From NCBI GenBank assembly GCA_011050685.1, contig DRFF01000031.1:1-42239 (forward strand): DNA of 42,239 nt, in the 5' to 3' direction. The DNA is from Aurantimonas coralicida. Its GTDB lineage: Bacteria > Pseudomonadota > Alphaproteobacteria > Rhizobiales > Rhizobiaceae. Below are positions 1 through 42,239 of this stretch, in pieces. Below the pieces are notes generated by a model. The model was not told the origin of the DNA, ran no database searches, and saw only the letters and a list, made by a program, of their open reading frames with translations. Position 1 is the first letter of the stretch. Each line of letters opens with the position of its first letter. Position numbers and translations under genes: made by a program.

Positions 1-19
1 AGATGTGTATAAGAGACAG
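1..19 (+). other. Tn5/Nextera mosaic end (library adapter)
   Basis: The first 19 bases are AGATGTGTATAAGAGACAG, the hyperactive-Tn5 mosaic end used in Nextera libraries. The same sequence in reverse complement closes the window. This is a technical sequence, so genomic DNA starts at base 20. The 9 bases inside each end differ (GGTTCATCG against AGCCGGGGC), so the ends are not two sides of one transposition event. Confidence 0.97.
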
Positions 20-696
20 GGTTCATCGTCTGCGCGCCGCTGGCGATCACGGCTTGGATCACATGGTCGTTCATGGGCTGGGTCGACGGGTGGGTGAAGC
101 CCTATATCCCGGTCCAGTATCTTCCCGATTCCTATCTGCCCTTCGCCGTCCCGGGTTTCGGCCTGATCGTGGCGCTGGTGCTGATAACCCTCGTCGGCTT
201 CCTGACAGCCAATTTCATCGGCCGGACCGTGGTCAGGTGGAGCGAGCATCTGCTTAGCCGGACGCCGCTGGTCCGGTCCGTCTATACGGCGCTCAAGCAG
301 ATTTTCGAGACGGTCCTCGCCGACCGGTCGTCGTCGTTCAAGACCGCGGCGCTGATGGAATATCCGCGCAAGGGCGTCTGGTGTCTCGTCTTCGTCGCGA
401 CGACCGCCCGCGGCGAGATCGCGACGGTGCTTTCCGACCAGGGCGAGGAAATGCTCGCCGTCTTCTTGCCACCGACACCCAACCCCACGTCGGGCTTCCT
501 GCTCTTCGTGCCACGGGAGGACGTGCGGGTGCTCGATATGAGCATAGAGGCGGCGTTGCGGCTGGTCATTTCAGCAGGGCTGGTTTCGCCTGATGAGGTG
601 GTGCGCCAGCACAAGCCGGTCAGCATGGCGAAAGCCTCGCGCGTGGTCGCCGCGCGCGAGAAGCGGACCGAGCGGCCGATCGAGCCGGCCGAGTAG
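20..696 (+). CDS. DUF502 family membrane protein, 5' end missing
   Basis: The open frame is already running when genomic sequence begins at base 20, so the N-terminus is lost to the adapter junction. The first readable residues (GFIVCAPLAITAWITWSF) form the first transmembrane helix of DUF502 proteins, normally preceded by about 10 residues. A VDxWVKPYIP loop, a PGFG motif and a second hydrophobic segment (LIVALVLITLVGFLTANFIG) follow, then a soluble domain with RSVYTALKQIFET and FLPPTPNPTSGFL, all characteristic of the family. About 225 residues are visible. The role is unknown; it is a predicted inner-membrane protein. An internal ATG at 73 is in frame but would cut off the first helix, so it is probably not the start. 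It converges on recG, 17 bases away, as in many Hyphomicrobiales genomes. Confidence 0.88.
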
Positions 697-713
697 CCAC
701 AAGAGTGCTGGCG

Positions 714-2816
714 TCAGCCGGAGCGCAGCAGCCGCACCGCCTCGTCCTTGCCGAACAGATAGAGCAGCGTGCGGAGCGCTTCGCCGCGCTCGGATTTCAG
801 ATCGCCGTCGGTCGCGAGGATCAACCGCGCATCGTCGCGGGCGATCTCCATCAGATGGGCGTGATGTTCCATCGAGGCGATTCGGAAGAACGGCATGCCC
901 GACTGCTGGGTGCCGAGGAGATCGCCTTCGCCGCGCAGCTTCAGATCCTCCTCGGCGATGCGGAAGCCATCCTCCGTTTTGCGCATCACCGCGATGCGGG
1001 CCGCCGCCGTCTCGCCGAGCGGCGCCCGGTATAAAAGCACGCAGGACGAAGCCTTCTCGCCGCGCCCGACCCGGCCGCGCAGCTGGTGCAGTTGCGACAG
1101 GCCGAAGCGCTCGGCGTGCTCGATGACGATGATCGAGGCGTCGGGCACGTCGACGCCGACTTCGATGACCGTCGTCGCGACGACGAGTTTGGTGCGTCCG
1201 GCCTTGAAGGCAGCCATGGCGGCGTCCTTCTCCTCGCCGCTCATGCGGCCATGGACGAGCCCGACCACGTCCCCGAACCGACTCTTGAGCTGGCGGAACC
1301 GCTCCTCGGCCGCCATCAGGTCGCTCTTTTCCGACTCCTCGACCAAGGGGCAGACCCAATAGAGCCGGTCGCCCGCCGCCATCGCCCGGCCGGCGCGATC
1401 GACGATCTCGTCGAGCCGTTCCATCGGCACGGCGACCGTGGTGATCGGCTTGCGCCCGGCGGGTTTGCCTTCGAGCCGCGAGACGTCCATGTCGCCGAAG
1501 GCGGCCAGGACGAGGGTGCGCGGGATCGGCGTCGCGGTCATCACCAGAAGATCGGCCGCGCGTCCCTTGCCGGTCAGGCTCAGCCGTTGGTGAACGCCGA
1601 AGCGATGCTGCTCGTCGACGACGACGAGGCCGAGGTCGCGGTACTCGACCCCCTCCTGAAACAGCGCGTGGGTCCCGACGACGATCTGCGCCTCGCCCGA
1701 GGCGATGGCCGCGAGTTTGGCGGCGCGCGCCTTGCCGGTATCGCGGCCGGTGAGCAGGGTGATGTTCAGCCCGGCCGCCTCGCAGAGCTTCGAGAGGCCA
1801 TCGAAATGCTGGCGCGCCAGAATTTCGGTCGGGGCAAGCAGCGCCGATTGCGCTCCGGCCTCGGCCGCCGTCGCCATCGCCATCAGCGCAACCACCGTCT
1901 TGCCGGCGCCGACATCGCCCTGCAGCAGGCGCAGCATCCGGTCCGCGTCCGCCATGTCGGCGAGGATCTCGGCGATAACACCTTGCTGGGCCTCGGTAAG
2001 AACGAAGGGAAGCGCCGCCCGAAGCCGCGCCGCAAGCTCCCCGGAGCCGGTGAGCGGGCGACCGCGCGCCTTCTTTATGCGTTGCCGCGACAGCGCGAGA
2101 GCCAATTGGCTGGCCAGGAACTCGTCATAGGCGAGCCGGCTGAAGACGGCGCCCTCGGGCGCGAGATCACGTTCGTCGGACGGATCGTGCAGGCGCTTCA
2201 GCGCGGCTCCGAAGTCCGGGAAGCCGTGCTTGGCGACGATCGACGGATCGATCCACTCCCGGATCGTCGGCAGGCGCTCCACTGCCTGGCCTATCGCCTT
2301 GCGCAGGATCTTGGGCGAGAGCCCGGCGGTCATCGGATAGACCGGCTCGACCAGGGATAGCGATTCGGCTTCGTCGACCGACGCCACGAAGTCGGGATGC
2401 ACCATCGACGGGCGGCCGTTGAACCACTCCACCCGGCCGGACACGATCATCGTCTCGCCGATCGGCAGCAGCTTTTCCAGCCAGCCGGACTGACCGCGGA
2501 AATAGGTGAGGGCGATCTCGCCCGTTTCGTCCTGGGCAAACACCTTGTAGGGCGCCGATTTCGCCGCTCGCCCGGGCGCCTGGTGGCGATCGATGCGAAC
2601 CGTCAGCGTCACGATCCCGCCCTCCGGTGCGGTCGCGATTTCGGCGCGCTTGCGCCGGTCGATCAGGCCGGTCGGAAGGTGGAACAGGAGGTCGCGGACG
2701 CGCACGGTCTCGCCGGCTCCGACCAGCAGCGTCTGGAACTGGGCTGCGACCTTCGGTCCCACGCCTTCCAGCGTCGTCACGGGGGCAAACAGCGGGTCGA
2801 GGATCGAAGGGCGCAT
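714..2816 (-). CDS. recG: ATP-dependent DNA helicase RecG
   Basis: This is a 700-residue protein of standard RecG length. RecG is a superfamily 2 translocase that reverses stalled replication forks and processes Holliday and D-loop structures. The N-terminal wedge/OB-fold region occupies roughly residues 1-230. The motor carries Walker A GDVGAGKT (about 300-307), the RecG form of the DEAD box, DEQH (401-404), followed by RFGVHQ, then ATPIPRT and a GRVGRG motif VI. The ATG at 2816 gives the full OB region and lies 94 bases from the divergent sdhE start. The neighbours are the usual ones for this order: sdhE and mfd on the other strand. Mfd shares the same type of motor, but the DEQH box and shorter length separate them. 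Confidence 0.96.
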   Translation of the reverse strand: MRPSILDPLFAPVTTLEGVGPKVAAQFQTLLVGAGETVRVRDLLFHLPTGLIDRRKRAEIATAPEGGIVTLTVRIDRHQAPGRAAKSAPYKVFAQDETGEIALTYFRGQSGWLEKLLPIGETMIVSGRVEWFNGRPSMVHPDFVASVDEAESLSLVEPVYPMTAGLSPKILRKAIGQAVERLPTIREWIDPSIVAKHGFPDFGAALKRLHDPSDERDLAPEGAVFSRLAYDEFLASQLALALSRQRIKKARGRPLTGSGELAARLRAALPFVLTEAQQGVIAEILADMADADRMLRLLQGDVGAGKTVVALMAMATAAEAGAQSALLAPTEILARQHFDGLSKLCEAAGLNITLLTGRDTGKARAAKLAAIASGEAQIVVGTHALFQEGVEYRDLGLVVVDEQHRFGVHQRLSLTGKGRAADLLVMTATPIPRTLVLAAFGDMDVSRLEGKPAGRKPITTVAVPMERLDEIVDRAGRAMAAGDRLYWVCPLVEESEKSDLMAAEERFRQLKSRFGDVVGLVHGRMSGEEKDAAMAAFKAGRTKLVVATTVIEVGVDVPDASIIVIEHAERFGLSQLHQLRGRVGRGEKASSCVLLYRAPLGETAAARIAVMRKTEDGFRIAEEDLKLRGEGDLLGTQQSGMPFFRIASMEHHAHLMEIARDDARLILATDGDLKSERGEALRTLLYLFGKDEAVRLLRSG

Positions 2817-2910
2817 CGCGAGCGAGGTTTAGTCGGATATGGGCCGATGGCAAGGCTGACAGGGCCGGTCCAGCCCTATATAGAAGCCTCACTCACACGA
2901 CAGGTTCGAT

Positions 2911-3207
2911 ATGACTGGTATGCAGCGCTCCTCGAGCGATCTCGACGTCCGCCGCCGCAAGGCGTTGTTCCGGTCCTGGCATCGGGGCATCCGCGAAATG
3001 GATCTGGTGCTCGGCCGTTTCGCCGACGCCGAGATCGACCGGCTGACCGACGCCGAGCTCCACGACTACGAGCAATTGATGGAAGCGCCCGACCGCGATC
3101 TCTTTCAGTGGCTGACCGGGGAAACGGCAACGCCGGCGAATTTCGACACCAGCGTGTTCCGGCGGATTCGGGACTTTCACGTCGTGGAGGAGGAGCCTCG
3201 GCCATGA
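2911..3207 (+). CDS. sdhE: Succinate dehydrogenase assembly factor SdhE (FAD assembly factor)
   Basis: This small 98-residue protein belongs to the SdhE/Sdh5 (DUF339) family, which promotes covalent attachment of FAD to the flavoprotein subunit of succinate dehydrogenase in the cytoplasm. The diagnostic RGxxEMD motif is at residues 25-31 (RGIREMD), followed by a helical DYEQLM segment and DLFQWLTG, both typical. The ATG at 2911 has an ACAGG element 7 bases upstream; an in-frame ATG at 2920 is an alternative. Its stop overlaps the mfd start in an ATGA junction, so the two are probably co-transcribed and translationally coupled. This sdhE-mfd pairing is common in Alphaproteobacteria. Confidence 0.93.
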   Translation: MTGMQRSSSDLDVRRRKALFRSWHRGIREMDLVLGRFADAEIDRLTDAELHDYEQLMEAPDRDLFQWLTGETATPANFDTSVFRRIRDFHVVEEEPRP

Positions 3208-6200
3208 GTCTGCCTGAGCCGTTGAAAAGAGCGCTGACGAAAGGCGCGGGCCTTGAGATCGGCAACGTCCTCGACGGCTACGAGGCGTTCCTGCTCGCCG
3301 ACATCGCACGCCTTCGCGGCGCGAAGAAGCCGGTGGTCTACGTCATGCGCGACGGCAACCGGATTGGCGAACTCGAGGACGCGCTCAAATTCGTGGCGCC
3401 CGAGCTTCCGGTGCTGACGCTGCCGGGCTGGGATTGCCTGCCCTACGACCGGGTCGGGCCGTCGGGCGAGGTCGCGGCACGCCGCCTGTCGGCGATGGCG
3501 GCGCTCGGGGCGCTTCGCCGCGACCCGCACCGCGCGCTGATACTGACGACGGCCAACGCGCTGCTCCAGAAGATGCCGCCGGCCGCAGTTCTCGGCGAAG
3601 AGACGATCGCGGCCAAGGCTGGCAACCGCATCGCGATGGAAGACATCGTGCGCGCCCTCCAGCGCGGCGGCTTCGAGCGGGTCGCGACCGTGCGCGAGCG
3701 CGGCGAATTCGCGGTGCGCGGCGGCATTCTCGATCTCTTCGCGCCGGGCGAAGAGGAGCCGGTGCGCCTCGACTTCTTCGGCGATACGCTGGAGACGATC
3801 CGCGGCTTCGATCCCGCGACCCAGCGCACGACCCGGCAATTGCAGAGCTTCGAACTCACGCCGGTCTCCGAGATCACCTTGCGCGAGGAGACGGTCAGCC
3901 GCTTCCGTACCAATTACGTCAAGCGCTTCGGCGCCGCACAGCGCAACGACGCGCTCTACAGCTCGATCAGCGAGGGTAAGCGTTTCTCCGGGATGGAGCA
4001 CTGGTTACCGCTGTTCTACGAAAAGCTCGACACGCTGTTCGACTATTGCCACGGCTTTCCGATGGTTCTCGACCACCTGGCGCTCGAAGCGGTCGGCGAG
4101 CGACGCGAGACGATCGGCGATCACTACGAGTCACGCAAACGCAATGCCGGCGAGGCCAGCGGGGAGTCCATTCCCTACCATCCGGTCGATCCGGACGATC
4201 TTTATCTGTCGGAGGACGAACTGGCCGGCGGTCTGGCCATCGCCGACCCGATCCGCCTGTCGGCCTATGGCGCGAGCGACGCCGCCAATCATGTCGTCTT
4301 CAATCTCGAGATCAGCCGAGGCCGCAATTTCGCTGCGGAGCGCGCAAGCGGCGACGTCAACGTCTTTCAGGCGGCGGTCGATCATATCGGCCGGCTGCGC
4401 GCCGACGGCAAACGCGTGCTGCTGGCGGCCTGGAGCGAGGGCTCGCGAGAGCGCCTCAGCCAAGTCGTCGAGGAACACGGGCTCGAAGGCCTGAAGCCGG
4501 TCGACAGCCTCAAGCAGATGAACGAGGCGCCCAAGAACCTCGTCGCGACGGCCGTCCTCGGCATCGAGGCGGGCTTCGAGACCCCCCATCTCGCCGTCGT
4601 CGGCGAACAGGATATTCTCGGCGACCGGCTGGTGCGGCGGGGCCGCAAAAAGCGCGCCAAGAATTTCATCGCCGAGGTCTCCGGCCTCGACGAGGGCGAT
4701 ATCGTCGTTCATGTCGATCACGGCATCGGCCGCTTCGTCGGCCTGAAGACCATCGAGGCGGCGGGCGCGCCGCACGATTGTCTGGAACTGCGCTATGCCG
4801 GTGAGGACCGGCTGTTCCTCCCGGTAGAGAATATCGAGCTTTTGTCGCGCTATGGCGGCGAGGGCTCCGAGGCAATGCTCGACAAGCTTGGCGGCGGCGC
4901 TTGGCAGGCGCGCAAGGCCAAGCTGAAGAAGCGTTTACTCGACATGGCGGACGGGCTGATCCGCATCGCCGCCGCGCGGCAGATGCGCGGCGCGCCGAAG
5001 CTGCTGCCGCCGGAAGGTCTCACTGACGAATTCGCCGCACGTTTCCCCTATGAGGAAACCGAGGACCAAATGAACGCCATCGACGCGGTGGCCGACGATC
5101 TGGCACTCGGGCGGCCGATGGACCGGCTGATCTGCGGCGACGTTGGCTTCGGCAAGACCGAAGTGGCGATGCGCTCGGCGTTCATCGCGGCGATGAACGG
5201 CCTGCAGGTCGCCGTCGTCGTGCCGACGACGCTGCTGGCCCGCCAGCACTTCAAGACCTTCGCGGAACGCTTCCGCGGCCTGCCGCTGAACGTCGCGCAG
5301 GCCTCGCGGCTGGTGACGTCGAAGGAGCTCGCGGCGACCAAGAAGGGCGTCACCGAAGGCACCGTCGATATCGTCGTCGGCACGCACGCGCTACTCGGCA
5401 AGGCGATCAGCTTCAAGAATTTGGGGCTGCTGATCATCGACGAGGAGCAGCATTTCGGCGTCAAGCACAAGGAGCGGCTGAAAGAGCTGAAATCCGACGT
5501 TCATGTGCTGACGCTGTCGGCGACGCCGATCCCGCGCACCTTGCAGCTGGCACTGACCGGCGTTCGCGAACTGTCGCTGATCACCACGGCGCCGGTCGAC
5601 CGCATGGCGGTGCGTACCTTCGTGTCGCCCTTCGATCCGCTGGTCGTGCGCGAGACCTTGCTGCGCGAGCGCTATCGCGGTGGGCAGAGCTTTTATGTGT
5701 GTCCGCGCGTCTCCGATCTGGCCGACGTGAAGGCGTTTCTCGATTCGGAAGTGCCGGAGCTGAAGGTGGCCGTCGCCCACGGCCAGATGGCGGCGGGCGA
5801 ACTCGACGATATCATGAACGCCTTCTACGAGGGGCAGTACGACGTACTGCTGTCGACAACGATCGTCGAATCCGGTCTCGATATCCCATCGGCCAATACG
5901 ATGATCATCCACCGGGCCGACATGTTCGGCCTGTCGCAGCTTTACCAGCTTCGTGGCCGCGTCGGCCGCTCCAAGGTGCGCGCCTACGCGTTGCTTACCA
6001 TTCCGGCGAACAAGACCCCGACCAAGGGCGCCGATCGCCGGCTCAAGGTCCTGCAATCGCTCGATACGCTCGGTGCCGGATTCCAGCTGGCCTCCCACGA
6101 CCTCGACCAGCGCGGCGCTGGCAATCTACTCGGCGACGAGCAGTCCGGCCACGTCAAGGAGGTGGGCTTCGAACTCTACCAGCAGATGCTGGAAGAGGCG

Positions 6201-6710
6201 GTCGCGGAGATGAAGGGGGAAGAGCTGGAGAGCGACGGCCAATGGTCGCCGCAGATCGCGCTTGGCACTGCGGTGATGATCCCGGAAGGCTACGTGCCCG
6301 ATCTTCAGCTTCGCATGACACTCTACCGGCGGCTGGCGGACCTCTCCGACGCGCGTGAGATCGACGCCTTCGGTGCCGAACTGATCGACCGCTTCGGGCC
6401 TCTGCCGGCCGAAGTCGAACATCTCCTCAAGGTGGTGTTCATCAAGTCGCTGTGTCGCAAGGCCAATATCGAGAAGCTCGACGCCGGGCCGAAGGGCATC
6501 GTCATCACCTTCCGGGACAAGACCTTTCCCAACCCCGGCGCGCTCGTCCGCTATATCGCCGAGCAGGGCGCGTCGGCGAAGATCCGCGCTGATCAGTCGG
6601 TCGTCCTCATCCGCGACTGGCCGACGCCGGACAAGCGGCTCAACGGCGCGGCGACGGTGGCGACCCAGCTGGCGCGATTCGCGGACGAGGTGCAGAAAAA
6701 AGCGGCGTGA
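3204..6710 (+). CDS. mfd: Transcription-repair coupling factor Mfd
   Basis: This 1168-residue protein is the family's usual length. Mfd displaces RNA polymerase stalled at DNA lesions and recruits UvrA. The N-terminal UvrB-like module includes LPGWDCLPYD and a VRGGILDLFAPG segment. The CarD-like RNA polymerase interaction domain begins near residue 500 with VHVDHGIGRFVG. The RecG-like translocase has Walker A GDVGFGKTE (about 645), IIDEEQHFGV, SATPIPRT and QLRGRVGRS, and a C-terminal D7 domain follows. The start at 3204 overlaps the sdhE stop (ATGA). The frame is open further upstream, but only as antisense to recG and read-through of sdhE, so the longer version is rejected. No frameshift is seen. 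Confidence 0.96.
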   Translation: MSLPEPLKRALTKGAGLEIGNVLDGYEAFLLADIARLRGAKKPVVYVMRDGNRIGELEDALKFVAPELPVLTLPGWDCLPYDRVGPSGEVAARRLSAMAALGALRRDPHRALILTTANALLQKMPPAAVLGEETIAAKAGNRIAMEDIVRALQRGGFERVATVRERGEFAVRGGILDLFAPGEEEPVRLDFFGDTLETIRGFDPATQRTTRQLQSFELTPVSEITLREETVSRFRTNYVKRFGAAQRNDALYSSISEGKRFSGMEHWLPLFYEKLDTLFDYCHGFPMVLDHLALEAVGERRETIGDHYESRKRNAGEASGESIPYHPVDPDDLYLSEDELAGGLAIADPIRLSAYGASDAANHVVFNLEISRGRNFAAERASGDVNVFQAAVDHIGRLRADGKRVLLAAWSEGSRERLSQVVEEHGLEGLKPVDSLKQMNEAPKNLVATAVLGIEAGFETPHLAVVGEQDILGDRLVRRGRKKRAKNFIAEVSGLDEGDIVVHVDHGIGRFVGLKTIEAAGAPHDCLELRYAGEDRLFLPVENIELLSRYGGEGSEAMLDKLGGGAWQARKAKLKKRLLDMADGLIRIAAARQMRGAPKLLPPEGLTDEFAARFPYEETEDQMNAIDAVADDLALGRPMDRLICGDVGFGKTEVAMRSAFIAAMNGLQVAVVVPTTLLARQHFKTFAERFRGLPLNVAQASRLVTSKELAATKKGVTEGTVDIVVGTHALLGKAISFKNLGLLIIDEEQHFGVKHKERLKELKSDVHVLTLSATPIPRTLQLALTGVRELSLITTAPVDRMAVRTFVSPFDPLVVRETLLRERYRGGQSFYVCPRVSDLADVKAFLDSEVPELKVAVAHGQMAAGELDDIMNAFYEGQYDVLLSTTIVESGLDIPSANTMIIHRADMFGLSQLYQLRGRVGRSKVRAYALLTIPANKTPTKGADRRLKVLQSLDTLGAGFQLASHDLDQRGAGNLLGDEQSGHVKEVGFELYQQMLEEAVAEMKGEELESDGQWSPQIALGTAVMIPEGYVPDLQLRMTLYRRLADLSDAREIDAFGAELIDRFGPLPAEVEHLLKVVFIKSLCRKANIEKLDAGPKGIVITFRDKTFPNPGALVRYIAEQGASAKIRADQSVVLIRDWPTPDKRLNGAATVATQLARFADEVQKKAA

Positions 6711-6776
6711 CGGAGAGCGCCGGATTCCCGCAACCTCTTCCACAATTTGGCCGTCTGGGCGGGCGAAGGCGCAAGG

Positions 6777-7502
6777 ATGATCAAAAATCTCCTCTCGCTC
6801 TCTCGGCCGGCCGTCAGGCCGCGTCTTTTCGTCGCGATCGCTGTTTCCCTCACGGTGGCGTCCTCCGCGCACGCCCAGGAGGTCGGAGCTGACGGCCTCG
6901 TCGATGCCGATCTCGCAACGCTGGTCGTGATCGAGGACCGTTTGAACGCCGCTGACATTTGCCAGCCGCTCCAGTTCGATCTGCGCACGGTTTCATCGCT
7001 CGTCGGCTTGCCGATTCCCGCCTTCATTCCGATCGACACGAACCTACGATGGGACCAGAGTCGCCACCGGATGACGCGTTTCGCATCGACGCCAACCGAT
7101 GTCGTCCTGGATTTCCGGATGGGGTGCCAACCGAGCACCAATGGCGCGGTTCTCGACTATCTGGGCCTGTCGCCCGACAAGGTTCGGCTCGACGACGCGG
7201 TGTCCTGCAAGGGCAGGCGGATAGCAGACGGAGACCTCGATACGCTGGTCTGCACGGTAGAGGGCAAGGTCGGCAAGCTTCTCGCCAAGACTATCATCGG
7301 CCTGTCCGACAAGATCGGACGGCTCTTGCCGATGCAGTTGGCCGTTGCGGTCCCCGCCACTCCAACGCAGACGACTGTGCCGGATACCCGGACCGACGCG
7401 CCACTCGGTGCCAGCGATCCGGTCGACACCGCCGTGTCGCCGACCGCCGATACCGCGAAGAAGACGCCGACGGCGCCTCGGCCGTCAGACGAAGAGCGAT
7501 AG
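6777..7502 (+). CDS. Secreted protein of unknown function
   Basis: I do not recognise a family for this 241-residue protein. An N-terminal signal peptide is clear: basic MIKNLLSLSRPAVRPR, a hydrophobic stretch, then an AHAQ cleavage site near residue 34. The mature part has four cysteines (in DICQP, MGCQP, VSCKG and LVCTV), which could form two disulfides in the periplasm. The last 50 or so residues are rich in Thr, Pro, Ala and Asp, as in surface-exposed or cell-wall linkers. The ATG at 6777 is preferred because it begins the signal peptide; the TTG at 6747 would add ten residues before it. The gene lies 66 bases downstream of mfd and converges on the peptide-binding protein. Confidence 0.75.
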   Translation: MIKNLLSLSRPAVRPRLFVAIAVSLTVASSAHAQEVGADGLVDADLATLVVIEDRLNAADICQPLQFDLRTVSSLVGLPIPAFIPIDTNLRWDQSRHRMTRFASTPTDVVLDFRMGCQPSTNGAVLDYLGLSPDKVRLDDAVSCKGRRIADGDLDTLVCTVEGKVGKLLAKTIIGLSDKIGRLLPMQLAVAVPATPTQTTVPDTRTDAPLGASDPVDTAVSPTADTAKKTPTAPRPSDEER

Positions 7503-7520
7503 CGACCGCCCCAGGGCGCG

Positions 7521-9365
7521 CTACTTTGCGTCCGGCGCCTTCCAGAAGGTCGGCAGCTGATAGCCGTAGAGCGGTGTCGTGTCGGGGTGCTGGATAAACT
7601 TCCAGCGCGCGAGCCACTGCTCCGGCAGGTGGAACAGCGGCACGACGTAGTGTCCCGAAATCAGCACCCGGTCATAGGCGCGCACCGCATCCACAAACGC
7701 CTCGCGGCTGCGCGCCGAGACGATCTCGTTGATCAGCTTGTCGAGGGCCGGGTCGGCGACGCCGGCGAAGTTGAACGTGCCGTTGGCATCCTTCGAGATC
7801 GATCCCCAGCGATAGACCTGCTCGGCGCCCGGCGACAGCGAGGCGCTGTAGGTCGCGATGATCATGTCGAAGTCGTAAGCTGATTTACGCGCCTGATACT
7901 GGGCGTCGTCGACTTGCCGAACCGTCGTCTGGACGCCGATGCGGTCGAGGGTCCGCTTGTAGGCGAGCGCGATCCGCTCCTGTTCCGGCGATTGCACCAG
8001 AACCTCGAACGACAACGGCTTGCCGTCGGGACCGACGAGCGAGCGCCCCTCGAAGCGGTAGCCCGCTTCCTGGAAAGCCTTGGCCGCAGACTGGAGTACC
8101 TTGCGGTCGCTGCCGCTGCCATCGGTCACCGGGGGCGCATAGGTTCCGTCCATGACGTCCGGATCGATCTGATTGGCATAGTCCGCAAGCAGCGCCTTTT
8201 CGGCATCGGATGCCGGATTGCCGGCGCTGGACAGCTCGGAATTCTGGAAGAAGCTCCCCGTCCGTTTGTAGGCGTCGTAATAGAGATTGCGGTTGGCCCA
8301 TTCGAAGTCGAACAGCATCGACAGCGCCTTCCGGACCGCGCGATGCTCGAAAACCGGCCGGCGGGTGTTGAATACGAAGGCCAGCATGTTCGACGGTGCG
8401 CCGGAGGTGAAGGTCTCCATCACCACGTCGCCGTTCGTCACCGCGGGAAAATCATAGGCGGTGCGCCAATGGTTCGGGTCGCCCTCGATATAGACGTAGG
8501 ATAGACCCTTCTTGAACGCCTCGAACTGGGCGTTGGAGTCGCGAAAATACTCGATGACGATCGTGTCGTAATTGTCGATGCCCTGCTTGATGGGTAGGTC
8601 GCGGCCCCAATAATCAGGGTTCTTCCTGTAGGTGATGCGCTGGCCGGGCTCGACCTTTTCGATCAGATATGGCCCCGAGCCGGTCACCGGCTCCAATGTC
8701 GTCTGCTCGAACGTGCTGCGATCGAAGGCATGCTCGGGCAGTACCGGCAGCCCCGATATGAGAAGCGGCGTTTCGCGGTCAGCGGTCTCGTCGAAAGTGA
8801 AGCGGACGCCGTTTGCGCCGACCTTCTCGATCTTGACGGCTGGCCGCAGCCAGTTGGCGTACATCGGCCGGCCGTGTTCGCGCAGCATCTCAACGGTGAA
8901 CAGCACGTCCTCCGGCCGGACCGGCTCGCCATCGGAAAATTTCGCCGCCGGATTGAGCTGGAATTCCACGAAGCTGCGCTCGGCGTCGGTCTCGACGGTT
9001 TCGGCAAGCAGTCCGTACATGGTGAAGGGTTCGTCGGCCGAGCGCTGCATCAGAGGCTCGAAGACCAGATTGCCGAACTCCTTGTCGAACCAGATGCCCC
9101 GCGCGGTGGTCAGCGCGCCGCGCACGATCACCGGGTTGAGATTGTCGAAGGTCCCGAAAACGCCGTAGCGCATCGTGCCGCCCTGCGGCGCGTCCGGGTT
9201 CACAAAGGGCAGGCGCTCGAAATCCGCGGGCAGGGCCGGCTCACCCTGCATGGCGATGGCATGCTGCGGTTCGGCCGAACCGGGCACGGTGAACGCCGCG
9301 AGAAGAGCCCCGACGGCCAGCGTCAGGAAGCTCGCGCGGCACTTGGCTGAAAAAAGGATCTGCAT
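7521..9365 (-). CDS. Extracellular solute-binding protein, family 5 (YejA-type oligopeptide binding)
   Basis: This 614-residue protein has a signal peptide ending near SAEP (about residue 32). The mature protein has SBP_bac_5 features: FVNPDAPQGGTMRYG near the N-terminus, FDNLNP, FEPLMQRSADEP, AKFSDGEPVRPEDVLFT, TGSGPYLIEKVEPG and YRKNPDYWG. The NPDAPQGG opening and the length match YejA-like proteins, periplasmic receptors of peptide ABC importers. No permease or ATPase gene lies beside it, so the partner transporter must be elsewhere and the ligand is not known. It converges on the unknown secreted protein (18-base gap) and diverges from the IalB-family gene. Confidence 0.9.
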   Translation of the reverse strand: MQILFSAKCRASFLTLAVGALLAAFTVPGSAEPQHAIAMQGEPALPADFERLPFVNPDAPQGGTMRYGVFGTFDNLNPVIVRGALTTARGIWFDKEFGNLVFEPLMQRSADEPFTMYGLLAETVETDAERSFVEFQLNPAAKFSDGEPVRPEDVLFTVEMLREHGRPMYANWLRPAVKIEKVGANGVRFTFDETADRETPLLISGLPVLPEHAFDRSTFEQTTLEPVTGSGPYLIEKVEPGQRITYRKNPDYWGRDLPIKQGIDNYDTIVIEYFRDSNAQFEAFKKGLSYVYIEGDPNHWRTAYDFPAVTNGDVVMETFTSGAPSNMLAFVFNTRRPVFEHRAVRKALSMLFDFEWANRNLYYDAYKRTGSFFQNSELSSAGNPASDAEKALLADYANQIDPDVMDGTYAPPVTDGSGSDRKVLQSAAKAFQEAGYRFEGRSLVGPDGKPLSFEVLVQSPEQERIALAYKRTLDRIGVQTTVRQVDDAQYQARKSAYDFDMIIATYSASLSPGAEQVYRWGSISKDANGTFNFAGVADPALDKLINEIVSARSREAFVDAVRAYDRVLISGHYVVPLFHLPEQWLARWKFIQHPDTTPLYGYQLPTFWKAPDAK

Positions 9366-9555
9366 GCGGATGGACGAGCTCCCGATGGTTGTCTGCGTCT
9401 CGCGATTCTAACGGCAAACCCCTGTCTTGCCTACCGCGACAACGGCGGGTGCAGCGCAATCGAGGCCTTCAAACGGCCGCATTTGCGAAACAGGGCGTTG
9501 GCCGCTAAGGAACATTGTTTCCCGATTTTGTTTATGCCGAGAGGATTTGAGGCCT

Positions 9556-10257
9556 GTGACGCACCGTTTGTCGAACGCTTCCACCACGCTGCTCGCCGCC
9601 GGGCTGGTCGGACTTGCGACGCTTGCCGTCGGCGTTTCAGGGGCGAACGCCCAGGACGCCAAGCCCGCCACCGGCCAGGCGCCGGCTGCCAACCCCGCAC
9701 AAGCCCAGGCGATTCCCGCCGAATGGTTCAAGGTCTGCTCGACCCAGGGTGAAAACGAAATCTGCAACACCCAGTACACGATGATCGCCGATACGCGGCA
9801 GTTGATCACCGCGGTCAACCTGATCAACGTCAAGGGCAAGGTGAACCAGAAGGTCATCCAGGCCGTGGTCCCGACCGGACGGGTCATTCCCGCTGGCGTT
9901 CAGATGAAGGTCGACGACGAAAAGCCGCAGACCCTGAACTACTCGGTCTGCTTCGCCGACCGCTGCATCGCCGAGGCTGAACTGACAGATGCCCTGGTTG
10001 CTTCGATGAAGCGCGGCAAGCAGATGACGGTGACATCGATCAACTTCCAGCGCCAGGCCAATCCGATCCCGATCAGCCTGTCCGGATTCACCCAGGCCTT
10101 TGACGGGGCTCCCAAGGCTGAGCCGGAGCTGGCCCAGCGCCAGAAGGAACTGAACGAGGCTCTGAAAAAGCAGGCCGACGAGCGGCGCAAGAAGTTCGAG
10201 GATGCCCAGAAGGCGGCCAAGGACAACACCGGCGAGGCCAAGCCCGCCGCGCAATAG
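9556..10257 (+). CDS. Invasion-associated locus B (IalB) family protein
   Basis: The predicted product is 233 residues from a GTG at 9556, preceded by GAGAGGATTTGAGG, a good ribosome site. The signal peptide ends near GANAQ. The IalB domain follows, with the characteristic opening W-F-K-V-C and two cysteine pairs (KVCSTQGENEIC and SVCFADRC). The C-terminal 45 residues are a charged Lys/Glu/Ala-rich, probably helical tail. IalB-type proteins are periplasmic or outer-membrane-associated and widespread in Hyphomicrobiales; the name comes from Bartonella and does not imply virulence here. Starts further upstream lack a ribosome site and spoil the signal peptide. A strong hairpin lies 35 bases after the stop. 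Confidence 0.88.
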   Translation: MTHRLSNASTTLLAAGLVGLATLAVGVSGANAQDAKPATGQAPAANPAQAQAIPAEWFKVCSTQGENEICNTQYTMIADTRQLITAVNLINVKGKVNQKVIQAVVPTGRVIPAGVQMKVDDEKPQTLNYSVCFADRCIAEAELTDALVASMKRGKQMTVTSINFQRQANPIPISLSGFTQAFDGAPKAEPELAQRQKELNEALKKQADERRKKFEDAQKAAKDNTGEAKPAAQ

Positions 10258-10292
10258 GCAAGGCCTACCTCGCGGGGCCATTTCCGAAAGAT

Positions 10293-10318
10293 CAAACGGC
10301 GGCGTCAGCCGCCGTTTG
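10293..10318. terminator. Bidirectional intrinsic terminator between ialB-like gene and hspQ
   Basis: A perfect 11-base inverted repeat, CAAACGGCGGC / GCCGCCGTTTG, surrounds the loop GTCA. AAA/TTT ends on the arms serve both strands. It sits between convergent genes and probably ends both transcripts. Confidence 0.8.
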
Positions 10319-10359
10319 CTTGTCCGCGCGCGACACGCCGTCTTGCGACCGCGGCAGGT

Positions 10360-10683
10360 TCAATTGCGGTGGGCACCTTTCAGTTGGTACGAACCATCGA
10401 TGGGGCCATCGAAGATCTCGCCGATCTGAGGATGGCGAACCGGGACCCCGGTCTCATCGGGCAGGAGGTTCTGCTCCGAGACATAGGCGATATATTCGCT
10501 CTCCGCGTTCTCGGCGAAGAGATGATAGAATGGCTGGTCCTTGCGCGGACGCACGTCCTCTGGGATCGAGTTATACCATTCTTCGGTATTGTCGAACTCT
10601 GGATCCACGTCGAAAATGACACCGCGGAACGGATACATGCGATGGCATACGACTTGTCCAATGAAGAAGCGGGCAGTTTGCAT
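10360..10683 (-). CDS. hspQ: Heat shock protein HspQ (YccV-like hemimethylated-DNA-binding family)
   Basis: The product is 107 residues from the ATG at 10683, which has GGGAG about 11 bases upstream; the longer open frame adds a non-conserved extension. The sequence shows the YccV/HspQ core: F-x-I-G-Q-V-V-x-H-R-x-x-P-F-R-G-V-I-F-D-V-D-P-x-F, then QPFYHLFAENAESEYIAYVSEQNL. In E. coli this protein is a heat-shock-induced adaptor that affects Lon protease activity and DnaA stability and can bind hemimethylated DNA. No heat-shock promoter was recognised here. It is convergent with the IalB-like gene across a shared terminator and divergent from the AEC carrier. Confidence 0.92.
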   Translation of the reverse strand: MQTARFFIGQVVCHRMYPFRGVIFDVDPEFDNTEEWYNSIPEDVRPRKDQPFYHLFAENAESEYIAYVSEQNLLPDETGVPVRHPQIGEIFDGPIDGSYQLKGAHRN

Positions 10684-10808
10684 CAAATTCACGACTCCCT
10701 TAAGGGACCGGCAATAGCCAATCTGGAAGCGACAACGCAAGCGCGTCCGTCTCTGCCGCCGACGAACCGCCCACCGATGACGCTTTCTCTCACACCCCGG
10801 ACTGCCCG

Positions 10809-11771
10809 TTGATCGCGATCGTCGGCCTGATCTCGCCGTTCTTCGGCCTGATCGCGCTCGGCTTCGCCACCGGTCGGATCGTCCGTCATCCGGTCGACGG
10901 GCTCGCCTGGCTCAACGTCTTCATCATCTATATCGCGCTCCCGGCGCTGTTCTTCCAGCTTTTGTCGAAAACGCCGGTCGAAAAGCTCGCTAGCGGGGGA
11001 TTTATCGTCGCGACGACGCTGGCGACGTTCGTCATCTTCGCCTTGGGCTTCGCGCTGGCGTTGGCGAGAACGCGGGGCGACATTCCCGTCGCGACGATTC
11101 AGGGGCTCGCTGGGGCCTATGGCAATATCGGTTATATGGGGCCGGGACTGGCCCTTGTCGCCATCGGCCCGGAAGCCGCGGTTCCGGTGGCACTCATCTT
11201 TTGTTTCGATAATACCCTGCATTTCACCATGGCGCCGCTGATGATGGCGCTGGGCGGCGATCGCAAGGGATCATCGGCGAAGATCGCGCTCGGCGTAGTG
11301 GTCAAGATCGTCACACATCCGTTCATCATCGCGACCGCCCTCGGGGTCGCCGCCGCCATCGTCGGGGCCACGCCGCCGGAGCCTGTGGACCGCTTCCTCC
11401 AGCTTCTCGCCAACGCGGCGGCGCCCTGCGCGCTATTCGCGATGGGGGTGACGCTGGCGCTGCGGCCATTGAAACGGGTGCCGGTGGAACTTGGCTATAT
11501 CGTGCCGATCAAGCTCGTGCTGCATCCGCTTGCCGTGTGGCTGCTGCTGGGATTGTTCGGCAACTTCGACCCGGTCTGGGTGAAGAGCGCGATCCTCCTC
11601 GCCAGCCTGCCGACGGCGACCAACGTTTTCGTCATCGCGCAGCAATACGGCGTATGGGTCGAGCGCGCCTCGGCCTCGGTCCTGGTGACCACGGTGTTCT
11701 CCGTCGCCTCGGTCACGCTGTTGCTCTTCCTGATTTCCTCAGGGATCGTTCCGGCCGATCCCTTCGCGTAG
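10809..11771 (+). CDS. AEC family transporter (auxin efflux carrier-like permease)
   Basis: This 320-residue membrane protein has about ten hydrophobic segments. Family signatures are the opening ISPFFGLIALGFATGRI, FIIYIALPALFFQLL in the second helix, YGNIGYMGPGLAL in the middle, and LASLPTATNVFVIAQQYG near the end. AEC carriers move organic anions such as malonate, malate or other carboxylates across the inner membrane; the substrate cannot be told. The start is the TTG at 10809, with no convincing ribosome site and no alternative in-frame start upstream, so the exact N-terminus is uncertain. The 3' end overlaps the convergent UbiH-family gene by 33 bases. Confidence 0.88.
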   Translation: MIAIVGLISPFFGLIALGFATGRIVRHPVDGLAWLNVFIIYIALPALFFQLLSKTPVEKLASGGFIVATTLATFVIFALGFALALARTRGDIPVATIQGLAGAYGNIGYMGPGLALVAIGPEAAVPVALIFCFDNTLHFTMAPLMMALGGDRKGSSAKIALGVVVKIVTHPFIIATALGVAAAIVGATPPEPVDRFLQLLANAAAPCALFAMGVTLALRPLKRVPVELGYIVPIKLVLHPLAVWLLLGLFGNFDPVWVKSAILLASLPTATNVFVIAQQYGVWVERASASVLVTTVFSVASVTLLLFLISSGIVPADPFA

Positions 11772-12953
11772 TGATCGGGAAACCCCGGCGAGGCCTGCGC
11801 CGGGCGACAAACCCTCCCGCATGGCGAACTGGCGCAGAAGCGGAACGCTCCGCATAGCGGCCAGTCCCACGGTCCGCGCGAGCTGCGTGGGCAGGAAGTC
11901 GGCGAGAAGCGAGCGGTTGAGAAGATCGACCCCGACGGTGCGCGAGCGGACGTCGGCCCGGCGGGCCGCTTCGTAACGCGACAGCGCCCCTCGCTGACCG
12001 GGATCATCGCGGCTTTCGGTGGCGAAACGGACGATCGCCTCGCAATCCCGCAAGCCGAGATTGAGTCCCTGCGCCCCGATCGGCGGAAAGGCATGGCCCG
12101 CTTCTCCGACGAGAGCGAGGCGTTCGCCGGTCATCCGGTCGACCGACGCACCGGATAGCGGAAAGCGCTGGATGGGCTCCTCGATTTCGACCGAACCGAG
12201 GATCGAATGCATCTTGTCCTCGACCATGCGCGCGAGACGATCCGGCTTCAGGTCGACATAGAGTTCGGCGAGTTCGGGCTCCTCGACCCACACGAGGGAA
12301 GAACGCCGGCCGGGCAGCGGCACCTGCGTGAACGGGCCGGCCCGCGTGTGGAATTCCGTCGAGACGGAATGATGATCGAGGCGATGGCGAAAGTTGAAGA
12401 CGAGGGCGCTCTGCGGATATGTCCATTGCCGGACGCCGATTCCGGCTGCCTCGCGCATTGGCGAGCGTCGTCCGTCCGCCGCAACGACCAGATCGACGCA
12501 ATAGGACCTGCCATCTTCGAGCGTCACCACGGCCCGGTCGCCTTCGATCGTGTAGCCCCGTGCGGCCGTCTCCCGAACCTCCAGCTTCGGCGCCCCCGCA
12601 ACGCCCTCGCTGAGCGCCGCCTGGAGATCGGCGTTGAGAACATTGTAGCCGAATGAGGTCAGGCCGATTTCGCTGGCGCGGAACTCTACGACCGGCGCGC
12701 GAAACAGGCGTTTGGTGTCGTCGATGAGCCGCATCACCGCCAAGGGCGCCGCTTTCGGGCCGAGCCGATCCATTACGCCCAGACTGGACAAAAAGGCGAC
12801 AGAATCGCCCAAAAGCGCGGTGCTGCGCCCATCCGGCGCCGACTTCGGCGCGATCATCACGGTGTCGAAGCCGGCGGCGGCAAAAGCCAGCGCGGTGGCG
12901 GTTCCCGCCAATCCGCCTCCGACGACGGCGATCTCTCTACGCTCTGTGGCCAC
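11739..12953 (-). CDS. UbiH/UbiF/COQ6-family FAD-dependent hydroxylase
   Basis: The product is about 404 residues from a GTG at 12953, with GGGAGA placed about 8 bases before it; the open frame extends upstream without conserved sequence. The Rossmann FAD site is VVGGGLAGTATALAFA at the N-terminus. The family's internal VVAADGRRSPMRE (DG motif) is present. The C-terminal signature G-x-A-x-H-x-F-P-P-I-G-A-Q-G-L-N-L-G-L-R-D, shared by UbiH/UbiF/VisC ring hydroxylases, is intact. The likely role is hydroxylation of the ubiquinone precursor ring at the membrane; which position cannot be told. It stands alone between two + strand genes. Confidence 0.9.
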   Translation of the reverse strand: MATERREIAVVGGGLAGTATALAFAAAGFDTVMIAPKSAPDGRSTALLGDSVAFLSSLGVMDRLGPKAAPLAVMRLIDDTKRLFRAPVVEFRASEIGLTSFGYNVLNADLQAALSEGVAGAPKLEVRETAARGYTIEGDRAVVTLEDGRSYCVDLVVAADGRRSPMREAAGIGVRQWTYPQSALVFNFRHRLDHHSVSTEFHTRAGPFTQVPLPGRRSSLVWVEEPELAELYVDLKPDRLARMVEDKMHSILGSVEIEEPIQRFPLSGASVDRMTGERLALVGEAGHAFPPIGAQGLNLGLRDCEAIVRFATESRDDPGQRGALSRYEAARRADVRSRTVGVDLLNRSLLADFLPTQLARTVGLAAMRSVPLLRQFAMREGLSPGAGLAGVSRSLREGIGRNDP

Positions 12954-13108
12954 TGGCACAATCTCCCGCCGTTTATCCGGTGAAATGGTCGGAAACCGCG
13001 AGCGGTGTCGCTCGTTTCGCTTGGATTCCCGACATACGCCGGTTACAGCGGATGGCAATGGTCGTTGGCCGAGGGGCGGCGAAAAGCGACAGCGCAGCGT
13101 GGGGATTT

Positions 13109-13834
13109 ATGGCAGACGAAGTCACCGCCTTCGATAAATGGCGCGCCTTCGGCGTGCATCTTTTGACCGCCAGCGGTGCCTTCCTCGCGTTCATGTCGGT
13201 CATTGCGGCGGCGGAGCAGCGCTGGGTAGCGATGTTCGGTTGGTTGGGCTTCGCGCTGTTCGTCGACGGGATCGATGGACCGCTGGCCCGGCGGATCGAG
13301 ATCAAGCGGGTGCTACCCAATTGGTCGGGGGATCTCCTCGATTCGATCATCGACTATGCGACCTTCGTGATGATTCCGGCCGTCGCGCTCTATCTATCGG
13401 GCATGATCGGCCGGCCATGGTCGTTCGTCGCCGCGGCGCTGATCGTCATCTCCAGCGCGATCTATTATGCGGACCTCCGCATGAAGACGAAGGACAATTT
13501 CTTTCGCGGATTTCCGGTCGCCTGGAACATGGTCGTCTTCACGTTTTTCGCCATCCAGCCGAACGAGTGGACCGCCTTCGCCTTCGTGGTCTTCTGCTCC
13601 ACGGCGACGTTCCTGCCGATCAAGTTCCTGCATCCGGTTCGCGTCGAACGGTTGCGTGGCGTCAATCTCGGCGTCTTCGCCGTGTGGTCGGTGCTCGGGC
13701 TTGCCGCGCTATTTTCCGACTTCGCGCCGCTGTGGTGGATCAAATGGGGACTTGTCGCCTCCGGGCTCTATCTGTTCGCCATCGGCGGCGTTCTCCAGAT
13801 CATCGACCGGCTGCGGGGCGTTTCGCACGATTAA
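13109..13834 (+). CDS. pcs: Phosphatidylcholine synthase (CDP-diacylglycerol:choline phosphatidyltransferase)
   Basis: This 241-residue integral membrane protein makes phosphatidylcholine in one step from choline and CDP-diacylglycerol, a route typical of rhizobia and relatives. The CDP-alcohol phosphotransferase motif is complete: D56-G57-x2-A60-R61-x12-G74-x3-D78-x3-D82 (residues DGPLAR...GDLLDSIID). About eight hydrophobic segments follow, with the Pcs-specific YYADLRMKTKDNFFRGFPVAWN. The start at 13109 is chosen because MADEVTAFDKWRAFGVH resembles known Pcs N-termini; a GGGGA lies only 3 bases upstream. In-frame ATGs from 12980 would add a non-conserved extension. It is followed 18 bases later by the quinone oxidoreductase, perhaps in one transcript. 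Confidence 0.93.
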   Translation: MADEVTAFDKWRAFGVHLLTASGAFLAFMSVIAAAEQRWVAMFGWLGFALFVDGIDGPLARRIEIKRVLPNWSGDLLDSIIDYATFVMIPAVALYLSGMIGRPWSFVAAALIVISSAIYYADLRMKTKDNFFRGFPVAWNMVVFTFFAIQPNEWTAFAFVVFCSTATFLPIKFLHPVRVERLRGVNLGVFAVWSVLGLAALFSDFAPLWWIKWGLVASGLYLFAIGGVLQIIDRLRGVSHD

Positions 13835-13852
13835 GAGTTAGGGGAGTGAAGC

Positions 13853-14827
13853 ATGAGTAAGGCAATCGTCGTTCACGAAGTAGGTGGCCCGGAAGTCCTG
13901 AAGTGGGAGGATCACGATCCGGGTCGGCCGGGTCCCGGCCAGATCCTGGTCAATCAGAAGGCGGCCGGCCTCAACTTCATCGACGTCTATTTCCGCACCG
14001 GCGTCTACAAGTCGCCGACCATGCCCTTCGTTCTCGGCAAGGAGGGCGCGGGCGTCGTCGCCGAAGTCGGGGAGGGGGTCGACCGCTTCCAGGTGGGTGA
14101 CCGCGTCGCCTATAACGGCGTCACCGGCAGCTATGCCGAACGGCTCGTGACCGAGGCGGACAAGGCCGTGAAGCTGCCCGACTCGATCGACTTCAAGACC
14201 GCCGCGGCGACCATGCTGAAGGGCATGACGGCGGAATATCTTCTGCGGCGGACCTTCAAGGTAGGGCCGGACACGGTCCTTCTGTTCCACGCCGCAGCCG
14301 GCGGTGTCGGCCTGATCGCCGGACAATGGGCCAAGCATCTCGGCGCGACCGTGATCGGAACAGCCGGCACGCCGGAAAAATGCAAACTGGCCCGCGAGAA
14401 CGGCTGCGACCATGTGATCAACTACCGCGAGGAGGATTTCGTCGAACGAGTGAGGGAGATCACCGACGGACGCAAATGCGACGTCGTCTACGATTCGGTC
14501 GGCAAGGACACCTTTCCGGGAAGCCTCGATTGCCTGAAGAATCGCGGCCTGTGGGTCGCCTTCGGCCAGTCCTCCGGCAAACTGCCCGATATCGACCTCG
14601 GCATTCTCAACCAGAAGGGATCGCTCTACGCGACCCGGCCGAGCCTGTTCGGCTACAACACCAATCGCGAGGAACTCGACGCCTCGGCCAAGGCGCTGTT
14701 CCACGTCATCGAGTCGGGCGTGGTCAAGATCACCATCGGCCAGACCTATCCGGTGTCCGAGGCGGCCCAGGCGCACCGCGATCTCGAGGCGCGGAAAACC
14801 ACCGGCGCGACCGTCTTGACGATCTAG
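13853..14827 (+). CDS. Quinone oxidoreductase, zinc-independent MDR family
   Basis: This 324-residue protein is the full length of the QorA-type NADPH:quinone reductases. Signatures are GLNFIDVYFRTGVY near residue 45, the GxGVVAEVG region, and the nucleotide-binding HAAAGGVGLIAGQWAKHLGA near residue 145, where the AxxGGVG pattern is diagnostic. The catalytic-zinc ligands of alcohol dehydrogenases are absent. The family performs one-electron reduction of quinones in the cytosol. GGGGAG before the ATG gives a clear start. It lies 18 bases after pcs. Tight binding of NADPH and substrate identity are not predictable. Confidence 0.9.
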   Translation: MSKAIVVHEVGGPEVLKWEDHDPGRPGPGQILVNQKAAGLNFIDVYFRTGVYKSPTMPFVLGKEGAGVVAEVGEGVDRFQVGDRVAYNGVTGSYAERLVTEADKAVKLPDSIDFKTAAATMLKGMTAEYLLRRTFKVGPDTVLLFHAAAGGVGLIAGQWAKHLGATVIGTAGTPEKCKLARENGCDHVINYREEDFVERVREITDGRKCDVVYDSVGKDTFPGSLDCLKNRGLWVAFGQSSGKLPDIDLGILNQKGSLYATRPSLFGYNTNREELDASAKALFHVIESGVVKITIGQTYPVSEAAQAHRDLEARKTTGATVLTI

Positions 14828-14847
14828 CTGTTTGCTTCCGGATCAAG

Positions 14848-14878
14848 GGCGCCGTCGCGAAAGATTTGCGGCGGTGCC
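14848..14878 (+). terminator. Stem-loop after quinone oxidoreductase gene
   Basis: GGCGCCGTCGC and GCGGCGGTGCC can pair over 11 positions, with two G-U pairs in RNA, around a 9-base loop, 21 bases after the stop codon. No T-run follows, so it may be a weak terminator or an RNA-stabilising hairpin. Confidence 0.4.
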
Positions 14879-14953
14879 ACTTCGGTCCGGACGCCTTGCA
14901 TACGACGCAACGGGGGTCGCCAAAACTGAATCCCCGCGCGCTGGAGCGATCCG

Positions 14954-16270
14954 ATGTTCGACCTCATCGTCACCAACGCCAATCTGCCCGATGGCCGCAC
15001 CGGAATCGACATCGCGGTTCGCGACGGCCGGATCGCCGCCGTCGAACGCGGCATCGGTGCCGAAGCCGCCGAGACGATCGACGCCTCCAATCGCCTGGTC
15101 TCGCCGCCCTTCGTCGATCCGCATTTCCACATGGATGCGACTTTGTCCTTGGGTCTGCCCCGGATGAACCGATCCGGAACGCTGCTGGAGGGCATCGCGC
15201 TGTGGGGCGAGTTGAAGCCGCTCCTGACCCGCGGGGCTCTGGTCGAGCGGGCGCTGCGCTACTGCGATCTCGCCGTTGCGCAAGGCCTGCTCGCCATCCG
15301 CAGCCATGTCGACGTCAGCGACCCGCGTCTCGTCACTGTCGAAGCGCTGCTTGAGGTCAGGGACCGGGTCAAACCCTATCTCGACCTACAACTCGTGGCT
15401 TTTCCGCAGGATGGCTATCTGCGCGCGCCCGGCGCCGCCGACGCGCTCGCCCGCGCTCTGGACATGGGCATTGATATCGTCGGCGGCATCCCGCATTTCG
15501 AGCGAACGATGGCGGAGGGGGCGGCCTCGGTCGCGGCGCTCTGCCGGATCGCCGCAGAGCGGGGCCTTTCCGTCGACATGCATTGCGACGAATCCGACGA
15601 CCCGCTGTCCCGCCATGTCGAGACCCTGGCGGCCGAAACGATCCGGCACGGGCTTCAGGGCCGGGTCGCCGGCTCACATCTCACCTCCATGCATTCGATG
15701 GACAATTATTACGTCTCGAGGCTGATCCCCTTGATCTACGAAGCCGGAATGCACGTCATTCCCAACCCGCTGATCAATATCACGCTGCAGGGCCGGCATG
15801 ACAGCTATCCCAAGCGCCGCGGGATGACCCGCGTGCCGGAACTGATGGCCGCCGGGATCAACGTCGCCTTCGGCCACGACTGCGTGATGGACCCCTGGTA
15901 TTCCCTCGGCTCCGGCGACATGCTCGAGGTCGCGCACATGGCCATCCATGTCGGCCAGATGACCTCGCGCGATGCTATGCGCGCCTGCTTCGACGCGGTC
16001 ACCGTCAATTCCGCGCGGGTCATGGAACTCGACGGCTATGGCCTCGCTGTCGGCAACCATGCCGATTTTGTCGTCTTGCAAGCGGCGAACCCGATCGAGG
16101 CCATCCGCCTCAAGGCGCATCGGCTGGCGGTCGTGCGTCGCGGCAGGATCATCGCCCGATCGGAGCCACGGGTGAGCCAATTGTTCCTCGACGGCCGCGA
16201 AGCAATTGTCGATGCCGCCACCTACGCACCGCAGGCGCTGATGCAACCCTACCGGCGCGGTGAGCGCTGA
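14954..16270 (+). CDS. CodA-type cytosine deaminase homologue, predicted 5-methylcytosine deaminase
   Basis: This 438-residue amidohydrolase aligns closely with E. coli cytosine deaminase. Metal ligands are H57 and H59 (PHFHMD), H210 in MHCDE, H242 in GSHLTSMHS and D309 in FGHD, each offset by four from CodA H61, H63, H214, H246 and D313. The base-binding Gln (Q152, CodA Q156), catalytic E213, and the NPLINITLQGR and YPKRRGMTRV segments are conserved. The difference is Cys310 (codon TGC at 15881) where CodA has Asp314. Loss of that Asp marks CodA homologues reported to deaminate 5-methylcytosine to thymine. It stands alone, with GGAG before its start and no permease gene nearby. It is well conserved and probably active, but the substrate is a prediction. 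Confidence 0.9.
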   Translation: MFDLIVTNANLPDGRTGIDIAVRDGRIAAVERGIGAEAAETIDASNRLVSPPFVDPHFHMDATLSLGLPRMNRSGTLLEGIALWGELKPLLTRGALVERALRYCDLAVAQGLLAIRSHVDVSDPRLVTVEALLEVRDRVKPYLDLQLVAFPQDGYLRAPGAADALARALDMGIDIVGGIPHFERTMAEGAASVAALCRIAAERGLSVDMHCDESDDPLSRHVETLAAETIRHGLQGRVAGSHLTSMHSMDNYYVSRLIPLIYEAGMHVIPNPLINITLQGRHDSYPKRRGMTRVPELMAAGINVAFGHDCVMDPWYSLGSGDMLEVAHMAIHVGQMTSRDAMRACFDAVTVNSARVMELDGYGLAVGNHADFVVLQAANPIEAIRLKAHRLAVVRRGRIIARSEPRVSQLFLDGREAIVDAATYAPQALMQPYRRGER

Positions 16271-16357
16271 CCGAAGCCCGGCTGACGGGTGTCGCTGGCC
16301 CACAGTTCAGCTTCGATGGGTCTCGGCCGAGGGGAGATCGCGCGCCGAAGTCCGGAC

Positions 16358-16385
16358 TTGCAATGAGATAGTTTAACTATAAAAT
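16358..16385 (+). promoter_or_regulatory. Putative promoter of the flavoenzyme gene
   Basis: A -35-like TTGCAA (16358-16363) and a -10-like TAAAAT (16380-16385) are separated by 16 bases and lie just upstream of the gene at 16427. The operator at 16369-16386 covers the spacer and -10, as expected for repression by promoter occlusion. The arrangement resembles the one proposed upstream of livK. Confidence 0.45.
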
Positions 16386-16386
16386 A
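16369..16386 (+). promoter_or_regulatory. MarR-type operator candidate, site A
   Basis: TAGTTTA-ACTA-TAAAATA is an imperfect palindrome (six of seven arm positions pair) centred about 50 bases before the start of the fused monooxygenase/reductase. Both arms are identical to those at 25951-25968 and 32670-32687. The AT-rich block stands out in GC-rich DNA. Confidence 0.7.
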
Positions 16387-16426
16387 TCTTGTGCGACGGC
16401 CCGTTCGACCCGACAGGAGAGAGCCC

Positions 16427-18808
16427 ATGCGTATCACCGTGATCGGTGGCGGTCCTGGTGGCCTCTATTTCGCGCTGCTGACCAAGAAGCGGCGACCGGA
16501 CTGGTCGGTCGAAATCTACGAGCAGAACCGTGCCGACGACACGTTTGGCTTCGGCGTCGTATTCTCCGACGAAACGCTGCACGAGTTCCTGTCGCGCGAT
16601 CGCGAATCCTTCAATCGCATCCGCACCGAATTCGCCTATTGGGACGACGTGGCAATCCACAAGCAGGGCACCGAGATGCGCTGCGCCGGCAACGGCTTTG
16701 CCGGCATCTCGCGGATGAAGCTTCTCGCCATCCTGCAGCAGCGCTGCCGGGAGGAGGGGGTGGGCCTGCACTTTTCCGAGGCAGTTCCGCCGGAAGAGAT
16801 CGCGACGCGCTTCGCCGATTCCGATGTCGTCGTCGCCGCGGATGGCGTGAACTCGCGCATTCGCGAGCACTTTCGTGAGGCCTTCCAGCCCGAGTTGACG
16901 ATCAAGTCGAACCGCTTCTGCTGGATGGGCTCCACCCGGCCGATGGACGAGTTCAACTATTTCTTCCGCGAGACCGAGCACGGCATCGTCTGCGCCCACT
17001 GCTACCAGTACGAACCGGGTCGCTCGACCTGGGTGTTCGAGATGGATGAGGCCTGCTTTCAGGGCCTCGGCTTCTCGGAGACCGACGAGGAGGATTCCCG
17101 CGCCAAGCTCGAAGCGCTCTACGAGGAAGAGCTGGAGGGGCACGGTCTGTTGCTCAACCGTTCGCAATGGCGCCGGTTTCCCCGCATTTTTTGCCATCGC
17201 TGGTCGCACGAGAACATCGTGCTGCTCGGCGATGCCAAGGCCTCGGCGCATTTTTCGATTGGCTCGGGCACCAAGCTCGCCATGGAATGCGCGATCTCCC
17301 TGTCCGATGCGGTCGTCGACCACGGCGAAACGAGCGTCGAGGCGGCGTTCGCGACCTATGACGCGGAGCGGCGCACGCCCTGCCAGATCATCCAGCACAA
17401 TGCCGACGTGTCGCTCGCCTGGTTCGAGCATATGAACCGCTCCTGGGACATGAGCCCGGAGCAGTTCTCGATGGTCGTCATGTGCCGGGCGAAGTCGATC
17501 ACCTACGACAATCTGATCGTCCGCGATCCTCGCTTCGTCGAGCAGGTCGACACCGCCTATTACGAACAACTTTATCGCGAGACCGGCGACGATTACCGCG
17601 ACACCCGACCGACGCCGATGTTCACGAAATTCCGCCTCCGCGACATGGAGATTCAGAACCGCGTGGTGATGTCGCCGATGGCGCAATATTCGGCCGACGC
17701 CAATGGCAATCCAACCGACTGGCACTTCGTCCACTACACGTCACATGCCCTCGGCGGTCCTGGCCTCGTCTTCACGGAGATGACCTGTCCGTCGGCCGAC
17801 GCGCGGATCACGCCGGGCTGCACCGGACTGTGGACCGACCACCACGAGGCCGAGTGGAAGCGGATCGCCGACTTTGTCCATACTCACACGACAACGAAGA
17901 TGGTGATGCAGCTCGGCCATGCCGGTCGCAAGGGCTCGACCCAGCTCGGCTGGGAGAAGATGGACCGGCCGCTCGCGGACGCGGCGAAGAACTGGCCGAT
18001 CTATTCGGCCTCGCCGATCCCTTATTTCGAGGGTGTCAGCCAGGTTCCGGCGGAACTCGACCGCGAAACGATGGACCGCATCCGGGACGATTTCGTCCAG
18101 GCGACGAAGCGGGCCGAGCGGGCCGGCTTCGACATGGTCGAGCTCCATTGCGCCCATGGCTATCTGCTCGCCTCGTTCCTCTCACCGCTGACCAACACGC
18201 GCCAGGACGCCTATGGCGGGGCGATCGAGAACCGGCTGCGCTATCCGCTGGAGGTGTTCGAGGCGATGCGCGCAGTCTGGCCGGCGGAAAAGCCGATGTC
18301 GGTGCGCATTTCCGCGACCGACTGGCAGGAAGGGGGTATCGACGAAGCCGACAGCGTCGCGATCTCCAAAGCCTTCGCCGAGGTCGGCTGCGACCTCATC
18401 GACGTTTCAGCCGGGCAGACGGTCGCCGACCAGACTCCGATCTATGGCCGGATGTTCCAGGTGCAGTTCGCCGAGGCGATCCGCAACGTGCCGAAGCTGG
18501 CCGTGATGGCCGTCGGCGCGATCACCGAGCCCGCGCAGGTCAACACGATCCTGCACACGCGCCGCGCCGATCTCGTCGCGCTCGGCCGGCCGCATCTATG
18601 GAACCCGTATTTCACCCGCGAGGCCGCCGCCTGGTACGACGCGCGCAACCAGCACTGGCCGAAGCAGTATCTTGCCGGACGTGACCAGGCGCATCGCGAA
18701 CTGGCGAAAAAGCGCGAGCAGGACATTGAAACCCGGCGCAAGGCGCGCCCACGGCCGCACGACGCCGAGGCTCCGGCGGGCACCCTCCGGCGCGAGGCGG
18801 CGGAGTAG
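16427..18808 (+). CDS. abmA: 2-aminobenzoyl-CoA monooxygenase/reductase type flavoenzyme (also named salicylyl-CoA 5-hydroxylase/oxidoreductase)
   Basis: This 793-residue fusion has two flavin domains. Residues 1 to about 375 are a PHBH-fold FAD monooxygenase, with GGGPGG at 7-12, VVAADGVNSRIR, and LLGDAKASAHFSIGSGTK near 268. From about residue 395 there is an Old Yellow Enzyme (YqjM-like) FMN reductase: RVVMSPMAQYS, MQLGHAGRKGS, HCAHGYLLASFLSPLTN and AYGGAIENR. This is the design of anthraniloyl-CoA monooxygenase/reductase, which hydroxylates the ring with O2 and then reduces it to a non-aromatic oxo-enamine CoA ester. Automated pipelines often call it salicylyl-CoA 5-hydroxylase. I favour the aminobenzoyl-CoA reading because ligase, Rid, crotonase and dehydrogenase genes are near and no gentisate dioxygenase is seen. 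AGGAGAG precedes the ATG; operator site A lies upstream. Confidence 0.85.
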   Translation: MRITVIGGGPGGLYFALLTKKRRPDWSVEIYEQNRADDTFGFGVVFSDETLHEFLSRDRESFNRIRTEFAYWDDVAIHKQGTEMRCAGNGFAGISRMKLLAILQQRCREEGVGLHFSEAVPPEEIATRFADSDVVVAADGVNSRIREHFREAFQPELTIKSNRFCWMGSTRPMDEFNYFFRETEHGIVCAHCYQYEPGRSTWVFEMDEACFQGLGFSETDEEDSRAKLEALYEEELEGHGLLLNRSQWRRFPRIFCHRWSHENIVLLGDAKASAHFSIGSGTKLAMECAISLSDAVVDHGETSVEAAFATYDAERRTPCQIIQHNADVSLAWFEHMNRSWDMSPEQFSMVVMCRAKSITYDNLIVRDPRFVEQVDTAYYEQLYRETGDDYRDTRPTPMFTKFRLRDMEIQNRVVMSPMAQYSADANGNPTDWHFVHYTSHALGGPGLVFTEMTCPSADARITPGCTGLWTDHHEAEWKRIADFVHTHTTTKMVMQLGHAGRKGSTQLGWEKMDRPLADAAKNWPIYSASPIPYFEGVSQVPAELDRETMDRIRDDFVQATKRAERAGFDMVELHCAHGYLLASFLSPLTNTRQDAYGGAIENRLRYPLEVFEAMRAVWPAEKPMSVRISATDWQEGGIDEADSVAISKAFAEVGCDLIDVSAGQTVADQTPIYGRMFQVQFAEAIRNVPKLAVMAVGAITEPAQVNTILHTRRADLVALGRPHLWNPYFTREAAAWYDARNQHWPKQYLAGRDQAHRELAKKREQDIETRRKARPRPHDAEAPAGTLRREAAE

Positions 18809-19350
18809 GGGGCACGGCCCGTCCTTTTCTGCTCACATCGTGCCGTTAGGTCGAACACGGTCGCCATCCCCAAACGCGCGTCATCCTCGGGCTTGACCCG
18901 AGGACCCATTCCAGACCGTCGCCACCGCCAAACCGTTGCAATTCAACGCCTTTAGCGCTCTCCGCGCAAAAAGTCTCTCCCCGTCTTCCACGCCCCGCTT
19001 ATCCTTTGCCCATCGCCCTCGCGGGAACACGGGTCATGAACCGGATGCGCGTGGAGGGGGACGGTGCCGGATGGGTTGCGCTGCGGTGGCGCGGCTGGGT
19101 GATGAACCCCCACATCCGGGCCCTTTGCAGACCGGCCTCGCACACAGCGGGGCGTCGGGTCCGGGGCAAGCAGCCGGCGGGCGCATGGCAAGCGTCACCC
19201 ACTCATCAGCATAGCGACGTTCGCCATGCGTCCGCTTCCCGATCCTTCGCCCCGACAACCGGGCGCGAAGACGAAGGCGCCGAAGACGCAGGCGCTTGGC
19301 CATTTTTTCAAGGAGCCCTGACCATGACCAAATCCGCTCCGGCTGGCGCC
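18809..19350. other. Intergenic region without a supported gene
   Basis: This 542-base stretch separates the + strand flavoenzyme gene from the end of the - strand operon. Short frames exist on both strands but none has a recognisable product, a ribosome site and a plausible N-terminus together. It holds the dyad repeat at 18885-18903. A GC-rich stem with a bulge near 19273-19300 (GGCGCC ... GGCGCTT) is followed by a T-run at about 19306-19311, which could terminate + strand transcription. Confidence 0.6.
18885..18903. repeat. Alphaproteobacterial intergenic dyad repeat
   Basis: CCTCGGG-CTTGA-CCCGAGG is a perfect 7-base inverted repeat inside a longer block (about 18876-18920) reading CGTCATCC, then the hairpin, then ACCCATTCC. 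Blocks of this kind are scattered in intergenic DNA of many Alphaproteobacteria. Only one copy occurs in this window, so repetition cannot be shown here. Confidence 0.55.
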
Positions 19351-19593
19351 TCAGCCGAACGCCTTGAAGGCGACCAGCGTGAATGTGTCGGCGACCCCCT
19401 CGGTCACTTGCAGCCGCTCGGTGACGAAATGGCCGATGTCCTGGTCGTCGCTGAGATAGAATTTGGCGATCAGGTCGTAATGGCCGGAGGTGGAGAACAC
19501 CTCCGAAATTTCCTCGATGTCCTGGATGAGGCTGTCTGCGACTTTGTAGGCCATGCCGGGCTGGCATTTGAACTGGACGAAGATCGGTTTCAT
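19351..19593 (-). CDS. Stand-alone Lrp/AsnC ligand-binding (RAM) domain protein
   Basis: This 80-residue protein consists only of the RAM/AsnC_trans_reg domain: MKPIFVQFKCQPGMAYKVAD at the N-terminus, SEVFSTSGHYDLIAKFYL in the middle and a VTEGVADTFTLVAFKAF ending. There is no helix-turn-helix, so it cannot bind DNA by itself. Such small proteins form oligomers that bind amino acids or related ligands; some are thought to modulate full-length Lrp-type regulators or enzymes. It is the last gene of the - strand operon, 54 bases after the formamidase-like gene, and may act as a sensor of an amino-aromatic or amino acid. Function in this pathway is inference. Confidence 0.88.
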   Translation of the reverse strand: MKPIFVQFKCQPGMAYKVADSLIQDIEEISEVFSTSGHYDLIAKFYLSDDQDIGHFVTERLQVTEGVADTFTLVAFKAFG

Positions 19594-19647
19594 GAAGGCT
19601 CCTGCCGGGGCGGGCGGCGGTGGTTCGTTTGTCTGGACGTGACGGTT

Positions 19648-20508
19648 TCAGGAGTTCGGGGCACCCGTCAAGATCGCGACGAGTTCGCTCGCCGGATCGC
19701 CGAGTTCGTCGATGACATCGAAATGATGCTGTCCCGGCCGTTCGACTGCTCGCGTCCGCACGCCGAAACCATGCCAGACATTGGCGAGCAGCGCGTTCTG
19801 ACGGCGAAATTCGTCAAGCTCGGCGCGACCGACGAGACAGGTGATATCGATATTCGCGCGCGGCTCCAAAAGCGCAGGGCTCTCGGCACGTGCCTCGGCA
19901 AGATCGAGCTGGAGGATGTCGTTCATGCCGGCCGCGAGCAGCGGGCGAAGGTCGTGAACGCCGCTGATCGAAACGGTGCGGTCGATGCGGTCTGCTGTGG
20001 CACGCGCGATCGGCGCGTCGATGCAGAGCATGCGCGAGACGAGATGGCCGCCCGCCGAATGACCGCAGAGGCGGATCGGCCCGGGAATCTCGCCGGCAAC
20101 GTGGTCGAGGAACGCGCCGATTTCGCGTGTGATCGCGCCGATCGTCGCGTCGGGGCAGAGCGTATAGCTCGGCATAGCGACCGCATGGCCGCGCTGCAGC
20201 GCCCCTTCGGCCAGATGCGACCAGACCGATTTGTCGAAGGCTTTCCAGTAGCCACCATGGACGAAGACGATGAGACCGATCGGAGCCGTGTCCGGGAGAA
20301 ACAGATCGTACAGGTTGCGCGGCGCTTGGCCATAGACGCGATCGAGCCGGGCGCGTCCGGCCGAAGCGAGATGTTCCCGGAAGGCCGCGGCCGCGGCTGC
20401 CCACCGTGGCGGATAGGACTGCGATCCGACGATCGCCGCACTGTTGGCATAGGCCGCGTCGAAGTCGGTCAACGGCTCGGCGCCGGGCTGCCAGAAACTC
20501 TGCGTCAT
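19648..20508 (-). CDS. Alpha/beta hydrolase, kynurenine formamidase (AFMID/BNA7)-like
   Basis: The product is 286 residues from the ATG at 20508, with AAGGATC upstream. The oxyanion motif HGGYW (residues 84-88) is diagnostic of the eukaryotic-type arylformamidases, and the nucleophile elbow is GHSAGGH (Ser151). A late GQHHFDVID (about 259-267) supplies the catalytic His. Most bacteria use the unrelated KynB cyclase-like formamidase, so this is the other family. The known reaction is hydrolysis of N-formylkynurenine to kynurenine and formate. In this operon it could equally act on N-formylanthranilate to feed the anthranilate-CoA ligase; no tryptophan dioxygenase or kynureninase gene is present. 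It lies 19 bases after the Rid gene. Confidence 0.82.
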   Translation of the reverse strand: MTQSFWQPGAEPLTDFDAAYANSAAIVGSQSYPPRWAAAAAAFREHLASAGRARLDRVYGQAPRNLYDLFLPDTAPIGLIVFVHGGYWKAFDKSVWSHLAEGALQRGHAVAMPSYTLCPDATIGAITREIGAFLDHVAGEIPGPIRLCGHSAGGHLVSRMLCIDAPIARATADRIDRTVSISGVHDLRPLLAAGMNDILQLDLAEARAESPALLEPRANIDITCLVGRAELDEFRRQNALLANVWHGFGVRTRAVERPGQHHFDVIDELGDPASELVAILTGAPNS

Positions 20509-20527
20509 GTGGCGTCGTGATCCTTGG

Positions 20528-20983
20528 TCAGTCCGGCACAATGGCGGTGGCTTCGATCTCGACCAGCGCCTTCGGCTCGACCAGATCGGAGACCTCGACC
20601 AGTGCCATCGCCGGGAAGTGGCGCCCCATGACCCGGCGATAGACGGGTCCGAGTTCGGCCAACGAAGCGCGGTAGGTGGGAATGCTCCTGACATACCATG
20701 TCAGCCGCGCGATGTGCTCGGCTCCGCCCCCGGCTTCGGATACGACGGCGAGCACATTCTTCAGGGTCTGTTCGACCTGGGCGACGAAATCATCGGGGAA
20801 TTCCTCATTCTCGTCCCAGCCAATCAGCCCGCCGGTCAGGACCATGTTGCCCCGTCCCATCACGCCGTTGGCGTAGCCTTTTGGCGTCGGCCAACCCGCT
20901 GGTTGCAAAGCTGTCAGGCCGCCTTTGGCGGTCGGGCGATTGGATGTCGCGGCTTCGCCGACGATCGGACGGGTCAGGTTCAC
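20528..20983 (-). CDS. Rid family protein (YjgF/YER057c/UK114), atypical
   Basis: This 151-residue protein starts at a GTG overlapping the ligase stop (GTGA). It has the Rid fold pattern: VLTGGLIGW, QVEQTLKNVLAVVSEAG, LTWYVRSIPTY and a final VEIEATAIV. RidA hydrolyses reactive enamines and imines to ketone and ammonium. The Arg that is hallmark of active RidA (FPARS in E. coli, R105) is replaced by Met126 here (FPAMA), while the VEIE strand is kept, so it belongs with the non-archetypal Rid groups. Its place between the CoA ligase and formamidase-like genes suggests a role on the enamine formed from 2-aminobenzoyl-CoA. Confidence 0.88.
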   Translation of the reverse strand: MNLTRPIVGEAATSNRPTAKGGLTALQPAGWPTPKGYANGVMGRGNMVLTGGLIGWDENEEFPDDFVAQVEQTLKNVLAVVSEAGGGAEHIARLTWYVRSIPTYRASLAELGPVYRRVMGRHFPAMALVEVSDLVEPKALVEIEATAIVPD

Positions 20984-22620
20984 GCCATTTCTCCCTGGCT
21001 GGCTTCCCGTTCCGCCTGCTGGCGCAGTGCGAAGCGTTGCAGTTTGCCCGATTCGGTCTTCGGCAGCGCCTCGACGAAGACTATCGACCGGGGGTACTTA
21101 TAGGGCGCCAGGTCCTGTTTCACATGGTCCTGCAGCGCCTTGACCAAGGCCGCATCCCCGGCTTGGCCGTCCGCCAGCAGCACATAGGCTTTGACGATAC
21201 AGCCGCGGTCCGCGTCCGGGGCACCGACGACTCCGGCTTCCGCGACGGCCGGATGCGCGAGGAGCGAGGCTTCGACCTCCGGCCCGGCGATGTTGTAGCC
21301 CGAGGACACGATCATGTCGTCGTTGCGCGCCTTGAACCAGAAATAGCCGTCCGCGTCCTCGACATAGGTGTCGCCGGTGATGTTCCAGCCGCTTTGGACA
21401 TACGCAGCCTGCCGGTCGTCGGCGAGGTAGCGGCAGCCGACCGGACCGCGCACGGCGAGGTGTCCGGGCGTACCGGTCGGGCAGCGCTTGCCGTCGGCGT
21501 CGATCACCCGCGCTTCGTAGCCCGGCACCGGTCTGCCGGTGGCGCCCCGCCGGATATCGTCTTCGCGCGCGGCAATGAAGATATGCAGCATTTCCGTCGC
21601 GCCGATCCCGTCCATCAGCTTGAGTCCGGTCGCCTTCAACCAAGCCTCATAAGTTGGAGGCGGCAATGTCTCCCCAGCCGAGACGCATTTGCGTAAGGAA
21701 GAGAGATCGAACTCCTCGCTCTTGGCCGCGATGGCGCGATAGGCTGTGGGCGCGGTGAAGCAGACGGTCGCGCGATAATCGCCGATCGCCTTGGCGAGAT
21801 CCAGCGGTGCGGCCTTTTCGATCAGCACGGCCGTCGCGCCAATCCGAAACGGGAACAGGACAACGCCGCCGAGGCCAAACGTAAAGGCGAGGGGAGGAGA
21901 GCCGATGAAAACGTCGTCCGCATTCGCCCGTAGCACGTCTTTCGCGTAGCAGTCGCAGATGATGAGAAGGTCCCGGTGATAGTGGATCGTCGCCTTGGGA
22001 AGGCCGGTGGTTCCCGATGTGAAGCCGAGAAGGCAGGAGTCGTCCGCCCGTGTCGCCGCCGCGTCGAACCGGTCGGAGACGTTTTCGAGCAGTTCACCCA
22101 GCTCTCCGCCCGCTGTTCCGGACCACGTCACGACGCGGGCGAGCACAGGCGACGCGGAGGCGGCGTTATCCATTTCGTCGCTCAGCGATGCATCGCAGAA
22201 TGCGAGGTCGATCCGCGCCTTGTCGATGATCTTGACGAGTTCCTTGGCCCGTAAGAGCGGCATCGTCGCCACGACGATCCCACCCGCCTTGATCACCGCC
22301 ATATACAGCGCCACCAGCGTCGGGTTGTTGGCCGAGCGCAGCAGCACTCGGTTGCCGGGGACGAGGCCAAGCTTGCCGACCAGCACATTGGCCATCCGAT
22401 CGATCAACCGGGCAAGTTCGGCATAGGTCCAGGACACGTCCGGGCCAATCACCGCGACGCGTTCGCCGCGACCCTCGGCAACGTGGCGGTCGACGAGTTC
22501 GACCGTGGCGTTTAGTTGCGCCGGGTAGCCGAGTCGGTCGAGATTGATGAAGTCCGGCATCTGGTCAGCCGACGGCAAATTGTCGAGGACGAAGGTGTCG
22601 ACGTGACACGTGTCGGTCAT
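20980..22620 (-). CDS. abmG: 2-aminobenzoate-CoA ligase (anthranilate-CoA ligase), benzoate-CoA ligase family
   Basis: This 546-residue AMP-forming acyl-CoA synthetase has GFTSGTTGLPK (TSGTTGLPK at 201-209), the conserved middle region GIGATEMLHIFIAA, SGWNITGDTY, and a C-terminal KTESGKLQRF with catalytic Lys near 526. The N-terminal FVLDNLPSADQMPDF and RLGYPAQLN are like those of the AbmG group. The enzyme would activate anthranilate with ATP and CoA in the cytoplasm. Other aryl acids (benzoate, salicylate) cannot be excluded from sequence alone. AGGAG precedes the ATG by 7 bases. The stop overlaps the Rid start, and the acyl-CoA dehydrogenase gene ends 10 bases upstream. Confidence 0.85.
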   Translation of the reverse strand: MTDTCHVDTFVLDNLPSADQMPDFINLDRLGYPAQLNATVELVDRHVAEGRGERVAVIGPDVSWTYAELARLIDRMANVLVGKLGLVPGNRVLLRSANNPTLVALYMAVIKAGGIVVATMPLLRAKELVKIIDKARIDLAFCDASLSDEMDNAASASPVLARVVTWSGTAGGELGELLENVSDRFDAAATRADDSCLLGFTSGTTGLPKATIHYHRDLLIICDCYAKDVLRANADDVFIGSPPLAFTFGLGGVVLFPFRIGATAVLIEKAAPLDLAKAIGDYRATVCFTAPTAYRAIAAKSEEFDLSSLRKCVSAGETLPPPTYEAWLKATGLKLMDGIGATEMLHIFIAAREDDIRRGATGRPVPGYEARVIDADGKRCPTGTPGHLAVRGPVGCRYLADDRQAAYVQSGWNITGDTYVEDADGYFWFKARNDDMIVSSGYNIAGPEVEASLLAHPAVAEAGVVGAPDADRGCIVKAYVLLADGQAGDAALVKALQDHVKQDLAPYKYPRSIVFVEALPKTESGKLQRFALRQQAEREASQGEMA

Positions 22621-22630
22621 GGCGTTCTCC

Positions 22631-23785
22631 TCAAGCAGCTTGCGACAGGAGTTGGCGGGCGATGACGAGTTTCTGGACCTCCGTGGCGCCTTCGTAAATT
22701 CGCAGCGCCCGGATCTCGCGATAGAGTGTCTCGGGAACCGAACCGGAACGCACCCCTTCGGCGCCGTGGATCTGTACGGCGCGGTCGATGACCTCTTGTG
22801 CGCTTTCGGTCGCCACCATCTTGGCCATCGCGGCTTCGCGCGTGATCCGCGGCGCGCCGGCATCGCGGGTCCAGGCGGCGCGGTAGACGAGGAGAGCGGA
22901 GGTATCGATGGCCGTCGCCATCTCCGCCAATGCGGTCTGGGTGAGCGGCAAATCGGCAAGCGGCCCGCCGAAAAGCTGACGGGTACGCGCCCGATCCAGC
23001 GTGACGTCGAGGGCGCGGCGAGAAAAGCCGAGCGCGGCGGCCCCAACGGTGGAGCGGAACACGTCGAGCGTCGCCATGGCGATCTTGAAGCCGTCCCCGC
23101 CATTGCCGATGCGGTTCGTCACCGGGATGCGGCAGTCGTCGAATGTCAGGCGTGCCAGCGGATGCGGCGCAATCGTCTCCAACCGCTCGGCGATCACCAG
23201 GCCGGGCGTGTCGGCCGGCACCGAAAACGCCGAGAGCCCCTTCGCGCCCGGCGCCTCGCCGGTCCGCGCGAAGACCACGTAATGATCGGCGATGCCGCCA
23301 TTGGAAATCCAGATCTTCTCGCCATCGAGCCGGACCATGTCGTTGCCGGCGGGCGTGGCCTTCAGCGCAATCTGGGCGACGTCCGACCCCGCCTCGGGCT
23401 CGGTCAGGGCGAAGGCGGCAATGGTCTCGCCGGCGCGCACGCCCGGAAGAATCCGCCGCTTCAGCTCGTCGGACCCGGAGAGGGTCAGGGCCCCGGTGCC
23501 GAGCCCCTGCATGGCAAAGGCGAAATCGGCCAAGCCGTCGTGACGCGCGAAAGTCTCGCGCAGGATGCACAGGCTGCGGACGTCGAACCGCCCGTCCTCC
23601 GGCGCGGCATAAGCGAGGAAACCAACCGCGCCCATTGCCTCGACCAGCCGCCGGCAGCTGCCATCGATGTCGTGATGATCGGCGAGAGCGGGCACGTTAT
23701 CGGCGGCCCAGCGCTCGGCCTCGTCCGCCAGTCGGCGGTGGCGCTCCTCAAAGAACGGCCAGGCGAGGAAGCTCTTGTCCGCCAT
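22631..23785 (-). CDS. Acyl-CoA dehydrogenase family protein
   Basis: This 384-residue flavoprotein has all the family marks: [11 protein letters not shown], the FAD-binding [22 protein letters not shown], a VQIHGAEGV segment, and [18 protein letters not shown] at the C-terminus with the expected catalytic Glu near 365. Acyl-CoA dehydrogenases introduce a 2,3 double bond and pass electrons to ETF. Here it probably acts on an alicyclic or linear dicarboxylic CoA intermediate downstream of the fused flavoenzyme. It lies 4 bases after the crotonase gene and 10 before the ligase gene, within one operon. Confidence 0.9.
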
Positions 23786-23789
23786 CGTC

Positions 23790-24623
23790 TCAGTTTCCCT
23801 CGAAGACCGGCTGACGCTTTTCGGCGAAGGCCTCGAAGGCCCGGCGGAAGTCGCCAGTCTTCATGCACAGCGCCTGGGCGATCGCCTCCGCGTCGATGGC
23901 CTCGTCGACACCCATCGCCCATTCCATCTGCAGCATCCGCTTGGTCACGGAATTGGCGTAGGTGGGCCCTTCGGTCAGCGCCTTCGCCATCTCCATGGCG
24001 GCATCGAGCGCGCCCCCCTTGTCGGCGAGGCGGTTGAAGAACCCCCAGCGCTCGCCCTCTTCGGCACTCATGAAGCGGCCGGTGTAGAGCAATTCCGAGG
24101 CGCGGCCCTGGCCGACGATGCGTGGCAGGATCGCACAGGCGCCCATGTCGCACCCGGCAAGTCCGACGCGGTTGAACAGGAACGCGACTTTCGCACCTGC
24201 CGCTCCGACCCGCATATCCGACGCCATTGCCATGATCGCGCCGGCGCCAGCGCACACGCCCTCGATCGCGCTGATCACCGGCTGCGGACAGGCCCGCATC
24301 TCCTTGACCAGATCGCCGGTCATCGTCGTGAAGGCATGAAGCTGAGAGGCGCTCATTTTGGTCAGCGACTCGATGATCTCGAAAACGTCGCCGCCGCTGG
24401 AGAAATTGCCGCCGGCGCCGGTGAGCACGACGGCCGTCACCGTGTCGTCGAAGCGCAGCGCGTGGAAGGTGTCGCGCAGTTCGGCATAGCTCTCGAAGGT
24501 CAGCGGATTTTTCCGCTCCGGCCGGTTCAGTGTCACGGTCGCGATCCCGCCCGCGATCGACAGGCGAAAATGCTCCGGCGCGAAGTCGGCGAGTGGCGCG
24601 GCGACGGCGTTCTGGCGTTTCAT
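23790..24623 (-). CDS. Crotonase (enoyl-CoA hydratase/isomerase) family protein with altered active site
   Basis: This 277-residue crotonase-fold protein starts at an ATG overlapping the MarR stop (ATGA). The oxyanion-hole regions are [12 protein letters not shown] (about 71-82) and CAGAGAI (124-130). The two catalytic Glu residues of classical hydratases are missing: the first position is Ile130, the second falls at Phe150/Asn151. A downstream GLAGCDMGA offers Asp159 instead. It is therefore unlikely to be an ordinary hydratase; crotonase relatives with an Asp in this area include BadI and MenB, and BadI opens 2-ketocyclohexane-CoA rings. A ring-opening role on the beta-oxo-CoA intermediate is inferred from the operon. 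Confidence 0.85.
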
Positions 24624-25165
24624 GATGTCTCCCCGCGGACGATCGGCGTCCGTACGCTGTTGCTGACCTTGCGGACTGAGACCTTGAGATCGCCCAGCTG
24701 ATTCCAGAGTGCCTCCTGCTCGGCCGGAGCAAGTTCCCCGAGCATCTCGGCGATCCAGTTGCCGTGCGCTTCCGCCATTGTCGCGAAAACCGATCGCCCC
24801 TTGGCTGTCAGGCGGACACGGACCGCGCGGCGATCGGTCTCGGAGACCTGACGTTCGATGAGGTCTTCCTGGACGAGACGATCGACCAACCCCGTCACAT
24901 TGCCGTTGGAAACCATCATCCGGCGGGACAGCTCGCCCAAGAGAATGCCGTCCGGCGAACGCTCGAGCTGCGCCATCAAATCGAAGCGCGGAAGGGTGGT
25001 GTCGAACTCTTCGCGCAGCCGTTTGCGGATCCTGGCCTCGACCAAATTGGCGCAGGTCAGCAAGCGCAACCAGAGGCGCAATTCGGCGCGGTGGTGTTGC
25101 GGACTTTCGCGCACCTTGGATTCGGCATCGATAGGATCGACCGTCTCGCGTCGGGCGTTGCTCAC
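24620..25165 (-). CDS. MarR family transcriptional regulator of the catabolic cluster
   Basis: This 181-residue protein begins at a GTG that overlaps the SDR stop (GTGA) and ends in an ATGA overlap with the crotonase gene. The winged helix is clear: [22 protein letters not shown] is the recognition region, followed by the wing with [21 protein letters not shown]- and C-terminal helices for dimerisation flank it. Regulators of this group repress aromatic degradation genes and let go when an aryl-CoA or aromatic acid binds. Three identical-arm palindromes upstream of this operon, the flavoenzyme gene and the livK operon are its likely sites, which would also make it autoregulatory. Confidence 0.9.
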
Positions 25166-25935
25166 AGCTCACCTCCCGCGACCGCGATCGCCTGTCCGGT
25201 GATGGCCGAGGCGCCGGCGCCAGCCAGCCAATGCACACAATCCGCCACCTCGTCGGGACGGATCAGTCGACCGAGAGGATTGGCGCCGGTGAATTCGGCG
25301 AGAAGGTCGGCGCGGGCGCGCCCGGTCTTCTCCTCCAGCTGGTCGAGCGACCCCGAAACGAGGTCGGTGTCCGTGTAACCCGGACAGACGGCGTTGACGG
25401 TGACGCCGGTCGGCGCGAGTTCCAGCGCCAGCGCCCGGGTAAGCCCAACAACGGCGTGTTTGGCGGCGCAATAGGCCCCAACATAAGGATAGCCCTTGAG
25501 CCCGGCGGTCGAGGCAATCGTGACGATCCGGCCGAAACCGCGCTCCTTCATGGCTGGCAGTACCGAGCGTATGGCGGTCAGCACCGGCTCGACATTCAGC
25601 GCCATCATCCGGCGTAGCTGATCGACATCGAGCCGGGAGATCGGCGCGGTCTCGGCTCCACCGGCGTTGTTGACCAGGATGTGGATGGGGCCAGAGCGTG
25701 TGGTGGCGGTGTCGAGCGCCTGTTCCAAGGCGGCGGCATTGGTGACATCCGCCGCGACCGCGGCGGCGGCGCCAAGTTCGGCGCGGACCTGCTCGGCGCC
25801 ATCTTGAGAGCGTGCCAGCACTGTCACCGTATCGCCCGAAGCGACAAAGCGCTCGGCAATCGCCCTTCCGATGCCGCGGGAGGCGCCGGTGACGAGGATA
25901 TGTCGGGGCCGTCGTTCGATGGTCACGGGGATCAT
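25162..25935 (-). CDS. Short-chain dehydrogenase/reductase, probable 3-hydroxyacyl-CoA dehydrogenase
   Basis: This 257-residue classical SDR has the cofactor motif TGASRGIG (16-23), NNAG (89-92), catalytic Ser in IASTAG (about 142) and the YxxxK pair Y155/K159. The pattern suits an NAD(P)-dependent alcohol or 3-hydroxyacyl-CoA dehydrogenase of the FabG type. As first gene of the - strand operon it likely oxidises a hydroxy-CoA intermediate of the pathway. The ATG at 25935 sits only 15 bases from operator site B; a GTG at 25926 with AGGA 8 bases upstream is an equally plausible start. The stop overlaps the marR start. Confidence 0.9.
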
Positions 25936-25950
25936 CCTGCATCCGGAAAC

Positions 25951-25968
25951 TATTTTAACATTAAACTA
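25951..25968 (-). promoter_or_regulatory. MarR-type operator candidate, site B
   Basis: On the - strand it reads TAGTTTA-ATGT-TAAAATA, with arms identical to sites A and C. It ends 15 bases before the SDR start, so it must overlap the promoter or leader of the degradation operon. A TTGCAA at 25980-25985 could be the -35 element; the -10 is not clear. Confidence 0.7.
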
Positions 25969-26027
25969 ATAAATCGGACTTGCAATCGGCATCCTGCATG
26001 GCCCGCCCTGTCACGGGACAACACGTC

Positions 26028-27290
26028 TCAGGCGTTGGCGGCTCTGCGCTCCGTCTGACCGCCGGATTGGGCGGCGAAGCCGGCTTTTCCCGCATAGCCG
26101 CTGACGATTGCCTGGCGTTCGGCGCGGCTCAGCACGGAATCAACCTGATCGAAGCCACCGGGCGCCAGCTTCTCGACTTCGTCGATGACCCGCTCGGGGC
26201 CGCCCTTGCGGTTGAGTCGCACCACCTCGGCGGTCGTCGGCAGCCGGTCCCGTTCGTATTCCCACAGCGCCTGGCAGGGGTGCTCGGCGCGATGCAAGGC
26301 GTCGGCGAGGGAGCGGGCGTCTAGGATCGCCTGCGAGGCGCCGTTGGAGCCGACCGGGTACATCGGATGGGCCGCGTCACCGAGCAACGTGACCCGGCCA
26401 AAGGTCCAGCGGGGCAGGGGGTCGCGGTCGCACATCGGATATTCGAAAGCCTGCGGCGTCGCCTCGACGAGCGCGGCGACACCGAAATCGGGAATGGTGA
26501 AGCGCTTGGCGTAGGGCAGCACCAGCGAGCGCAACGCCGGTCGCGACCAGCTTTCCTTGGGCGGCGGCGAGGTCTTGCCGTCGGCCATCTTGACGTTGAC
26601 CACCCAATTCATCAACTGCTTGCCGTTGTCGAGTTCGGCGATGGGATAGAGTACGAATTTGGCACCCATGCCGCCGCCGATCGCCATCGTCCGGCCGTCG
26701 TCCCATGAGGTCCATTCGGTCGCGCCGCGCCACATCAGAACGCCGTTCCAGCATGGCGCTCCCTCGTCAGGGTAGAAGTGACGCCGGCCGGCCGAGTGGA
26801 TGCCATCGGCGCAAACGAGGATGTCGCCCCGCACCGTCGTTCCGGCGTCGCCCTTCACCGCGTCGGTGAAATGCGCAGTCACGCCGCCTTCGTCCTGCAT
26901 GAACCCGGAAAGGCTCAGCCCAGTCTTTACCGCGTCCGGTCCGAGCCGCTCGATCACAGCGTCGTGGATGACCTTCTGCAGCTTTCCGCGATGGATCGAG
27001 AATTGCGGCACCGGATGGCCGGCGTCAATGCCGCGCGGCTCGCGCCAGACCTCCTGGCCAAGGCGATTGTAGTAGACCAGCTCGCGGGTGCGGATGCCGA
27101 CCTTGTCGAGCGCCGGCAGCAGTCCGACCTCGGCGAGTTCCCGGATCGCATGGGGGAGGGTGTTGATTCCGACCCCTACTTCGCGAACCTCGGAAGAGTG
27201 CTCGTAGACCTCGGCCCGGATGCCGCGCTTGTGCAGCATCAACGCGGCGGTCAGCCCGCCGATGCCGGCCCCGACGATGATCACTTTCAT
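26028..27290 (-). CDS. FAD-dependent monooxygenase, PhzS-like
   Basis: The product is 420 residues from the ATG at 27290, with GGAGG 7 bases before the start codon. The FAD site is GAGIGG (7-12), the DG motif is CADGIHS (about 160-166), and GDAAHPMYPVGSNGASQAI begins near 304. The segments VGVGINTLPHAIRELAEVGL, WREPRGIDAGHPVPQFSIHRG and MWRGATEW closely parallel PhzS, the 5-methylphenazine-1-carboxylate 1-monooxygenase, which hydroxylates with loss of the carboxyl group. Related salicylate and 3-hydroxybenzoate hydroxylases are more distant. It is the last gene of the livK operon, 31 bases after the cupin gene. The substrate is unknown; an aromatic acid is likely. Confidence 0.88.
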   Translation of the reverse strand: MKVIIVGAGIGGLTAALMLHKRGIRAEVYEHSSEVREVGVGINTLPHAIRELAEVGLLPALDKVGIRTRELVYYNRLGQEVWREPRGIDAGHPVPQFSIHRGKLQKVIHDAVIERLGPDAVKTGLSLSGFMQDEGGVTAHFTDAVKGDAGTTVRGDILVCADGIHSAGRRHFYPDEGAPCWNGVLMWRGATEWTSWDDGRTMAIGGGMGAKFVLYPIAELDNGKQLMNWVVNVKMADGKTSPPPKESWSRPALRSLVLPYAKRFTIPDFGVAALVEATPQAFEYPMCDRDPLPRWTFGRVTLLGDAAHPMYPVGSNGASQAILDARSLADALHRAEHPCQALWEYERDRLPTTAEVVRLNRKGGPERVIDEVEKLAPGGFDQVDSVLSRAERQAIVSGYAGKAGFAAQSGGQTERRAANA

Positions 27291-27321
27291 GGTCTGTCCT
27301 CCAGTCCCGGGGCCGTGTGGA

Positions 27322-27780
27322 TTACTCGGCATCCGGCGGCGGCAGGAAATCCACCTCGTGCTTGGCGGAGATGGCGACGACTTCGGCCGGATCGGCCGCC
27401 GGCCCGAGATTGTGTAACGCCCAGAAGAGATCGTAGAGCCGACGCGCCGGCGAAACCCAGAAGAGGCACTTCACGTCGGCATCGCTGCGATTAAAGATAC
27501 CGTGCGGTATGCCGCGTGGCAGGCGGATCGTGTCACCCGGCTGGGCGAAGGTCTCCTGGCCGTCGAGGACCAGATCCAACCGGCCCTGAAACATGTAGAT
27601 GAACTCGTCCTGGGTCGGATGGATATGCGGCGGCACGAAGGTGCCGACGGGAAACGTCGCGTGCCAGGACAGCGAACTCTCGCAGTGGTGTTTCGGGATG
27701 TAGGTCTGGCCAAGGATGTTCCAGCGGATGCCGTCGATGCCTTCGTCGGCCTTGGTCACCCCGGCGGTCATGATCGTCAT
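27322..27780 (-). CDS. Small cupin protein, possible metalloenzyme
   Basis: This 152-residue single-domain cupin starts at an ATG with GGGAGA 7 bases upstream. Cupin motif 1 is complete, PPHIHPTQDEFIYMFQG with H52, H54 and E59. Motif 2 is GDTIRLPRGIPHGIFN with H93, so all four usual metal ligands are present and catalysis (dioxygenase, isomerase or decarboxylase) is possible. It is much shorter than gentisate dioxygenase and lacks a second cupin domain. It lies between livF and the PhzS-like gene, suggesting that the two act in sequence on an aromatic compound. No substrate can be assigned. Confidence 0.82.
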   Translation of the reverse strand: MTIMTAGVTKADEGIDGIRWNILGQTYIPKHHCESSLSWHATFPVGTFVPPHIHPTQDEFIYMFQGRLDLVLDGQETFAQPGDTIRLPRGIPHGIFNRSDADVKCLFWVSPARRLYDLFWALHNLGPAADPAEVVAISAKHEVDFLPPPDAE

Positions 27781-27816
27781 CGAATATCTCCCTTCGACGT
27801 TGCGAGTTGGTCAGTG

Positions 27817-28515
27817 TCAAACATGCAGAAACCGGTCCTTGATCTCCGGCGTCGACCTGAGTTCATCCGTCGTTCCGGTCCAGGCGACGCGGCCCTTCTC
27901 GATGACGACGTGTCGGTCGGCAAAACGGGCGAGCGCGTCGACGTTCTTGTCGATGACGAGGATCGCCGCCCCGGCATCCTTGATGGCGGCGAGGCAGGTC
28001 CAGATCTCCTCGCGAATGAGCGGAGCGAGCCCTTCGGTCGCTTCGTCAAGGACGACGAGCCGGGGATTGGTCATCAGCGCGCGGCCGATCGCCAGCATCT
28101 GCTGTTCGCCGCCGGACAGTTGATTGCCCATATTGCGCCGACGCTCCTGAAGGCGTGGGAACAGCCGGTAAATTTTGGTCAGCGTCCATTCGGCGGGCCC
28201 CGTACCGGCGCGGTGGGTAGCCACGAGGTTCTCTTCGACCGAGAGCGTCGGAAATATCTGCCGACCTTCCGGCACCAGGCCAAGGCCGTGCTTGGCAATG
28301 ACGTGGGGCGGGCGCCCGGTGACGTCGCCGCCGTCGATGAGAATTCGGCCGCCGCGCGGCTTCAACAGCCCGAACAGGGATTTGACGGTCGTGGTCTTGC
28401 CCATGCCGTTGCGGCCGAGCAGCGTAACGACCTCGCCCGCCGCGACGGTGAGATCGATCCCGAACAGGATGCGGGAGTCGCCATAGCCGCTTTCCAGACC
28501 TTCGATCGCCAACAT
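27817..28515 (-). CDS. livF: Branched-chain-type ABC transporter ATP-binding protein LivF
   Basis: This 232-residue ATPase has Walker A GRNGMGKTT, signature LSGGEQQM and Walker B LVVLDEATEGLAP, the LivF subtype with GLVPEGRQIFPTLSVEENL. It energises uptake with LivG at the cytoplasmic face. Its start shares one base with the livG stop. Members of this HAAT family import branched-chain amino acids but also aromatic acids; the gene neighbourhood here points to an aromatic substrate. Confidence 0.94.
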   Translation of the reverse strand: MLAIEGLESGYGDSRILFGIDLTVAAGEVVTLLGRNGMGKTTTVKSLFGLLKPRGGRILIDGGDVTGRPPHVIAKHGLGLVPEGRQIFPTLSVEENLVATHRAGTGPAEWTLTKIYRLFPRLQERRRNMGNQLSGGEQQMLAIGRALMTNPRLVVLDEATEGLAPLIREEIWTCLAAIKDAGAAILVIDKNVDALARFADRHVVIEKGRVAWTGTTDELRSTPEIKDRFLHV

Positions 28516-29270
28516 CAGGCGGCCTCCTCTTCGCCGAGGTAGGCACTGCGCACTTCGGGGTCCAGGCGCACCTCCTCCGGGGTGCCGGTGGCGATCAGCC
28601 GCCCATAGACGAGAACGCTCACCCGGTCGGCGAGAGCGAACACCGCCTCCATGTCGTGTTCGACGAGAACGACGGTGTGCGTGGACTTCAGCTCCCGCAT
28701 CAGCGCGACGAGCACAGCGGATTCTTCGTGGCCCGTTCCCGCGAGCGGTTCGTCCAGCAGGAGCAATCGCGCCCCGGTGGCCAAGGCGATCGCGATCTCG
28801 AGTTGACGCTTTTCGCCGTGCGACAGGCTGCCGGCGCGGCGGTCCGCCCGGTCGTCCAGACGGACGCGTGCCAGCGCCGCCATCGCCTCGTCGTTGAGCC
28901 GGGTTTCGCGCGCCGCCGGCGTGAAGAAGCGGAAGCTCGAGCCCGACCGCGCCTGGACGGCCATTGCGGCGTTTTCCAGGACGGTGAAGCCGTCGAGGAT
29001 CGAGGTAATCTGGAATGACCGCGCAAGACCACGGTGCACCCGCCCGGCCATGCCGAGCCGGGTGATGTCCTCGCCGGCGAAGTGGACGGTGCCGGAATTA
29101 CCGCGGAGGTTTCCCGAGAGCTGATGGATCAGCGTCGTCTTGCCTGCCCCGTTCGGTCCGATGATTGCATGGAGTTCGCCGGGTGCGACATCGAGGCTGA
29201 CATCATCGGTAACAGCGAGCGCACCATAGGATTTTCTGAGATTGCGGACCTCGAGCAACGGTGTCGTCAT
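28515..29270 (-). CDS. livG: Branched-chain-type ABC transporter ATP-binding protein LivG
   Basis: The product is 251 residues from the ATG at 29270, which overlaps the livM stop (ATGA); the longer frame upstream is only antisense-like read-through of livM. Walker A is GPNGAGKTT, the signature SLSHGEKRQLEIAIAL and Walker B LLLLDEPLAG. The helical insert between Walker A and the signature (residues about 100-140) is the feature that separates LivG from LivF. It pairs with LivF beneath the LivHM channel. Confidence 0.94.
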   Translation of the reverse strand: MTTPLLEVRNLRKSYGALAVTDDVSLDVAPGELHAIIGPNGAGKTTLIHQLSGNLRGNSGTVHFAGEDITRLGMAGRVHRGLARSFQITSILDGFTVLENAAMAVQARSGSSFRFFTPAARETRLNDEAMAALARVRLDDRADRRAGSLSHGEKRQLEIAIALATGARLLLLDEPLAGTGHEESAVLVALMRELKSTHTVVLVEHDMEAVFALADRVSVLVYGRLIATGTPEEVRLDPEVRSAYLGEEEAA

Positions 29271-30289
29271 GACCTCGCCCCCCCGGATAGACGGGAGGCG
29301 AAACCGGCGATGCCGCCGCGGGTGAAGAGGACGAGGAGCACGAGGAGAATGCCGAGCCAGAGCTTCCAGTGTTCGGAAAACTGCGCCAGCCAATCCTCCA
29401 GCAGCAGAAACGTGATCGCCCCGGCGATCGCGCCGACGAGGGTTCCCATGCCGCCGAAGACGACCATGACGATCAGCTCGCCCGAGCGTTGCCACGTCAT
29501 GTAGGCAGGCGAGACGAACTCCGCCTGATTGGCGAGGAAGACGCCAGCGACGCCGGCAATCGCGCCCGCGATGACATAGGCGGTCAGTTGGTACGGGAAG
29601 GGGGCAAAGCCGATGGCCTGCATGCGGAGCCGATTGTCGCGGGTTCCCCGCAGCACCCGGCCGAAGCGTGAGGCGACCAGCGCTCTCAGGCCGACAAAGG
29701 CGGCGACGAGGAAACCGAGGGCGCCGTAGAATAGGACGAGATCGCTCTCCAACACATCTGTGCCGAACAGCGTCGAGCGGTTGGTGAGGGTGATGCCGTC
29801 ATCGCCGCCATAGGCCGACAGCGAGACCATGAAAAAATACGCCATTTGGCCGAAGGCGAGGGTGATCATGATGAAATAGACGCCCTTGGTCCGCAACGAG
29901 ATCGCCCCGGTGATCAGGGCGAAGAGCGCCGAAACCAGGCTGGCGACAAGCGTCTGAAGCAAAATGTCCTCGATACCGTTCGCCGCCAGGATCGCGACGG
30001 CATAAGCCCCAAGCCCGATGAAGGCGGCGTGGCCGAAGGACACCATGGCGCCGTAGCCGAGCACGAGGTCGAGCGAAAGCGCCGCGATCGCGAAGATCGT
30101 CAGGCGGGTCGCGGTAACGAGCAGAAACGGATCGCCGAGCGCCCATGCCAGCAATGGCAGGAGCCCGAGACCGGCGAAGATGACAGCGGCCGCGACACTG
30201 GCGCCATGGCGCCCGAGAACCGGGCGACGAACGGGTCCGACGTCGATCTGCGAATTGGAGACAGCAGCGTCCGACAGGCCCGAGGTCAT
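29267..30289 (-). CDS. livM: Branched-chain-type ABC transporter permease LivM
   Basis: This 340-residue membrane protein has about nine to ten helices, with the LivM landmarks LVLGYGAMVSFGHAAFIGLGAYA near residue 75 and GVFLANQAEFVSPAYMTW and VMVVFGGMGTLVGAIAGA toward the end. About 30 hydrophilic residues precede the first helix. It forms the inner-membrane channel with LivH. The start overlaps the livH stop by four bases and the stop overlaps the livG start. Confidence 0.94.
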   Translation of the reverse strand: MTSGLSDAAVSNSQIDVGPVRRPVLGRHGASVAAAVIFAGLGLLPLLAWALGDPFLLVTATRLTIFAIAALSLDLVLGYGAMVSFGHAAFIGLGAYAVAILAANGIEDILLQTLVASLVSALFALITGAISLRTKGVYFIMITLAFGQMAYFFMVSLSAYGGDDGITLTNRSTLFGTDVLESDLVLFYGALGFLVAAFVGLRALVASRFGRVLRGTRDNRLRMQAIGFAPFPYQLTAYVIAGAIAGVAGVFLANQAEFVSPAYMTWQRSGELIVMVVFGGMGTLVGAIAGAITFLLLEDWLAQFSEHWKLWLGILLVLLVLFTRGGIAGFASRLSGGARS

Positions 30290-31212
30290 TGGACGGTCCC
30301 TTTGGTCGGAAACAGCCCGGAGGGCCTGAAGAACAAGACCGCCGCCATCAGGATGTAGATCAGCATCGGCGCCAGGGTTCGGCCGGTCTGCGAAGCGGCC
30401 GACGGGTCCATCAGGCTGCGCAACAGGATCGGCCCGAAGGTGCGGCCGAGCGTGTCGACCAGACCCACGAGGATTGCCGCGACGAAAGCGCCACGGACCG
30501 ACCCGACGCCGCCGATGACGATGACGACGAAGGTCAGGATCAGGACGCTATCGCCCATGCCGGGCTCGACGGAAAGGATCGGCGCGACCATGGCGCCGGC
30601 AAAGCCCGCCAGCATTGCCCCGAGGCCGAAGACGATCATGAACAGCCGGCCGATATCGACCCCGAGCGCCGAGACCATCGGTCCGTTGGTGGCGCCGGCC
30701 CGGAGCAGCATGCCGATCCGCGTGTGATTGACCATCAGATAGAGGCCAAGGGCAGTGACGAGACCGGAGGCGATGATGGCAACCCGGAAGAACGGATAGC
30801 GCATGTTGCCGATGAGCGGCATCGAGCCAGAAAGGATATCGGGGATCGGCACGCTCATCGGTGCCGCGCCCCAAATCATCTTCACCCCCTCATTGAGGAT
30901 CAGGATGAGCCCGAAAGTAGCGAGCACCTGATCGAGATGATCGCGGTCGTAGAGTCGCCGAAAGATCAGGAATTCCAGAACGATGCCGAAGGCGAGCGTC
31001 GCCGGAAGAGCGAGGGCCAGCCCGAGGAAGAAGTCACCGGTGAAGGCGGTGAAGGTCGCAGCCAGATAGGCGCCGACCATGTATAGAACGCCGTGCGCCA
31101 GGTTGATCAGGTCCATGACTCCGAAGATCAGAGTCAGCCCGGCGGCGACGAGGAACAAGAGGATGCCGAGTTGGATCCCGTTCAGCGCCTGGAGAAGAAA
31201 GAGGTTGAACAT
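30286..31212 (-). CDS. livH: Branched-chain-type ABC transporter permease LivH
   Basis: This 308-residue membrane protein has eight or so helices. The opening ALNGIQLGILLFLVAAGLTLIFGVMDLINLAHG is typical (LivH usually has GLINFAHG), and a later VVIVIGGVGSVRGAFVAAILVG matches the conserved cytoplasmic EAA-like loop. It is the second channel subunit. A 151-base gap containing a GC-rich hairpin separates it from livK, which should let the binding protein be made in excess. Confidence 0.94.
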   Translation of the reverse strand: MFNLFLLQALNGIQLGILLFLVAAGLTLIFGVMDLINLAHGVLYMVGAYLAATFTAFTGDFFLGLALALPATLAFGIVLEFLIFRRLYDRDHLDQVLATFGLILILNEGVKMIWGAAPMSVPIPDILSGSMPLIGNMRYPFFRVAIIASGLVTALGLYLMVNHTRIGMLLRAGATNGPMVSALGVDIGRLFMIVFGLGAMLAGFAGAMVAPILSVEPGMGDSVLILTFVVIVIGGVGSVRGAFVAAILVGLVDTLGRTFGPILLRSLMDPSAASQTGRTLAPMLIYILMAAVLFFRPSGLFPTKGTVQ

Positions 31213-31320
31213 CCGTGCCCTTCGGCGGCTCGTTCATCGCGGCAAGCGGCCATGATGCCATCCCGGCACCGCCAGTCCAGAACGGCGGCGCTCGACGTCG
31301 AGGTCGAACACCCGCTCGGC

Positions 31321-31348
31321 GCCGGCCGGGGCTTTTCGCCCGCCCGGC
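31321..31348 (-). terminator. Attenuating stem-loop between livK and livH
   Basis: GCCGG ... CCGGC outer arms and GGGC/GCCC inner arms enclose a TTTTC loop region, about 15 to 40 bases after the livK stop on the - strand. No T-run follows. Such hairpins commonly protect the binding-protein mRNA end and reduce read-through into the permease genes. Confidence 0.4.
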
Positions 31349-31363
31349 TTCAGGAGCGGGCCG

Positions 31364-32542
31364 CTACTGCATCTTGCATTCGGCGGCGTAGTTGTCCTGG
31401 TAGTCGTCGAAAATCTTCTCGGCGATCTCAGTCTGGTATTTGCCGTCGTCGCGCTTGGCCACCTTGACCAGATAGAAGTCCTGGATCGGATAGTGGTTGT
31501 TACCGAGCTTGAAATCGCCACGCAGCGACTGGAAGTCGGCTGCCTCAAGCGCTGAACGCAAAGCATCCTTGTCGTCGAGCTTGCCGGCGGCCTTGACCGC
31601 GCTGTCAATCAGCTGCGCAGCGTCGTAGGCCTGCATGGCGTAGGTGCCTGGAACGCTGCCGTATTTTTCCTCGTAGGCGGCGACGAAGGCCTTGGACTGC
31701 TCGTTGTCCATGTCCGGCGCCCAGTTGGCGCCGCCGTAGAAGCCGACGGCCGCATCCTGCTGGGCGGGCAGGGTCGTCTCATCGACGGTGAAGGCGGACA
31801 GAAACGGAATGTTATCGAGCCCCGCCTGCCGATACTGCTTGACGAGGTTCACGCCCATGCCGCCCGGCATGAAGGTGAAGACGGCGTCCGGCTGCTCTGC
31901 GGCGATCTGCGCGAGCTCGGCCGAGAAATCGAGCTGGCCGAGCGGCGTGTAGATCTCGTTGACCACCTCACCCTTGTAGGAATGCTTGAAGCCGGCCAGC
32001 GAATCTTTGCCCGCCTGATAGTTCGGGGCCAGCAGAAACAGGCGCTTGTAGCCGGTATCCTCGGCGTATTTGCCGAGAACCTCGTGAACCTGATCGTTCT
32101 GGTAGGAGGTAACGAAGAAATTCTCGTTGCACTCGGCCCCGGCGAAATTCGAGGTGCCCGCATTTGGGCTGATCAGGAAGGCGCCGCCATCGGTGACGGG
32201 CTTGGCGATCGCCATCAGGATGTTGGAAAAGATCGGGCCGACGACAAAGTCGACATCGTCGCGCTCAACCAGTTCGCGTGCCTTGTTGGCGGCGATATCG
32301 GGCTTCAGCTCGTCGTCGACGGTGGTGATCTCGGTCTCCAGGCCGCCGAGCTTGCCGCCCATCTTCTCGACCGCCAGCAGGAAGCCGTCGCGGCCCTGCT
32401 CGCCGAGCACCGCGGCGGGCCCGCTCAAAGTGAACATCAGGCCGATCTTCAGTTTTCCGTCGTCGGCTGTCTGCGCCATCGCCGCGCCGGACAAGGCCGT
32501 CGCGGTCAAAAGGGCGATGGTGGCGGTCCGGATCGCACTCAT
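31364..32542 (-). CDS. livK: Periplasmic substrate-binding protein LivK-type (aromatic acid uptake likely)
   Basis: The product is 392 residues from the ATG at 32542 (GGAG upstream), with a signal peptide ending AAMAQ near residue 23. The mature protein is a Peripla_BP_6 receptor: KIGLMFTLSGPAAVLGEQGRDGFLLAVE at the N-terminus, VDFVVGPIFSNILMAIAKPV, LISPNAGTSNFAG and a late GTYAMQAYDAAQLI. This group contains both amino acid receptors and receptors for benzoate-like acids. Being first gene of the unit that carries operator site C and ends with an aromatic monooxygenase, its ligand is more likely an aromatic acid such as anthranilate. That choice is inference. Confidence 0.9.
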   Translation of the reverse strand: MSAIRTATIALLTATALSGAAMAQTADDGKLKIGLMFTLSGPAAVLGEQGRDGFLLAVEKMGGKLGGLETEITTVDDELKPDIAANKARELVERDDVDFVVGPIFSNILMAIAKPVTDGGAFLISPNAGTSNFAGAECNENFFVTSYQNDQVHEVLGKYAEDTGYKRLFLLAPNYQAGKDSLAGFKHSYKGEVVNEIYTPLGQLDFSAELAQIAAEQPDAVFTFMPGGMGVNLVKQYRQAGLDNIPFLSAFTVDETTLPAQQDAAVGFYGGANWAPDMDNEQSKAFVAAYEEKYGSVPGTYAMQAYDAAQLIDSAVKAAGKLDDKDALRSALEAADFQSLRGDFKLGNNHYPIQDFYLVKVAKRDDGKYQTEIAEKIFDDYQDNYAAECKMQ

Positions 32543-32930
32543 CTCTTGATCTCCATTCAAAAAGGTCGCTAACAATGGTCCGTCCCCAGCCGGAGATCGG
32601 GCCGGCGCAAGCGTCGAAGATCCGCGCCGGAAATCAGTGGACATCGGAATTTCCGCCCCACACCAAAATTAGTTTACGCATAAAATATTGGCTGGCAACA
32701 GACGCTGGTCATATTTTTTGCCCGATGATTTTTTGTGCACTGCGAAGCGTATTCCGCCGGAACGGCGCTCCCACGGGCGTCCAACGGAAGCTCGCGAAAC
32801 TTCCGAAGGGGAAACCGAGTCAACTTGACGATTATTATCGTGGCTCTGGAAATTCCTCCCGGAATCACGCTATCATGCAGTCGTCATCTCGCTGGACCTC
32901 TCAGGCCAGTGCGAGATGGGGAGGGGTACC
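32543..32930. other. Divergent intergenic region between livK and the cox operon
   Basis: This 388-base stretch holds no supported gene. It has operator site C and a proposed livK promoter, and three GGAA/TTCC dyads: CGGAATTTCCG at 32645-32655, CGGAAG-N9-CTTCCG at 32785-32805 and GGAAATTCC at 32848-32856. For the cox operon, a -10-like TATCAT at 32871-32876 lies 18 bases after a weak -35 TGGAAA (32847-32852). Confidence 0.6.
32670..32687 (-). promoter_or_regulatory. MarR-type operator candidate, site C
   Basis: On the + strand it reads TAGTTTA-CGCA-TAAAATA, arms identical to sites A and B. On the - strand it covers a proposed livK promoter, -35 TTGCCA (32698-32693), 16-base spacer and -10 TAAACT (32676-32671). 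The site lies about 130 bases before livK and 243 before coxB, so livK is the likelier target. Confidence 0.68.
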
Positions 32931-33758
32931 ATGGCCATTGCGCTCGTGCTCGTTCTCGTCGCTGTCGGCTCGGTGCTGTTTCACCTTCTGAGCCCATGGT
33001 GGTGGACACCTATTGCCTCAAATTGGGGCTATATCGACACAACCATTATCGTCACCTTCTGGATCACCGGCTTCGTTTTCGTCGCCGTCGTCCTGTTCAT
33101 GGCCTATTGCGTCTTTCGCTTCCGCCACAAGGAGGGAGCCCGCGCCGCCTATGAGCCGGAAAACAAGAAGCTCGAGACCTGGCTCACGGCCGCGACCGCG
33201 CTGGGCGTTGCGGCGATGCTGGCGCCGGGGCTGGTTGTGTGGGGGCAATTCGTCACCGTTCCCGATGACGCGACCGAAGTCGAGGTCGTCGGACAGCAGT
33301 GGCAATGGAGCTTCCGCCTGCCCGGCGAGGACGGTCGGTTGGGCACGTCCGATAGCCGTAAGATCGGGCCGGACAACCCCTTGGGGATCGATCCCGACGA
33401 TCCGGCCGGCCAGGACGACGTCGTGATTGAGGCAACCGATTTGCATCTACCGATCGGCAAGCCGGTCAAGATGCTGCTGCGCTCCATCGACGTGCTGCAT
33501 GATTTCTACGTCCCGGAATTCCGGGCCAAGATGGATATGGTCCCAGGCAGCGTCACCTATTTCTGGTTCACCCCGACGCGGACCGGCAGCTTCGATATCC
33601 TTTGCGCCGAACTCTGCGGCATCGGGCACGGCTTCATGCGCGGCATCACCGTGGTCGACACGCAAGAGGACTACGTTGCTTGGCTGCAGGAGCAATCGAC
33701 CTTCGCGCAATTGTCGACGCCCGAGCAGGTCAGCTCGGTGGGCGAGGTCAAACGGTGA
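32931..33758 (+). CDS. coxB: Cytochrome c oxidase subunit II
   Basis: The product is 275 residues from the ATG at 32931, which follows GGGGAGGGG; an in-frame ATG at 32916 is less well placed. The CuA site is complete: H190 in DVLHDFY, and C225-x3-C229-x3-H233-x2-M236 (CAELCGIGHGFM). Membrane anchoring is unusual in showing three hydrophobic stretches (about 2-22, 40-62 and 78-98) where two are standard. VVGQQWQWSFRLPG begins the soluble CuA domain in the periplasm. No cytochrome c domain is fused. The order II-I-III-III-IV resembles coxMNOP of Bradyrhizobium, where this gene would be coxM. Confidence 0.93.
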   Translation: MAIALVLVLVAVGSVLFHLLSPWWWTPIASNWGYIDTTIIVTFWITGFVFVAVVLFMAYCVFRFRHKEGARAAYEPENKKLETWLTAATALGVAAMLAPGLVVWGQFVTVPDDATEVEVVGQQWQWSFRLPGEDGRLGTSDSRKIGPDNPLGIDPDDPAGQDDVVIEATDLHLPIGKPVKMLLRSIDVLHDFYVPEFRAKMDMVPGSVTYFWFTPTRTGSFDILCAELCGIGHGFMRGITVVDTQEDYVAWLQEQSTFAQLSTPEQVSSVGEVKR

Positions 33759-33844
33759 GCAGGGCGGCGGCAGCGCCGAGATAAACGCCCAGCAATCCGA
33801 ACGAGAACGGCAGGGTGCGCCGGACGAAACAGGGAGGCAGAACG

Positions 33845-35620
33845 ATGGTCGATGTCACGTCAGGCGGCGGCGAAGCCATCCCGCCCGCCGAAGTCGCGGA
33901 TGTCGAGCTGTACCACCCAAAAAGCTGGCTGACGAAATACGTCTTTTCGCAGGACGCCAAGATCATCGCCATCCAGTATTCGTCCACGGCTCTCGCCATC
34001 GGGCTTGTCGCTCTGGTGCTGTCTTGGCTGATGCGGCTGCAACTCGGCTTTCCCGGCACCTTCGACTTCATCACGCCGGAAGCTTACTACCAGTTCGTCA
34101 CCATGCACGGCATGATCATGGTGGTGTATCTGTTGACCGCGTTGTTCCTCGGTGGCTTTGGCAACTACCTGATTCCGTTGATGGTCGGCGCGCGGGATAT
34201 GGTCTTTCCCTACGCCAATATGCTGAGCTACTGGATCTATCTCCTCGCCGTGCTCGTGCTGGTCGTCAGCTTCTTCGCGCCCGGCGGTCCGACCGGCGCC
34301 GGCTGGACGCTCTATCCGCCGCAGGCCATCCTCGGCGGCACGCCGGGCGGTCAGGGCGCCGGCATCATTCTGATGCTGGTCTCGCTGATCCTGTTCATCA
34401 TCGGCTTCACTATGGGTGGCCTGAACTATGTCGTGACCGTCCTCCAGGGCCGCGCCAGAGGCATGACCTTGATGCGGATGCCGTTGACGGTGTGGGGCAT
34501 CTTCACGGCCACGGTAATGGCTTTGTTCGCCTTTCCGGCGCTCTTCGTCGCCTCGGTGATGATGCTGTTCGACCGGGTGCTCGGCACCAGCTTCTTCATG
34601 CCGGCGCTGGTCGAGATGGGCGAGCAACTCAGCTATGGCGGCGGTAGTCCGATCCTGTTCCAGCACCTGTTCTGGTTCTTCGGTCATCCCGAGGTCTACA
34701 TCGTCGCGCTGCCGGCCTTCGGCATTGTCTCCGACCTGATCTCGACACACGCGCGCAAGAACATCTTCGGCTATCGCATGATGGTCTGGGCGATCGTCAT
34801 CATCGGCGCGCTCAGCTTCGTCGTCTGGGCCCATCATATGTATGTCAGCGGCATGAACCCGTATTTCGGTTTCTTCTTCGCCACCACGACGCTGATCATC
34901 GCCGTTCCGACCGCCCTCAAAGTGTATAATTGGGTGCTGACCCTGTGGCGGGGCGACATTCATCTGACCTTGCCGATGCTGTTCGCCCTGGCCTTCATCG
35001 TCACCTTCCTGAACGGTGGCCTGACGGGACTGTTCCTGGGCAATGTGGTCGTTGACGTGCCGCTGTCCGACACGATGTTCGTGGTGGCCCATTTCCACAT
35101 GGTCATGGGGGTTGCGCCGATCCTGGTGATCTTTGGGGCGATCTACCACTGGTATCCGAAGATCACCGGGCGAATGCTGAACGAGGTGCTCGGCCAGTTC
35201 CACTTCTGGGTCACCTTCCTCGGTGCCTATCTGATCTTCTTTCCGATGCATTACGTGGGGTTGGTGGGCGTCCCGCGGCGTTATCCCGAATTGGGGGAAA
35301 CAGCCTTCATTCCCGACTCGGTCCAAACCTTGAACGCCTTCATCAGCGTCATGGCCTTCATCGTCGGCTTCGCCCAGATCGTCTTCCTCTTCAACCTGAT
35401 CTGGAGCATTCGCAACGGCCGGGACGCTGGCGGCAACCCTTGGCGGGCCACCACTTTGGAGTGGCAGACGCCCGAGACGCCGCCACCGCACGGCAACTGG
35501 GGCAAACACGTGCCGGTGGTCTATCGCTGGGCCTACGATTACAGCGTTCCGAACGCCGAGCAGGATTTTCTGGCACAGAACGATCCCGGAGCCCTGGGTC
35601 TCGTCGAGGCGCCGCGATGA
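33845..35620 (+). CDS. coxA: Cytochrome c oxidase subunit I (heme-copper oxidase, A-type)
   Basis: The product is 591 residues from the ATG at 33845, with AGGGAGG upstream. About twelve helices hold the heme a, heme a3 and CuB centre. Visible ligands and channel residues are the N-terminal MHGMIM His, GHPEVYI with H281, E283 and the cross-linking Y285, HH at 330-331 and HFH at 416-418. The Glu in GHPEV plus GARDMVFPYAN indicates an A1-type D-channel, and TALKVYNW carries the K-channel-region sequence. It reduces O2 to water and pumps protons in the inner membrane. The stop overlaps the next gene (ATGA). It would be coxN by the Bradyrhizobium naming. Confidence 0.95.
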   Translation: MVDVTSGGGEAIPPAEVADVELYHPKSWLTKYVFSQDAKIIAIQYSSTALAIGLVALVLSWLMRLQLGFPGTFDFITPEAYYQFVTMHGMIMVVYLLTALFLGGFGNYLIPLMVGARDMVFPYANMLSYWIYLLAVLVLVVSFFAPGGPTGAGWTLYPPQAILGGTPGGQGAGIILMLVSLILFIIGFTMGGLNYVVTVLQGRARGMTLMRMPLTVWGIFTATVMALFAFPALFVASVMMLFDRVLGTSFFMPALVEMGEQLSYGGGSPILFQHLFWFFGHPEVYIVALPAFGIVSDLISTHARKNIFGYRMMVWAIVIIGALSFVVWAHHMYVSGMNPYFGFFFATTTLIIAVPTALKVYNWVLTLWRGDIHLTLPMLFALAFIVTFLNGGLTGLFLGNVVVDVPLSDTMFVVAHFHMVMGVAPILVIFGAIYHWYPKITGRMLNEVLGQFHFWVTFLGAYLIFFPMHYVGLVGVPRRYPELGETAFIPDSVQTLNAFISVMAFIVGFAQIVFLFNLIWSIRNGRDAGGNPWRATTLEWQTPETPPPHGNWGKHVPVVYRWAYDYSVPNAEQDFLAQNDPGALGLVEAPR

Positions 35621-36321
35621 GCGTCATTCTGGTCTTTCTCTTGGTCATGGCCGGATTCGCCGCTTGGTGGCTGTCTCACCAACGAATGACGGCTAAACCC
35701 TGGCTCGAGCAAGGTCCGCTTGGCGGATTTGAGGGTTCCGACCGATCCACCCTTCCGACAGCCAAGATCGGATTGGGCGTTTTCCTCGCCGTCATCGGTG
35801 CTTTGTTTGCGCTGTTCGCCAGCGCCTATTTCATGCGCATGGAGCTGTCGGATTGGCGTTCATTGCCGATGCCCGGCCTATTGTGGCTCAACACCGGTGT
35901 ACTGGTCCTCAGCAGCGTCGCGCTGCAATTTTCGCTGATCGCCGCTCGCAGTGACCAACGCGATCTCATGCGCCTTGGATTGATGGTCGGCGGTCTCGCC
36001 GCCGTTATTTTCCTGATCGGGCAACTCATCGCGTGGCGGCAGTTGGTTGCCGACGGATATGTTCTGGCGGGCAATCCCGCCAACAGCTTCTTCTACCTGA
36101 TCACCGGATTGCATGGGCTCCACATCATTGGCGGCTTGGTCGCTCTCGGCCGGACGGCCGCGGGAGCATGGGGCAGGGATCGACCGGAGCGGCTTCGCCT
36201 CAACATCGAACTCTGCGCCATGTACTGGCACTTCCTGCTTGTCATCTGGCTGGCCGTATTCGTTCTCCTGGCAGGCTGGGCGGCTGATTTCATTGCCGTT
36301 TGCCGCCAGTTGTTGATTTAG
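35617..36321 (+). CDS. Cytochrome c oxidase subunit III-like protein, first copy (CoxO-like)
   Basis: This 234-residue membrane protein is translationally coupled to subunit I by an ATGA overlap. About seven hydrophobic segments are seen; FYLITGLHGLHIIGGLVALG and CAMYWHFLLVIWLAVFVLLAGW match subunit III helices VI and VII. An extra N-terminal helix is followed by a polar segment, MTAKPWLEQGPLGGFEG. It is more divergent than the following paralogue. In Bradyrhizobium coxMNOP, two subunit III homologues (CoxO, CoxP) also follow subunit I, and the same arrangement is seen here. Subunit III stabilises the proton-pumping core. Confidence 0.85.
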   Translation: MSVILVFLLVMAGFAAWWLSHQRMTAKPWLEQGPLGGFEGSDRSTLPTAKIGLGVFLAVIGALFALFASAYFMRMELSDWRSLPMPGLLWLNTGVLVLSSVALQFSLIAARSDQRDLMRLGLMVGGLAAVIFLIGQLIAWRQLVADGYVLAGNPANSFFYLITGLHGLHIIGGLVALGRTAAGAWGRDRPERLRLNIELCAMYWHFLLVIWLAVFVLLAGWAADFIAVCRQLLI

Positions 36322-36334
36322 GAGGGCCGGGCGG

Positions 36335-37057
36335 ATGACCGAGACCATTCTGACGAACGCGAGCCGGGCACAGCACCGGCCTATAGGATGGCGGGGCGTT
36401 TTGGCGGACTGGGCCTCCGATCAACGCTCCTTCAAGGGCGTCTCTTGGGGGAAGGCCATGATGTGGATCTTCCTCGTCAGCGACACCTTTATTTTCGGAA
36501 CGTTCCTCTTGTCCTACATGACCGCCCGTATGTCGACGCGAGTGCCATGGCCCAATGCGAGCGAAGTGTTCGCTCTCGAGATTGGGGGGGCGCATCTGCC
36601 GCTGATCCTGATCGCCATCATGACCTTCGTGCTGATCTCATCGAGCGGCACCATGGCGATGGCGGTCAATTGCGGCTACCAGCGCCAGCGAAAGAAGACC
36701 GCCGCCCTGTTGCTTCTTACTGCTGCGCTCGGCGCGACCTTCGTCGGTATGCAGGTCTTCGAGTGGACGAAGCTGATTTCGGAGGGCGTCCGTCCGTGGG
36801 GCAACCCCTGGGGCGCCGAGCAGTTCGGCGCGAGCTTCTTCATGATCACCGGTTTCCACGGCACCCACGTCACTTTTGGCGTGATCTTTCTGCTGATCGT
36901 CGCGCGCAAGGTCTGGCGCGGCGATTACGATACCGGGCGGCGCGGCTTTTTCACCAGCCGGAAAGGCCAGTACGAGAGCGTCGAGATCATGGGGCTCTAT
37001 TGGCACTTCGTCGATCTGGTGTGGGTGTTCATCTTTGCATTTTTCTATCTCTGGTGA
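36335..37057 (+). CDS. Cytochrome c oxidase subunit III, second copy (CoxP-like)
   Basis: This 240-residue protein starts 13 bases after the first copy, with GGAGGG upstream. It has the canonical subunit III ending, SVEIMGLYWHFVDLVWVFIFAFFYLW, and FFMITGFHGTHVTFGVIFLLIV, with EWTKLISEG between helices. The N-terminal 35 residues are hydrophilic. It is closer to standard subunit III/NorE-type proteins than its neighbour. Retention of two complete, different copies suggests both are used in the same complex. Confidence 0.9.
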   Translation: MTETILTNASRAQHRPIGWRGVLADWASDQRSFKGVSWGKAMMWIFLVSDTFIFGTFLLSYMTARMSTRVPWPNASEVFALEIGGAHLPLILIAIMTFVLISSSGTMAMAVNCGYQRQRKKTAALLLLTAALGATFVGMQVFEWTKLISEGVRPWGNPWGAEQFGASFFMITGFHGTHVTFGVIFLLIVARKVWRGDYDTGRRGFFTSRKGQYESVEIMGLYWHFVDLVWVFIFAFFYLW

Positions 37058-37066
37058 GGAGCGGAC

Positions 37067-37468
37067 ATGACCGACATCACAGTGGACAACCGGGGCCATC
37101 CTGAAGTGGCGGGCGATGCCCACGACCCCATTCCGGCGGAAGCGCCTGCCGCCGAAGGACATCAGCAGCATCCCATCAGACTCTATCTGGTGGTGTGGGG
37201 TAGCCTATTCGTGCTCAGCGCGTTTTCGTATCTCGTCGATTACGCCGGCCTTCAGGGCTATCTCAGATGGTCGCTGATCCTGCTGTTCATGATGCTCAAG
37301 GCGGGGCTGATCGTAGCCGTCTTCATGCACATCGCTTGGGAGCGGTTGGCATTGACCTATGCGATCCTGCTGCCGCCGCTGGCGGTGCTCGTGTTTACCG
37401 CGATGATGGTTTTTGAATCCGAGTACACGCTGCTGACGCGCATAACATTTTTCGGCGTTGGCCCCTAA
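37067..37468 (+). CDS. Cytochrome c oxidase subunit IV family protein
   Basis: This 133-residue protein has a 45-residue hydrophilic N-terminus with several His (GHPEVAGDAHDP, EGHQQHP) and three hydrophobic helices, including LLFMMLKAGLIVAVFMHIAWER, the signature of the prokaryotic CoxF/CyoD-like subunit IV group. GAGGAG precedes the ATG by 6 bases. It closes the oxidase operon; a strong hairpin follows 18 bases after its stop. The family assists assembly of the CuB centre or stabilises the complex. Confidence 0.88.
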   Translation: MTDITVDNRGHPEVAGDAHDPIPAEAPAAEGHQQHPIRLYLVVWGSLFVLSAFSYLVDYAGLQGYLRWSLILLFMMLKAGLIVAVFMHIAWERLALTYAILLPPLAVLVFTAMMVFESEYTLLTRITFFGVGP

Positions 37469-37486
37469 GGCTCTTATCCCATTGCC

Positions 37487-37515
37487 GAAGACCGGCGCCT
37501 GGCGCGCCGGTCTTC
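37487..37515. terminator. Strong stem-loop ending the cox operon and DUF2189 gene
   Basis: A perfect 12-base inverted repeat, GAAGACCGGCGC / GCGCCGGTCTTC, surrounds the loop CTGGC between two convergent genes. The T-run is poor on both sides, so termination strength is uncertain, but location and symmetry fit a shared terminator. Confidence 0.75.
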
Positions 37516-37528
37516 TCCAGAGCACAGC

Positions 37529-38359
37529 TCAGCGAGGTGCGACCCGCTTCTCGGCATCGGCAACTGGCGGCACAACAGCCTTGCGGTAAAGGTGCCATGT
37601 CGCATGCCCGAGAACCGGGATGACGATCGCCAGGCCGACGAGAAGCGGTAGCGAACCGATGAGCAGGCCGGCCGCCACGATCAATCCCCACAGCATGGTT
37701 GGGACCGGGTTAGCGAGCATGACTTCCGCCGATGTCTGAATGGCCGCATAGGCCCCCACGTCCCGATCGAGAAGCAGCGGAAATGCGACGACGGTGGTGC
37801 TGAGGACGACCAGGGCGAACAGCAGACCGAGGAAGTTGCCGAGGATGATCAGAGCCCACCCGCGGCCAGTCGTCAGGACATCATAGATGAAAGCGGTGAT
37901 GGAGGCTGGTTCCGCCGAACCGTAGAGCCACTGATAGAGCGCCTGCGCCGTGAAAATCCAGGCGATGAACAGACCGAGGAGCAACAGACCGACGGCAATG
38001 ATCGCCGGAATGGCGGGGGAGTTGCGCACCTCGAGCGCATGCAGCCAGGACGTATCGAGACCGAGTTCCCGCCGCCGACTGATTTCGTAAAGGCCAATCG
38101 CCGCCAAGGGACCGAGGAGGGCAAAACCGGACATCAGCGGATAGATGAGCTGCAGTGCATTGCCGCCCGAGGACCAAGTGATCAGGATCAAACCCATCAC
38201 CGGGTAGATCAGGCACAAAAACACGTAATGCGAGGGTTTTTCCCAGAAATCGTCGAATCCGCGACGCAGAGCATCGAAGACGTCCGCGATCTCAATCTGA
38301 CGCACGACGGGACGAGCGACGGTTTTCTCGCCGCCTTCGAGAACATGAAAATTGGCCAT
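37529..38359 (-). CDS. DUF2189 integral membrane protein
   Basis: This 276-residue membrane protein of unknown role has six or so helices. DUF2189 marks are the IEIADVFDALRRGFDDFWEKPSH opening, the YPLMSGFALLGPLAAIGLYEISRRRE segment and a late VLGHATWHLYRKAV. The ATG at 38359 is preferred because GGAGG lies 7 bases before it; the ATG at 38365 abuts that element. Such proteins are often found beside terminal oxidase genes in Alphaproteobacteria, and here it converges on the cox operon, but no function is known. A 12-base palindrome lies 55 bases upstream. Confidence 0.85.
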   Translation of the reverse strand: MANFHVLEGGEKTVARPVVRQIEIADVFDALRRGFDDFWEKPSHYVFLCLIYPVMGLILITWSSGGNALQLIYPLMSGFALLGPLAAIGLYEISRRRELGLDTSWLHALEVRNSPAIPAIIAVGLLLLGLFIAWIFTAQALYQWLYGSAEPASITAFIYDVLTTGRGWALIILGNFLGLLFALVVLSTTVVAFPLLLDRDVGAYAAIQTSAEVMLANPVPTMLWGLIVAAGLLIGSLPLLVGLAIVIPVLGHATWHLYRKAVVPPVADAEKRVAPR

Positions 38360-38413
38360 GACCATTCCTCCTGAATCAGGTCTGGTATGGCCGCGGTTCA
38401 TGGTGCTGCCGTT

Positions 38414-38425
38414 TTGCGTACGCAA
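38414..38425. promoter_or_regulatory. Perfect 12-base palindrome in divergent promoter region
   Basis: TTGCGTACGCAA is a perfect palindrome in the 285-base gap between the DUF2189 gene and the cytochrome c gene. It is placed like an operator 55 bases before the DUF2189 start. No second copy was found in the window and no cognate regulator is apparent. Confidence 0.4.
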
Positions 38426-38644
38426 CTGGGGTCACGCGAAACCGCGACCTGCACCGTTGATCAGCATACGCCGCAGCGGCGGACTTGTCGCCCCCCGCGC
38501 CATTCGAGTGGAATGTTCGGCTATCGGGGCCGTTTCAAGTGATAATCGTCAGTCCGAGCAACGGGAGCGTTGCTGGGGCAGTCCGCCAGGGATAAGACAT
38601 GCCGATGCCAGTCACGCGGTTTTGATGCGGGAGAATGACACCAA

Positions 38645-39196
38645 ATGCTTCGACAACATCGGTCCTTATCGTCGCGCATCGTCAGAGTAGTCGGCATCGC
38701 AATGGTTTTGCTTGTCGTGCTGGCGGGCGTGCGGCTATTCGGCTCTGGCCCTTTGACCGATCGCGGCGCTTGGCCGTCCGAATTTCGAAGCAATGGCGAG
38801 CGAATTTATTTCACCGCGACCAGTGCTTCGGGCCAGCCGATCGCGCCTCAGGGCGGAAGCATGCATATGATGATGTCCGGCGGCGGATGCGTCGCCTGCC
38901 ATGGCGCGGATCGGGGTGGCGGGCGGCTGATGCCACGTTTTTGGCAGTCGGCGCCACCGCTGACAGCCGCCGCTTTATTCGGTGAGCACGATGAGGCTGC
39001 CGGGACGGAAGGCGCGACCGAGAGTCATGGCGATCATGACGACTATACCGACGACACGCTGCGACGGGCCATCACCGACGGCATCGATCCCGGCGGCGAG
39101 CGCCTCGATCCAGTGATGCCGCGGTGGTCGATGACGGACGCGGATATGACGGATCTGATCGCCTATCTGAAGACCCCAGTCGACAGCGCGAAGTGA
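38645..39196 (+). CDS. Membrane-anchored mono-heme c-type cytochrome
   Basis: This 183-residue protein has an N-terminal membrane anchor (about 13-32) and one CXXCH heme site, CVACH at 82-86, preceded by a Met/Gly-rich stretch MHMMMSGGG. Candidate distal ligands are M158 or M163 in VMPRWSM. A His/Asp-rich loop (about 124-133) could bind metal. DMTDLIAYLKT is a typical class I cytochrome ending. It may donate electrons to the nearby oxidase or serve a sulfur or copper pathway next to it. GGGAGAA precedes the ATG by about 9-10 bases. Confidence 0.88.
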   Translation: MLRQHRSLSSRIVRVVGIAMVLLVVLAGVRLFGSGPLTDRGAWPSEFRSNGERIYFTATSASGQPIAPQGGSMHMMMSGGGCVACHGADRGGGRLMPRFWQSAPPLTAAALFGEHDEAAGTEGATESHGDHDDYTDDTLRRAITDGIDPGGERLDPVMPRWSMTDADMTDLIAYLKTPVDSAK

Positions 39197-39204
39197 GGCG
39201 CGGC

Positions 39205-39231
39205 GCGGCGGCGCGCTTCGTTTGCCGCCGC
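39205..39231 (+). terminator. Stem-loop after the cytochrome c gene
   Basis: GCGGCGGC and GCCGCCGC form an 8-base GC stem around an 11-base loop, 9 bases after the stop codon, followed by TTAA. It could terminate the cytochrome c transcript, though no long T-run is present. Confidence 0.45.
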
Positions 39232-39313
39232 TTAACGCCAATATCGGTACGCGCCGAGATTTGACCGCTCGTTCAAAAATTACCAGACATGTCTGCGGCG
39301 CTACAGCGTGACG

Positions 39314-39754
39314 TCAGGTCGCAAATCTTGGCTTTTTGGCTCTCAGCCGCAATGAGATCCATAAGCCGGCCAGCATTCCGGTCAGCATCGCCGGCAGGAA
39401 AGCGAGCGTGCCCGGCGCAGCCAGCGGCAAGGCTGTCCAGGCGGGGCCGGGGCAGAAACCGCCGATTCCCCAGCCGATGCCGAATATCGCCGCGCCTGTC
39501 AAAAGCGGCGCATCGATATCCGCACGCGTCGGGATTTCGAAGCGCGGCATCATCAAGGGCCGCTCACGCCGCCAGATCAGCCGGTAGCCGACGAAGGTGG
39601 TCAGGGATGCGCCGCCCATGACGAAGGCAAGGCTCGGGTCCCACGAGCCGAATACATCCAGGAAGTTGAGAACCTTCGCGGGGTTCGACATGCCGGAGAT
39701 CACCAGACCCAGACCGAAGACGAGGCCCGACACAAGTCCCACTACAAATCGCAT
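39314..39754 (-). CDS. YeeE/YedE family half-transporter (DUF6691 type)
   Basis: The product is 146 residues from the ATG at 39754; earlier starts lie inside the preceding gene. It has four helices, with GLGLVISGMSNPAKVLNFLDVFG near the N-terminus and GIGWGIGGFCPGPAW in the third quarter, whose Cys is the conserved sulfur-handling residue. It starts 5 bases after its partner gene's stop. The two halves together correspond to one full-length YeeE/TsuA-type thiosulfate or sulfur transporter; such split pairs are known as PmpA/PmpB in some bacteria. Confidence 0.9.
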   Translation of the reverse strand: MRFVVGLVSGLVFGLGLVISGMSNPAKVLNFLDVFGSWDPSLAFVMGGASLTTFVGYRLIWRRERPLMMPRFEIPTRADIDAPLLTGAAIFGIGWGIGGFCPGPAWTALPLAAPGTLAFLPAMLTGMLAGLWISLRLRAKKPRFAT

Positions 39755-39759
39755 GTTCG

Positions 39760-40197
39760 TCACCCGAGTATGTGCCGGAGGAAAAGGACCGTGAGGAACG
39801 CGGTCGTCATGAAGGTCGCGACCGCAACAAGCGATCGCGTCGACAGCCGCGCCAGACCGCAGACACCATGGCCGCTGGTGCAACCGGAGCCCCAGATCGT
39901 CCCGAAACCGACCAGCAGCCCGGCCAGGATCATCACGCCCAGATTGTCGGAAACGGTCTGTACGACCGGCTCACCCGTGGCAAGAACGAGCAGGAGCGGC
40001 GCGGCCACCAGGCCGATCAAGAACGCCAAGCGCCAGCTCCAATCGGAGCGGATGGATGGCAAGGCGCCGACAGTTATCCCGGAAATGCCTGCGACGCGGC
40101 CGAAGAATGCCATGACCATCACCGCTGACAAGCCGATCAGCCCGCCTCCGAATAAGGAGGCCCAGGGGGTGAACTCGGTCATGGTGGACGGTGGCAT
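39760..40197 (-). CDS. YeeE/YedE family half-transporter, partner gene
   Basis: This 145-residue protein has four helices. SLFGGGLIGLSAVMVMAFFGRVAGISGI is the family opening and GSGCTSGHGVCGLARLSTRS is the cysteine-bearing motif. AAAGGGAA precedes the ATG at 40197; a second ATG at 40182 is possible. It is transcribed divergently from an ArsR-type regulator 62 bases away, which presumably controls it. Predicted cargo is a reduced sulfur species at the inner membrane. Confidence 0.92.
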   Translation of the reverse strand: MPPSTMTEFTPWASLFGGGLIGLSAVMVMAFFGRVAGISGITVGALPSIRSDWSWRLAFLIGLVAAPLLLVLATGEPVVQTVSDNLGVMILAGLLVGFGTIWGSGCTSGHGVCGLARLSTRSLVAVATFMTTAFLTVLFLRHILG

Positions 40198-40259
40198 CGC
40201 GCGGTTCCCTTTGACAATCGGCTCCTTACCGGTGGCTGTGGGAAGCCCATATATGAATC

Positions 40260-40595
40260 ATGTCTAAAGTAGTCAAATCTAATATGTTAGAGTTGGATGC
40301 GCGTGCCGCCGGCGTGGCGGCGATTCTCGCACTCATGGGCAACGCCCATCGGCTGCGCATTCTTTGCAAGCTGGCCGAGGACGAAGCATCGGTCGGAGTC
40401 CTCGTATCGGAAGTCGGCCTCAGCCAATCCGCTTTGTCGCAGCATCTGGCAAAGCTTCGGGCTGGTGGATTGGTCACCACCCGACGTGACGCCCAGACGA
40501 TCTTCTACTCTCTCGCAAGCGACGACGTTCGCGCGATCATAGCGAGCCTGTATGATGTATTCTGTGCGCACAGGAAGCGGCACGCCGCACCGTGA
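40260..40595 (+). CDS. ArsR family regulator, BigR/SqrR-like reactive-sulfur sensor
   Basis: This 111-residue winged-helix protein has the recognition helix in LSQSALSQHLAKLRAGGLV and the wing TTRRDAQTIFYSL. Cys36 (RILCKL) and Cys102 (VFCAHR) sit where BigR and SqrR carry the two cysteines that form a sulfur bridge with persulfides, and metal-site residues of ArsR/SmtB are not evident. It is divergent from the YeeE/YedE pair, matching the sulfur reading. The start could also be the ATG at 40284; neither has a good ribosome site. A palindrome overlaps the second start. Confidence 0.9.
   Translation: MSKVVKSNMLELDARAAGVAAILALMGNAHRLRILCKLAEDEASVGVLVSEVGLSQSALSQHLAKLRAGGLVTTRRDAQTIFYSLASDDVRAIIASLYDVFCAHRKRHAAP
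40278..40291. promoter_or_regulatory. Candidate operator of the ArsR/BigR-like regulator
   Basis: TCTAA-TATG-TTAGA is a perfect 5-base inverted repeat in AT-rich DNA at the start of the regulator gene. It includes the ATG at 40284, so if that is the true start the protein would bind its own start region. A perfect TTGACA at 40211-40216 may be a -35 element in the same gap. Confidence 0.45.
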
Positions 40596-40712
40596 CGCCA
40601 GCATTTCCTCGAATTCGGTTCTCGCAAAGGCTCGCTGCGCGGCGGCAGTTCCTTCAGATGCGATGCCGATCCTGCAAATCAGCGGACGGTCCCGCCCTGA
40701 GAAAGATTTGAT

Positions 40713-42200
40713 ATGAACCGACGCGAACTTTTGATGAGCGGCTCGTCGCTTCTCGCTTGGCTGGCAACTTCGGGCCTGGTCTCGGCTGCGAATGCCCAGA
40801 CGGCCGCGGGACAGATGGACGGGGAGGAACTTAGCCTTCCGCCACTACTGGACGCGCGGTCCGGCCCGATCCGTCTCGAGGCCACAGCCGGGACGACGGT
40901 TTTCGCCGGCGGCGCTCCGTCATCGACCATGGGGTTCAATCAGACCTATCTCGGGCCGACGGTTCTGCTGCGGCGCGGAACGAACATCCCGGTTCGAATC
41001 GAGAACGGCGTCAATGGACCGATCACCCTCCATTGGCATGGCCTGACAGTCCCCAGCTCGGCTGATGGCGGCCCGGGAACCGAAATCGCGCCGGGCGCCG
41101 GCCGTGACGTCGAGCTGCCGGTCAGCCAACCGGCGGCAACGCACTGGTATCATACCCATGTTCACGGCCGCACAGCGCCCGATGTCTATGCCGGGTTGGC
41201 CGGTGCCGTGATCATCCAGGACGACGACGAGGCCGGCATCGAACTTCCCAGGACCTACGGCGTCGACGATTTCGTGTTGATCCTGCAGGACAAGCGTTTC
41301 GATAGTTCGGGCAGGGCGGTCTACGAACCAGGCATGATGGACGTCATGCACGGCTTTCGCGGCGACGCGATCCTCGTCAACGGTCAGCTTCGGCCGATTG
41401 CCAAGGCGCCGCGCGGTCTGACGCGGCTGCGTTTAATCAATGCGGCGACTTCGAGTCCTTTCGATCTGTCGCTCGAAAGCGGTCGGCCGTTCGTGCTGAT
41501 CGGTGTCGATCAAGGCCTGCTCGATGCGCCGGTAGCAGTGAGTAGGGTCTTGCTCGCACCCGGCGAACGCGTTGAACTACTGGTCGACCTGAGGCTTGGC
41601 GAAGACCGCCTTATGGCGGCATCGCAGTCATCCATGGGCATGGGCGGCATGATGGGAGGCATGGGCGGCATGATGGGCAGTGATGACGGGAGCGCAGTCC
41701 TCCTGACGCTTGTGCCCGACGACAGCCAGGAAGCCGCCGTCACCACGATGCCGGAGCGCCTGCCGGGCTCCATGGTTGCCATCGCGGCAACCGGCGCGCG
41801 GCGTCGTTTCCTCCTTGACGAAGGCATGGGGCCGATGAACATGGTGCGCGGTCTGCTCGGCGGCTCCCCGGTGATGACCATCAACGGTAAACCTTACGAG
41901 ATCGACCGCGTCGATTTTTCAATCCCGGTCGGCGCACAGGAGCATTGGACCGTCGTTGCCAACCAGATGGCGCATCCGTTCCACGTCCATGGCGCGAAGT
42001 TCCAGGTCTTGAGGAACGGCGGCCGCGAACCACGCCCTGAGGAACGGGGATGGAAGGACACCGTCCTGGTGAACGGGGAGGTCGAACTCGCGGTTTCCAT
42101 TGATGCCGAAACCAGCGAGGGACTGCCGTTCGTCTTTCACTGTCATATTTTGGAACATGAAGACGCCGGGATGATGGGGCAGTTCACGACACAAGTTTAG
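40713..42200 (+). CDS. Multicopper oxidase, CueO-like
   Basis: This 495-residue protein has a twin-arginine signal (NRRELLMSG, cleavage near ANAQ). All copper sites are visible: HWHG (107-110), HTHVHG (147-152), HPFHVHG near 417-423, and HCHILEHEDAGMM with H476, C477, H478, H482 and M487 for the type 1 site. A Met/Gly-rich insert (about 307-325, repeated MGGMM) matches the copper-binding loop of CueO. The enzyme likely oxidises Cu(I) in the periplasm as part of copper tolerance. GAGAAAGA lies about 10 bases before the ATG. No copper regulator or efflux ATPase is in the window. Confidence 0.93.
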   Translation: MNRRELLMSGSSLLAWLATSGLVSAANAQTAAGQMDGEELSLPPLLDARSGPIRLEATAGTTVFAGGAPSSTMGFNQTYLGPTVLLRRGTNIPVRIENGVNGPITLHWHGLTVPSSADGGPGTEIAPGAGRDVELPVSQPAATHWYHTHVHGRTAPDVYAGLAGAVIIQDDDEAGIELPRTYGVDDFVLILQDKRFDSSGRAVYEPGMMDVMHGFRGDAILVNGQLRPIAKAPRGLTRLRLINAATSSPFDLSLESGRPFVLIGVDQGLLDAPVAVSRVLLAPGERVELLVDLRLGEDRLMAASQSSMGMGGMMGGMGGMMGSDDGSAVLLTLVPDDSQEAAVTTMPERLPGSMVAIAATGARRRFLLDEGMGPMNMVRGLLGGSPVMTINGKPYEIDRVDFSIPVGAQEHWTVVANQMAHPFHVHGAKFQVLRNGGREPRPEERGWKDTVLVNGEVELAVSIDAETSEGLPFVFHCHILEHEDAGMMGQFTTQV

Positions 42201-42220
42201 CGTATCAGGGTAGCCGGGGC

Positions 42221-42239
42221 CTGTCTCTTATACACATCT
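42221..42239 (-). other. Tn5/Nextera mosaic end (library adapter)
   Basis: CTGTCTCTTATACACATCT is the reverse complement of the first 19 bases. Genomic sequence ends at 42220, 20 bases after the multicopper oxidase stop. Confidence 0.97.

Follow-up and report, generated by a model that had tools for sequence, protein, structure and literature searches.

A MarR-type regulator and its probable operator at three promoters of a predicted anthranilate degradation cluster in Aurantimonas coralicida

Why does the sequence TAGTTTA-N4-TAAAATA recur directly upstream of three units of one catabolic locus in Aurantimonas coralicida, and which protein could recognize it? The locus lies within a stretch of 42,239 nucleotides, here called the window, and a sequence-only reading of it had proposed that the three copies mark the promoters of a single regulon with a MarR gene in its middle unit. 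An exact match is indeed found at all three places, namely at 16369..16386 (site A), 25951..25968 (site B) and 32670..32687 (site C), and each copy is located just 5' of one catabolic unit: site A precedes the monooxygenase gene on the plus strand, site B precedes the operon on the minus strand that contains an SDR gene and marR, and site C precedes the importer operon, also on the minus strand. The placement of site B is additionally supported by orthologous SDR promoters. As written, the motif reads on the plus strand at A and C and on the minus strand at B; when read in the direction of transcription, A and B are TAGTTTA..TAAAATA and C is TATTTTA..TAAACTA. Such a mixed orientation is expected from a symmetric operator, and the motif is an imperfect palindrome in which six of the seven arm pairs are complementary in each of the three copies.

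The motif had been said to occur nowhere else in the window and to be far rarer than one per stretch of that length, and both statements hold. No additional match appears in the 42 kb even when up to three mismatches are allowed, and 100 dinucleotide shuffles gave a mean of only 0.08 matches. The whole-genome scan that the reading had suggested (4,861,057 bases in 202 contigs, 98.8% complete) returned the pattern TAKTTTA-N4-TAAAMTA only at sites A, B and C. A reversed version of the pattern, used as control, was absent from the whole 4.86-Mb genome. At up to two mismatches there are two extra places genome-wide, compared with nine for the control pattern, so that these two represent background. 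Many unrelated copies are thus not present in this genome, which holds three sites and otherwise only matches at background level, and a chance repeat is ruled out by the genome-wide count together with the shuffles.

The gene behind site A (16427..18808, plus strand) encodes a fusion protein of the anthraniloyl-CoA (2-aminobenzoyl-CoA) monooxygenase/reductase type, in which an FAD monooxygenase domain (FAD_binding_3, 29.8 bits, cut-off 22) is joined to an FMN reductase domain of the OYE type (Oxidored_FMN, 217.3 bits, cut-off 27), which is the domain composition of AbmA. In the KEGG naming, as given in PMC13141888, this monooxygenase is abmA and the corresponding ligase abmG. The middle unit behind site B runs on the minus strand and begins with an SDR-type dehydrogenase gene (25162..25935). 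It is followed by the gene for a MarR family regulator and presumed repressor (24620..25165), the MarR gene that had been noted in this unit. The winged-helix domain of the protein clears the curated cut-off of PF01047 (47.1 bits, cut-off 24.6), and among solved proteins it is closest in sequence to 3boq, a MarR for which no function is stated. Next come genes for an enoyl-CoA hydratase family protein (23790..24626; NF006107, 458 bits, cut-off 330), an acyl-CoA dehydrogenase (22631..23785), a ligase of the benzoate-CoA ligase family that is presumably a 2-aminobenzoate-CoA ligase (20980..22623; TIGR02262, 388 bits, cut-off 375), a RidA family protein of the enamine/imine deaminase type (20528..20983; PF01042) and an alpha/beta hydrolase with an approximate start (19648..20514), which scores above the cut-off of the hormone-sensitive lipase family model NF058665 and has kynurenine formamidase as its third-best solved relative. 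After the hydrolase, the end of the unit holds a stand-alone Lrp/AsnC ligand-binding domain of 80 residues (19351-19593, minus strand; PF01037, E 1.2e-12).

Site C is followed on the minus strand by a five-gene ABC importer of the branched-chain type, then a cupin gene and finally a second FAD monooxygenase gene. The importer comprises a substrate-binding protein (31364..32644; Peripla_BP_6), for which a signal peptide recognized by eye indicates that the start is probably at 32542, as well as two permeases and two ATP-binding proteins (27817..31212). The cupin protein (27322..27780; Cupin_2) has quercetin 2,3-dioxygenase as its best solved relative, with the match confined to residues 46-97, and the second FAD monooxygenase (26028..27332; FAD_binding_3) is closest among solved proteins to 2rgj/3c96, which we take to be PhzS.

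This gene set fits the CoA-dependent aerobic pathway of anthranilate degradation. In that pathway the ligase is followed by the 2-aminobenzoyl-CoA monooxygenase/reductase, which yields a cyclic enamine (PMC3534580). We suggest that the subsequent steps would comprise a RidA-type deamination and then beta-oxidation-type reactions. From its neighbouring genes, the fusion enzyme is predicted to be an anthraniloyl-CoA monooxygenase/reductase. It could also be that the regulon is correctly described and serves a different substrate, either salicylate, via 5-hydroxylation of salicylyl-CoA, or another aromatic acid. The best NCBIfam model for the monooxygenase is in fact that of a salicylyl-CoA 5-hydroxylase/oxidoreductase (NF006101), the cut-off of this model is passed by three relatives scanned, and the genome of the window has no match to kynureninase; however, the window enzyme itself stays below the cut-off (1034.4 versus 1078 bits), and the corresponding neighbourhood of a Shinella relative includes a gene for kynureninase, and we think that a substrate other than anthranilate is rather unlikely. 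Kynurenine as the source of anthranilate was rejected for the window genome, as no kynureninase match is present in an assembly that is 98.8% complete. Together with the hydrolase (19648-20514), the two enzymes encoded at 26028-27780, namely the cupin and the second FAD monooxygenase, could constitute an upstream branch that leads from a 4-quinolone-type compound to anthranilate; relatives of this second monooxygenase and of the cupin are also found in Methylobacterium and Bradyrhizobium clusters.

Conservation in orthologous loci was the second check that the reading had called for. In a family sample of 151 genomes, a MarR at 70-77% identity is encoded by six, not counting that of the window, and the motif is present with one to two mismatches in all six of these loci, in five of them at the SDR promoter. 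In A. manganoxydans (G137), the entire genome contains exactly three sites under a slightly widened pattern, located at the promoters of the SDR, importer and monooxygenase genes. The monooxygenase gene of this species is relocated beside the importer, yet every unit retains a site, and the proposed extent of the system (monooxygenase; SDR-marR-degradation operon; importer operon) recurs there with one site per unit. In three further genomes (G020, G027 and G037) the monooxygenase gene is 17-34 kb away from marR, yet a site is again located immediately 5' of it; this site is exact to the window pattern in G020 and G027 and to a widened pattern in G037. In a congener (G041), scanned with the same slightly widened pattern as G137, the MarR, the monooxygenase and the site are all absent. 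The close MarR of G035 is accompanied by RidA only, and a different contig of this genome holds its monooxygenase, a 51% relative.

For more distant relatives, a profile of seven aligned MarRs was used, and the best 80 of 578 relatives were kept; 79 loci were analyzed, with the exclusion of an uncultured Aurantimonas locus (L056) whose MarR is 93% identical. Most of these loci were chosen by MarR similarity, so that proximity to MarR is built into the set. The pattern applied here, as in the genome scan and in the count of exact sites in the family, was derived from the window. All 52 matches at up to one mismatch, and 87 of the 94 matches at up to two, fall inside the promoter windows of the monooxygenase, SDR, importer, ligase or marR genes, which make up 100,792 of 1,446,731 bases (7.0%). 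The reversed pattern gave no match in the 79 loci, and neither did five Markov resamplings of the promoter windows. At least one match at up to two mismatches was present in 58/79 loci and none in 21/79, and by promoter the operator was found at 40/59 monooxygenase, 21/45 importer, 27/64 SDR, 15/47 ligase and 7/80 marR genes. The site-bearing taxa include Methylobacterium, Microvirga, Bradyrhizobium, Stappia, Achromobacter and Delftia. Loci can also be picked by the monooxygenase, for which a scan of 397 genomes of the order gave 61 matches; of these, 30 were examined as loci, many of them from one genus. Besides the window's own locus, 28 of these 29 have an operator upstream at up to two mismatches (15 exact), taken as the best of about 460 positions with a pattern that was widened at one position per arm after viewing relatives, and for which the 79-locus control is the nearest one. 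The remaining locus (L144) has no operator, and in another (L143) a different MarR (31%) is found alongside the monooxygenase. The motif is thus conserved in the A. manganoxydans promoters and in both collections of loci.

Is it the adjacent MarR that recognizes these sites? The connection is an indirect one, made by co-occurrence and by a joint change of helix and operator in one clade. A MarR match (E <= 1e-20) is present in 31 of the 32 genomes scanned, and the exception is the congener G041, which is also without sites. Exact sites are found in 5/7 family genomes with a close MarR and in 18/144 others (Fisher p 0.0009, or 0.004 when the window's own genome is dropped, with both tests ignoring kinship). 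Recognition helix and operator also vary jointly. With patterns widened after viewing the relatives, the window-type operator occurs in 44/60 loci whose MarR helix has N87/G92, which show the variant AATTTYA-N4-TRAAATT in 5/60; loci with P87/V92 show this variant in 8/11 and the window type in 0/11, and other helices in the 80-locus set are accompanied by the window type in 7/9. In the MarR tree, whose long branches are weakly placed, the P/V group forms a well-supported class II clade on one side of a branch (support 100/97), and as it is a single clade, the joint change of helix and operator counts as one event. Two loci (L059 and L066) have MarRs that are 72% and 70% identical and yet lack a window-type site.

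The alternative that these are genuine operators of a different regulator, for example one encoded elsewhere, can point to the family sample, in which 15 of 30 exact sites have a MarR relative at a distance of up to 40 kb and the other 15 have none (a hand count, partly affected by contig ends), to three of the 23 site-bearing family genomes without a MarR match (G006, G076 and G126; hand count), and to the different MarR beside the monooxygenase of L143. The missing matches weigh less in G006 and G076, which comprise only 1.1 and 1.4 Mb, and the co-occurrence of MarR in nearly all scanned genomes, the enrichment of exact sites with a close MarR and the joint alteration of helix and operator in one clade all argue for the adjacent protein, so that we consider another regulator to be improbable.

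Two side observations concern other members of this MarR family. A clade from Roseomonas/Acetobacteraceae (L082, L088 and L094) has a helix ending in L-A-x-R-L-E and no window-type operator at up to one mismatch, and the promoters of L082 and L094 contain related sequences with two to three mismatches, perhaps a third operator type. In the Shinella locus (L104, 3937-8976), the kynureninase gene (TIGR01814, 363 bits, cut-off 246) is situated beside a class II MarR, and a GntR-like gene as well as genes for a second ABC importer can be recognized there by eye.

The position of sites A and C relative to their promoters would agree with repression. It had been described that sites A and C cover -35/-10 pairs with 16-base spacers and begin five bases past the -35 element, and a sigma-70 scan concurs: the pair TTGCAA-16-TAAAAT at 16358..16385 (plus strand) is overlapped by site A, and TTGCCA-16-TAAACT at 32671..32698 (minus strand) by site C. 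The scan of 16200-33000 (16.8 kb) gave four promoter-like pairs, a count that is unremarkable by itself given a mean of 1.9 in shuffles, and two of the four fall on sites A and C. Site B, as a point against this reading, has a different geometry, with a TTG 17 bases ahead of the motif instead of 11. Among the relatives, 93 site-gene pairs were compared at the genes for monooxygenase, importer and ligase (the window and L056 are included, and a shared divergent site may count twice), and 65 of them have a TTG 11-13 bases ahead of the motif, a distance that puts the right arm at the -10 position with a spacer of 16-18 bases. The half-sites keep a fixed distance as well: searched alone on both strands, the left half occurs 94 times in promoter windows, where 73 copies have the right half at offset 11 and a single copy has it at a different offset, and elsewhere it occurs seven times and never with a partner. 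The spacer, which the pattern leaves unconstrained, shows R-G-C-Y, with G at position 9 in 74%. That the repeats are mere AT-rich, -10-like core promoters without a common regulator is very improbable, because, even though the -10 element at A and C falls on the right arm and the upstream TTG is common among relatives, mirror-symmetric conservation extends over the two arms and the spacer, the halves pair at one offset, the motif is absent from the other promoters of the genome and site B retains it despite its different promoter geometry; bare -10 similarity was rejected on the basis of the offset test. Genes resembling those for cytochrome c oxidase (32916-37468; identified by visual inspection, with the exception of a coxB relative in L056) begin divergently from site C. 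As no coxB match was found beside the importer in the G137 region, it is unlikely that they are under the control of this site.

We return to the MarR of the cluster. Judging from sequence, the motif is very probably its operator, through which it would repress three promoters for CoA-dependent aerobic anthranilate catabolism and the associated importer until anthranilate or anthraniloyl-CoA releases it. A MarR dimer would bind the palindrome TA(G/T)TTTA-N4-TAAA(A/C)TA. At the monooxygenase and importer promoters the operator occupies the interval within the -35/-10 pair and overlaps the pair itself, a position that suggests steric exclusion of RNA polymerase, and its place just 5' of the SDR-marR operon suggests autoregulation. 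Bound MarR would in this way deny RNA polymerase access to all three units. Once anthranilate or anthraniloyl-CoA builds up, MarR would be released, and the importer, the CoA ligase, the monooxygenase/reductase and the beta-oxidation-type enzymes would be produced together. DNA binding, repression, the ligand and anthranilate as the substrate are what we infer; as far as sequence can take it, motif and MarR appear to be a well-supported regulator-operator pair and a familiar type of gene switch. A bolder extension would hold that this unnamed MarR family is a dedicated, deeply conserved regulator of CoA-dependent anthranilate catabolism in alpha- and some betaproteobacteria, that the terminal bases of the operator are determined by residues 87 and 92 of the recognition helix, and that the regulon of Aurantimonas, Methylobacterium and Bradyrhizobium also runs an unrecognised branch (FAD monooxygenase, quercetinase-like cupin and formamidase-like hydrolase) which cuts a 4-quinolone-type or other N-heterocycle to anthranilate. 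This combined view is speculative, and we hold it to be quite doubtful.

The analysis proposes a regulator, an operator and a list of targets for CoA-dependent aerobic anthranilate catabolism. The operator is sharp, with no match at up to one mismatch outside the promoter windows in 1.45 Mb of DNA from relatives, so that members of the regulon should be findable by sequence, including distant ones such as the monooxygenase genes of G020, G027 and G037, which are 17-34 kb away from marR. Should the ligand be confirmed, a sensor for anthranilate or anthraniloyl-CoA could be built on this MarR, and the natural change of helix and operator offers a test case for the specificity of MarR proteins. 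Searches of a literature collection found no described MarR operator or repressor for this pathway, and the consensus core of the relatives, searched as text, led to one paper that by its title is on another subject.

The nearest comparisons are with other catabolic loci under MarR control. The auxin catabolic regulators IadR and IacR also belong to MarR-controlled loci, and iad loci carry genes for ring-hydroxylating dioxygenases. Unlike these, the cluster contains no ring-hydroxylating dioxygenase among its annotated genes, and its MarR matches the 7kfo group of solved MarRs, presumably those from auxin-regulator work, with an E-value of only 1.6e-6. An auxin (iad) locus, which was considered because the iad route terminates in anthranilic acid (PMC9613470), was rejected on account of the missing dioxygenase and this weak match. 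The regulators CouR, FerC and HcaR of hydroxycinnamate catabolism are likewise local MarR repressors of a locus for aromatic-acid degradation; they serve another pathway. For CouR and FerC, release is brought about by the CoA thioester that the ligase of their pathway forms (PMC4737184 and PMC5487221), and for HcaR a review among these two sources mentions CoA-thioester inducers and yet binding of the unesterified ligand. Since CoA thioesters release CouR and FerC, but HcaR appears to bind the free ligand, anthraniloyl-CoA is by analogy only slightly favoured over anthranilate as the inducer. With regard to the enzymes, the closest parallels are Azoarcus (Aromatoleum) evansii and Arthrobacter Rue61a, which share the anthranilate-CoA ligase and the 2-aminobenzoyl-CoA monooxygenase/reductase (PMC3534580); for quinaldine degradation in Arthrobacter Rue61a the same source names PaaX-related regulators, whereas the cluster described here has a MarR.
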